From positions 14,818,001-14,882,000 of the forward strand of contig OZ017795.1 of the NCBI GenBank assembly GCA_963969395.1: a DNA stretch of 64,000 nucleotides. Direction: 5' to 3'. Positions 1 through 64,000 of this stretch are shown here, one piece after another. A program made the position numbers and the translations under genes. The notes under the pieces are model-generated. The model was given only the letters and a program-made list of their open reading frames with translations. It was not told where the DNA came from and made no database searches. This DNA comes from Pseudoscleropodium purum (Eukaryota > Streptophyta > Bryopsida > Hypnales > Brachytheciaceae). The stretch's first letter is position 1. Each line of letters starts with the position of its first letter.

Positions 1-1927
1 GATCCGGTGGAGCCGCAAACGAGGTGTCCGGAAGGATGTGGGTCTTCGATTGACCGGACACAACATCATACTGCAGCAAATAATCCAAAAAGGTCACCCA
101 AATCACGCTTCCCCGTGCGGTGCACCGGAACCAAGTCGATATCTTCGTAGGAACCTTATGGGGATTGATAAACATATAATCCCCCGGCGAATCACTATCC
201 CACATTGAGTGCATGCGCCTTGAATACTCTCTCTCGCTCTCAGCGAGATTACTACACCCAGTATATGGCATCTGCATCAGCAGTCGGCCCAAAGCCAAGT
301 CCGCACCCTCACGCAGTTGCAAAACGTAGAATTGAAAGGGCAAATAACCATATTGAGAATAACGATGTTCCGGATCGCTACGATCCGGACCTCGATCATT
401 CGGATCGTTTCCTCGCCTGCACTCGGCGTCCATAGTCAAGGATACGCTCAGTTCTGCAGGAATGATGGCGTACATGCTCCCCATGCATTCGACAATTCCA
501 ATCGCGTAGCTACCCAGCCCGAAACCTAAGTAGAAACGAAAATACAGCCTGAGATTCTTCGGGATGTAATTCCGAAGTTCGTACCGAACGGGAGGTTTCC
601 ATATCCCTGCTTCTTCGTCAATTTCGTACACCTTCACACAACCGTGTGTTCGGATATCTATATCTCTTGTACCTTCAAGTGGGGTGGAGTTTCCGGAAAC
701 TTCTAGCGCTGCAAAGTAGAGCTTCCCACCGACAATTGCGCTGGGTCCAAGACTGAACTCCCGTGAAAAAGGGAAAAAGGGAGAAAATCCCCATGGAGTG
801 GGTTCGGGAAAAGCTCGGCAAGTCCAACAGTTGGACGCGGACTTATAAACCAACAGAAAATTTCTGAAAGTGAGGATCACTTTGTACGCATTCGCCTTCT
901 CATCCGCAACCATGTGCGCTCGGAAGCCGACATAGCCCCATGCAGCACGCCCCAGATCTCGAGGATCCGCTGCTGGGAGAATCCGCCACTCTTTCGTCAA
1001 AGGATTGCTCACCAACAAACGTCTCCAAACCTGGTCTATGGAACAAAAGGAGGCTCGGTCCTGGCGCAACCAGGCTGCACAAACTTCCTCGCTCAACCGA
1101 GAAGCTATTGGTTGATCGAATTCATCCTCTTTGGGCGGAAGCTTGTCCACGAACAGCAAAAGCCCTCCGGCGCTGGCGATGAGCCAGTCGAAGTGAGGCT
1201 CGAATCCTCCCCCTGAAGGAACGGGAGGAAGGCTGTGAATCTCTCCTGATGAGTGATGGACGGCAGACCAAGACCAAGAGCCTGTCCATGCGCTCCCACA
1301 AGAGCATAACCAGGACTTCGTATCAGGAGTGCGCTCGCAGTTGTCACGATGGATCTGGAAGCGCAATGGGAAATACCAATCCTTCGTGTCGTCCTCCCAA
1401 CGAGTCTTTGCAGCGATCGGGAAGTGGTCGGACACCAAAGTTTTCCACGATTTGCTGACACGCTGCAATTGCACAAGCTCACGAGTCGTAAAGTCGCGAC
1501 TTATGTGCGAAAACAATGGGGCAATCACATCAGCGGGGTATGTGCTCGTGTCGATGCATCAGCGGGGTATGTGCTCGTGTCGATGCGCGACTTATCTGCA
1601 GGTCGCCAAGGGATTCATAATGAAAGACATTAGACTGGTCGGATCGGAAATGGGACCATAAGCTGGAATTCGAAAAGGACAAATGTAAACATCCACAAAA
1701 TTTAAGGTTAAAAAGGAGACATTTCTCGTCCAATGTATCGAGCAGTACGCTTTTCTTGGAAACGAACTCACATTATGATATCAGATTTCAGATTCTGAGA
1801 CGGCAATATGAGAAGCGCTATCTGGAAGTTCATGCATTTGGTTCCTGCAAAGTGCGAATTCAACGGTAGTGGGTGCGCAAGTACCTGCTTCCGTACGAGC
1901 TGGATCGGTTGCAGAACTGGTCGACAT
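1..1927 (-). CDS. F-box protein gene, left-arm copy; 3' end outside window; 5' frameshift
   Basis: Mirror copy of the F-box gene at 36,296-38,257. The inferred start exon is 1,885-1,927 (14 codons plus 1 base). The main exon runs from 1,595 down to position 1, with the last 11 residues and the stop beyond the window. The long frame from 1,528 to 1 encodes the rest of the F-box helices and the beta-propeller-like body. The 29-bp tandem duplication at 1,529-1,586 is present here too, so it predates the inverted duplication or was spread by gene conversion, and it breaks the frame between the start exon and the F-box. See the right-arm entry for the domain description. Confidence 0.65.
1529..1586. 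repeat. 29-bp tandem duplication, left-arm copy
   Basis: Two perfect, adjacent 29-bp units, mirror of 36,637-36,694. Because 29 is not a multiple of three, the duplication shifts the reading frame at the start of F-box exon 2. Confidence 0.95.
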
Positions 1928-1929
1928 AG

Positions 1930-4019
1930 CTGAAATCCACAGGACAAGGATAACCGCAACAAACGAACGAACTGAACATGGGCCCCTCAGGAATTGAGAT
2001 GAAATCAGAAGCTGAGCATGAAGAATAAAAAGAAAATCATATAATGAATGCAATGCAATGAGGATACTAGCAGCTTACTCTTAACTTCGCTTTTCTCTTA
2101 AAAGAACATTAATCCTATCGTCATTACTTTTTCACGCTAAGTTTCTGGATTCTACAACAGCATCTGGATTTCAATTCGATAGAGAACAGCAGCTGTTGGA
2201 AAGTCAAGGATAATCACTCGATACCAGAAAACGAAATCAGTTGTAGCAGTTTTCATTCTAGGAGAAATAGACTTTGATAAAAAGCCAAAAGGCCTTCAGG
2301 AGAGAATGCCAGCTTTCCTCACAGAAATAAATAAAGGCAAGGCTACAAAAAACTAAGATAAAAAATGCTAAGACCCACACCGACGACAGAGAGAATTGGA
2401 GAGACGAAATTATACGATACTACGACATCCCCAAAAGAGAACCCGCGGACAAAAAAATCGACTCCGACGACACACCAAGGGCTTCCATCCTTTTAACCGT
2501 ACAGTAAAATTAAATGCAAGTCATGAAAAGGGAAAGGAAAAGCTTATTACAATCAAAGGGTAAATCCCAACACTTCTCTTGACACAAATCTCTGCGAAAA
2601 GCTAGACGCGTACCTGGTCGTGGGTTAAAGCTCCTCCGCCTGCAAGAAATGAGCAGCTCAAGCTCAAGCTGCAGCGCCGATGAGGAATTGAAAGACAGAC
2701 GCTATAACCCCACGTCTGTCAAATATATTCCCGCTCCTACGAGAGTGAGTATCAGAACTAGAACCTGAACTAGAACCTCGCTGAACTAGAACCTGAACTT
2801 AGTTTCGAAGAGAGATAGGAAACTAGAGAAAATGGCCAGACAACTGCAACGTTGCAGCCAGGGCTCAACGACGAGGAAAGTCGGGAAACGAAGAGGGGCT
2901 GTGGGTCTTTATACTGGCCCAACTACGCCTCGGTAGTAGCCTCGGAAAAGCAGCTTATTCCAAGTCTCGACGGGGATTTGCAATACATGAACCGTGCACA
3001 TTGCTTGTCTGAGGAAAAAGGAATCGAGCAGTTTAATTCCATTCCCCGATACATAAAATAAATCCCCAGAACAGATCGAGGCCTCGGGAGTCACAATCCC
3101 CGCACTAAACGTAAAATTAAAGCTGCTAAGTTGTGTGCACTTCACCACCATTCTCTCTAGCGCGTCTCTTCGCCAGCTCCTTGACCCTCTCATTAAGTTG
3201 TCTATCACCTAAGCAAGCAATCGAGCAAAGCAGAAAATACCCTAGTATCTGATTCTTTCCTTCAGCTATCTTCAACTCGAACCTGAGCTATCAAACGACC
3301 ATATCAGGTTGTTTGCTTCCGTGATCATATATTCTTCTCTTGACAGCTTCCATTGTTGTGATTTGCGAGACAAATTCACACGAGGCGGGAAATAGTTGTG
3401 TTGATCTCCTGGTTACTCTTGGGACTTGGCAACCATGGGGAGAGTCGATTGGTTCGGAAAAGCATGTTCGACCTGCGGGATGCGTCTTCATTAGGTGGAG
3501 GTCCACCGAGCTCCAACTCTCTCCCACTTTCTGGACCTCTAGAAAAGCATCGCATGGATACTCCGCGAGATAACTCCTTGCAAACAAAGACGACCACCGA
3601 CTTGACATCAACACCTGATCATGCGTGTCGTCGACGCCGTTGTCCCATCTTCGGAGACGTCCGTGATCGCGCAGACAGATGGCACCTTTAGAATTGAAAT
3701 GCAATATGAAGTGCCAACGGCACCCGAAACCGAATGCATCTGGCGCTGTAGGTTGAGGCTAAGTTACTCGTGTGCATGTAGTCCAGCATACAAGGGCCAG
3801 TTGGGGTTCTAAATTCATAAGCGGGAGAAGAGTCGCACCCCATCATGGCTCCCGTCGTTCTGTTCGGGAGATGAACTCGTCCTATCAACAAAAAAACCTT
3901 ACTACCAAATTAATCTGCAATTATGGAAAAGAAACTACCCTTGATCTTTATATACGCTCATTTCTTCGCTCTAAATGGTGATGAATAGAGTACAAGTTCA
4001 CGAACTGGGAAAAGTTCGG
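1930..4019. other. Left-arm F-box leader and DHQS-to-F-box intergenic region
   Basis: Mirror of 34,204-36,293. It contains the inferred 5'UTR intron of the F-box gene (1,930-2,613), a TATA-like AATATATT at 2,722-2,729, a small array of repeated GTTCTAGTTCAG-type units at about 2,753-2,797, and the mirror of the candidate small gene (about 3,126-3,846). No other gene is recognised. Confidence 0.5.
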
Positions 4020-7000
4020 TTACTTCTCTACCACGAACTCTTGAATCTGAATACCCGTGTGGCGCGCTTTCTCTTGCAAACTCAACAGAAGTCGGTCTCC
4101 CAATTTCAAGCTGGTGACGGGGAGTGGTTTCGCAACCTTCTCATCTGCACAGATGCACATTCAAATGGAGACCACTAGACACAGATTCAAGTCGATTTCA
4201 CAAACTATCATGCATACACTCCACCGTCACATGCAAATCAACTGTCGTGGAATTCATAACAGGTGGCTACGCTGCCGACACTTACCTCCAGGGCCAACAA
4301 GGCAGACCGTTTCAGCATTTTGGAGCAACACACTATGCTTTTGGCCGTCCACGTCCACCTCGACAAGCAGCAAAGGTCTGGATTCAATTTTCACACGCCC
4401 AACCAAGACAGTCCGAGACCGCCCCATTGCGTCAACCACCAGTACTTGGCTGCCAGAATGCAGCTCAGACAGGTATGCGGTGCGGCCGCCGGCCGTAGCA
4501 ACGTAGGCATGCACTGGCCCCTGTTGGAAGGAACAGTAATGCAAGAAAAAGTTCTCGGGAATAAAGGAAAAGACACGCCATAGCAAACGCAGGTGGTCAA
4601 AAGGGAGTGCCAAACAGGTTCCGCATTACAAGGCCAAGCAGTTGAAACTCTACCTCGAGTTGCAACACCTGGTTTTTGCAAAGTCACCAACTGAGCACGA
4701 AGAAGCAAATCGGAGAGCAGAATGGAGTTCTCTGACACAACTTAATGAAAGACAAAGGCGACTTACAGCATTCACTCGAAAAGGTCGGGAGGCCACGTAG
4801 TTGCTTTCCAGGCATTCACAGTGTACCAAGAAGAGAGCTCTTGCAAAAGATCCCACCTGGGAGACCAATGCATAGTTTCAGGGGCTGACTTGCATCAAAT
4901 CAGCGCTTAGGAAAACCATTCATTTGCTAAAATGGATCAAACTTGGCGTAATGAGGAATGCAGATTTTGCGATTTGAGATCAGCATACCAGGAGCCCTTC
5001 TCCAGGATTCAATAGATTGCATAGGTCAACACAGACACGATCTCCCATTCCAACAGACTCTACTTGCGTGACTGTCGCCTCCTCCAGTGAAACTCGCATT
5101 GCTGAATCTTGCTTCTGTTTTAAATATGCCTGCGATTATAACAGCGCGATTACAATGTTGAAACAAGGGAGACCAAGGCGAAGAAATATGAAGAACTGAC
5201 CTCGGAGTACAAACAACCCGGGGTGGAACTCACAATAGTAAGGCAGGCGCTTTCTTAACTTTTCGAATCCATATGAATGGAAGTTACCTTTTTATATTGT
5301 AGGATATGAGATCATAGTTGGAAAGAAGATATTGAGAAGAATTAAATTGTATAAGTTTTATATCAATCATAAGAGTTTTGGGTACTCAAAAGTCATTTTA
5401 AGAACCAATAAGAAGAGATTTTTCTCAAACGGGGGAACCGATCAGCCCCTTAGGTTTCTTTTGTAATCGGTAAATTTTCTTATTTTTTAATTATCTTCTA
5501 AGAAGATCCTTCTAATAATGTCAGTTATTAAACTTCATTATTGTGTTCACCAATTTAACTATTCATGCTTCAGGATTTGTGTATTAGTATTCATCACCAT
5601 TCACCACCTAAGTGACTCAATTCCCTCCATGAAGCATTCAATCAATTGGAATTTAGGTTGCCTACACGTTGCAAGAATTCAACTCTTTGATTACCTTCAC
5701 AAAGCTAAAATTGGAGAATAATAGTATCATAGATACGGGCATGGACATAGGCATGGACAAACTTTGATCATTTGACATTTTTGCAATACTAGCTATGCAT
5801 CAAAAGTGATTGAAACTCTATCATTAATAAGCAATTGGTAGAATTAGAATTTAACAAAAAAGATTTCACTTTCAGGATTTTAATGTTCCTTATGAAACAT
5901 GAAGTGGAACACATACTTCTAAAATTGGACCTTCCTAGACAAGGTATTGAAATTTAGTAGAAATCTCAGCCTAGCTCCTCATTATAAAATCTTTATTAAA
6001 AGCTCTTTTGAGTTTTAACGCAATAACAAGTTTTCAAAATTGAAGTATTTAGCTATTTTAGCTCTTCTCTAAACGGTCCCCCTTCCATATTACAGAGTTG
6101 CCACCCCGGGACAAACAAACGCAATCGAAAGTTGTTTTTAAAGCAAACCACACAAACCTGCTCCACGGAGTGCATGGAAAACACTGGAGTGCAGAATCCC
6201 CAAACAATGGAAGGGACCCTAATACCTTGAGAGCAAATACTTCGGAAGGGTCATCGGTGTGCAGGACGACTCCATCAGTGCCCCTTTCAAGGGCTTCGAA
6301 ATAAGCCTGAGCATCACCTGCAGTGCTTGCTGTTGCATACAGAGCGGTGCTACTGTCCTGGAAAGCAGCCACCATGTTCTCAGCTGGAATGATCTACACC
6401 ATGGCAACATAACATGTCAGTTCAACACCTACAAAATCTGCCTCCACGATTTTAAAGAAGTAAAGGATTCGGAAGGACCCCATAGCACCTGTACCAGTTG
6501 ACGAACAAGTCTTGCTCCGATACAGTCGACATGCACCACTGGAAATCTCGAATTCCACAGGAAAAAACAGCAATGTCCAGTAAGAAGAGTAAGTGGGATA
6601 AGTGGCGAGAACCATCACCTGCCAATCAATTGCGTTCATGACCACGACTGCAGCCTTGTCCATCAAAGCAGGAAGCGAATCGAGCTGCTCGCCAGAGGCA
6701 ACATGGCCTAAAATGGCCACTTGCTTGTTCTCCGTGTCCAAGAATTGGTCACTCTCCAGGTAGAGTGGATCGATTTTCGCAAGAGCTGAAATTACAAATC
6801 GAAAACTCGCAAGCTAAGATGACATTGAAGAAGACCGCTAACGAACTGCACAGACATCAGCACGCAACACTTGCAGCTGCGCTCGGTAATACAAAACATG
6901 CTCTGTTAAGTACACCGCGCAGTAGCAATGAAGTTCCCATTCCCACAGGATCGTTGCTACGACAATGATAAATTTCAAATCAGCTGTCGCGTTCAAGTTT

Positions 7001-7762
7001 AGAGCACCGACATGTCCACTCGTCGGCAAGTGTCTTGGTCTCCGGGGTGAAGATGAACGTTGACCAGCCGCCTTCTACCGAAGCCGTCATCACATCCTTG
7101 CTCTTGGTCCATACCCACACCGTCTTCGCATTTGTTGCTGCCCGCGCAACAATCCCCGACCACGCTCTTGGGCTGGTCGTTCTTGCGGAGAATGCGCTGC
7201 TGCGGCTATTGCTCGACCTCAGGCGTACCAGAACTCCTACAATTGCCAACAAGATTGTCAATTTCCCATTCTAGGATACACGAAGTTACGAACCCTAATC
7301 TGCCTGTTTCGAGTCGGAATCCCACAAGCTGATTCGCGACTCCAATGTCAAGTTCGGAAAGAAAATTGAAAGCGAATTCGCTTGCATTTGCTCTGGAACT
7401 ATTCAAATCGATCTCTTCGAACTGGTCAGTTCTCCATTCTGTGGCGCGCACCGGGAGTTCTCAAACCCCAATTCGCATGTTCCTGATCCCTCCAATCGGA
7501 ATCCCCCAAGGTGATTCACGTCGCCAATTTCAAGTACGAATGAGAAATGGAAAGCGAAAGCGAGTTGGCCTCGCATTTTTACGGAAGCTACTGAGAATGA
7601 GCTGCTCGAGCTTTGAAATCGAGTCCGACAAGACACGCCGATACTAGTGAGAGCATTGATCGATACTAGCACGAGCAATGAAATTGAAGGAAGGTTCCTC
7701 GCGGCTAGCACTTCATTACCGACTGCTGTTGCCGGGGAGCTGGTCCATTTTGCCGAATGCAT
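4020..7762 (-). CDS. 3-dehydroquinate synthase II-like protein, chloroplast (left-arm copy)
   Basis: Exact mirror of the gene at 30,461-34,203. The minus-strand exons are 7,720-7,762, 7,012-7,236, 6,619-6,785, 6,226-6,393, 4,989-5,129, 4,767-4,856, 4,286-4,520 and 4,020-4,144. Together they give 1,194 nt, or 397 residues plus stop. All splice junctions and the translation are the same as in the right-arm gene, so both copies look intact. The two copies point away from the spacer, with their 5' ends inward. See the right-arm entry for domains and function. Confidence 0.85.
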
Positions 7763-7942
7763 TGCGCCCTCGATCTCTTCAGTTTCTATGTCCCAATTGT
7801 CCTCTCAATCTGGCGCTCCTGTGGCCACTTCCTCCGCTCTGAGAAATGCTACGGTGGCGAAGGAGATGGGAAACAAGTGGCCTCAGCACACAAGCTCAAT
7901 ACAGGAAGCGTGATTAGGTATCCCAACGCAACTTATCTTAAG

Positions 7943-8326
7943 TTATGGTAGCCGACCCATTTTCGACCACTTCAGCAATTCCGCATATCTGGAGCATAGG
8001 TTTTCTGACTGCAGGAATTTTCCCATGTATAGAAATAGGGTTCAGAAAGATTCCATATTTTTTCAGAATTTTATTTCTCAGATTTTTATTACTACAAAAT
8101 TTTTAGTTGAAGATTCTACTTGACCTATTCTTGTGATGTAGGCCTTCCTATTTCCAACCATAGGTTGGCTTTAAAATAAACAAAGACTGCAACCAATCTT
8201 AATGCGCCATGCCTGTGTTGTAAATTTTGCCACAATTAATGTCCTACTTTTCTCCTGCTAATTGGAAAGAGTGTATCCTAAATGACAGGAATGGGTCCCT
8301 GGTTGGAAATGGGTCAACTACCATAA
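7943..8326. mobile_element. 384-bp MITE with ~27-bp terminal inverted repeats (left-arm copy)
   Basis: Mirror of 29,897-30,280. Its termini read TTATGGTAG...CTACCATAA, with imperfect inverted repeats of about 27 bp. It sits about 180 bp upstream of the DHQS-like start codon. No coding capacity. Confidence 0.75.
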
Positions 8327-8469
8327 TCCCAAAAAGAAGGACCCATTATCACTGCTTTCCAGCCTCACTGTCCATCAATCTATTTTTTGTTGTTTTGTAG
8401 CTAGATATGAAAGAAATTTTTATGTTTATTTTTTTGAGATGAAATTATTTGTCTACTAGGGTAGTCTAC

Positions 8470-9280
8470 TCTTAACACTTGAAGGACCAAGGCCTTTTTT
8501 TTGCCAAAAACCACTCAAAATTGCCATTTCTTTGGCAAAAGGTGAAAAAAGAAAATTTCAATTCAATTTTTTTCACATCTATCCATAGGATCTTGCACCT
8601 AAATATTATGAGAATGTGTGTAAGAAATTTCAGAATTTTTTTGACCGCACAAATTGCATGATATCTACATTTAAAGTGGAAAAAACAATTTTTCAGGACA
8701 TTGCGGGACTTGATTTTTTAACTTTGAACATTTTTAACTTTAATTTTTTGCACTACAGCGTTTTGAGCTTTAAATCTTTATAGTATAAAATTGAGTTGAG
8801 AATTTATGGAACATTCAAGAAAACTTTATTTTATTCTTTAGAAAATTGTTAAGTAGAAGTAGGTACGAGATAGGAGGAAAATCTAAATTGTTAATATCTT
8901 TAAACTGAAATTAAAATGCACTAATCCCAATGGTGATATTGTTGTAGCAAGAAAGGTTGACTATGTGAAACTTTTTTTTTTTTAAATTGTAAGAATTGCA
9001 TTTAGAAATGAGTCCAACAAGGTATTTTTTCAAAAAGCTGCTCTAACTGCACGAAAAACAAGATTGTCCATAACTTTCTCAAAAAAAATCTAAATGGAAT
9101 GAATCAAAGCTTCACATGTCCAAAAAAATATAATCTATGAGGGAAAAAAAATTTTAAGTTTTAAAAGTGAAATTTTTGAAATTCTTTTCGCTCCCCTCCA
9201 TCCCTTGTTTTGAGCTTATTAGGACATTACTTTTGTTCCTGGGCAGCAATTGAGAAAGAATTATGTTCCCATGAAATATA
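8470..9280. repeat. AT-rich interspersed repeat at the inner end of the left arm
   Basis: Starts with TTAACACTTGAAGGACC and carries a core about poly-T and 'GCCAAAAACCACTCAAAATT' that recurs, diverged, in other places in the window. Its inverted partner is at about 28,940-29,755. The outer part (8,470-8,739) is almost identical between the arms, while the inner part (8,740-9,280) differs by many substitutions and small indels. The transition from identical arm to old divergence therefore lies inside this element. Confidence 0.7.
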
Positions 9281-12200
9281 CCAAATTTCAAGTTGAAAAA
9301 ACCAAAATCCTACTTTTGGTGAATTTCTACAATTAATGTTTGTGGTTTATAGAATATTTTATTGAAAGCAATTGGTGATGTGTTTTTTTAATTGGATTAG
9401 ATAGAAATGTAGGGATTGTCCACACACACCTCTTTCCTTCAACCAAGCATTTCCAAAAGCATTTTACAATTCTTTTTATAAGAATTTCTATGTTACAAGG
9501 ACAATGCCAAAATTTTTGTAAAATAGATATGTCTTTAATATAGTTAGATTTTTTTATTTGCACCTCACATAGTAACTAATTTTGCTAAAATCTAGTTAAT
9601 TGATATAGAGATATTTATTGTGCAATTGAATTTGGTCATATGACATGTCACATGGAAATTTTAATAGAAGGAATTGTGAATTCTTTTGAGGGATGCTCAT
9701 CAAAAAGATGAGGTGGATATGGATGTTTCCTACATATCTATGCAATCAAATTAAAAAATATTCATTACCAATTGTTCTCAATAAAATATTATACAAAACC
9801 ATGAATATTAACTTTAGAATTTCACAAGAAATGAAATTGAAATTTTTTGAAATTGAAATTTGGTATGCTTGATTGGGATTCCTTAAGGAAACTATGATAA
9901 TTGTGCTTACAAAAATATCAATTATATTGCACATTGTACAAATAAAATGTGAATGGCTCAAATTGGCCAAATTTTAGATCATTCATTGTACCCGACTTGC
10001 ACAAGAAGTGTGATGCCAGGGTTGGTAATCCCTATTTGGGTAACATAACTTAATTGCAAGACACTAAAGCATTCCCACAAAGTGGGCCCAATAGGGTAAT
10101 CTGGGGGTTCACCAAGGATAAAAGTAAAAAAATTCCTATTTTGAATTGTGTCTAGTGTATGTTGTAGTCCTCTCCAATGGTCTCAAAACCCTTTTATTGA
10201 AATTTGTGGAAAGCTATTACCATGTGTAGATTACTAAGTCAGATTAATATTGTTGATTTTTGAAACGAATTGAAGAGTATTTTAGGAATTTTTGGTTTCA
10301 ATTTGTTGTTTTGGTAGTCCAATTGGATGTTTTTGGCTTTTCAATTGTCTAAGTTATAGTCCTTTTGTTGTCCAATTTAATGGTTGGTGAGGTTGAATTT
10401 CAAGTTGGTAGTTTGAGTGTGAATGGAAGTGTCAAGTCGGTAATCAGTTGGTTGGTTTTATCAGTGCCAAGTTGATGAGTCGTTAGTGAATGCCAACTGG
10501 GTTGTGTTTATTTTTTAGTTAATTGTTTTTAGTCGAATTGGATGGATGTCGTTTGGTTCTATATTTGAGTGTCCTGCGAAATCCCAAATTGGAGGTTGTT
10601 GTCAGTTGGCTGTCTTCTCCAAATTGTAACTGTCTATGGGAGTTGTATTAAGGCGATTTGGAATTCATTTGTTTCTTACCTGCTGTTGAATGAGTCCAGT
10701 GAGAGTCCCATCCTAGTTGTGATGCGTATTTCGTTTTCTTGTGTGTGAGTCCAAGTGGAAAGTTATATTTGTGTGATCCAAGGTCGGGTCAGTTTGAGTT
10801 TGTATTCCTAGTCGAGAGCATGTGTATCTGCCAATACATGGTAGTGAGTGTGTTTGTGTAATTTGGGAGGATGATGTGATGGAGTGAATCCTAGTTGGAA
10901 GGTGAATTTGTGTCCTAGTTGAAATGGTTGTTTGTGTGTATTTGGATGCTGTGAAATGTGATTTATATCTATATGTTTAAAAATGGAATGATGTCAAATT
11001 GGAAGAGTATGGAAGTTGAATAGTCTGAAGTTAAGAGCAGGAAAGTGAAACTGACAGTTAGTTGAAGCTGAAGAGATGTCAGAGCCTAGTTGGAATTTAG
11101 GAAGTGTGAGAATTAGATTCCAATTAGGAGGAGAATGAGAGCATAAAGGAAAAATTTACAATGTTAGTTGTGAAAAGTGTAATAGGAAGTAGTGCTGTGA
11201 GAAAGAATTCTATGTATAACAGTGATTTTATTCACCAATTTGGTTAATCAAAGCAAAGTTTATATCAAATTGGTTGTTTGTAGTACAGTGTTGGATGTGA
11301 ATGTGATGGTGTTAATGAATTAGCGGTTAATAAAGAGCAGAAGTGTATGTTAAGTTAAATGTTCCAATTGCAAAACAAATTGTGTTGTGAATGTCATTGT
11401 AGTATAACCAGTGAGAAGTCCAAATTGTGAATCAGTCGAATGAATTTTGGTTATACTTTAATGTGTGTGTGTTGGTAAAATTAAACGTTTGTTTAATTCC
11501 AAATCGGAATGTTGAGAGTTAAATTGTAAACAGTCCAAATTGGAATTTCATGTAGAGTTTGAATGTTGTCGAGTTTGCCGAGTTGGTATAATCTGTGAGT
11601 TATGTACGAATACTGAATTAGAAGTAGGAGTCCAGACTGTCTTGTGACAGTGTTGTGACGGCGCTGTAAACCAAATCGGGAGAAAAGGCTGAATACCGAA
11701 TCAGAAAAATAAAAGAATAAATAAAATATTAAAAATATTAAAAAAAACTTAATTAAAGATAACGAAGTTGAAAAGACTATAAATGAAGAAAAAAAGAATG
11801 TAAAAGATAAAGGAAGATAAAAAGAAAGATGAAGATTGCAAAAGAAGGATATAAGGATTTAAGTGAAAAAGAACATAAAGATTAATTTGGGAGAATTTCT
11901 TACCTTTGTGGCCTTTAAGAGTGGAGTGAAAAATCTAGCAATTAGCCTTAACGCATGAAGAAATCATTTATATATGTGGTTTAAAGAACATATTTCCTAC
12001 AATATTCTATGATTGCAATGACTTGTAAGAATTTAAACTAGAAGTAATCCTGTTGAATTAGCCTCCCTAGGAACGAACTTTACTATTAGCTTAGGTTTGG
12101 TTATTTATAATTAGCACCTAAGTTTATCTACACTATGTGAAAGGGGAGGTATTATTGTGAAATTAATTTTTTTTAGGTAAAGAAGCGTACATAAACACGT

Positions 12201-12860
12201 GGAAAAGAAGTAGTATTTTGACCCCTTTTTTTTCCACTACAGTGAGTGTTGCGACAATACATAGAGATTGGGAGTTCAATTTAGCTACTTTGAGTGTTTA
12301 GAGGTCATTGAAAATACTAAATTATTAAATATAAAGTGAAACATTGGTGATTTTCTAGCAATTGAAAGAATTGTATATGGTATTGCTAGTGATTGTGAAG
12401 TGTATACAGTAAAGTTTTGTATTGTGACATGTTGTGCAATGAATGGATTCCTTTTAAAAAATTATTGCTTGTCACTAAGACACTAATAAGCAAGTTGAAA
12501 CCTTCTTGCCAAAAATAAGACTGCCTGATACAGTGTAAGTAATCTGCACATCAAACGAATAAGCCACATTAGAATAAGAGGCTAGAAGTTAAAATTAGTA
12601 ACAACTCTAAGTCTCACCAAAACAATAGCTCCATGTCATGCTAGAACAACATCTCCAAATTGTGCTAGAAAAGTCTCCAAGTCATGGCAAACTACTCAAA
12701 ATCGCAGTAGTATCCCAAATTGCACCTAGTCGAGCATAAGTTTACAATCAAGATGAACATGAGTGGTTGAACTTGCAAAACCTCATGAAAACTAAGGATA
12801 GAAAAAAGAATTCTAAGGGTACTAAAGGGAGGATACTAATTTGGACTTTCTACTTCACAA
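9281..12860. other. Gene-free AT-rich region with a GT-skewed block
   Basis: No credible gene. The stretch from about 10,200 to 11,720 is unusual: the + strand is rich in G and T, and short variants of CCAAATTGGA or CCTAGTTGGAA recur many times at irregular spacing, like a decayed repeat array. Around 10,090-10,180 there is a fragment resembling the fold-back family at 16.4 and 53.7 kb. Confidence 0.4.
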
Positions 12861-12863
12861 CAA

Positions 12864-15296
12864 TCACAAGTCTCCTTGCTTGCTAACCTTCACCGCATTT
12901 TTCCAGGAATTTATAGCTTCCCGATAAGGAAAATCCTCTAAAGAAAAATATTTTTGGCCAAACATTTGGACCACAAGGGATAAATGCTTTCTAAGACTAT
13001 TTCTATGGCAAGATTTCAAAAACTTCAAGATTGAAAAGCATCTTTCATCTTCAACTGAATCCAGTACCATGTAATAACCTCTTTCGGCAAGTATTAAATA
13101 CTAGGAGATTAGTTCACAAAGGTGATGAGATAGTAAAAGTCAGCCTCTACTAGAGCTTTATCACTAGATTCACGTCCAAAGGTGTTGCACAAGCTATGTC
13201 ACAATTAGCCTTCATAGTCACTTTGAAGAGACCTTGCTATAAGTCCAAGTTTGAAGCTAACAACATCGCAAGGGTAATAGGAGGCTTGTTGCCTTCATAC
13301 AAAGGTTGACCTTGATTAACCAACTTTGCATCACAATAAAACTTCTTCAAAATGGCCAAATGTTGGAGAAAGCTAGCCTCTACCCCCTCCTACTTCCAAT
13401 GACCAATACTGAAGATAAATTATCCCAAATGCGTTTAGGAGTTCTTGCTGGGGAAAGCAGGAATCTAATTCATTGCACAAGGCCTATGCAATATTTGTCC
13501 ATAGCAAAGTGGAGACCAAATGAGAAGTGACAAGGTAGCTACTATAATCCCAAACAACAACATTCACACAACAAAAGAATGAATAAAACACTTGCATGCG
13601 TCATGAACCAAGCACTATCACTCAAAGACCAAACCAAACTATACAAAACAAAAAAATAGCTAAAAGACATGCAATAAAAAAATGAAAATCAAATAAAGAT
13701 CAAGAAAAGAAAATACCAAAAAAATATGGAAAAAAAATTGAAGAAAACGCACCTGCGAATTGCCACTCAATGTTATCTTGCACATAGTTAAAGTCTTGAT
13801 GTGTCACGAAAATGTGCTTGCCTGTCTATTTATCATGGTAGCACATATATACAAGTGTCACACTGAGATTGAAAAACAAATGTGAAATTCTAGAATCCCC
13901 AGGCAACTCATGCCACTGTAGCGGGATCTCTTTACATTGGAATGTCACGAGATCGTTGTACAATCAATGAATAATCAAGCTAGCTCATTTTGATATAACT
14001 TAATGGCTTGCATGAAGTCGCAGACAAATATGTCACGACTTTGAAATAGCTAAATGAAACAATGCACTGCATTCACAAGAAAGATGAAACAAGACAAAGA
14101 TAAGAGCATTTCTATATTAGAAAGGAAATCAAAGTTATCACCAGTATCGTCGTTTGATTTCACACCAGGACCTCCAGTCATGTTTACACCCATCTTCATC
14201 AATAATGTGGTGTATTCAGCCATGATGCATTGCACGCGACTTCTTATAGAAATCTAGAGCATGTCTACATTGTGGATCATCTTATTACCCTTAGTTTCCA
14301 TAAGATTGGATAGTTTCCGTAGCTCAGTGTAGCGCTTGTTATTGCGACAAAAGTACAAGTACATAGACTAAAACATACCCTCTAATCATAAGACCATTAG
14401 ATACTTCAACAATGTTTCAACCACCAGATTAATCCAATGTGAAACACAACTAGCTTCCAAAGACAAGGGAGCCTATTTGTCTCTAATTTGCACTGTGACA
14501 CCTATCTTGTACCCTTGAAATGTAAGTCTCACCCCATCAACCCCAAAGTACACAACTTTAGAACCAATTTCTTTATGCATTTAACCTCCCTCTTCTAACA
14601 AGGCATGCATAATGACAAAGGTGAGGTGGTCTATGGTGCTACTTTCAGACGTGCAAGACAAGTGGAGCAGGTGAGGTATTTGCTCCTAGTTATCCATGAC
14701 GTAAACATGCACTCTAGCCTAGCAAGTGTTGTCAATTGTTGTAACCTTGTCAGCACTAATAGAGATTACCTTTACAGACTAAACAAAAGATTTTAGAGCA
14801 CCTAAAACAGACAAATGCAAGTGCTTGCTCATCTCTCAATTTATAGTTTTAGATTAGTGCTTACGAAACAGATTTTTAACTTTCAATTGTTTCAACAAAA
14901 ATTGTTCCATCTCATAATCACACATTGGATGACCATGACTAAGAATCTAAAATAGGGTTGCGAATTGTACTCCCTTTTTTTCATGTTGCTTTCCAAGTCA
15001 CCCACTAACAACTCAACCACAGTGTTGCCAGACTTACGATCCACCTAAATCTTCCACAGCTTAATGTGCTTATAGTTATTCTTCACGAAAGTTTCACCTT
15101 TCTTCAAATGAGAGAGCGGCACCCCATCTTCTTGACAAGTCTGCTTACCCTCATGCTTCTCAAGATTATCCACTTTCAAAACCATGAATTTTCTCCTACC
15201 AATAATTGCAATACAGCTCTGGCAGATGATGCCGATAAGATCTCCGTTGGAATCAAATTCCCCCTCTATCCACATGAATTTGCAAGCCCACACCAC
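12864..15296 (-). mobile_element. Decayed hAT-like transposase (BED-type zinc finger to C-terminal dimerisation domain)
   Basis: On the minus strand the open pieces follow the order of a plant hAT-like protein. At 15,296-15,045 there is a BED-like finger with ICQSC, about 20 residues, then LEKHEG. At about 13,500-13,450 there is a fragment resembling the HC.AHRTNLAVQ region. At 13,070-12,864 there is a hAT C-terminal dimerisation-like segment with SVEDERCFSILKFLKS, then HLSLVVQMF and FPYREAINSW. The pieces are separated by stops and frameshifts, so this is a dead element. I could not identify its terminal inverted repeats or target duplication. Family assignment is by recalled motif pattern only. 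Confidence 0.6.
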
Positions 15297-17532
15297 CTAC
15301 CATTAGTTTCAAAAATGCAAGACACCTTACATGCAACCATATCGATTGCGCAGTTGGCACTAGGGACATGAACCAAATACTTACCCACACCATTTTCATT
15401 ATGGCTGGAGCCAAACATATGCACCCTAGAATTATCAAGAAGTTTCAAGCATAGAATCATAGTTGATAGGTCCCTATGCACAAAAAATAGCCAAACAGCA
15501 ATAGCCCAAACTCCAAGTGCAAGCAAACAACAAGAGAGCAAGATCAAAACAACATTAATAATGAAGTTCAAAAGACTAAAATGAGAAATGTAGGTTCCAA
15601 AACTTGAAGTGGAATTGTTTAAATTCACCACAACTCTACAAGCATTCAATGGTGACAACCAAAAATGCCACCAATGCCCAATTGCCCATCCAAATTCACA
15701 AATGAGAAATTTGGGAATTTGGACCTTGTGACCTTGATCGCTTGCTTCAGTTCTTGAAGTTTTGAACTCTTGATTCCTCAACCACCACTTTTGAAGTGCA
15801 ATGAATGCTAGAGATACAATGCACCTCCATTTTTTATAACAACCTGAAAGTGGTGTTGAAAATGTAGTGGGAAATTGAATTGCCTAAGATCTCAATTTCA
15901 AAAATGAATCAAGCAAATCATTCATGGCAAGCCTCAAGATGCTTGAATGCACTCATTCACCAAGATGGCAAGATCATTGCAACAACAATGGCAAGCTCTA
16001 TTGAACATTAAAGACAAAGAAGACAACAATAAGGCGCATTTAATGTGAAAATCATAAAACCCTAATGAAAATAGAAGCTAATGAAGGAAAAGCACATGAT
16101 GCGACCTACAAACCCTAGCCATTACTTCAATGCTCCAAATGTTGTAGTTGCGCAAGCATAGAGTGGTTGAGATTGTGCCAGTGCAATCGTCTAAGCCAAT
16201 AAGGAGCAAATGAATGCTAATGTATTTTGGATGGATGTGCACTTTGGTCAACAATAAAGAAAACCAATGTATAGATTTGTTGAAATCTCAGTTTTCAAAA
16301 GATTTTTTCTTGTATTCATTTAGCACCACATTTTCTTTAGTAGCATCCTAGTGCAAATTAGCGAGTTTTAAATTTGCTAGTCCTCTCCTAGCTAATTTGG
16401 GGTCTTTGATTACAAATATGAATTCAGGATTTTTAAAATAAAATTTGTGAAAAATAAAAAATTCTTGTGTTTTTCTCCGGATAAATCTAGTCTCTTGGGT
16501 TCATATCTAGGGCATGATTTAATGTCCACAACTTAATCTACAAAGAATTTAACTTACTTATCTAATGATTTTAAAGTTGTAACTACTAGTTTTATCACTT
16601 TTATGAGGCCAAGGTGAATTGACCCCTTCATTGCTTTGCAATTTATATATAGGAAAAACATTAGAATTTTTTTGCAATGCGTGATAAAATTTGGGAATTT
16701 TGATTTCGAATTTGCAAATAGAAATCCCAAATTAGGTAGAAGACATAAATAAATAGAAAAATATGCGACACAAAATTTGGGGCATTTTTTTACATTTTCC
16801 CTTGACTAAGATAATAAAGGAGTTAATTCACCTCAACTATTTTATTTTTTGGCTGAGTAGAAAGTTGCAGAAGAGTCATTAACTAATTGGGATGTTAGTA
16901 TGTTTGAGGCTCCTACTCCTTTTGTGGAAGCAAAAAGATCCCCCAAATGGTTAATAACTTAATGATCTAACAAATGATTTATAGATGAACAAGGCTACAC
17001 CACTTGTTGTTTTTAAAATTTTTAAAATTTATTGCATTTAATTATAATTAAATCCTGTATTTTATTTTTCCCAAAAGATGCTTGATTATCCACTCAAAAC
17101 AACACTCTTCACAACTATTAAAGGAAATGAATCAAAGCTTTTCATATAGACATAAGTATTTTCTACGAGAAAAAAATTCAACTGTAAAATATAAAAAATA
17201 TAAAAAATAAAAGATTGTATTTTTTCCTATGAGTGTTCAAGCATTTTGGATTTAGGAGGGCATATATTTTTTCTATAGCACCAAATGAAATAAATATTAT
17301 ATTCTATGAAAGATAGTAGATTCTAGACCTCTAAAAAATGTTTTAAAAAACTACCAAGTAAAATTTGACATCATAGGAACTTGCTTGAAATACTTGAAAA
17401 TCTACTTTACAACTTTAAACCTTTAAGAGTTCAGATGAATATATTTCATTAAAAAAATGCTATTCATTCTAATTACAAATTTGTTTTTCTCTAGGAAGAC
17501 AAGCTTTCCATATTTTGCTCTTAGCAACATGC
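15297..17532. other. Gene-free AT-rich region with a fold-back repeat relative
   Basis: An open frame of 171 codons at 15,266-15,781 (-) matches nothing I recognise and overlaps the transposase end; I do not call it. The segment about 16,360-16,830 resembles the fold-back element at 53,640-54,080: it shares TTTGATTACAAATATGAATT and a GATAAATC block near the middle. Confidence 0.4.
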
Positions 17533-17535
17533 AAC

Positions 17536-17762
17536 CACTATAAGAAACCAAAGTTTATTGACGTCAAAAAGAACGATTTTTAGGTGATATCGAGAAAAAA
17601 AAACCATGTTTTTATGTCAACAATGATATCCAATATAACATCAATGGACATCATTGTTGACATAAAAACATTGGTTTTTTTTTTCGATGTCACCTCAGAT
17701 GTCATCTAAAATCCGTTCCTTTTGATGCCAATCTATCACCTAAAATAAGGTTTTTTTAAGTG
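17536..17762. mobile_element. CACTA-type hairpin MITE with AAC target duplication
   Basis: The element begins CACTATAAGAAACC and ends with the complement of CACTTAAAAAAACC, similar to the CACTACAAGAAA termini of plant CACTA/EnSpm elements. It is flanked on both sides by AAC (17,533-17,535 and 17,763-17,765), the 3-bp target duplication expected for this superfamily. Almost the whole 227 bp folds on itself: the arms around 17,590-17,632 and 17,650-17,695 are nearly perfect inverted repeats with a short loop. It is non-coding and non-autonomous. Confidence 0.8.
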
Positions 17763-17765
17763 AAC

Positions 17766-20045
17766 TCATCAAATTTTTGCTTTGGTAGAAATCAAAGATT
17801 ATTTTGAAAAATGCATCAATTATAGTAGCTTGCCGAGAACAGAATCATATAATTTGATGTTATGTGGTTGTATTCCCATTGCAATGCTTTAAATCTCAAA
17901 ATTTTGAGAAGTTCAATTCTAGGTTGCAATATCTTTTTTGTGTATTTAACATACAAGGTGTAAGAATTGGCATATACACTGATTACAAAAGTTTATTACT
18001 TCATGTTGAGGCAAATCCAATGAGATACAACCCTTCCAATTTAGATGATTATTTCCCCTATGACATATTCAAGAAGCTACAAAATGACCATGTATTCAAC
18101 GTGTATGGAATTGTATTCAAATATAATAAAGTTTAGATATTAAATGATTTCCAAATGAAAAGATTTTAATTATTAAATTTTTAATCCAACAATATATGTC
18201 TTGTCATATTTTAGTAATTATTTTGTATTCTAAGAATAAAATTATTTGACTGCATATACGGTCTCCATCACACCTCCAAAGGTTAAATGTCACCCATCAA
18301 ACTATTTGGGGAAGCTAAATATAGTAAAAAAATCATAATAGGAATGAAATTGTTTTCAATACTATGTAATGAGAACTTCACCACCTAGGTACTTTAGAAA
18401 TGACACACCAAAATGGTTGTTGTAGGCTTGGAGCAATGGATTGAACCCCCACTATCCAGAGCTATGTCTCTACACAATAATCTATGACCTCATCTCCTTG
18501 CTAATTAAAGAGCAACATTGCAGTTTGTACTACTTTGTCACTAATTGCCTACTCATGCTTTTCACCAACAAATTGTTGTTTGCTACTTTTGGGTTTTTTG
18601 TTGCAACGTTCAAATAAAGATTGAGGATGAAATTCTCTTCAATCCATGGGCTTGTGTCACTAAAGAAGCCTCCAAACCATTAGATGTCCGGTTAATTATT
18701 TTAAGTACATATTTGTTCAAAAAAATTCTAGAGAGTAATGGTTGGGAGCACATTCCTCCAAGGACCTACTAGGAGGATATGGGGTTGTGTCCAACACACC
18801 TAAGTATGGATGTTTTGATCACTTATATAGGGTCCATGGATAAAATATGTGGTCAAAGAAGTCATTGATGTTTTTTGATGCATACCAAGCAAGACAAGTA
18901 TGCTCTACAAAAATAGCATTCGTAGAAATTTGGAGGCGAAGAGGGTCATTTTGGGCCTATTCCCCTTGTTGTGTCCCTCGGCAGTTAGAGAACATGGCGA
19001 GTCAACGATGTTAGAAAAAAATTTTAAAATGCAAAAATAAGTTGATATTTAAATTTATTTTTGAGAAAGAAGGTGGTAGGGTCTTGGCCACATAGGACTG
19101 TTGCAGGGTTGTTGCAGCAATACAATTTTTTTGTTCCCTCTATATGATAACTTGCAGTCTTCTTTACCCCTCAAATTTCATCTAATAAAGATGATGCATT
19201 GAAGACCCCAAGAATTCTCAATCTTCATCACATTATACACAATGTAAAAATGCATTGATTTTATTATCCTATTCACATATGTCACACTAAATTATCAAAT
19301 TCATACTATTGAAAATTAGCATGGGCTACAATATTACTATTAATATTTTATCCATCTTTTTTGTATTAAATGTATGGTATCACAAACTACTATCATAATT
19401 TTGTTATAATTTTCTCTTTCTAGTTGGTCACGTATGCATCTTGACATATTTTCATTCAAAACTTTGAAATACTTTTGAAGTAAGCCCTTCATTATTGGCA
19501 AATTCTCATTACTCTTTTTTTGTGAAAGTACATTTATTTACTCTATTAGAGCGATTCATTCATTTGGATGAATAGGTTTTCATTTGTATATTCATTTTCA
19601 TTCAAATTTCAAAAGCATTGTTTGGTTTCAAATCCATTACCACTAGGTGTACTAACTTTCACAAAAATAAATTTTTTTAATGACACTAATGTTACTCAAT
19701 GACTAATAGGATAAATCAAAGTACAATAAAGAATCATGATATTTAATTACTTATCATATTACTCAATTCACTCTAATTCTCATTTAGTTGACAAATAGTA
19801 TTCAATTTAATATTTGTAACGTTATTAGTATTGTAGTAATCTTGACATTTGGTGCACTACATGTCAAAGTGAACATTACTAAAAATTACAGAGTACAATA
19901 CTATAGTTGATAGATAGTGTTCACGTTCAATTTGATGTTTAGAGTTGATTGTAGTGTTAGACTTTGTAATCAATGTTGCAAACTCTAAATATCATTCAGT
20001 TATTAGTGAGATTTTCTTAAGTTTATTTGTTCCCAGGCCCTTAAC
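17766..20045. other. AT-rich region without recognised genes
   Basis: Short frames at 17,864-18,136 (90 codons) and 18,545-18,772 (75 codons) have no recognisable motif and are interrupted outside these limits. I see no structured repeat. Confidence 0.35.
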
Positions 20046-20890
20046 ACAGAAACTGAAGAGATCGAGGCAACCTAGACCAGCTCTTCGGCAACATCCGTCG
20101 GTAATATTGAAGTGCCAGGCACAAGGAACCTTCCTTTCACTGTGGGACTCGATTTCGCAGCTCCAGCAGCTCATTCGCAGGAGCTCCCAAGCAGATGCAA
20201 GGAAAACAGACTCTCAAGTTCAAAGAGAAATTTTGAAATTAGCGTTACCTTGGGAGATTAGGATTTGAAGGGTCAGAAACGGCATGCGAACTGGTGTTTG
20301 AGAATTTCTCGTGCACTCCCCTGAGTGAACAATTTATCAGCCCTAGCAGCTCATTCTGAGAGGTAACAGAGCAAATGCAATTATATTGGCTTTTAATTTC
20401 TCTTCGTACTTGCAATTAGAGTCGTGAATCAGCTTGTAGGGTTCCGATTCGAAACATGCGGATTAGGGTTTGGAACTTCATAACCCCTAGAATGGGCAGC
20501 TGACTAAAACAATTGTTGGGAATTGCAGGAGTTTTGGTGCGTTCGAGCTCGATTAAAGGCTGCAACAACTCTGCTAGCTAGGACGACCACCTCAAGAGCG
20601 TTGTCAATGATGAATACGCAGACAGCACCAAGTGCAAAGACGGTGTACGCATATCTTCACACCGGAGACAAAGGACCTTGCCAACGAATGGATAAAATTA
20701 TACGTAAGTGCTCTAAACTCGCATGCGGCAATTGATTTGGGATTCGTCATTGTAGTAGCAATGATCTCCATGATCATTTGAGAATATCGAATCCATTGCT
20801 AATAATTAATAGAGACTGGTTAACTGAGTACCGGTAAGCATTGCTATTAATCAACGAAGCTGCAGAGTTTACCCTCTCGTCGTCGATGGC
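20046..20890 (+). pseudogene. Degenerate 5' fragment of the DHQS-II-like gene
   Basis: Homologous to 30,436-31,300 in the right arm, same orientation. The conserved landmarks are the 5' leader (CAGAAACTGAAGAGATCGAGG), an exon-1-like stretch ending at a GTAATA donor (20,101), an acceptor TTGCAG with exon-2-like sequence from 20,529, a GTAAGT donor at 20,704 and the start of intron 2. It is dead: the segment bearing the ATG is deleted, a TAG stands in frame at 20,579-20,581, and about 50 bp covering the middle of exon 2 is missing. No exon 3 or later sequence follows, so only the 5' fifth of the gene was copied or kept. The divergence is far greater than between the two arms. It independently supports the splice sites I chose for the intact gene. 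Confidence 0.8.
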
Positions 20891-20973
20891 GGAAGCTGCA
20901 ATAGTAAGCGCAGATACAAGAAGAAGCTGCAGCCGAAATTCTCAAAAGAATAGATATGCCTACGCATGTAGGA

Positions 20974-21539
20974 ACACGTGGTGAAGATCCAGGAACCCCA
21001 GTGGCCGTTCAATCGTTCATGTTTCTGAACTCCACTCCTCCCAAACCTCTCAATTCTCAAACCCCACAAACCCTGCAGGTTGGGAGCGGCGCTCACTTTT
21101 CCATTCTGTTAGTGTGAGTGGCTTCCGTCCTCGTGACGTATTGCGTACCGACCACGCGACTTGCGTAACTCAGTGTCAGCTTGAATCAAGGGGTGGGTGC
21201 CGAAGTAATAACTTGGGCACGCATGTCCAGAGGGCAGTGGAGATCAAGCTTAATCCAGAACGAGGACGTGAACTCGAAGAACGGAAGCTGGAAGTCCGGA
21301 CGGTGGGACAAGTAACCGACCGCTTCTCTCCTGGTGGGTCCCGCAGTGGATCATGTCACCGAATCGTGCCCATCTATTCCCACGTCCTCCGAAATGACTC
21401 TGGAGCGTCACAAACCACCACGTAGTTCAAATCTTCCTTTTATGTTATCCCAAGTGGGCTGAGGTGGCAGGCAGTTGCATCAGTCCCTCAGAATAGCAGG
21501 TCCACCTCATCTTGTACCAAGTGGAAACGCACCACGTGT
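20974..21539. promoter_or_regulatory. ABRE and DRE/CRT cores upstream of the LEA gene
   Basis: ACACGTGG at 20,974-20,981 and CCACGTGT at 21,532-21,539 match the ABA-response element core. ACCGAC at 21,147-21,152 and at 21,315-21,320 matches the DRE/CRT core. A CACGCG coupling-element-like motif follows the first DRE. All lie 350-920 bp upstream of the LEA start codon. Such clusters are typical of ABA- and drought-induced LEA genes, but these are short motifs and the link is inference. Confidence 0.45.
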
Positions 21540-21889
21540 GATGTGCACAGACATGCAGGTAACAGATGGCACATTTTTGGCTACACTGGGGTGGTGCATC
21601 CTAAGCGCTCGGCTACCTTCTTTAACCTTCACCCCTTCCCATCTCTTCAAGAATTCAGACCTTGAAACATCTTGATGTCCAGCAAGGGATTGTAGAAATT
21701 GTAGAAGTATATTGTTGAGAGTTCATTCATTTGCATCAAAGGTCGCAGTTTGAAGAGAGATTGCATATATCCCGTAGTTCAGTAGGTCCGTTGAGCTATT
21801 GGTTTTGTATCGAAGTCAGGGTTGAGGAACTCGTCGTGTTGTGGAATTGTAACGATTCGGAAAGCAGGGAGCTTGGTTTTTGAGTGTTT

Positions 21890-24800
21890 ATGGCGACAGT
21901 GAGGGATCAGTCTGGGCTTCGTGGAGAGGCCAATCAAGCCAGAGATGACGCCCGGGAGCATGGGCGAAAGGGCTCAGAGGCGGCCAAGGAGAGTGCGCAG
22001 GAGTACAAAGGCGCAGTGCAGCAGGAGGGCTTGTCCATGCTGAAAGGTGCTGAGGATCGGTACGACTCTGCTAAGGAGTACACGCAGCAGAAGAGCGGAC
22101 AGGCTGCGGATACAGCTTTGGCGGCCAAAGATGAGACTGTTGACACGGCTACTGCCGCTAAAGATAAAGCCGTCGATACTACCACCCAAGCCAAAAACTC
22201 CGTCGTTGTAAGCTTCCCAATTCTACAATCTCTGTAGCTTATCAATTTGCAGCAAGGTCACCGAAGCCTTACGCAACTGTTGGCAAGCCCTGTCGATTGG
22301 TCCTGTTTTCTCGTAGAATCTGTCCCATTGATGCGTAGTTTACCCCCTTCAACGGATTAGGAGTTCCAAATTTGGTCTCTTCTCTCATTAGCAGTTTTGA
22401 GTATGTCACATTCTGACTATTTTTTTGTTCAAATTTGTATATATCTCTATCAAGGTTCTTCACTTATTCTGGTGATAGAAATGAGGCCATAATAATTCGA
22501 TTATTTTAAATCACATTACCGTGACGAATTGAATTGTCCATTTCAAACTATGAATTCTTGATCCATTGGGGTTTGAAGGAAGAGTAGTAGCTGTCATTTC
22601 AATCATGTTGAAGCCAGGTTAGCGCATGAAGTAAGAATTTCTCATTCGTCAACGGTTTGAGGTTTTTTCTGGTACGTGCTGTGATAGAGCCATCACATAA
22701 TATTAAATTTTATAACTAAGTAAACGTTCTCGCTGAGTATAAGTCATCTTTGGGGCTTAGAGAACTAGGTGCTTATAATTTGTGAATGATCGTATTACAG
22801 GACACTGTATCTCAGTACGCAGGGGCAGCAAAGGACAGGCTTGTTGGTCTGAAAGATGGTGCAGTGGGTCAGTATGATGAGACCAAACATTCGGTGAATG
22901 AAACTGCTGATAATGTGAAGGATACCGCTGCGAATAAGTATAACCAGGCAGCTGGTTACGCAGGAGATGCTACTCAGCGCATGAAGGAAACTGCTGCAGA
23001 TGAGTCCAACCGTGCAGCTGATGCCACTCAACGGACGAAGGATTCCGCGGCAGACTCGTATAACCAAGCGTCGGATGCTGCAGGGAAAACCGCGCGAGAT
23101 GTGCAGAGCGGTACTCAAGAGAGGTAAGTAATTCTGCCGATGTCACATGCGTGCACTATAAAATTTGCATTCTGGATATTCACTGTGATTTCTTCAAGAG
23201 TTCTAAAACATTCCCTGTGAGAAGTACACTCAACGCTCACTAATGGCACACATTCTAATGGCACTCTATTTAATGGCGATTGAATTTGTCATGTTCTGTG
23301 CACATCCGATTGGATACACATCTGATCGGACAATTGCCTCATGCCGAATTGTGAACACATGTGAGCTTGCAGAGACGCATTTGTCTCCACGAGACACTGA
23401 GAGGGCTAAATGTACCATCTTAGGCTTTAATAAACTAATTGGTTCCAGTAGTTGATCTAGGGTCGTAAATGTGGTTCCAATGTGGGCACTTGGAAATAAC
23501 TTCAGTGTCATTTGTATGCAACGTCTCTGGGAGATCGTCGTCTAATAATTTAAGCATGCTGATCTACGTCATTTAAGTTTTGAAAATGTAATTCAATTTA
23601 AGAAGGTAATTTCTGGTGATTACCACCAATCTCAATTGGACAGTTATATTATTAGTTAGCTCTTTGCTTTTTCAACTCTGATGTTATTTACTCGTTGCGG
23701 CAGGTATGGAGCCTCAGCAGACAAGACTTATGATTACATTGAAGAAGCAAAGAGAAACCTTGCTCGGGCCTCTCAGTCGATCAGCGACCCAACTGGCGAT
23801 ACAACCAACAAATCTGCACGGAAGACTGAAGATACTTTTGAGGGTGCCAAGGATACGGTTGAAGATTACGCAGGGGCTGCAAAGGATCGCGTGACTGGAG
23901 CTTGGGATGCAACGAAACAGAAGGCCGGTGAGTACACGGGTGCAGCTCAAGACAAGAAGGAGCAAACCAAGGACAGCGCTGGTCAGACCTGGGATGCCAC
24001 AAAGCAGAAAGCTGGTGAAGTCACGGATGCTGCGCAAGACACGAAAGAAACGACTGAGAATAGAACTGGTTCCACATGGGATTCCACAAAGCAGAGTATT
24101 GGGCAGACTTGGGATGCCACGAAGCAGAGAGCTGGAGAGCTCACCGGAGTGGCGCAACAGAAGAAGGAAGAAACCAAGGACAGTGCTGGTCAGACATGGG
24201 ACGCTACAAAGCAGAAAGCTGGTGAGGCCACGGATACAGCCCGTGACACTAAAGAAGAGACGAAGGATAGAGCTGGTTCTACTTGGGGAGCTGCGAAGGA
24301 TAACGCTGCGCAGACATGGGACGCTACGAAGCAGAAGGCTGGTGAGGTCACGGATGCTGCGCAAGACACAAAAGAGGAGACGAAAGGTAGAACTGGTTCC
24401 ACATGGGATTCAACAAAGCAGAATATTGGGCAGACTTGGGATGCGACTAAGCAAAAAGCAGGTGAGCTCACCGGAGTGGCGCAACAGAAGAAGGAAGAAA
24501 CCAAGGACATTGCCGACCAGACTTGGGATGCTACGAAGCAGAAGGCCACAGAGACCTCGAATACTGCGGAACGCAAAGCCAGTGAGACGAGAGATGAAGT
24601 CGATGATGCAGCCAGAGGCCGTTCAAATGATGTTTCTGGGTCCACAGCCTCGGCTTGGGAGCAAATAAAGCAGAAAGCATCGAACGTTCTGGGCACGGCT
24701 GAGCACAAGACGAACGAAACAGCTGACAGAACTCAGAAGAAAGCGGGCGAAGCTGAAGATCAGGCAGCATCCACATGGGATGCTACTAAGAAGAACGTTG

Positions 24801-25837
24801 GCGACACTGTACAAGATGCTGAGAATAAGCTTAGCTCCTCCTGGCAGTCCACCAAAAGTCAAACCTCTGAAACAGTTGGGGATGCTAAGAACAAGGTAGG
24901 CTCCAGCTGGGATTCTACGAAGGATCAAGCCCGTGACACTACCGATGTTGTGCAGGATAAAACAGCCACCGAGCGAAGGGAGGGACCGCTTATTAGCTTC
25001 GACGGTCTTAAGCAAAGGGCATCGCAATTTCTGGGTGGTCACCAAGATAACAAACCTGTTGATGTTTCAGCCGGTGATGTGGATATCAGTGGTGATACAA
25101 AGCAGAAAGCCTCGCAGCTTCTGGGAAGCGCTCAAAACGAAACTGCAGATACATTTAACGACTCAGCCGATCGGAAGACGTTGTCTGAGAGCACTTTGGG
25201 GGCTAACAAGGACGGGGCGCATGTGGCCGGATCTCCATGGGATGCAACTCACGAGAAGACAGAGACTCCAGAGTATCACCAGCCTGCTGTGGATTGGAAG
25301 CTGAAGGCTTCTCAAATCCTGGAGAGTTTTAGTAATGAGACAGCTGATACTTTTGACACTGTACAAGATAGAGAAGTTGTGTCCGAGAGTTTAGCAGGTG
25401 CAACAGCTCACAAAGCAGCAGACGCGGCGGATTCACCGTTCGACCCCACGGGTTCCAAGACTCCTGTCGGTGATAAGGTTCAGGAGGCCCTGGATCAGAG
25501 GATGGAAGATGCACGAAAGCAAGCGGCAGAGACGCATGATGAAGCTGCCCACAGTAGCGGATTTTCCTGGGATGACTTGAAGCAGAAGGCTTCCAATGTG
25601 CTGGGCAGCATCCAGCAGTCCACGCAGCAGGCTGCTGATGCAGCTCAAGAACAAGCAGGCAAAGCAGCTAGCGACGCAAATAGTGCTCGGGATGCTGCCT
25701 TGAGGAAAGCTGCTGACACGGCTGGTGTTGCCAGCGACAAAGCGTCAGCTGGCTCGTTCCCTACTGGAGAGACTGAATTCACCTCCGAAACGAGGCGCGC
25801 TACTGCAGGCCAAGTCGCTGACTACGCTGCCAGATAA
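21890..25837 (+). CDS. Long LEA_4 (group 3) late embryogenesis abundant protein
   Basis: Three exons: 21,890-22,207, 22,801-23,123 and 23,704-25,837. All junctions are GT-AG and keep frame (phases 0 and 2), giving 2,775 nt and 924 residues. The ATG at 21,890 is the first in frame. The protein is very hydrophilic, rich in Ala, Lys, Glu, Asp, Thr and Gln, with no signal peptide or membrane segment. It is built from 11-residue amphipathic motifs such as TWDATKQKAGE, the hallmark of LEA_4 proteins, which fold into helices on drying and protect proteins and membranes. Exons 1 and 2 (about residues 1-214) carry looser repeats (AADTALAAKDE, YNQAADATQR). Exon 3 has an ordered array of 29- and 11-residue units (residues about 275-530), then a more degenerate tail. 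Trp recurs about 17 times, unusual for LEA proteins. Upstream ABRE and DRE cores fit stress induction. Confidence 0.9.
23979..24520 (+). repeat. 327-bp higher-order repeat inside the LEA coding region
   Basis: Within exon 3 blocks of DNA recur at a 327-bp (109-codon) offset, for example GGTTCCACATGGGATT at 24,068 and again at 24,395, with the downstream CTCACCGGAGTGGCGCAACA also repeated. Each block is made of 29- and 11-residue units. Third positions are still mostly alike, so the block duplicated recently compared with the basic repeats. Confidence 0.8.
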
Positions 25838-28800
25838 GACAGTTCTCTTGGGGGGAGTTTAGGATCAGGAAGTTAATCAGTTTTGCAGTCTGTAAAAATG
25901 TAAAGACTCTTTAACAGTTTGGTACAATTATGATAGGAACTGCGCATTGCCAGCGTGATGCACCATGACTGCAAATCAGTTTCACTTGACTGTATGCCGG
26001 CCTGGACATCTAGCGTTGTTGCTTGTTTAATCGACCCAACAATATTATTTCATTGAATTACACATTTGTTCTCTTCTGTGCTCTCACTTTTGATTGATTG
26101 TTGCACTTGCGAGCCCAGAGTTTGAATGTAAAGAACTCCGTTGTAGAAATGGTTACGCACACCTGCAGCAATGAGACTGTCGAAGTAGCACCTCTATTCT
26201 AGTTTCTCTACAGTAGCTTGCACCATGTTTGTAACTGCTTAAGCGGGCGGTGGAGAATATAATGTTGAATTAGTGGATTTAGAAATTGTTGCACTTGCAG
26301 TGATATCATTAATTTCTCTGCCGCGGTGGGAGTTTTTTTGTACAGAATCTTTCCGGTCTTTGAAGTTTGCGTTGATTCGCCAGTAATGATAAGTACACGT
26401 TATCTCGAAGACAGTGGTCACCACGTTTTCTAAATATACAATTAAAATTTCTGATTCAGAGTTGACCTCGTTTCTACGAACCGCGGGCGTTTTCATTCTT
26501 CTCGACTTATAATAGGGCTGCAATTTGTTGGTAATAGAGAAGTGAAAGCTTGTTGAGAAACTGAAAGCGAATTGCATAAGATATATGCAGACATGATTTT
26601 TGCCACTTTTTGGCATCTTTGTCTGGTGTTGACGGAGATTGCTTGTGAGCACACGCACTCACCTTTTCCCTGTGGATTGGAAAGTTCTGGCATATCCGTT
26701 CTCTCCTTAACCTTGGGACGCCTGCGGAGGCAGATTTTGGATGATAATAGAAACCTGTTAGAAGAAAAAAATCTACTTTTTGTTTTTTATTTTATTTTAC
26801 TCAGTTTTATTTTGTGTGGTGCACTTGTTTTTTCCACTTCCACTTCTCGTGTGATGAAAAATATCATCGTGAATGTCTTGCATAATTTTTTATAAATTTG
26901 GATGCATGAGCCATGGATGACCTAGTAGTTTATCTGACAATCTTCTAGCTCTTCACATTAAATCTGAATTTCACTCATGAAAGTGATCCTTTTTTAATTT
27001 GATTTCAATTAATGAAATGAAGCAAATCAAGTCTAGTTTTTCATCTAATTCTGAATTTTAAAAAATTCCAAAAAACAAATAACTTATCTCAATGTGAGCA
27101 TTGAGCCTATTTCCATGGCCTATTAAGTTTCATATTGCTATAAAATGTTGAAATTTATAATTTTTTCAAAATTTCAAATTGCAGTAGAAATTGTAATATT
27201 GTTAAATTCAGTTCATTAGTCAAACTCAAACTCAAAAAATATCATTTTTATGGCTACAATTCACATCAAGAATAAATAGCAAGAAATGGTCAAAACAAAC
27301 TTAATGATTTATGAATTAAGCATCTTTGTAATCAAGACAATTTTATTTTATAATAAAATTTTATTTTTTGAGTATAAAATGGGTTTTATGTTCAAAATTT
27401 TGAGCAATAAAGTGTGAATGTGGTGATAGTTGATGTTTAAATGTGAAAAGTCTCTTTAGTTTGAACAGTTGTGAATTGTGATAGTTTTTATCAAGAGATT
27501 TGAAGGAGTGTTTTTGAGAATGGAGGGTGATAAATAGTGGTTTTTCTCTCATTCTTCTCTTCTTTTTAATTTTCTCTTGCAATTTTGTATGGTGAAGTTA
27601 TGTTTTTTCATTGTCATCTCGAGTTGTGATTTTTTATTCACTTAAGTGTTAGTTTTATTGCTTTAAGCATTACATTTCATTTTGGTGTTACATTGCCGTG
27701 AGCAATTTTTTATGAAGGAGAATCTCTTGTTTATAACTACATTACAATGTATGTTTATAACTACATTACAAGCAAAGGGATTGGCATTTTTCAATTTCAT
27801 AATTAAATTCTTAACAGTGTAGTGTTTGAATCATTCTCTACTTCTTTCAACTTCCTAAATTTTTCCTATATGTTGTACAATTCCAAACGATTTGAAAATT
27901 TTCACGCATGTAGTCAACTTTTCTTCAAGAATAAATCCAAATATAAATCACTATTTTGGACATTTTTTCATACAAATGTAACCTTGTAAACTGTAGCTGC
28001 CCAATTTTTTGTAGGGCTAAAAAAAAAAAAGATTTTTGTTACTTCAAACGCTAATAGCTTGCAATCTATACAATAGAAAAATTCTTAAATATTTCTATAT
28101 CTTTTCAAATCAGATTACTACAAGATCCTATGGTTATATGTCTTTGAAAATATATTCTTTTTTCTAGAATTTGGTACTTGCACTAGAAATGGCAGTTTTG
28201 GAGCATTTTGGGTGAAAACATAGTCCAAAACATTTAGAGGTTAAGTGTAGTTTCTATACCAATTTGAAATTTTGAGAAAGTCATAAATTTCAAATATTTT
28301 ATAGCAATATTAACCCTCGAACATGTAACCATGGTTTGTTGATTTTCTAATTCTAGAGTGATACAATAAGTTTGGTTTATACCATGATGTTAAACACTAC
28401 AGTGAAAATTTCAAATTTTTCAAGTACATTTTATATTTTATATGAATTTTCTTCATTTTTAATTAAAAAAATTCATTGAAATTTTAAATATTTCCACACA
28501 CATCTGAAAATTTTACGATTAGTAAGGTAGTTTGCTCAAAAACCAACTATGTTCTAAAAGCAAACAAGACTAAAAGGTTCATTTTGCTTTCTTCAATGTA
28601 CTAATCATGCACACTTTAAGAAGTAGTCATTTTTAGTGATCATTGCATTCCCGCTTCAAAAATTCATAACTAATTTCACAAAAATCCCCCAAAATGAAAC
28701 AACTTGGACTAGATAACAATTCCATTTTTCTTCCTACTAAAATTTACTAAAAATTGTTTCAAGGAAATTAGCATCCCTCCAAATGCAATTACCACTTCAA

Positions 28801-28939
28801 AGCTTGCTTTAACCTCTAAATAACAATTGTCCCTTCAAGGGACAAATGGGATTTTGGGTAGGTACCTATGGGTTGAAATGTTTTCCTTATTTCTTAAAAC
28901 TTTTTTTGATGATAGAAAAATTACTTATCTAGACGGGAA
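25838..28939. other. LEA 3' flank and AT-rich repeats
   Basis: The LEA 3'UTR probably occupies the first few hundred bases. Frames at 26,239-26,895 have no recognisable motif. From about 27,720 to 28,260 there is a copy of the window's main AT-rich repeat family (it shares TTTTCCTATATGTTGTACAA and ATGGCAGTTTTGGAGCATTT with copies near 43.6-44.0 kb), ending in CATTTAGAGGTTAA. Confidence 0.4.
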
Positions 28940-29755
28940 CATAATTTTTTTTTCAATCAGTGCCCAGGAACAAAAGTTAGGCCCAAATAAACTCAAAACA
29001 AGGGATGGAGGGGGGCGGGGGGGGGGGGGGGGGGGAGCAAAAACAATTTCAAAAATTTCAATTTTAAAACTTAAATTTTTTTTCCCTCATAGATTATATT
29101 TTTTTGGACATGTGAAGCTTTGATTCATTCCATTTGGATTTTTTATGAGAAAGTTATGGACAATCTTGTTCTTCGCGCAGTTAGAGCAACTTTTTGAAAA
29201 AATAAGTTGTAGGATTCATTTCTAAATGCAATTTTTACAATTTCTCAAAAAAAAAAAGTTTCACATAGTCAACCTTTCTTGCTAGAACAATATCACTATT
29301 GGGATTAGTGCATTTTAATTTCAATTTAAAGATATTAATAATTTAGATTTTCCTCCTATCTCGTACCTACTCCTACTTAACAATTTTCTAAAGAATAAAA
29401 ATAAAGTTTTTTTGAGTGTTTTGAATTTTTATAAATTCTCAACTCAATTTTATACTATAAAGATTTAAAGCTCAAAATGTTGTAGTTAAAAATGTTCAAA
29501 GTTAAAAAATCAAGTCCCGCAATGTCCTGAAAAATTGTTTTTTCCACTTTAAATGTAGATATCATGCGATTTGTGCGGTCAAAAAAATTCTGAAATTTCT
29601 TACACACATTCTCATAATATTTAGGTGCAAGATCCTATGGATAGATGTGAAAAAAATTGAATTGAAATTTTCTTTTTTCACCTTTTGCCAAAGAAATGGC
29701 AATTTTGAGTGGTTTTTGGCAAAAAAAAGGCCTTGGTCCTTCAAGTGTTAAGAGT
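28940..29755. repeat. AT-rich interspersed repeat at the inner end of the right arm
   Basis: Inverted partner of 8,470-9,280. The part inside the arm (29,484-29,755) is almost identical to its partner; the part toward the spacer is clearly diverged but alignable to about 28,945. Confidence 0.7.
29010..29035 (+). repeat. Poly-G tract
   Basis: 26 bases that are all G except one C at 29,016. The homologous position in the left repeat (about 9,190) has only four consecutive C on the + strand, so the run expanded on this side only. It lies about 450 bp from the point where the arms become identical. Confidence 0.9.
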
Positions 29756-29896
29756 AGACTACCCTAGTAGACAAATAATTTCATCTCAAAAAAATAAACA
29801 TAAAAATTTCTTTCATATCTAGCTACAAAACAACAAAAAATAGATTGATGGACAGTGAGGCTGGAAAGCAGTGATAATGGGTCCTTCTTTTTGGGA

Positions 29897-30280
29897 TTAT
29901 GGTAGTTGACCCATTTCCAACCAGGGACCCATTCCTGTCATTTAGGATACACTCTTTCCAATTAGCAGGAGAAAAGTAGGACATTAATTGTGGCAAAATT
30001 TACAACACAGGCATGGCGCATTAAGATTGGTTGCAGTCTTTGTTTATTTTAAAGCCAACCTATGGTTGGAAATAGGAAGGCCTACATCACAAGAATAGGT
30101 CAAGTAGAATCTTCAACTAAAAATTTTGTAGTAATAAAAATCTGAGAAATAAAATTCTGAAAAAATATGGAATCTTTCTGAACCCTATTTCTATACATGG
30201 GAAAATTCCTGCAGTCAGAAAACCTATGCTCCAGATATGCGGAATTGCTGAAGTGGTCGAAAATGGGTCGGCTACCATAA
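29897..30280. mobile_element. 384-bp MITE with ~27-bp terminal inverted repeats (right-arm copy)
   Basis: The ends read TTATGGTAGTTGACCCATTT and, on the other strand, TTATGGTAGCCGACCCATTT, imperfect inverted repeats of about 27 bp. The flanking TA on each side could be a target duplication (Tc1/mariner-like) or part of the repeat. A clearly related copy lies at 63,230-63,594 and a more diverged one at about 51,570-51,922. It ends about 180 bp upstream of the DHQS-like ATG and so lies in that gene's promoter or leader. Confidence 0.75.
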
Positions 30281-30460
30281 CTTAAGATAAGTTGCGTTGG
30301 GATACCTAATCACGCTTCCTGTATTGAGCTTGTGTGCTGAGGCCACTTGTTTCCCATCTCCTTCGCCACCGTAGCATTTCTCAGAGCGGAGGAAGTGGCC
30401 ACAGGAGCGCCAGATTGAGAGGACAATTGGGACATAGAAACTGAAGAGATCGAGGGCGCA

Positions 30461-33400
30461 ATGCATTCGGCAAAATGGACCAGCTCCCCGGCAACAGCAG
30501 TCGGTAATGAAGTGCTAGCCGCGAGGAACCTTCCTTCAATTTCATTGCTCGTGCTAGTATCGATCAATGCTCTCACTAGTATCGGCGTGTCTTGTCGGAC
30601 TCGATTTCAAAGCTCGAGCAGCTCATTCTCAGTAGCTTCCGTAAAAATGCGAGGCCAACTCGCTTTCGCTTTCCATTTCTCATTCGTACTTGAAATTGGC
30701 GACGTGAATCACCTTGGGGGATTCCGATTGGAGGGATCAGGAACATGCGAATTGGGGTTTGAGAACTCCCGGTGCGCGCCACAGAATGGAGAACTGACCA
30801 GTTCGAAGAGATCGATTTGAATAGTTCCAGAGCAAATGCAAGCGAATTCGCTTTCAATTTTCTTTCCGAACTTGACATTGGAGTCGCGAATCAGCTTGTG
30901 GGATTCCGACTCGAAACAGGCAGATTAGGGTTCGTAACTTCGTGTATCCTAGAATGGGAAATTGACAATCTTGTTGGCAATTGTAGGAGTTCTGGTACGC
31001 CTGAGGTCGAGCAATAGCCGCAGCAGCGCATTCTCCGCAAGAACGACCAGCCCAAGAGCGTGGTCGGGGATTGTTGCGCGGGCAGCAACAAATGCGAAGA
31101 CGGTGTGGGTATGGACCAAGAGCAAGGATGTGATGACGGCTTCGGTAGAAGGCGGCTGGTCAACGTTCATCTTCACCCCGGAGACCAAGACACTTGCCGA
31201 CGAGTGGACATGTCGGTGCTCTAAACTTGAACGCGACAGCTGATTTGAAATTTATCATTGTCGTAGCAACGATCCTGTGGGAATGGGAACTTCATTGCTA
31301 CTGCGCGGTGTACTTAACAGAGCATGTTTTGTATTACCGAGCGCAGCTGCAAGTGTTGCGTGCTGATGTCTGTGCAGTTCGTTAGCGGTCTTCTTCAATG
31401 TCATCTTAGCTTGCGAGTTTTCGATTTGTAATTTCAGCTCTTGCGAAAATCGATCCACTCTACCTGGAGAGTGACCAATTCTTGGACACGGAGAACAAGC
31501 AAGTGGCCATTTTAGGCCATGTTGCCTCTGGCGAGCAGCTCGATTCGCTTCCTGCTTTGATGGACAAGGCTGCAGTCGTGGTCATGAACGCAATTGATTG
31601 GCAGGTGATGGTTCTCGCCACTTATCCCACTTACTCTTCTTACTGGACATTGCTGTTTTTTCCTGTGGAATTCGAGATTTCCAGTGGTGCATGTCGACTG
31701 TATCGGAGCAAGACTTGTTCGTCAACTGGTACAGGTGCTATGGGGTCCTTCCGAATCCTTTACTTCTTTAAAATCGTGGAGGCAGATTTTGTAGGTGTTG
31801 AACTGACATGTTATGTTGCCATGGTGTAGATCATTCCAGCTGAGAACATGGTGGCTGCTTTCCAGGACAGTAGCACCGCTCTGTATGCAACAGCAAGCAC
31901 TGCAGGTGATGCTCAGGCTTATTTCGAAGCCCTTGAAAGGGGCACTGATGGAGTCGTCCTGCACACCGATGACCCTTCCGAAGTATTTGCTCTCAAGGTA
32001 TTAGGGTCCCTTCCATTGTTTGGGGATTCTGCACTCCAGTGTTTTCCATGCACTCCGTGGAGCAGGTTTGTGTGGTTTGCTTTAAAAACAACTTTCGATT
32101 GCGTTTGTTTGTCCCGGGGTGGCAACTCTGTAATATGGAAGGGGGACCGTTTAGAGAAGAGCTAAAATAGCTAAATACTTCAATTTTGAAAACTTGTTAT
32201 TGCGTTAAAACTCAAAAGAGCTTTTAATAAAGATTTTATAATGAGGAGCTAGGCTGAGATTTCTACTAAATTTCAATACCTTGTCTAGGAAGGTCCAATT
32301 TTAGAAGTATGTGTTCCACTTCATGTTTCATAAGGAACATTAAAATCCTGAAAGTGAAATCTTTTTTGTTAAATTCTAATTCTACCAATTGCTTATTAAT
32401 GATAGAGTTTCAATCACTTTTGATGCATAGCTAGTATTGCAAAAATGTCAAATGATCAAAGTTTGTCCATGCCTATGTCCATGCCCGTATCTATGATACT
32501 ATTATTCTCCAATTTTAGCTTTGTGAAGGTAATCAAAGAGTTGAATTCTTGCAACGTGTAGGCAACCTAAATTCCAATTGATTGAATGCTTCATGGAGGG
32601 AATTGAGTCACTTAGGTGGTGAATGGTGATGAATACTAATACACAAATCCTGAAGCATGAATAGTTAAATTGGTGAACACAATAATGAAGTTTAATAACT
32701 GACATTATTAGAAGGATCTTCTTAGAAGATAATTAAAAAATAAGAAAATTTACCGATTACAAAAGAAACCTAAGGGGCTGATCGGTTCCCCCGTTTGAGA
32801 AAAATCTCTTCTTATTGGTTCTTAAAATGACTTTTGAGTACCCAAAACTCTTATGATTGATATAAAACTTATACAATTTAATTCTTCTCAATATCTTCTT
32901 TCCAACTATGATCTCATATCCTACAATATAAAAAGGTAACTTCCATTCATATGGATTCGAAAAGTTAAGAAAGCGCCTGCCTTACTATTGTGAGTTCCAC
33001 CCCGGGTTGTTTGTACTCCGAGGTCAGTTCTTCATATTTCTTCGCCTTGGTCTCCCTTGTTTCAACATTGTAATCGCGCTGTTATAATCGCAGGCATATT
33101 TAAAACAGAAGCAAGATTCAGCAATGCGAGTTTCACTGGAGGAGGCGACAGTCACGCAAGTAGAGTCTGTTGGAATGGGAGATCGTGTCTGTGTTGACCT
33201 ATGCAATCTATTGAATCCTGGAGAAGGGCTCCTGGTATGCTGATCTCAAATCGCAAAATCTGCATTCCTCATTACGCCAAGTTTGATCCATTTTAGCAAA
33301 TGAATGGTTTTCCTAAGCGCTGATTTGATGCAAGTCAGCCCCTGAAACTATGCATTGGTCTCCCAGGTGGGATCTTTTGCAAGAGCTCTCTTCTTGGTAC

Positions 33401-34203
33401 ACTGTGAATGCCTGGAAAGCAACTACGTGGCCTCCCGACCTTTTCGAGTGAATGCTGTAAGTCGCCTTTGTCTTTCATTAAGTTGTGTCAGAGAACTCCA
33501 TTCTGCTCTCCGATTTGCTTCTTCGTGCTCAGTTGGTGACTTTGCAAAAACCAGGTGTTGCAACTCGAGGTAGAGTTTCAACTGCTTGGCCTTGTAATGC
33601 GGAACCTGTTTGGCACTCCCTTTTGACCACCTGCGTTTGCTATGGCGTGTCTTTTCCTTTATTCCCGAGAACTTTTTCTTGCATTACTGTTCCTTCCAAC
33701 AGGGGCCAGTGCATGCCTACGTTGCTACGGCCGGCGGCCGCACCGCATACCTGTCTGAGCTGCATTCTGGCAGCCAAGTACTGGTGGTTGACGCAATGGG
33801 GCGGTCTCGGACTGTCTTGGTTGGGCGTGTGAAAATTGAATCCAGACCTTTGCTGCTTGTCGAGGTGGACGTGGACGGCCAAAAGCATAGTGTGTTGCTC
33901 CAAAATGCTGAAACGGTCTGCCTTGTTGGCCCTGGAGGTAAGTGTCGGCAGCGTAGCCACCTGTTATGAATTCCACGACAGTTGATTTGCATGTGACGGT
34001 GGAGTGTATGCATGATAGTTTGTGAAATCGACTTGAATCTGTGTCTAGTGGTCTCCATTTGAATGTGCATCTGTGCAGATGAGAAGGTTGCGAAACCACT
34101 CCCCGTCACCAGCTTGAAATTGGGAGACCGACTTCTGTTGAGTTTGCAAGAGAAAGCGCGCCACACGGGTATTCAGATTCAAGAGTTCGTGGTAGAGAAG
34201 TAA
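30461..34203 (+). CDS. 3-dehydroquinate synthase II-like protein, chloroplast (right-arm copy)
   Basis: Eight exons: 30,461-30,503, 30,987-31,211, 31,438-31,604, 31,830-31,997, 33,094-33,234, 33,367-33,456, 33,703-33,937 and 34,079-34,203. All are GT-AG and in phase, giving 397 residues plus stop. Residues 1 to about 50 are a Ser/Arg/Ala-rich chloroplast-transit-like region. The mature part starts near [20 protein letters not shown] and matches, as I recall it, the plant homologue of archaeal DHQ synthase II (Arabidopsis At3g28760 type). Conserved blocks include [12 protein letters not shown], the stretch from [12 protein letters not shown] to [47 protein letters not shown] and a C-terminal [14 protein letters not shown]. 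The archaeal enzyme makes 3-dehydroquinate for aromatic amino acids; the role of the plant protein is not established, because plants also have a classical DHQ synthase. The intron-2 donor (GTCGGT) is weak, but the degenerate copy at 20.7 kb has GTAAGT there, which confirms the junction. Exon 1 is the least certain part. Confidence 0.88.
31998..33093 (+). other. Long AT-rich intron 4 of the DHQS-like gene
   Basis: At 1.1 kb this is by far the longest intron of the gene; the others are about 130-480 bp. Its core (about 32,165-32,960) is much more AT-rich than the rest and may be a decayed insertion, though I see no clear terminal repeats. The mirror intron in the left arm is 5,130-6,225. Confidence 0.5.
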
Positions 34204-34268
34204 CCGAACTTTTCCCAGTTCGTGAACTTGTACTCTATTCATCACCATTTAGAGCGAAGAAATGAGCG

Positions 34269-34277
34269 TATATAAAG
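34269..34277 (+). promoter_or_regulatory. TATA-like box after the DHQS-like gene
   Basis: TATATAAAG lies 66 bp after the DHQS-like stop codon and about 100 bp upstream of an ATG at 34,377. It is a good TATA match and could serve the candidate small gene that follows. No further support. Confidence 0.3.
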
Positions 34278-34376
34278 ATCAAGGGTAGTTTCTTTTCCAT
34301 AATTGCAGATTAATTTGGTAGTAAGGTTTTTTTGTTGATAGGACGAGTTCATCTCCCGAACAGAACGACGGGAGCC

Positions 34377-35097
34377 ATGATGGGGTGCGACTCTTCTCCC
34401 GCTTATGAATTTAGAACCCCAACTGGCCCTTGTATGCTGGACTACATGCACACGAGTAACTTAGCCTCAACCTACAGCGCCAGATGCATTCGGTTTCGGG
34501 TGCCGTTGGCACTTCATATTGCATTTCAATTCTAAAGGTGCCATCTGTCTGCGCGATCACGGACGTCTCCGAAGATGGGACAACGGCGTCGACGACACGC
34601 ATGATCAGGTGTTGATGTCAAGTCGGTGGTCGTCTTTGTTTGCAAGGAGTTATCTCGCGGAGTATCCATGCGATGCTTTTCTAGAGGTCCAGAAAGTGGG
34701 AGAGAGTTGGAGCTCGGTGGACCTCCACCTAATGAAGACGCATCCCGCAGGTCGAACATGCTTTTCCGAACCAATCGACTCTCCCCATGGTTGCCAAGTC
34801 CCAAGAGTAACCAGGAGATCAACACAACTATTTCCCGCCTCGTGTGAATTTGTCTCGCAAATCACAACAATGGAAGCTGTCAAGAGAAGAATATATGATC
34901 ACGGAAGCAAACAACCTGATATGGTCGTTTGATAGCTCAGGTTCGAGTTGAAGATAGCTGAAGGAAAGAATCAGATACTAGGGTATTTTCTGCTTTGCTC
35001 GATTGCTTGCTTAGGTGATAGACAACTTAATGAGAGGGTCAAGGAGCTGGCGAAGAGACGCGCTAGAGAGAATGGTGGTGAAGTGCACACAACTTAG
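34377..35097 (+). CDS. Candidate small spliced gene of unknown function
   Basis: Exon-like open pieces join in phase. Piece A, 34,647-34,750, includes DAFLEVQKVGESWSSVDLHL. Piece B, 34,815-34,940, includes WKLSREEYMITEANNLIWSF. Piece C, 35,015-35,097, includes QLNERVKELAKRRARENGGE and ends in TAG. A to B uses GTCGAA...CAG (64 nt, short) and B to C uses GTTCGA...TTAG (74 nt). Upstream, a frame from about 34,490 to 34,608 reads like protein (ILKVPSVCAITDVSEDGTT) but I could not join it cleanly to piece A. The true start is unknown; 34,377 is only the first ATG after the TATA-like box. I recognise no family. It may be a real gene, a relic, or chance. The mirror copy is at 3,126-3,846 on the minus strand. 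Confidence 0.3.
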
Positions 35098-36295
35098 CAG
35101 CTTTAATTTTACGTTTAGTGCGGGGATTGTGACTCCCGAGGCCTCGATCTGTTCTGGGGATTTATTTTATGTATCGGGGAATGGAATTAAACTGCTCGAT
35201 TCCTTTTTCCTCAGACAAGCAATGTGCACGGTTCATGTATTGCAAATCCCCGTCGAGACTTGGAATAAGCTGCTTTTCCGAGGCTACTACCGAGGCGTAG
35301 TTGGGCCAGTATAAAGACCCACAGCCCCTCTTCGTTTCCCGACTTTCCTCGTCGTTGAGCCCTGGCTGCAACGTTGCAGTTGTCTGGCCATTTTCTCTAG
35401 TTTCCTATCTCTCTTCGAAACTAAGTTCAGGTTCTAGTTCAGCGAGGTTCTAGTTCAGGTTCTAGTTCTGATACTCACTCTCGTAGGAGCGGGAATATAT
35501 TTGACAGACGTGGGGTTATAGCGTCTGTCTTTCAATTCCTCATCGGCGCTGCAGCTTGAGCTTGAGCTGCTCATTTCTTGCAGGCGGAGGAGCTTTAACC
35601 CACGACCAGGTACGCGTCTAGCTTTTCGCAGAGATTTGTGTCAAGAGAAGTGTTGGGATTTACCCTTTGATTGTAATAAGCTTTTCCTTTCCCTTTTCAT
35701 GACTTGCATTTAATTTTACTGTACGGTTAAAAGGATGGAAGCCCTTGGTGTGTCGTCGGAGTCGATTTTTTTGTCCGCGGGTTCTCTTTTGGGGATGTCG
35801 TAGTATCGTATAATTTCGTCTCTCCAATTCTCTCTGTCGTCGGTGTGGGTCTTAGCATTTTTTATCTTAGTTTTTTGTAGCCTTGCCTTTATTTATTTCT
35901 GTGAGGAAAGCTGGCATTCTCTCCTGAAGGCCTTTTGGCTTTTTATCAAAGTCTATTTCTCCTAGAATGAAAACTGCTACAACTGATTTCGTTTTCTGGT
36001 ATCGAGTGATTATCCTTGACTTTCCAACAGCTGCTGTTCTCTATCGAATTGAAATCCAGATGCTGTTGTAGAATCCAGAAACTTAGCGTGAAAAAGTAAT
36101 GACGATAGGATTAATGTTCTTTTAAGAGAAAAGCGAAGTTAAGAGTAAGCTGCTAGTATCCTCATTGCATTGCATTCATTATATGATTTTCTTTTTATTC
36201 TTCATGCTCAGCTTCTGATTTCATCTCAATTCCTGAGGGGCCCATGTTCAGTTCGTTCGTTTGTTGCGGTTATCCTTGTCCTGTGGATTTCAGCT
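35098..36295 (+). promoter_or_regulatory. F-box gene promoter and 5' leader
   Basis: A TATA-like AATATATT at 35,494-35,501 precedes a pyrimidine-rich leader. A good donor CCAG/GTACGC at 35,609/35,610 and the acceptor TTTCAG at 36,293, two bases before the inferred ATG, outline a 684-bp 5'UTR intron. A second TATA-like TATAAAG lies near 35,310. A small array of repeated GTTCTAGTTCAG-type units occupies 35,426-35,470. Confidence 0.45.
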
Positions 36296-38257
36296 ATGTC
36301 GACCAGTTCTGCAACCGATCCAGCTCGTACGGAAGCAGGTACTTGCGCACCCACTACCGTTGAATTCGCACTTTGCAGGAACCAAATGCATGAACTTCCA
36401 GATAGCGCTTCTCATATTGCCGTCTCAGAATCTGAAATCTGATATCATAATGTGAGTTCGTTTCCAAGAAAAGCGTACTGCTCGATACATTGGACGAGAA
36501 ATGTCTCCTTTTTAACCTTAAATTTTGTGGATGTTTACATTTGTCCTTTTCGAATTCCAGCTTATGGTCCCATTTCCGATCCGACCAGTCTAATGTCTTT
36601 CATTATGAATCCCTTGGCGACCTGCAGATAAGTCGCGCATCGACACGAGCACATACCCCGCTGATGCATCGACACGAGCACATACCCCGCTGATGTGATT
36701 GCCCCATTGTTTTCGCACATAAGTCGCGACTTTACGACTCGTGAGCTTGTGCAATTGCAGCGTGTCAGCAAATCGTGGAAAACTTTGGTGTCCGACCACT
36801 TCCCGATCGCTGCAAAGACTCGTTGGGAGGACGACACGAAGGATTGGTATTTCCCATTGCGCTTCCAGATCCATCGTGACAACTGCGAGCGCACTCCTGA
36901 TACGAAGTCCTGGTTATGCTCTTGTGGGAGCGCATGGACAGGCTCTTGGTCTTGGTCTGCCGTCCATCACTCATCAGGAGAGATTCACAGCCTTCCTCCC
37001 GTTCCTTCAGGGGGAGGATTCGAGCCTCACTTCGACTGGCTCATCGCCAGCGCCGGAGGGCTTTTGCTGTTCGTGGACAAGCTTCCGCCCAAAGAGGATG
37101 AATTCGATCAACCAATAGCTTCTCGGTTGAGCGAGGAAGTTTGTGCAGCCTGGTTGCGCCAGGACCGAGCCTCCTTTTGTTCCATAGACCAGGTTTGGAG
37201 ACGTTTGTTGGTGAGCAATCCTTTGACGAAAGAGTGGCGGATTCTCCCAGCAGCGGATCCTCGAGATCTGGGGCGTGCTGCATGGGGCTATGTCGGCTTC
37301 CGAGCGCACATGGTTGCGGATGAGAAGGCGAATGCGTACAAAGTGATCCTCACTTTCAGAAATTTTCTGTTGGTTTATAAGTCCGCGTCCAACTGTTGGA
37401 CTTGCCGAGCTTTTCCCGAACCCACTCCATGGGGATTTTCTCCCTTTTTCCCTTTTTCACGGGAGTTCAGTCTTGGACCCAGCGCAATTGTCGGTGGGAA
37501 GCTCTACTTTGCAGCGCTAGAAGTTTCCGGAAACTCCACCCCACTTGAAGGTACAAGAGATATAGATATCCGAACACACGGTTGTGTGAAGGTGTACGAA
37601 ATTGACGAAGAAGCAGGGATATGGAAACCTCCCGTTCGGTACGAACTTCGGAATTACATCCCGAAGAATCTCAGGCTGTATTTTCGTTTCTACTTAGGTT
37701 TCGGGCTGGGTAGCTACGCGATTGGAATTGTCGAATGCATGGGGAGCATGTACGCCATCATTCCTGCAGAACTGAGCGTATCCTTGACTATGGACGCCGA
37801 GTGCAGGCGAGGAAACGATCCGAATGATCGAGGTCCGGATCGTAGCGATCCGGAACATCGTTATTCTCAATATGGTTATTTGCCCTTTCAATTCTACGTT
37901 TTGCAACTGCGTGAGGGTGCGGACTTGGCTTTGGGCCGACTGCTGATGCAGATGCCATATACTGGGTGTAGTAATCTCGCTGAGAGCGAGAGAGAGTATT
38001 CAAGGCGCATGCACTCAATGTGGGATAGTGATTCGCCGGGGGATTATATGTTTATCAATCCCCATAAGGTTCCTACGAAGATATCGACTTGGTTCCGGTG
38101 CACCGCACGGGGAAGCGTGATTTGGGTGACCTTTTTGGATTATTTGCTGCAGTATGATGTTGTGTCCGGTCAATCGAAGACCCACATCCTTCCGGACACC
38201 TCGTTTGCGGCTCCACCGGATCTGTCCTACAGGCCTAGCTTCTCCATGAAGCCTTAA
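36296..38257 (+). CDS. F-box protein with propeller-like body; start exon out of frame with F-box
   Basis: The inferred exon 1 is 36,296-36,338 (MSTSSATDPARTEA plus 1 base) and exon 2 is 36,628-38,257, with a 289-bp GTACTT...CTGCAG intron. Exon 2 holds an open frame ending at 38,257 that encodes an F-box (YPADVIAPLFSHISRDFTTR, then ELVQLQRVSKSWKTLV) followed by about 480 residues with Trp/Gly-rich blocks such as SNPLTKEWRILP, typical of plant F-box proteins with kelch- or FBA-like beta-propellers. Such proteins recruit substrates to SCF ubiquitin ligases. A perfect 29-bp tandem duplication at 36,637-36,694 puts the F-box frame out of phase with exon 1. As read, translation from exon 1 stops after 37 codons at TGA 36,696-36,698. 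With one unit the phases would fit exactly. No ATG in the long frame precedes the F-box; the first in-frame Met is about 200 codons in. So either this is a recent pseudogene or another start or transcript exists. Confidence 0.72.
36637..36694 (+). repeat. 29-bp tandem duplication at the start of F-box exon 2
   Basis: Two perfect units, 36,637-36,665 and 36,666-36,694, each starting GCATCGACACGAGCACATAC. The duplication adds 29 bases, shifts the frame and brings a TGA (36,662-36,664) into the F-box frame just upstream of the F-box. Confidence 0.97.
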
Positions 38258-41200
38258 GCAGGACTGCATGATGCATGATAAATTCAGCATTGAGTACCGC
38301 CAATGAACCTCAAACAATTGAGTTTCGTTAAACTGGCGGTATTCCACCACTTTGGCACTACCTGGATTTGCCTCCTAGAAAGTACATTTATTCTTGTCCT
38401 AGGTTTTAGAGGTTTGTTTGGATGGATGTCATATTTTTTAGCGCTGGAATCGAGCCCATTCAACGGAACAGACAACAGTGAGGTCGCTCCGGCGTTGATG
38501 TCGTTTGTTGTTTGTAGCTATTTGATAGAGATCATGGAGTGAGTGTTATTTTGTTGTAGTGCAACAACTCACGAAATGATGTAGCAGAACTTGTCTTGAG
38601 CATAATGTAAACGTTTACTGAATTGTGAATTAGTACAATTATTCTATCTAGAAGAACATTTTAAGAAAAAAAACAGCAAGAGGGTGTCAAGCTATCCTAC
38701 CCGGTAACCCATTTTTGGCAATGCGATGTGAACTTGAGCTCCTATTAATCTCAAGTGCTCAAATCTTTCAGAGAAGATTGACCCCATCGGCAGTCTAATC
38801 TGTTGCTGATCTTGGAGGAGGCCAAGACTCAATCGGAGCAGCACAACTTCTGGACCAAGCTGCTTTGCCATAATCTAACAAACCGTGCGGAATGAGCTGG
38901 GTGACTTGATTATGGTTTCACTTGCCATGCTGCAATTCTAGAAATTAACCTTGAATTGGCCAAATCCATAAAATCCTAGAGTAGAGCCTCTCAGCAGAAG
39001 CTTGTTGATGCGTTCAATGTACTTGGAGATATGTTTCGTAGTATCCTCGTCCAGGACATAGACATATCTAGTTAGATCTCTCCTACCATTTATTACTGGT
39101 GAGGATGTTGAGCACTACACAGACGCTCGGATGTCAAAGATGAACTTCGCAATACACTGAAGCTCGGATGTCAAAGTCGAACTTCGGAAAATACTTTCGG
39201 TAGTACCTTCCGAATTGTGGAGTATCCACTGAGCTTCGGAGTGATGAACTTCAAGAGTTTTTCTCTTGTAGATCAGAAGGTAGAGAATGAAGATATATAA
39301 TCTCCACTGGTCTGATCTCCTAATAAGTATACCAAATCCAAAGCCAAGGTAATCGATACCTTCTTACTTCTTATTTCGGAGTAATAGACAATATTAGTTG
39401 TTTTCCTTGCAAGCAATTCAAGGGGTTGTGGAACTGATGTGAAGGCACGACACAAGTACGGTGATCGATCTGCGGTTACTGGTTTTCATGGATTATTTAT
39501 ATTGAATGTGCAGTGATTGAATTTGACTCCAAGACAGACAGTGTGTTGCAAGTAAGCTTAATTCGCCGACGCGATCCAGGACTCGATCTAATCCTGGTCC
39601 CCCAGGACGATTTCGTTTCTGTGGCTCCTCTGCTGTGCATTACATACGTACTTGGAATTAAGGAAATGAGAATTTCTTCTTGACGTAGGGCTGTGGCGTC
39701 GTCGTGCTGCGTTTGTGAATGTGCAAATGCGCCTTCTATACTACACGTACAGGAGGGATTGAGAATGATTAGTTCTTCATACAAGTTGTTGAGTTCTCTA
39801 GAAGTTGGCAATACGTGGCCTGGCCATGAGTCTTAGCTGCGGACCTGCAAAATTGTAGAGGAAGTTCCGATGCCTCCATTACTTCACATACTTTTCAAAA
39901 TACTTTATTACAAGATTTTACAGTTACATGTGTCCAAAGATGTTTTTCATCCAAAATTTGATGCTTGTATTAGAAATGGTAGTTTTGGAGCGGTTTTGGT
40001 GAAAACATAAATCTTTAGGGATCAAACACCTTCAATTGGCCCAATATTTCATTTCTTAGTAGAATATTCAAACATGGCTAGTGATAATGTTTGCTACATT
40101 GATTACCTACTAAGAAATTTCTACCATTGAGCTAGAAATAGTGATATAAAATCTTGAAGATGATAAATTTAAGCATCCTTGAAATAAAGTGATTGATGTA
40201 TTATGCAAAATTTGCATATTATTTTGTAAGATCTTTTATAAGTTTGACTTTAAATTTCATACTAAAATTTCAATTTTTTAATGGTAGTGTTATAATTGTA
40301 AGGATTGTGCACCAATACTAAAAATGAGCTTCTAATTGATATAAATGGGATTTTTTTTAATAATGTTTGTTAGAGTTCTAAGACCTATGGCATTCGACTG
40401 CATGTCCATGAACAAATTTTGAATGAACTTTGACTTGCTACTGAAGATGAATTTCATGTGACTTCCACATATGATTGCATGAGGTTTGGGGATAACATTG
40501 AAGTGTCTGGGGTTACCATCAATGTGGCAATTTTATTTGGTGCAGGAATTGTAACAAGCCTCTCAACCATGTAACATACGTTGAGTGTTCTGCCTCTCAC
40601 TCTTGACTCTCACTCTTGACTACATTGGTATGACTTTCCCTTCACTGCCAAACATTCATAGCCATGCTAGATTGCACTCCATGTTAGATTGTGATAAATT
40701 ATTCCAAATTGTTGTGAACCTTTTATTGCATTATATTTTTGTTTTTTTTGAAAGAAATGAAACAGAATTCCATTGTAGAAGAGAGATATTGCATTATGTT
40801 CAATCTTGGGCTGGTAGAGTGTAATATCCAATTGTTTTCTCTTCCTCCATTCATTATGGTACCTCTAGGGATTGACATATGCTGATGGTGAGGTCTTCTA
40901 GGAAGCAACTGATGGCTTGCAAACAAGGTCTGGATTTGACTATTATTAAATTTTGGGTTGTGAGAGAGAAACCACATCTTACATTAGCTCGTGATTGTAA
41001 ATGTAGGGGCGTCTGGGGGAGGAAAAAATCACAAGCAGGTGACTAAGTTACTAAACTTCACACCCTCATCACAATCAGTGGATGACATTGTGATTATCAA
41101 GGAAACCATGTTCGACTGTTTCAATTTATTACATGGATGCGGTTCAAATGAATAACAGCATCCTCTGATTGATGTTTTTAAGTATGAAAGAATAACTGTG

Positions 41201-41490
41201 GTCCCTGGATTCTATCCTTAGTTCTATTCAGTTCCCAAGAAGTTGATCATCTATGTGTCAAGAAATCATACGCTCATTAAGATTCGGAGTGTGTCAAAAT
41301 GCAAAATTAAAGTTCTCCAGAGGGTTGTACAATAGTGAATGCAGGGAATTATGAGTCCTGGGGTCAATTGACGTAGAAATTTCTTCTACTGGCATATGAA
41401 ACATCAAGGTTCCATTAGTGGCTTTGTAGTTCTTCATATGCATTTTGTGCTGAACTCAGAAGCTCAGATATTGTTCAGGTATGTGTGCAG
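38258..41490. other. F-box 3' flank and low-complexity region
   Basis: No credible gene. Near 39,123-39,190 a unit containing GCTCGGATGTCAAAG and GAACTTCG is repeated twice with variation. At about 39,890-40,020 there is a partial copy of the AT-rich repeat family (ATGGTAGTTTTGGAGC). At 40,755-40,775 lies a short motif shared with 52.1 and 54.3 kb. A 104-codon minus frame at 39,497-39,811 lacks an ATG start and known motifs. Confidence 0.4.
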
Positions 41491-42630
41491 CTACTTGTCA
41501 ATTCATTGGCATTCTCCTTAGGGCTGGCAACCACATTGTCTTGCAGTGCTGGGTACCAGAGCACCTTTAGCAGGAAAGGCTTATGGTCAAATAGGACGAG
41601 GAATTCCAATTGTTGCTTCAGTAGTAGCAATGATTATGGGCTTGAATCTTCTGGAGGTGAGGTTCTTTAAGTTGCTTCTGTTGCCGTAGTGCACTTATGT
41701 TATATCCTCTTGTTCACTTAGGTTGCTGTTTGAGAATGGATATCTTGAAAGCCACAGGTGGTGGCAGGTCAAAGGCTATCAGAGAGGTATCTCATTTTCT
41801 TAGCTCTCCTTTTTGGTTGACCCTTGAGCTGAATGTAGCCAATGTGTGTTTTGGCAGATCATTGAACTTCGATTTCTATTCTTTTTTGGAAACTTTGACG
41901 CATGGAAAGCTGCAGCTTCCCTTCCTCCAAGTGTGTTTAATTTTCGTTTCAATATTTTGTTTGCGCTAGGGTGGCTTCAAGAGTTTGACTGAAGTACCAA
42001 TTCTGGCAAATTTTCCATATTTTCTTGTTATTTGGGTAGCTACAGTATGTGTTCTGGCTATTTACAACAAACTTTCAGCAAATTTGACGATCTGGCTGAG
42101 TACTTACATTTACCTTCTTAAACTTCCTATAGGCTTGTTACTAGACCAATATGAACTGATGTTGATAACTTGAATGTGAACTGCTATCTTGTTGATTTAA
42201 AGATGGTTTGTTGGAGTAAATTTTGTTTAAAAATTCTATTGTAATTATTGGCATCAAGTGCTCAAGCATACTTGGTAGGTCTTACTTTAGCGTCAGCAGC
42301 ATCTCCTGGCAGCATACTTGTCCTTGCCTCCCTATTAACCTACGTGGCCTCATCTCAGGTCTGACTCTTTTCATTTGGAAGAGTTGCATAGATAGGTAGC
42401 TTCTCTTTTTTGTATGCTTGATGAAGGAACCGGTTAGTATAGTTTAGTGACTGTTGCATTGCTGTAGGGTGTTTTCCAAACTGCTCTGCTTTGCCGTGAA
42501 CAGTGAGTGCTACAGCTAAGTAGTTCATACAAGTAACAGGATTCCTACGTCGGAGGTAGCCTACTCTTGGCTTACACAACTACTCATAGCACCTTTGCTG
42601 GTGGCAGCTTCGTTTGCAGGCGCTCTCTGG
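41491..42630 (+). pseudogene. CCDA: CCDA (plastid cytochrome c biogenesis, DsbD-like) pseudogene, partial
   Basis: Exon-like blocks match the plant thylakoid CcdA protein, which passes reducing power across the membrane for cytochrome c and b6f assembly. Block 1, 41,491-41,656, has [12 protein letters not shown] then, after a frameshift, [20 protein letters not shown] and IIMGLNLLE with a GTGAGG donor. Block 2, from 41,858, starts IIELRFLFFFGNFDAWKAAA. Block 3, 42,263-42,358, reads QAYLVGLTLASAASPG then SILVLASLLTYVASSQ. Block 4, 42,540-42,630, reads DSYVGGSLLLAYTT then, after a second frameshift, IAPLLVAASFAGALW with a GTAAGT donor. The conserved membrane cysteine of the ASPCSTP motif is Gly here. 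The N-terminal part with the first Cys and the last helix are not found. The frameshifts plus the lost catalytic residue indicate a pseudogene that keeps recognisable intron positions, so not a retrocopy. Confidence 0.8.
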
Positions 42631-44600
42631 GTAAGTTAGACAGAAAGTTGAACCATTGATTTTAAATTGCCATGAAGAGACAAACTTGGAATGATGTGCC
42701 TAGAAGCTAGAGTCCTGTCACTCCGAGAGTCCGTTGTGCTTCTTCTTAAATGCAAAACTTGTTTCAACAGAATGTAAGCATTTTCGTAGGGTGGTATGCC
42801 AATTGAAGCTGAACTTGCACTCATGATTTGATAAATGAATCAGTAGTGATCACAGAAACTACCTCAATCAATGGGCATCTCATAAGCTTATCCTCCTTAA
42901 GCGTTACGGTGTCCTTTTGAAACCCTCAATCAAGCATCATTGAATATGATCCTGCATTAAGTTTGTGTCTGATCACTTGAAAGTGCAGCCTTGTATGGAA
43001 ATACATCCCTTGCTACTCCTGTTGCTTGGCATGTTATTTTTCATAATGAAGCTCTGCTCTCACATTACGCAATCCAAAAATACAGATTGTGCAGATTATC
43101 CAAAAATACAGATTGTCCAAAAATACAACATAGAATTTTTGGGCAGGTGCATGTGACTAGAGATTTTCATATTTTTGGCCCAAATTTTGATGGAAGGTGT
43201 GGACAAGAAATATCTTTCATGTGCACTAAATTTCAGGGCATTTGAAAATATGAATCAAAAGTTATAGTCTAATATATAGTTTATTTCTCAACTCAGGCAA
43301 TCTGGGAAGATCTAAAAAAATCATTTTTTTCAAAAATCCAAATTTGAAATTGGTTTTCTAGATTTATAAATACATAAAAAGTTTTTAATCATTCCATTTG
43401 ATCAATGAGTCAAAAGTTATGAGGTGTTTTAGTTTGCAAGCATTTTTTAATTCTTTATTCCAAAATAAACTTTGAAGTCCTTCATGGAACTTAATTTTCA
43501 ATATTTTGGAAAAAAAATAAAATCATTAGGTGAAGATTGTTTATTACAACATTACAACCATTGGAATTGGTATTTTTCAATTCCATAAACAAATTGTTAA
43601 CAATTTAATATTTTGAATCATTCTCTATATCTTTCTACTTACTAAATTTTTCCTATATGTTGTACAATTTCAAATGATCTAAAAATTTTCAAGCATGTAG
43701 CTAACATGCCTTGACGAATTAATACAAAGAAGCACCACCATTTTGAACATTTTTTCATACAAATGTGACCTTGTGAATTGCAACCATGAAGTTTTTGCAT
43801 AGACAAAAAAATGAATTTTGTCACTTCAAATGCAAATATATTACAATCTACATTGTGAAAATTTCTGAAATTTTTTCCACATCTTCTCAAACCAATGTAC
43901 TACAAGATCCTACAATTACATGTGTCCAAAAATGTTTTTTTTAATAAAATTTGAAACTTGTACAAGAAATGGCAGCTTTGGAGCATTTTTGGCAAAAACA
44001 TAGTCATAGAACTTCAAGGATTAAAGCTACTCCCCGCTCACGTATTGTGTGAAAATTTCAGTCAGAAAAAAGAAAAATTTCATTTGTAGTGAGTTGCTCA
44101 AAATCTCTATGTTGTCAAACAACATAGTTTGGTCCTTTAGGGGTTAATCCATTGGTACATGATCCCATCTACATTGGGTTTATTAAAGCACATTGAACAC
44201 TTTACTTTAATTTCTATTGACAATAAAAACTATATAAATACTTACATCACATTCATGTTCACATTAATCTCAAGTAAATATTATAAAAATGTAAAATTTA
44301 GTAAATGGATATCTTCATTTATTATTCCCATAAAGTCTATGACTTCCATTAGAGGATTTTAGGGGGGCTAGGACGGCCATTTTAGGGCCGTTCCCAACGT
44401 TGTTCTCCCAACAACCAAAGAACAATTTCTCTGAGCTTTTATTTTTATTTTTAAACATTTTAAATGAAAAAAAAATTTTGAATTTTTTTTTTAAATTTGA
44501 ATTTTTGACAAAATTTGAATTTTTTTCAACAACATGGCAATTGCTATGCCACATCAAGTAGTTGGTGGAGCAAGTTCCTAGAGTCTCAAAACCTTAGGGA
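42631..44600. repeat. AT-rich repeat copies, one ending in CCTTTAGGGGTTAA
   Basis: From about 43,250 to 44,145 the sequence is a long copy of the AT-rich family. It shares TTTTCCTATATGTTGTACAA and GAAATGGCAGCTTTGGAGCA with 27.7-28.3 kb and, inverted, with 55.8-56.5 kb. It ends with TTTGGTCCTTTAGGGGTTAA. From 44,346 a sequence starting CCATTAGAGGATTTTAG resembles the nested MITE at 55.5 kb. A small direct repeat of TACAGATTGT lies at 43,080-43,125. No gene seen. Confidence 0.5.
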
Positions 44601-44889
44601 ACTCGTAGCCCTTCAAAGCAACTAAATATCTTCTTATGATATGAGTTGACTTCATTAAAGTATAAAGAACGTTGTATTTTATTTTTTAGGATCATTTTTA
44701 ATGTAATAAGTATTTGCATGAGATTCATATTCATGTGCATCTCAAGTATATTAAATCTTTACAACTTTTTGTTCAATTTTCTTCATTCACATAAATATCA
44801 ACTTTGTAACTTTATATAAATAAGGTTAATTAGAGTACTAAAAACTCTCTATTTTAAATTTTAGCAGCGTTTAAAATTATGTAAATTGT

Positions 44890-45390
44890 GTGTTTTGAAG
44901 AAATTTTACTATTTTACTAAAAATTTTGTGAACATATATGTAACACATGGTTAAGAATTTATGATTTAGCACAATTAAATACAACATTCAAAGTTTTGCA
45001 TTGCTTTATCATGCCCACTGAAAATCATCTAATTACTTGAAAATTAATTGTGATTTACAATTGTGTCTTTTATAAATATTTTGAACTTTTGACTAAATCT
45101 TTTGTAAACATTTGTAAAGCACATGGTCGAGTTTTTATCGGTTGTTACTCTTAAATATAACAAATGTTTGAATTGGTTTTGCATGCCTAGTAAAAATCAT
45201 CCAGTTGAAAAATAATTTTGATTGACAAATTTATGTTTCATAAATGTTTTGAACTTTTGACTAAAATTTTTGTACACATTTACAAAGCATATGGTCAAAA
45301 ATTTATGACTTGGTATTCTTAAATAAAGCTAATATATGAATGAATTTCTCATGGCCTCTATAAATCAACAAAAAACTTGAAAAATAAATT
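44890..45390 (+). repeat. Three diverged tandem units of about 174 bp
   Basis: The landmarks ACACATGG/CACATGG/CATATGG recur near 44,943, 45,119 and 45,288. Each is preceded by a TTTTGAACTTTTGACTAAA-like stretch and followed by a CATGCC..TAAAAATCATC-like stretch. This gives about three imperfect units, an old satellite-like array. Confidence 0.55.
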
Positions 45391-48300
45391 TTCATAATTC
45401 CTACATCTTCAACCATGTTGAAATGCTACTTTGTAGGTCTCCAAAATGCTAACACACATCTAATATGGACAAAGTATGCAAAAAAATATGCAAATTTGAA
45501 GTTACAAGGGTATTTTAAGGCAAAATCAGCACTCCCAAATTCTTTCATGGATTAGAAAATATCATTTTTTGCACTTTAACTATTTTGTGAACATTAACTT
45601 CACTATGCTTTTAGACATGTGACACCACTTCCAAAAATATAAGACACACTACATTGAGTGCACTTTGCAAAAGTTATGTATGGATGAAGTAAAAAACGAA
45701 AAAGTAAAACTATAGCGGAGTGGATAGAAAAGGACTTGACTTCAACCATTTGTATCTTTCACCAAAATCATTTGATTGGGGTTAATTTTATGTTTTCGGG
45801 AAAGGAGTGCCACAACTCAATACAAGGCAAAGGTTATGATGGGGGAAAAGAGAAATGTGCAAAATCAGTTTTTTTGCAATCCAGGGAAGAATTTGCAATT
45901 GCTGGTTTTAACATTATAGACCCCCAAAACTTTAGAATTGCATATCTTTTTCATCCTTTGGCCAATTAGGGTGTATGTTAGCATTTCGGAAAGGCAAAAA
46001 GGAGAACTACAATATGAAAAACTTGTATGAATAGGATATTTCAATTTGTAAATAATTTGTTGCAGCCATGAGAAATATTGCATTGCGGTTTGAAAAAAAA
46101 ACAGGAATCCAAAATAAGAATGAAACACATATCCAAGCCTTTAAGGGGACGAATAAAATATGGATACTACCATTAATTTATAATATATGTACTATAAATA
46201 TGTGAGATATCAACCAAAATGTGAAAAAACTCTTCAATTGAAATTAATTGTTGTACTTTAAGGTACCAAATCATCCCATTCAAAATATACCCTCGTCCAT
46301 TTGATGTAGAAATCACATGTACAAGTGATAAATTTTTTTCCATAGTGTGTACATAAGATTATGCAAAATTGGGTTTAAAATTGTTCTCTATATTAATTTC
46401 AAAAAAGAATTAAACATTGCATTGCGCTTTGAAAAAAATTTGGAAACCAAAGTGATTACTAAACACATATTCAAGGGAATGGGTTGTGAGCGTTAATTTA
46501 CCCACCCTTGGCAAACATGTGAGCACAACCAATACCGGTTCATTGTGTCTTTCAAGCAATGAATCTTTTTTAAGTTACTAAGTTTTACTAATTCGCAAAG
46601 AAATCATTAAAAACTACCCTAATTGCAAAAATTAATTCTAAACAACCCAAAGTCTTTAGGTTGTTGTCTTTTAAAAAAAAAGTAGCTATAGCCTAAACTT
46701 AAGCTACAATTTAGATCACACTGTAATTTTCAAAAAAGTAAAACTTGCAAGATTTGGATGTTCTTACAAGAAGTTATGACTAGATGAAGTTTGAGCTTTA
46801 AAAGGCTATCTAAACTTCATCCACTATTTTAGATTCTTTTCCTATTTTAGATGATTTCAAATTTTGTATCCTAGACTTAGATTACTAGCCTCTACTTTCC
46901 AAGTTTGGACTTGGATGGACAATCTCTAACTAACTTCATTCGGATTTTTATCCAAATTTCTATAACTATTGGAATTTTGATCAATTTCTTAGGATCGAAG
47001 TAGTACTTGACTCCTCTAAGTTCTTTCTATCAAATTCTAATTCTAAGTTTCTCCTTGGTTGTCCTTAAAAATTTCTATTCTACTTTCTACCTTGTTCCTA
47101 AGATTCAAGATTTTTTTCTATTAATTCACTATTTTTAAACTTTGGAATTTAGTTTCTTTTAGAGTATAAAATGACCTATCTAAATTGCGAAAGAACTTTA
47201 AATATGGACCTTCCTAGTGAATGTTATGATTGAATGAAGTTTGATTGCTAATTGGAATTTCAAAATTTCATCTGTTATGTTCTACCAATCTACAATTCTA
47301 AATTAGCTTTAGTTTTCACTTGTAACTTTTCAATTTTTAATTCTATCTCAATCTCCATTCTTGTTTCTTTTGGATGAAATTGACTAATTTTCAATCTACT
47401 ATGACTCCTAAACTTCATTTACTAATATCTTTCTCAATTTGACTCAAATCTTTAAATGTCATACATTTTTGAAAACCTCTAAACAATCTCTATAAGATTT
47501 CTATCTAAACTTTGGTCATAACCTAATCTTGAAACTTTGACTTGAACTCGAAAATTGACTAAGTGTCTCCTCTATTATTCTACTTGTGATTTTTATTGCA
47601 ATTAAACACCCTAAACAAGACTTTAATTCTATTTCATGCCTCCTACCCTTCTATCTACCTCTACTTCTTGACTATTCCAATGGACACTTCCTACATCTAA
47701 ACTTTTAGTTGTCCTTTGAATTTAGTTTTTAGTTTGAGAATTTTCCTAAAAAAATCTAATTTTTTAACTAGAGACCGTATCGGCTAGATTACCACAAACC
47801 AAAAGCACAAAGCAAGGCATCACAAAGCTAGGAGCACAAAACTCTCAATACTTACAATACCCCCTAGTTGCTAGGAGGTTACCGGTTGGTTGGGACCTTT
47901 TTTATCTTCCACGAGGCTATGTGGCGTGCTCTGATTGGCTAGGACCCTCCCTCTTGGTGACTATACTCTGCAAAGTGTCATGTGGTGATTGGTTGGGACC
48001 TATTTGAGTTGTTGACTAGATCTTGCTACATGTCATTTGGTGATTGGCTGGGACACATTTCGACTATTGATTGGGACTACTAACATGTCCTTGGGTTAAT
48101 TGGTCCTTCCTTTGCCTTGTAATTTTTTTGTTTATTTTTTATCTGGTTGCTAGTTTTTGGACCCTTTTTCACTCTAATTTAAACACTCTTACAACTTCTA
48201 ATTTTTAAACCATTCGAACACTATATAACACTTCTACAACTATTTTCATTTTATGGTAAAAATACAATATTTAAAGGTATAATTTTGTCCAACTAATAGT

Positions 48301-49090
48301 AAACTAAAGGGCTAGTTTGAGACTAATTTTTGGAAACTAGACCTTGCATTTTTTCACCAAATTTTAGAAACTAAACTTTGTAAAAAACTTGATCCAAAGT
48401 CAAAGCTTTGCCATGTTTTGGAAAATCAATAAAAATATGAGAACACTTGTAGGGCTTGAAGTCAAAGCATTGCCATATTTCAAAAATTACTAAAATTATG
48501 GAAACACCTATAAGATTTGAAGTCAAAGTTTTGCAATAATTTGGAAAATCACCATCAAATCAAGACAAGTTTTACAAGTCAACTTGGGTGTTAATAAACA
48601 ACCTCACATAAACACATTAGAGTAAAGAGATTGGTACAACTACTTGTTAATTCAAGAGCATAATATAAACAAGTTAGTACAACCAAATTCAAATTGTAAG
48701 AAATTTTTCAATTAAGGAGTTTTCCACTAAAAATTTTAAAAACTCACAAACATAAATTAGAAGCCCCCCAAAGTGGAATCGCTAAGGTATAGTGGTGTTG
48801 TTTTAGGATTAGTACAAACAAATAAACTCAATGAAAAACTTAATAAGGTTGGTGAAAATAACTCAAATAAGGGTATACAAGAGCAAACGTTAAAGATACT
48901 CCAATGTCCTTCAAAAAGAGCTTGAAAAAAAAAAGCTTGAAATGCTCCCAAAATACATAGATTGACAATTTGACCCAAATTGACCAAAAATCTAACTAAA
49001 TGGACTCTGAAATAGTATAAAAAATCTATAAAGTAGCTAGAAAGGGGCACAAAGGGTGTTGAAGGGGTGTTTTGAAAAGAGAATGAGTGC
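45391..49090. other. AT-rich region without recognised genes
   Basis: Only short frames without motifs. From about 46,800 to 47,760 the + strand is pyrimidine-rich. A TA microsatellite lies at about 49,096-49,109. The 97-codon minus frame at 48,757-49,050 has no recognisable family. Confidence 0.35.
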
Positions 49091-49109
49091 CTTTATATAT
49101 ATATATATT

Positions 49110-51569
49110 TCCAAGGACACTCACCCCCTTTTTCCTATTTTGTAATCTTATCAATTATAATTTTCATCCTAATCTTTAATTTTTGACTTTTTGCAATGTA
49201 CCTCAACTTTAACTTTTGTAAGAAGATTCCAAATCACAACATTTTATCCTTGAGTTGACAATAGCAAGGTGCTTTCATATTGAAACAATCCAACACTTGT
49301 ATCCCTTGTGGAGGATGTGGAATCCGATGACGAGTGGGATCAATACCTACTTATTTTGTCTCAACAAGCTCTACTGTCCCTAATGAAAGAGGACTCATAT
49401 TGTGACATGACCAAGGCCGGTGATATCCCCCAAGAAAAATGAGGTGGTCCTCAATTAAGATTATCATCGTCTTTAGTGATGATAACCCACTCAACTACCA
49501 ACATTCCTCCTCCTCTTCCTAGCTTGGGAGGACAATCGTCCCTTACAACAAGAAGCCAACCATCTTGTTGTCAAGGAAGGTGAAGATAGAAGGTGACTAG
49601 AGGTTGTATAACAATGAAAAGAGGGATAGGAGGTATACCTACGATTTAGCCTATCAAGATTTAGGAAGAGCGGAAGGCAAAAGATAAAGAGATCACAACC
49701 ACGAATAAGAAATTAATGAAGCATCGGGAGGAGTTGAACAAAGAATTACGAAGCCTCCAAAGCTAGACGAATGAGCTCAAGGAGATGGACAATAGTCAAC
49801 TTGGGGTATCTAAAAATGTTGTCTTCACTATAATATTAGTCTACTGCATTGTATCAAACAATTTCATCTTTTAAATGTAATGAAGTATGGTTTCACAAAA
49901 TGTAGTCTTAGATACCTAAACTTGTAATGTAAAAAAATTCAATACAAAAAAAGAATTTTACAAATTTTTCATGAAATTTTTAATTAAAAAAGTAAGTGTT
50001 GTCTTTAACATACAAAATCCTCAAAAACAAGTATTTGGAATATTAAATAATTTTATTTTAATATCATTTTTGGACGTGACTTATATAAAGTGGTTCAATA
50101 TATAAAATAATTAATTTTATCAATAAACATTTAAAAAATTGTGCACTATAAAGTGTGCAATTCCCAAAATTCAGCAATTTTTTTCACTTCTATGAAAAGA
50201 TTCACAAATTAAAATTTTTTAAAAACTCAATAGGAACATAAATCTTGATTTTTTTAAAATTTTAGGATCTTTTTTACTTAATCAAAATGAATAAATTAGA
50301 CAAACTTTAGAGGCTTTGAACAAAAATAACCTAATTAATGTGTCTAAAGAAGGATATCCCAAGTTGACAATTGCCCAAATGTTGTTGCCTTAGTCAAGTC
50401 AACTAAGCCAAAGGCCTAGTCACTTTGGATCATAGGGTCTTCCTTTGCCACTACAACCCCTTCTTTTCTCAACCAACCCCTCCATTCTGTACAATGTCAT
50501 AGACTTGGTATCTAGGCTACTAGATCTTTGACTTGAGGATAAGGATAAGGCAATGCTTCTAGTCCAAAAAATTGTAGTATCATTGCTTCTGCCCATTCAT
50601 CCATTTCAAGTACCCTCTTTTGATTAGGCCGGATTTGAAGTCATCATTCTAGATACACAATAAGGGTAGCCACAGCAAAAGGAGTTATCATCGAATCAAT
50701 GATAGCACAACTAGAGGGAGCAGGTTTCTAAACAAGAGTATAGTAGTCTATTTAAAAAACGCCCGTCTTCTTCAAATTGTCCCTATGATTAGGTCTTTAA
50801 TAGACATGATATAGTCTTAAAATGGTCATATGCCATCCATTAAATGGGTTGAGAATAAAATAAGGCTCAATATAGTGTGTAAGATACTGCTTTTAGATTG
50901 AAGTATGAATGGAAGAAAGATGTACTTGGGTCCATTTTCAAATACACTAACAATTGGACATTCATACATTTAAAAAGAAAATTTGTAGACCAACTACTTT
51001 ATTACAAAGAATGTAGAATCTACAAAACAAAATTAACACAAGCAGAAACCACATACAGAGAATGAAAGAATACATTTAGGATTATGCACAATCCTATGTT
51101 AAAAATCAATATGATCCATTAATGAGACTTGAATAGCATTGTCATTGTAATAATGAACCAACAAAATCACATTGAAATCCTCTTTATAACAAAAGCTACT
51201 CCTTGAGCACGAGCACATGTTGCATGAAAGTTTCAAAGAAATAAAATAGAAATTCCATTTGTAGTGAGGTGCCTCAAATTTCTATGTTGCCAAAAAACAT
51301 AGTTTGGGCATTAGGGATTATAGATATTAAATTCACAGGTAGAAAAGTGGTCTTGGGGAACCAAACTACAATGTGAGAGCTTGGTTCCAAAGACTCATTT
51401 GGGCACCAAATAGTTGTCCTAATGGCCTTTAAAATCTCTACAACCATGACCACCTTCTCTCCTAGTGATTGGTTTGAACCCTCATTCAAATTTCAAGGCC
51501 TTAATAATTAAACTCATTGACTACATTTGTTAGTACTGTGTGTGATCAACCCATTAGAAGATACCAACC
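49110..51569. other. AT-rich region without recognised genes
   Basis: The stretch 49,320-49,800 is less AT-rich and could be a decayed coding relic, but no frame stays open. Around 51,200-51,310 there is a repeat-family end (ATTTCTATGTTGCC...AAACATAGTTTGG) related to 44,080-44,130. Confidence 0.35.
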
Positions 51570-51922
51570 CATTTTTTATCACCCTCCATTTCCACAATAT
51601 AAGCTGCTCTCTTTCTGTGTAGGCAGAGATGAATAACAATTAGTTATGGCACAGTTCCTGGGCGGCACACTATGATTGCCTACAAGTCCTAATCTTGATA
51701 ATGCAACCAGCCCTTGATCAATTTTGTTTCCAACCCTTGGTTGGAAACTCGAAGACCTATACAACCAATATGGTTGGACCAGAATTTTCAGGAAAAGAAA
51801 TTCTGAAAAATGATGGAATCCTTCCCAAACTCTATTTCTATAAACAGGTAAATTTCCACACAGGAAACCCACGCCCCAGGTACGCACAATTTCTTATGTG
51901 GTTGGAAATGGGTCTGCTACTC
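51570..51922. mobile_element. Diverged relative of the 384-bp MITE
   Basis: Ends with GTGGTTGGAAATGGGTCTGC and shares the order of blocks (TTAGTTATGGCACAG, TTGGTTGGAAAC, TTTCTATAAACAG) with the copies in the arms. The 5' terminus is too decayed to place exactly. Confidence 0.55.
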
Positions 51923-53640
51923 TACTCTCACAGAGCATAACTGGAAAACAGGATTAATTACGAGTTCAATAGCACCACTGAAGATTGTAGACGATGAATC
52001 CAAACCGAAGCTCAATGAGAAACTGAACGCAGACAGCCGTCCTCTTCGTTTCCACCAGGCCAGGACACCTGTGGCTGATGAGTGGCTTTTGCACTTCGCC
52101 CCTTTGCAATGAAATTCTGCTTCATTTATTTCAAAAACAAAAACGAAAAAAACAAAACACGAAACACAAAGCACATCGTGTTTCGTGAGGTCAAGCTATG
52201 AAAAACCGACAGTAACTGTAGTCTGAATTCTGCAACGACTGACTGACTGGCTGACCAGCGCATTCTTTGGTAACCAATGCACGATTTCACACTCTAGAAC
52301 CTCATTCAAAGCGGCACCATGGCACTCCGTCAGTCCAGGCCGCTTTTCCACAGACTCGTACGTTGTCCGTGCAGTGCCGGTCACTAAATTAATTATCATC
52401 TCAATGGGGTCCCTGTGATGCAATGTGGCACGACAAATGAGAGGCAGGGAAGCAGGCTTGGGACGTGTGACCGAAAGTCTGTCACGAGAAAGCAAATCCC
52501 TGGAGAAAATAACAGGGCTTTACTCGTATTCTATTCTCCGAAACTGTCATTATTCAACGTGTCTATGGCTCACAAGTAGTTGAGTCTACTGACAGGGTGC
52601 CTGCTTCAATAAATAAAAACCGACGAGAAAGTCGTGACGATTTAAGTTAAGTTATCGAGGTCTCACTGAACTCTCACAGAAGTCTGAACTGATGATTATG
52701 GATTCAAAGCAAAGACCGGAAGGCCAATGGTTTTCTTTACCCAAAACGTCTCAACTTCCACCTGTTTGTTGGCATTGGCTCCACCTGTTTTTCTCTTTGA
52801 AAAATTGGGCTCCACCTGTTGTGTGGACTGGACCGAATGAGGACCGGAATTTCAAACTGAATTCATTCTTTTCCTACAGACAATGATTTTACAATATTAC
52901 TTTCCACTGCTAAGTTGATGTAGACAGGTAGAGATCGTAAAACCCTAGAACTCTAGATGATGATGATAATGATGTAATCCTTGACTAAGTAGAAGTACCT
53001 ATTTCGTACAGGTCCCCTTAATTGCGTCATAATTGCGTCATAGATTAAGCTATTGTGGACAACAGCTGAATGCAATGGTCATTGAAAAATATTCTTAGTT
53101 TGTACTTTCTCGTCCATTCATCTCTCTTCTTTCTTGGCATAGGGAGAAGTGCCAAAGCTGACCACAATAGGTAAGTCTACAAAATAGGAATAGGTACGGG
53201 AGCAAAATCCACTTTATATTCAATAAAATATTCATTTTTTGGTGAAAATTTTTCAATTTTATTGGTATTCTTCCACAACCTTATTTTTGCACACATTGAA
53301 GTGAATTCCCCATGACTTTTCCACATTATCCAGTTTGAAATGCTTAAATTATCCAAAATAGGTACTTCTACCTTACTGCTAGAGCATCTCCATTTTTGGT
53401 CCCAACTTTGGATACAATACCTTTTTGCCTACATATATACATATGTTAGATTAGAATATAATATTATTCATGTATTTCACATATTTGACTTTTTATTTTA
53501 AAACTTGCTTCATTCATTGGTCTACTTTTGTGGTTGGATTGCTCTCTTTTCTTCTTTGCAATTGATTCTTCCATTTGTGAAAAAAACAAAAACAAACTTC
53601 TTATATTCTTTTACTAGTAAGACACTAAATCTTACCTATG
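51923..53640. other. GC-richer island followed by AT-rich DNA, no gene called
   Basis: From 51,950 to about 52,880 base composition is close to that of the genic parts, and minus-strand frames of 85 and 99 codons (51,917-52,174, 52,196-52,495) are open. I recognise neither protein and see no convincing splice structure. It may be an unrecognised gene or an old element. At 53,385 a GAGCATCTCCA sequence resembles a common MITE terminus. Confidence 0.35.
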
Positions 53641-54085
53641 AAGTCAGCCCAATAGGGTAATTTTGGAATTTTCTAGGGGATAAAAGCAAAAATTCCCCCT
53701 ATTTTGAGTCATGTCTAGGATATGTTCATTATCTCTCCTCGCTAATTTAGGGGTCTCTGATTGCAAATATGAATTCAAAATTTGCAAAAAGAAAATTTTC
53801 TGAAAAATAAATAAAAATTGTGTTTTTCCTTGGGATAAATCCAACATGCTGGGCCCATTTTATGGACCGGGATGATTTGACTCCTTGCCCATCCCCAAGG
53901 GAAAATGCTGAATTTTTTTATTTGCCACACATGTGTTTTTAAAAAAAAATTCTGAATTCATATTTGCAATCAGAGGCCCTAAGTTATGCATGGTTGGTGT
54001 AGAGAATGACTTAATTAGGCATAAAATGGGGGATTTTTTTTTACATGCACCCCTGGATTGACTTTGAGGGATGAGCGGGGGTCAG
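53640..54085. mobile_element. Fold-back element
   Basis: Inverted arms: CTCTGATTGCAAATATGAAT at about 53,754 and its complement at about 53,953-53,975. Outer parts (TCTAGGGGATAAAAGC...CCCTATTTTG and the complement of CATAAAATGGGGGA...CACCCCTGGA) also pair loosely. Related sequence occurs at 16.36-16.83 kb. No coding capacity. Confidence 0.55.
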
Positions 54086-55478
54086 TTCATCCCGTGAGGT
54101 AGTGGGTAGCACTTCAAACAGGCTGGCAGTTGGGATCTTTTCACGTGTATTTGTTTTTTCACATGATGATCTTCCTCGATATCATGTGCAAGGCATTCTT
54201 CTTGGAACGTGAGGTATCCTTTTCTTTTTTTCTTTTTTTTAAACAAATAAATCGAATATCCTTTTCTTTTTTATTGACACAAATGAAACGGAATTTCATT
54301 GTAGAGACATATTTGAGGTATCCTTTTGAATTCTTTGAATTTGGGGTTGGAGTTGCTTCTTTGGTAGGTTGCTTCTCTGATATTTCTGGGGAATGCAAAT
54401 GTAAAAAAAAGTTTCATTTGTATTCAAAAAATTAAAGTAAGTAAGAAAATTCTTGTGATCTGATTTCTACACTGTACTAGTTTATTCTAGGCACTAAGAC
54501 ATCATACATGAAGGTTCGACTCAGCATCGGAGTGTCAAAATTGAATCTCCACGATAGATTTTTAGGGGTTACAACACCTGGGCAATGGTTGGCTTGGGGT
54601 ATCCCTCTTTAGACACACTAATTAGGTTATTTTTGTTGAAAGCCTCCAACATTTGTCTAATTTGTTCATTTTGATCAAGTAAGAAGATCCTAAAATTTAA
54701 AAAAAAAAATTGTGCACCTCAACAAGATCAAGATGTATATTCATATTGAATTTTTAAGGAAAAAAATTTAATTTGTGAATCTTTTCATAGATGTGAAAAA
54801 CCCCGTTGAATTTTGGAAATTGCAACCTCTATAGTGCACAATTTTGAAATTTCTTTTTTAATAAAATTAATTATTTTATATATTGGACCACTTTATGTAA
54901 GTCACATCCAAAAATGATATTAAAAAAAAATTATTTGGTATTCCAAATGCTTGTTTTCAAGAATTTTATGTGCTTAGGACAACACTAATTTTTTTCACTA
55001 AAAAATTCATTAAAAAATTATAAATTCTTTTTTTGTGTTGAGTTTTTTTTTTTTTTCTTGATACATTATAAGTTCAGGCATTTAAAACCACATTTTGTGA
55101 AACCATAATCTAAACCATCGAAAGGATGAAGTTGTTTGACACACTACAGTAGATTGACATTATTATTAAGACAATGTTTTTGGGTACCCCAAGTTGACCA
55201 TTGCCCACCTCAAACTAATAATAACATGACATGTGGCATTCTTTTACAAAAATGACTTCATTTTTTGTTGAATTTGGCTTTTGGATAGGATATTACATTT
55301 ATTGGGACCCTCATGTCTATTTACTTATTTTCTAGCTTACTATGAGTTTAACCCCTTCGTGACCAAACATGGGCTTTAGGGTCAAATTTCAAACAACGGA
55401 TGAATACAAACACATCTTGAGCACACAACAATGCCTTTTTTCATCCATTAGTTTTTCTTGAAGATTCTTTATTAGTTC
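54086..55478. other. AT-rich region without recognised genes
   Basis: The 101-codon frame at 54,130-54,435 covers a short motif shared with 40.76 and 52.11 kb and looks like repeat sequence. From 54,600 to 55,180 the sequence is a reverse-complement relative of 49.8-50.35 kb: it shares the AAAAATGATATTAAA-like and TTGACACACTACAGTAGA-like stretches. Confidence 0.4.
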
Positions 55479-56706
55479 TTTAACCTCTAAAGTTCCACAT
55501 TAGAGAATTTTCTCAGGCTCGGGAAGGCTGCAAGTTCCCAATCATTTTTTGACCTTGCAAATTAGTTGAAACCTACTGCCTGACAGGTAGTGCGACTGCC
55601 ACATCAACTTCCCAAAATAAAAAATAAAAATTTCAACTTCGTTTTTCATTTTAAGAAATGTATTTATTCATTTTCAAAAAAAAAATTTGGACAACATGGT
55701 GTTCACTTCGTTGTAGGGGGTCCTCGGGGGCCAAGTGCTTGGGGCCAAGTGCTTGAAATGCTTGGACCCTAAAGAATCCTCTAATGTGACTTTGTTTTCC
55801 CTGAAACTACTCAAAAACTGCCATTTTTAGTACAAGTAACAAATTTTTGGAAAAAAACTTTTTTTAACACATATAACCTTAGGATCTTGTAGAACACTGA
55901 TTTGAAAAGATATAAAAAAATCTCAAAACTTTCCACCATGTGGATTGCAAGATTTTAGCATTTGAATTGACAAAAGTCTTTTTTTTAACCTTGCGAAAAA
56001 ATGGGCAGCTGCACTTTACAAGTTCACTTTTATATGAAAAAATGTTCAAAATGGTAGTGCTTCTTTGAATTCGTTTTTCTAAACAAGTTGTTTACATGCT
56101 TGAAAATTTTCAAGTCATTTGGAATTGTATAGCATACAGGAAAAAAATAGTAAGTAGAAAGAAATAGTGAATGATTTAAAATACTAAATTATTAAGAATT
56201 TAATTATGGAATTGAAAATTTTCAATCCCAATGGTTGTAATGTTCTTATATGAAATGTACATCCTATGATTTTAATTTTTTTCAAAAAATATTGAAAATT
56301 GAGTGAAATAAACAAATTCAAAGTTTATATTAGAGTACAAAATCCATAACTACCTACAAACTAAAATTCCTCATAATTTTTGACTCATTGATTGAAATGG
56401 AATGATTCAAAGCTTTCCACACATATAGAAAATATAGGAAATCAATTTTAAATTTTTATTTTTGAAAAAAGTGAAATTTTTGGATCTTCCCGGACTACCC
56501 AAGTTGAGAAACGAACAATATATTGTGCCATAACTTTTGACTCCTATTTTCAAATGTCATGAAATTTGTTGCATATCAAAGATATTCATTGTCCATACTT
56601 TCTTTTAAAATTTCAGCCTAAAAAAAGGAAATTTCTGGTCACAATGACTTGTCCAAAAAATTTATACAACCAAAAAACATATTCTAGCCCTTTAGGGGTT
56701 AACATT
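55479..56706. mobile_element. AT-rich TIR element with a nested MITE
   Basis: Begins TTAACCTCTAAAG and ends CTTTAGGGGTTAA, imperfect terminal inverted repeats. The body is the reverse complement of the family copies at 27.7-28.3 and 43.25-44.1 kb. A separate element is inserted at 55,497-55,787; without it the ends of the outer element join in the same way as in the other copies. No coding capacity. Confidence 0.6.
55497..55787. mobile_element. 291-bp MITE nested in the AT-rich TIR element
   Basis: Ends with ACATTAGAGAATT and the complement of ACATTAGAGGATT (12 of 13 matches). It interrupts the outer repeat. A related sequence starts at 44,346 (CCATTAGAGGATTTTAG). I see no clear target duplication. 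Confidence 0.6.
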
Positions 56707-57061
56707 TGCATATTGGTAATTTAGATTCTAAAGACATTGATTTGCAAATGTATTATAATTCAAAGGGTAATGGTAGGTTTGACCTCAAAAAGTAACTTAC
56801 TTCTTTAGTTCAAAAAATGACTTTTAAAATCATAAAATAAAATATAAATCTTCAAAAAATCAATATAATTAGAAGTTAACATTTTGAAGAGAAAGAAATT
56901 TTTTTGTGAAAATCACAAATATCTACAATCAATTTTAGAAAGAATTTTCAATTTTTGGCTTCAAGTTATATTGAAAAATATTCATTTGTGTACTAGTTGA
57001 TCCAACCAATTGGATGTATGTATCGTATATATTTAAGAACTATTGTTTAAGAGTCATCATG

Positions 57062-57633
57062 AACCCCTAAAGGACTGAGGCACATTTTGGACAAAAATTG
57101 TCAAAAACTAGCAATTTTTAGGGTAGTTAGACAAAATGAAAAGAAAAAGTTTTTTTTTCAAAATTCAACCATATAAATTTGTACTAGACTTATCTAGGAC
57201 CGTGTGGAAAAAATTTCAGAAACTTTAACTACATAGGTTGAAAGATTATAACATTTGAAGTTAGGATAAAAAGTTTTTTCTAACCTTGTCTAATAGGGCC
57301 AATAGGCTTTAACTCCTTCTAAAGTGAGATTTTTACACTATACATGGTTATTTTTTTTACATTTGCATCTTGTATCATATAAATTACATACCTGCCAAAT
57401 TTCAGAATTATTAGAGGAATTTTGTACATGTTGCCCGAAGTTGTCTCCAAAATTTAAGGCAACATAACTTTTGATCCGGACATCCGATCGGAAAAAAAAT
57501 TATATTCCCACCAAGAAGGTACTTGTTCACATCTTGTTTCAAAATTTAAGAACATCTATGAAAAAATGACTTCATATGCACCTACCCGAGATTGTTTGTG
57601 TACGTTCAACAATCATTTGGTCCTTTAGGGGTT
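57062..57633. mobile_element. 572-bp MITE with perfect 14-bp terminal inverted repeats
   Basis: AACCCCTAAAGGAC at 57,062-57,075 and GTCCTTTAGGGGTT at 57,620-57,633 are perfect inverted repeats. The inner sequence (TTTGGACAAAAATTGTCAAA) relates to the same AT-rich family. No target duplication is clear. Confidence 0.7.
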
Positions 57634-59113
57634 AAATGACTATTCTAAGTTGCATTTTGTAATACATCTTTAGAATATGGAAAATGTAGATTACCCTGTC
57701 TTTAATCCCTAAAAGTCCAAGGGATTTAGACAAAACACAAATGAGTTATAAAATATAAGTTTTGTAACTTTTTTGAAGTTTATTTCAACAAAGATAATAC
57801 AAAGCACAAAAAATAAAAACATATTTGTATGGTTGAAACTATAAAACTATTTTTAAATTTTCTTCAAATCAATTTTAAAGATATAACTTCAAAAATTCAC
57901 CAAAAATACAATTTCTCTCTTTAATGTTTGATTTTTTTTTATTGGTCAAAATTGTGGTTTCTATTGATTTGTGAAAAAATGCATAACTACACTCGGACAC
58001 TCCTGGAATTTGGGTATTTTTAAGAGCAGCCAAGATTCGTCTCGTGGGGCATGACGAACCAAATGTGGAAAATTCGTTGGCCGCCCACCCGATGAAACAC
58101 CCGCCCACACTTCCTTTTCCTTGCAGGCCGGACGCTTTCAGTAGACCTGTCCCTGTGTCAGGTGTGGAACTCAGAGGGACAACTTCCCTCAATTCCGGAT
58201 CTGTTCAGACAGCTATTGTTGGACGATTCCAATCTCCAACCTCGGGGGAGTGGGGACCGTAAGATTGGAACTCGTGCCTTGAAGCCTAAGTTCTCGCCCA
58301 ACTCCAGGGCTCCTTACTAGAAGGTACAATTTGAATGGCGACCTAGCTAGTGGACTCTGCAATGATGGAGACATGGAGTCAAGATATCAACGCCGGAGTC
58401 TCTGATATGCTGCAAACGCCGTACTTGCAGACTAGCTGCCCAAGCTTCATCAAAGACGATCGACGTACGGGGCTGGAGAACTCCGCTACTCACCTTCTTA
58501 CTCATACAGTTCTCCTTAAATAAGAATTCCAGACCATTTTATCCTGGACAATCGAGTCGATCGATCCAGGCGTCGAGTGGGGCATCTTATTTGCGTTCTT
58601 CAAGCTAGCTACCTCATATCGAGAGATCAGACTTTGCAGATCGACAACTATGAAAATCTTATGAAATGTTCGAGCTGTCGACAAAGATCGAGTAATATGC
58701 TGCTAGTCCGAATTTCACAACTGCGTAGCTTGTAGTATAGTGGCTTCCAACACTGGATTGTAAAGTTTCGTGAATCTGTTTGTGTACTAGTCAAGATCGT
58801 GAATTTGAGGAGTTTGAAAGAGCGTTCGTTTTTCTTTGCTAGATTGAGCGCTGAGAAACTTGCATGGTAGCTCTGAACGGATTTGCAGTTGCCTAGGTCG
58901 GCTCCTGCAGTTGCTGACTGCGAATGAAGAAGGTTCAGTTTTGCATCGATTCCTCCGATTCGATCCCAGGCTTGGTGCCGGGCCTGGTGCTTTCCACATT
59001 TAGTACCCAACTAGACATTCGCCTCTAATTGAGAGGATCGGAATTTGATTGAGTACTGCAGATTGACAGATTGACAGATTGAGTACCGCAAATTGAGAGA
59101 TCGAGCTTCGAAG
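57634..59113. other. Upstream region of the VCCN-like gene
   Basis: AT-rich up to about 57,990, then base composition rises to genic levels. No gene is recognised: the 72-codon frame at 58,044-58,262 has no known motif. Just before the start codon GATTGACA is repeated (59,061-59,085). The rest probably holds the promoter and leader of the channel gene. Confidence 0.4.
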
Positions 59114-60181
59114 ATGCACCGCAACAAGGTTTATGGCCACCCCGAGTGGGCCAAGCACAAGTCGTCATGGCGCCACGGCCGTCACCTCAGCTCCATCTTC
59201 TCCTCGGGCGTCATCTTCGCCCTGGGCCCTCCAGTGTTCGCCTGCACTCTGCTCGCCACTTTCGTCGCCGTCTTCAACCACTTCGTCCAAGCGCAGAAAC
59301 TCCCTTCATGGGTTCCCATTCTGCAAGTAGCGTCCCTGCCCTTCACGCTTACTTCCTCCGTCCTCTCTCTGCTGCTCGTCTTCCGCACAAACTCCTCCTA
59401 CAACCGCTTTGACGAAGCTCGGAAGCTCTGGGGCTCCAATGTGAACAGGACGCGGGACCTCGCTCGCCAAGCACTCACGTGGATTCGCCACCCCCAAGAC
59501 TTTTCGAAACTCTCTTGCCTTTTGCGACACATCAGAGCTTACCCCTTCTGTTTGAAGGATCATTTGACTGAAGAAACCACGCTACGATCTGATCTCGAAG
59601 AAATTCTTGAACCCTCTGAGATTGAAGTGCTTCTCTCCTCGCAGCATCGGCCGAATTATGTCATCCAGGTGATGAGTGAGCTTGTGGACAAGTGCAGTAT
59701 CACCGAGTGGGAGAAAACCTCCATAGATGGGAACATCACTGCGTTCCATGATAACGTGGGAGGGTGTGAACGGATCCTGAAGACGCCCATTCCAGTGGCG
59801 TACACTTTGGTGACGTCGCGGTTTCTGATTCTGTGGCACTTGGCACTTCCGTTTGCGCTGTGGGAGGAGTGTGGCTGGCTCACCATCCCTGCGAGTTTTG
59901 CCATTGCCATCGCGTTGTTTTACATTGAAGAAGTCGGGGTGTTGATCGAGGAGCCGTTTTGGAGTTTGCCGTTGCAGTCGATCAGTGAAGGGATTGTGGG
60001 GGCGGTGGATGGACTGGTAGCTGCGCACAAGACGTCGTCGCTGCTATGGAGTCTGCATCAGCCGCCCTGTAAAGAGCACGTGGTGCAGATTACCTTTGAA
60101 AGCTCCAAGTCGGACGGGTTTCGAAAGAGCCGTGATATTGGAGCTGCTGTTATGCTGACGAGAATGAACTCGGTAGCGTGA
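59114..60181 (+). CDS. VCCN1: Voltage-dependent chloride channel, VCCN/bestrophin family
   Basis: Single exon, 355 residues. In Arabidopsis VCCN1 sits in the thylakoid membrane and lets chloride into the lumen, which tunes the proton motive force after light shifts. The protein opens with HPEWAKHKSSWRHGRHLSSI, which aligns with the start of the bestrophin core. Hydrophobic segments lie at about residues 32-57 and 66-90, followed by the family signature FRTNSSYNRFDEARKLWG (90-107), and then a soluble helical part. Two more segments follow: PVAYTLVTSRFLILWHLALP and TIPASFAIAIALFYIEEVGV, the latter leading into the conserved IEEPFWSLPLQ. ATG 59,114 is the first Met. The open frame extends seven codons upstream without another ATG. 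The usual N-terminal transit peptide of VCCN proteins is missing; it could lie in an unseen upstream exon. Coding GC is high against AT-rich flanks. Confidence 0.85.
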   Translation: MHRNKVYGHPEWAKHKSSWRHGRHLSSIFSSGVIFALGPPVFACTLLATFVAVFNHFVQAQKLPSWVPILQVASLPFTLTSSVLSLLLVFRTNSSYNRFDEARKLWGSNVNRTRDLARQALTWIRHPQDFSKLSCLLRHIRAYPFCLKDHLTEETTLRSDLEEILEPSEIEVLLSSQHRPNYVIQVMSELVDKCSITEWEKTSIDGNITAFHDNVGGCERILKTPIPVAYTLVTSRFLILWHLALPFALWEECGWLTIPASFAIAIALFYIEEVGVLIEEPFWSLPLQSISEGIVGAVDGLVAAHKTSSLLWSLHQPPCKEHVVQITFESSKSDGFRKSRDIGAAVMLTRMNSVA

Positions 60182-62270
60182 ACTCGATCGAAATGGGTGT
60201 GCACTCGAAATTAATGACTCGATCGATATATCTGCACTCAGTACGCGTATGCCAGTGCATGTCGAAGAAGTTAATTTGAGGTAAAATGCATGGCCCCCGG
60301 CATGGCCAACAATATAATGTTGAAGTGTGGACATATGTTTGGAGCGCGCAACAGAAGTATAAAATTTCGATGTCGCAACGAAAATGTTGTGAAGGAAATG
60401 CCGGAGCATTCCCAGCCTCGATCTTGGGAGCAGCGTACATGTTTTTGATGATTTGTAGTCAGAAACCGACCTGGTCTGGTCCAGACACCAACGACAAGGC
60501 TATCAGAAATTTGAGGTTCTTTGGAGCAGTTTGGGCCAATTCCATCCAAGCTTGAGCCAAGAATTCGTCGAATCTGTTTTCAGTGTAGTAAATTCTGTAA
60601 CTCAAATGCATCAATAGAGATCGATAGAGTTTAAAATAGCAGAAATAGGCTTCACCATCTACCCCCATGATTGCCACATCAGCAAGATGGAAAAATCCAA
60701 AAAATTTATGCTGCTTGGCAGATTTGATCATCTGAAGAAGCTGCTCAATCTTTGATAAGTAGGGGAAGGTCGGGTATCTGGAAACAGAACGGCCCCGACA
60801 GGAGTCTTTATTATTCTGCTAGTCCTCCTCAGTACAACCAGGTTGATTGGTTTTTGCTCTTGTTTTTTCAGTAGGTTCCGTCTGTTGCGCCGCTACACAA
60901 TGGTTAAGGGCCTTACGTTGTAATTTTTCTTCCTTTAAACCAATGGGCTCTTGTTCCATTCATACTTTCGTACATTTATTTTCATTGAAGATTATACCAT
61001 ACTCATTGGTTACATTCAACATTCCCTACTGAATATAAGTAATTAAAGTTGCTAAATTTGATTTGGTGATAACTAAAATTAGAAAGATTTTGTTTTTTCC
61101 CAATATTTTTTAAATAAAAAGAAATATCCCAACAATTTTGGCATTTGTTTTAAAGAAATACTTCTGAAAAAAATTTAATTACAATAACAATGTAGGAAAA
61201 AAAGTGAAAAAATATATATTAAAAAAAATTTACACGTAAAAATTCTAAAATTTTCATGATATGAGTACATTACAGTTGAAAATGTCATAGTGTAATCCAA
61301 TGTAATAATATTCCTCATATTTTGCAACAAAAAAATAGAAGAAAACAACAATAGATCAAGGTTAGAAGCCAAGAGTTCAAAATACAATAAATTACTTAGT
61401 TTTAGGAAATTTTCAAATTGGAGTAAAGACTAGACTTCATTATACAAATGTAAAAGATCTATCAAATCAAATTTAATATCTTCTTTTTAGTATTAATGAA
61501 TCTATATGTTATCAAATAATCATACCTCTTTCTCATACAATTATAACTATGAGAGAAATTTATTGGATTTTGAAGGATTGTACCTTATTCAAGCTCATCA
61601 ATGATTTCTTTATATTATAGCTTTAACAAATTTGTGAAAAACAAGACCCTCAACTTAAATCTACTTCTTGTTTCTAGCATAGCAAATAGAACTATTCCTA
61701 CAAACTCTTTATTCTTTGAATGGTCTACACTCTACAAACCAAAGTTATTCTTCTTCTTTTGGACTCATTTGTCTACTACAATTCTAAACTTCAATGAATA
61801 TGATGAGGACTTTTTTGAGTATCTATGCACCAATTAAGTGTGATTCTCCTAAATCTTGGACTCTTTATATGTGATGTGACTAAGATCGAGACCCTCATAT
61901 CCAATCATTTGAGCAATTTGGGAGTAAATTATGTGTAGTATGAGTTGGTGGATTTTTTTCATATTGTAAGATAGGAAAATAATATAGAGATTTTCATATT
62001 TATATTCCAAAAATTGAACTTACAATGCATTTCAAGAGGCAAAAAGTATTTTTGACCCATAAGCAATGCTTAGACTCTTCCAATTTCAATCATTTAAGAT
62101 ACTATTTTCTTGCTCACTACTTTAGGACATATATGAGTTATAACTTTATTAGTTCTAACTTTAAAAAGGACAAAAAAAACTAATTTCAAGCTTGAATTCT
62201 AACCTAAGGTTGGAAATAGCACACCCATCAGGTTGAGTATTTGGGAGTGGTTGGCAACTAGTGCTTCTAC
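60182..62270. other. VCCN-like 3' flank and AT-rich DNA
   Basis: The first 600 bases keep near-genic composition. A 90-codon minus frame at 60,459-60,731 is open but unrecognised. Beyond 61,000 the sequence is very AT-rich and holds nothing I can identify. Confidence 0.35.
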
Positions 62271-62271
62271 C

Positions 62272-62716
62272 TTAAGAGCATGTCCACCCCACTCACCACA
62301 TTTAGCTGGGGTCGGTTTGGCAAGGGCAGGAGGCAAAATAGTCCCTACAAAATAGACCAAGACACAATTTTCCAAACACCAAGTGCGCCAGATTTTGGAT
62401 GAGTTACTAGAGTTTGGAGTGGACTTAGAATTTCTTAGAAGCCCAGGGTTGATTGATGATAGAGCACTTTTGCATTCAATTTTGTTGGTGATGTCATTAC
62501 AATGTGCACTTTGATCATCATTGTCCATCAAAAATAGATTGGAATTAAATATGATAGGAGACACTAACTAGTCCAAACTGGCCCACGTTGGGGGAGGTGG
62601 TACTTATCGAAAACTATTGATTTTAAAGGCTCGCCAAAATGGCTTCATTGTGGAAATTTGACCACCATATAGTGGTCATACTCTAATGTAGTACTATATT
62701 GATGGGCATGCTTTAA
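62272..62716. mobile_element. MITE-like element with GCATG termini
   Basis: Starts TTAAGAGCATGTCCACC and ends with the complement of TTAAAGCATGCCCATC, imperfect inverted repeats of about 16 bp. The terminus resembles the GAGCATSTCCA ends common among plant MITEs. No target duplication could be fixed. The minus frame within it (62,199-62,564) is not recognised. Confidence 0.4.
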
Positions 62717-63229
62717 TATTTAGCTATTGAAAGTACAAAAGGTGACAGAGACAAAGTAAGGTAGTCCAATCCATTGCCGCCATCTTCCCATCACCGCCAC
62801 CCAACTTTTTTCCCCATTACCATCACATTGAAATTCTTCTAACTCCATTTACTTTCTTGACAAAATCAATGCATTAACTCTATCTTGAATAAAGTGTCAA
62901 TCTTTGATTGGTGAATATTCATGTGCTAATAGATAGACTTTAAGATAGTATTGGGTTGTTAATATGACATTATGGCTCTACTCCATGGGCAATTTTATAA
63001 TTTTAGGGCAACCAACTTAAAAAATTTACATAAATTACAATTTTAATTGAAAAATTGTAATTCCACTTAGGGGTTTGATTCTTAAAACATGTGCACACCT
63101 TTAAAAATAGGTGCTCCTACTCTAATATAGTCAAATTGGTAAACAAGGTGGTAATAGGTTGGTCTACCTTACATTAGAGAGGTCACTTAGTGACTATAGG
63201 ACTGTGGGTGAGTTTCAAATCATTGGGTA
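62717..63229. other. AT-rich region without recognised features
   Basis: No open frame of note, no repeat structure seen. Confidence 0.4.
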
Positions 63230-63594
63230 TATGGTAGCCAATCCATTTCTGACTGGAATCCATTCCCGTCATATAGGCTACAATCTTTCTAATCAGCAAG
63301 AGAAAAGCAAGTGATTAATTATGGCACAGTTTACAACGTAGTCATGGTGCATTAAGATTGGTTGTAGTCTTTGTTTATTTTAAAACCAACCTATGGTTAG
63401 AAATAGGAAGGCCTACATGACAAAAATAGGTCGAATAGAATCTTCAACTAAAAAACTTGTAGTAATAAAATTTTGAAAAAATATAGAATCTTTCTAAACC
63501 CTGTTTCTATATATAGAAAAATTCCTGCACTCAAGAAACATATGCTCCAGATATGCAGAATTGCTTAAGTGGTCAAGAATGGGTCGGCTACTTT
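63230..63594. mobile_element. Second clear copy of the 384-bp MITE family
   Basis: Follows the arm copy base by base with scattered substitutions and a few small indels: GCATTAAGATTGGTTG, AACCAACCTATGGTT and GCTCCAGATATGC are all shared. The 5' end is ATGGTAGCC; the 3' end GGGTCGGCTAC has lost the last bases of the inverted repeat. Confidence 0.75.
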
Positions 63595-63800
63595 ATTACA
63601 ACCCTGTTATCACCATCAGTGCTTCCAGAGTCTCATTGAAAGTTGTTGTCTTCATCACTTGTGTCAAATAAAAACAAGAAACAAAGAAATAACATTCTGC
63701 TAATCTGCTTCATTTGTTTCAAAAGAAAAGAAATTGTGGATTAAAACTCTAGAAAAGCGTGCTTCTACTTAAGTACTGTAAACACTTGGATAAAAGTCAA

Positions 63801-64000
63801 CCTCCAGATCTCACCACACGTGTTAGTTAGTATCATGTTCTTTTGTTGAAACCGTACATTAATGAAACACATGTATCATAGAGAAACTGCTGTTCTCAGG
63901 ACCTTCTTTAGAATATATTAGCTCTGGCAAGAGTACCTTACATTAGTCATCCTCCAGATCTCACCCCACGTGTTAGTTAGTATCATGTTCTTTTGTTGAA
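63801..64000 (+). repeat. 150-bp period tandem repeat at the window edge
   Basis: CCTCCAGATCTCACCACACG at 63,801 and CCTCCAGATCTCACCCCACG at 63,951 start two copies of a stretch that continues CGTGTTAGTTAGTATCATGT and runs on for over 50 bases in each. The period is 150 bp and the second copy is cut by the window end. Confidence 0.8.

What the first reader, a model, noticed from the sequence alone, without database searches (positions are those of the whole stretch)
1..38222. Giant near-perfect inverted duplication carrying two genes per arm
Arms of at least 8.7 kb flank a 20.7-kb spacer, with coordinates mirroring without net indels and only one base difference found, near the inner end. Such identity means a very recent duplication, ongoing arm-to-arm gene conversion (as in sex-chromosome palindromes), or an assembly duplication. 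If real, the DHQS-II-like gene is present in two intact copies at one locus.
Basis: partly seen in the sequence, partly recalled or inferred. Interest (0 to 1): 0.9.

Follow-up and report, generated by a model that had tools for sequence, protein, structure and literature searches.

The report
Old mirrored duplication, recently copied over
A plant (probably moss) chromosome carries the same two-gene stretch twice as mirror images; traces at both ends suggest the duplication is old and that one copy was recently overwritten by the other, so the two gene sets became identical again.

Summary
The inverted duplication is real in the assembly, but larger and more structured than described. Arms run from window -921 to 9270 and 28935 to 39144 (10.2 kb each) around a 19.7-kb spacer. 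A 9,457-bp core has zero differences. Outside it, still-homologous arm ends have diverged: 36 mismatches in 616 bp inside, 3 in 119 bp outside. The inner ends lie in one transposon: the two are sisters among 30 sampled copies (bootstrap 100) yet 6.45% apart. So the duplication is old, and the core's identity is best explained by recent long-tract gene conversion. A third, colinear copy on contig C42 (7.0% diverged outside genes) lacks both transposons, marks the right arm as the original, and carries decayed versions of both genes. Other linked gene pairs that I sampled are near-identical mainly when inverted, on four other contigs. Known relatives: mammalian Y/X and willow W palindromes, worm inverted repeats, near-identical tandem genes in Physcomitrella. 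Reads and related genomes were unavailable, so assembly error is unlikely but not excluded.

The parts
1..9270 (+). Left arm (continues 921 bp to the left of the window)
   Evidence: BLASTN of the extended contig: -921..9270 against 39144..28935
28935..39144 (-). Right arm, inferred to be the original copy
   Evidence: its inner flank is colinear with the C42 copy
1..8654 (+). Left half of the perfectly identical core (from -802)
   Evidence: 9,457 of 9,457 bases equal
29569..39025 (-). Right half of the perfectly identical core
8655..9270 (+). Diverged inner end of the left arm, inside a transposon copy
   Evidence: 36 mismatches, 50 gapped positions; tree
28935..29568 (-). Diverged inner end of the right arm, inside the same transposon insertion
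39026..39144 (-). Diverged outer end of the right arm (left partner lies at -921..-803, outside the window)
   Evidence: 3 mismatches in 119 bp
28809..29751 (.). Transposon copy 1 in the right arm, flanked by TTAA; absent from the C42 copy. Family of thousands of candidates in the genome
   Evidence: TTAA read by eye
8472..9270 (.). Transposon copy 1 in the left arm; the last ~125 bp present in the right arm are missing
29891..30282 (.). Second insertion (about 385-bp repeat) in the right arm, absent from the C42 copy; left partner 7941-8332
30953..34203 (+). DHQS-II (PF01959) gene, right arm; start approximate, several exons
4020..7270 (-). DHQS-II gene, left arm (mirror coordinates)
36665..38257 (+). 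F-box-like gene, right arm: main open frame of 530 codons; start probably in an upstream exon
1..1558 (-). F-box-like gene, left arm (3' end lies 34 bp outside the window)
   Evidence: C1:14817969-14819525
9271..28934 (.). Spacer, 19.7 kb

Best explanation
An old inverted duplication on one chromosome was recently re-homogenised by gene conversion. Steps: (1) a segment with a DHQS-II and an F-box-like gene came to lie on two chromosomes (C1 and C42); (2) two transposons inserted into the C1 copy (the present right arm); (3) that copy, transposons included, was duplicated in inverted orientation about 20 kb away (left arm, broken inside the first transposon); (4) the arms drifted apart to about 6%; (5) recently, one arm templated repair of the other over at least 9.46 kb, erasing differences and leaving diverged homologous stubs at both ends. 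Shown by sequence: identical core, diverged ends, sister transposon halves, colinear C42 copy without the insertions. Inferred: that the cause was homologous-recombination repair, that it was one or few events, which arm was donor, and any benefit in keeping genes intact.
For: Zero differences in 9,457 bp against 36 mismatches in 616 bp inside and 3 in 119 bp outside; 3/119 versus 0/9457 gives P 1.9e-6 and both ends together P 1e-45. The inner change-over falls within one transposon copy (0/183 versus 36/616, P 1.3e-4), so sequence class does not explain it. Left and right transposon ends are sisters among 30 sequences (UFBoot 100), share 12 states seen in at most 1 of the 28 others, and differ by 38/589 = 6.45% against 10.8% or more to their next nearest; each is also the other's best hit in the genome search. 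The C42 copy is colinear past the right arm's inner end and lacks both insertions. The 95% upper limit of core divergence is 0.032%, about 0.5% of the end divergence.
Against: No reads, no second individual and no related genome were available. Only 28 of more than 5,000 candidate transposon copies entered the tree, and the search scored 40. The outer diverged end is only 119 bp with 3 differences. A 9.46-kb tract is long for one conversion event, although minimum tracts up to 9,023 bp were inferred in human palindrome P6 (passages of PMC3723533). Donor direction is not resolved: of the two outer sites that C42 covers, one change lies in each arm.
Confidence: 0.8

Rival explanations
1. Very recent inverted duplication: the arms are identical because they are young; the diverged ends are independent or secondarily altered transposon copies.
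For: The core has no difference at all. The inner end lies in a very abundant transposon, where ectopic exchange with another copy could bring in differences.
Against: The two inner ends are sisters with 12 nearly exclusive shared states spread along the segment, so neither was replaced by one of the sampled copies. The outer end, which is not this transposon, is also diverged.
Confidence: 0.09
2. Assembly artefact: one real copy placed twice, or two arms made identical by consensus building or polishing.
For: Not testable here without reads; perfect identity over 9.46 kb can arise from collapsed or over-polished repeats. The other identical inverted pairs in this assembly could share such a cause.
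Against: The arms have different flanks and diverged homologous ends, there is a 19.7-kb spacer, and there is no N in 124 kb. Fold-back chimeric reads would give adjoining arms (general knowledge). A step from 0% to about 6% is not what polishing would leave.
Confidence: 0.08
3. The segment moves as part of a mobile element, and the arms are two recent insertions of it.
For: Three copies on two chromosomes with transposons at the edges.
Against: Only three copies of the segment were found. No terminal repeats common to the three copies were seen in the edge alignments, and the ends do not coincide: the C42 homology stops near R 39071 while the arms share sequence to 39144. I did not search for such ends systematically.
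Confidence: 0.03

Closest known systems
Gene-converting palindromes of human Y and mammalian X chromosomes (e.g. P6)
   Same: Inverted arms with near-perfect identity and genes, a spacer, and conversion tracts that can reach kilobases: mean minimum 2,068 bp and up to 9,023 bp in P6 (abstract and passages of PMC3723533)
   Different: Conversion there was shown with many individuals and related species; here it is inferred from one genome. Sex linkage is unknown here, and similar pairs lie on several contigs.
Palindromes on the willow (Salix purpurea) W chromosome
   Same: A plant; conserved stretches of about 20 kb in inverted arms, inferred to be older than their identity by transposon dating (abstract and passages of PMC7023750)
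   Different: Four arms in a sex-determining region; relatives were used as a test.
Long inverted repeats with gene pairs in Caenorhabditis
   Same: Inverted gene pairs with up to 100% identity, argued to be old and maintained, gene conversion proposed (passages of PMC1803023)
   Different: Arms of about 2 kb and spacers of hundreds of bases; structure conserved between species.
Near-identical tandemly arrayed genes in the moss Physcomitrella
   Same: Linked duplicates that are nearly identical, attributed to gene conversion in a plant with very active homologous recombination (passages of PMC3045890, and PMC3729371)
   Different: The passages I saw do not speak of orientation, arm ends or 10-kb arms.

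Membership tests
Gene-converting palindrome (large inverted repeat homogenised by conversion) | Two inverted arms with at least 99.9% identity over kilobases | tested here: met
   9,457 of 9,457 bases equal
Gene-converting palindrome (large inverted repeat homogenised by conversion) | Arms older than their identity implies | tested here: met
   Inner ends are sister transposon halves 6.45% apart; outer end 3/119
Gene-converting palindrome (large inverted repeat homogenised by conversion) | Genes inside the arms free of evident damage | tested here: met
   F-box-like frame of 530 codons without a stop in both arms; recognisable DHQS-II exons read through to the terminal stop. Two PF01959 matches per arm contain a stop where the match runs past an exon edge; no transcript evidence
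Gene-converting palindrome (large inverted repeat homogenised by conversion) | Conversion seen by comparing individuals or related species | not testable with these tools
   No relatives of this genome are held
Sex-chromosome palindrome | Location in a non-recombining sex-linked region | not testable with these tools
   No sex or recombination data; comparable pairs on C40, C41, C45, C47
Palindromic assembly artefact | Arms adjoining or with identical flanks; reads not spanning | tested here: inconclusive
   Flanks differ and a 19.7-kb spacer exists; reads not available

The most novel reading that the evidence does not exclude
In this genome, homologous recombination continually homogenises linked duplicates, and near-identical ones survive only in inverted orientation, because exchange between direct repeats deletes the DNA between them while exchange between inverted repeats merely flips it. 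Inverted gene pairs would then act as self-repairing pairs on ordinary chromosomes, and the lone copy on C42, without a partner, decayed.
Probability: 0.3. Interest if true: 0.65.

Novelty: new member of a known kind. Interest (0 to 1): 0.45.

Why it matters
Gene conversion between inverted arms is best known from sex chromosomes. A clear case in a probably haploid-dominant plant, with end stubs that separate age of duplication from age of identity, gives a handle on how long conversion tracts are and whether inverted gene pairs are self-repairing. If the orientation bias seen in two of three sampled families holds genome-wide, mosses would be a good system for testing why near-identical linked duplicates tend to be inverted. 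It also warns that identity alone does not date plant duplications.

Tried and rejected
Recent duplication with independent transposon insertions: rejected by the tree. A first tree had some copies in the wrong orientation and was redone; both joined the two arms.

A second inverted structure on C42 beside the third copy (blocks of 81-90% outside, 99.05% over 2.5 kb inside) looked like another case, but its 2.5-kb part is a repeat with at least 40 copies, so I do not use it.

Linked pairs (up to 100 kb) with equal profile scores: 9 of 39 inverted, 1 of 54 direct (P 0.0015). I had missed two inverted, unequal P450 pairs; corrected 9 of 41 and 1 of 54 (P 0.0020). Pairs within clusters are not independent, and equal score is not equal DNA: the inverted LHC pair at C40 38.31/38.33 Mb scores equal but is 95.3%, the direct one at C40 43.96/43.98 Mb 95.8%. 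P450 gave no equal pair in either orientation. The F-box list was not in the test; apart from the arms no linked pair there had equal scores. Inversion is not sufficient: LHC at C40 44.02 Mb is inverted and 86% to the query.

Organism: literature searches for a 313-Mb moss genome gave no match; the one genome paper checked by passages has 408.8 Mb (PMC11704416). Moss affinity rests on moss-like gene content and on one LHC protein whose best single-domain solved structures are 8htu and 7xqp, which I recall to be from Physcomitrium patens; a longer multi-domain chain, 9vfj_2, scored higher.

I looked for an earlier description of orientation-dependent homogenisation in mosses and saw none in the top listings shown; subscription journals are mostly not held.

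Full report
What is there. The window is C1:14818001-14882000 of a 313-Mb assembly in 52 contigs with no relatives held. With 40 kb to the left and 20 kb to the right added, the inverted arms run from -921 to 9270 and from 39144 to 28935 in window coordinates. Between L -802 and 8654 (R 39025 to 29569) all 9,457 bases agree. Beyond this core the arms are still alignable but diverged: 36 mismatches and 50 gapped positions in L 8655-9270, and 3 mismatches in L -921..-803. Beyond that no alignment between the arms was reported. There is no N in the 124 kb.

Why this pattern means conversion. If the arms were simply young, the ends would be as identical as the core. The inner change-over lies inside one transposon copy: 0 differences in its first 183 bp, 36 in the next 616 (P 1.3e-4), so it is not a matter of sequence class. 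I asked whether the two inner ends might be unrelated insertions of a family that has more than 5,000 candidate places. They are not, as far as sampled: in a tree of the two ends with 28 other copies they are sisters (UFBoot 100), share 12 states found in at most one of the 28 others, and differ by 38 of 589 sites (6.45%), whereas their next nearest copies are at 12.4% and 10.8%. They descend from one insertion that was duplicated with the arm and has aged since. The core's 95% upper limit of divergence is 0.032%, about 0.5% of that. The outer end agrees (3/119 against 0/9457, P 1.9e-6).

History from the third copy. C42:15341225-15349903 matches the arms from R 30283 to 39071 at about 90% including gaps, with 393 of 5,606 non-coding sites differing (7.0%), against 34 of 1,111 in recognisable DHQS-II exons and 95 of 1,537 in the F-box frame. 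It continues colinearly past the right arm's inner end (R 28606-28812 = C42 15340623-15340829) and has neither the 943-bp element at R 28809-29751, which is flanked by TTAA, nor the one at R 29891-30282. R 28606-28812 also resembles other repeats, more weakly. The left arm lacks about 125 bp at the end of that element. So the right arm is the original and the left one the copy. On C42 the F-box frame has stop codons at three places in the arm's frame, a 2-bp gap and a 1-bp insertion, and one DHQS-II exon has a 1-bp gap. Of the two outer differences that C42 covers, one is a change in the left arm and one in the right, so donor direction stays open.

Genes. The F-box-like gene has a frame of 530 codons in both arms; its F-box match is weak (PF12937, 19.2 bits against a cut-off of 24.3). 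The DHQS-II gene (PF01959) shows exons through to a terminal stop. The genome has 29 PF01959 matches that I group into 8 loci: both arms, C42, two on C46, and one each on C43, C44 and C47. Some of those matches contain stops where they run past exon edges, in the arms too; splice sites were not verified. The spacer holds a degraded piece of the gene's 5' part at 20044-20766, about 70% alike, with no PF01959 match.

Is it a single oddity? No, as far as sampled. Among light-harvesting genes, inverted pairs compared by DNA, chosen because their profile scores were equal or close, gave 100% (C40 89/99 kb, later 2,730 of 2,730 comparable bases with the inner end not reached), 100% (C47, 801 bp), 99.9%, 98.6%, 97.4% and 95.3%; three direct pairs gave 95.8%, 94.8% and 93.0%. 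Among chalcone synthases, one inverted pair on C41 is 100% over 1,251 bp and one on C45 differs by about one base in 1,101, judged from its score. Across three families, 9 of 41 linked inverted pairs and 1 of 54 direct pairs had equal profile scores (P 0.0020, corrected table). P450 genes gave none. The sample is small, hand-picked and clustered, and equal score is only a proxy.

Mechanism. I think repair by homologous recombination between the arms copied at least 9.46 kb from one to the other, in one long event or several. In human palindrome P6, minimum tracts up to 9,023 bp were inferred (passages of PMC3723533). The best studied moss is noted for recombination-based gene targeting (start of the abstract of PMC4990234 in the listing) and for near-identical tandem genes attributed to conversion (passages). 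That direct repeats would be lost by deletion while inverted ones persist is general knowledge and my inference for the orientation bias.

Limits. Without reads an assembly error cannot be excluded, though diverged homologous ends, different flanks and a 19.7-kb spacer are not what such errors usually leave. Without relatives, conversion is inferred from one genome. The organism is not identified; moss affinity is an inference.

Noticed in passing
window 20044-20766: Degraded piece of the 5' part of a DHQS-II gene in the spacer, about 70% like the right arm, same strand
   Followed up: partly
window 23681-25837 (+): 718-codon frame with many WDATKQKAGE-like repeats; LEA_4 and Apolipoprotein matches below Pfam's cut-offs
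   Followed up: no
window 59093-60181 (+): Single-frame Bestrophin_2 (PF25539) gene, E 5e-79
   Followed up: no
C42:15318174-15340618 (L014-L016): Another inverted structure beside the third copy: mirrored blocks of 81-90% and a 2.5-kb part at 99.05% that belongs to a repeat of at least 40 copies
   Followed up: partly
C40:88451-91200 and 97880-100629 (L055, L056, L071-L074): Light-harvesting gene pair in inverted orientation, 2,730 of 2,730 comparable bases equal; inner end not reached
   Followed up: partly
C45:13.10-13.25 Mb: Nested inverted chalcone synthase pairs: partners have equal scores within each inverted pair, while neighbours differ slightly
   Followed up: partly
G000, PF01959 loci on C1, C42, C43, C44, C46, C47: DHQS-II family with about 8 loci in a plant genome; its role in plants is unclear to me
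   Followed up: no
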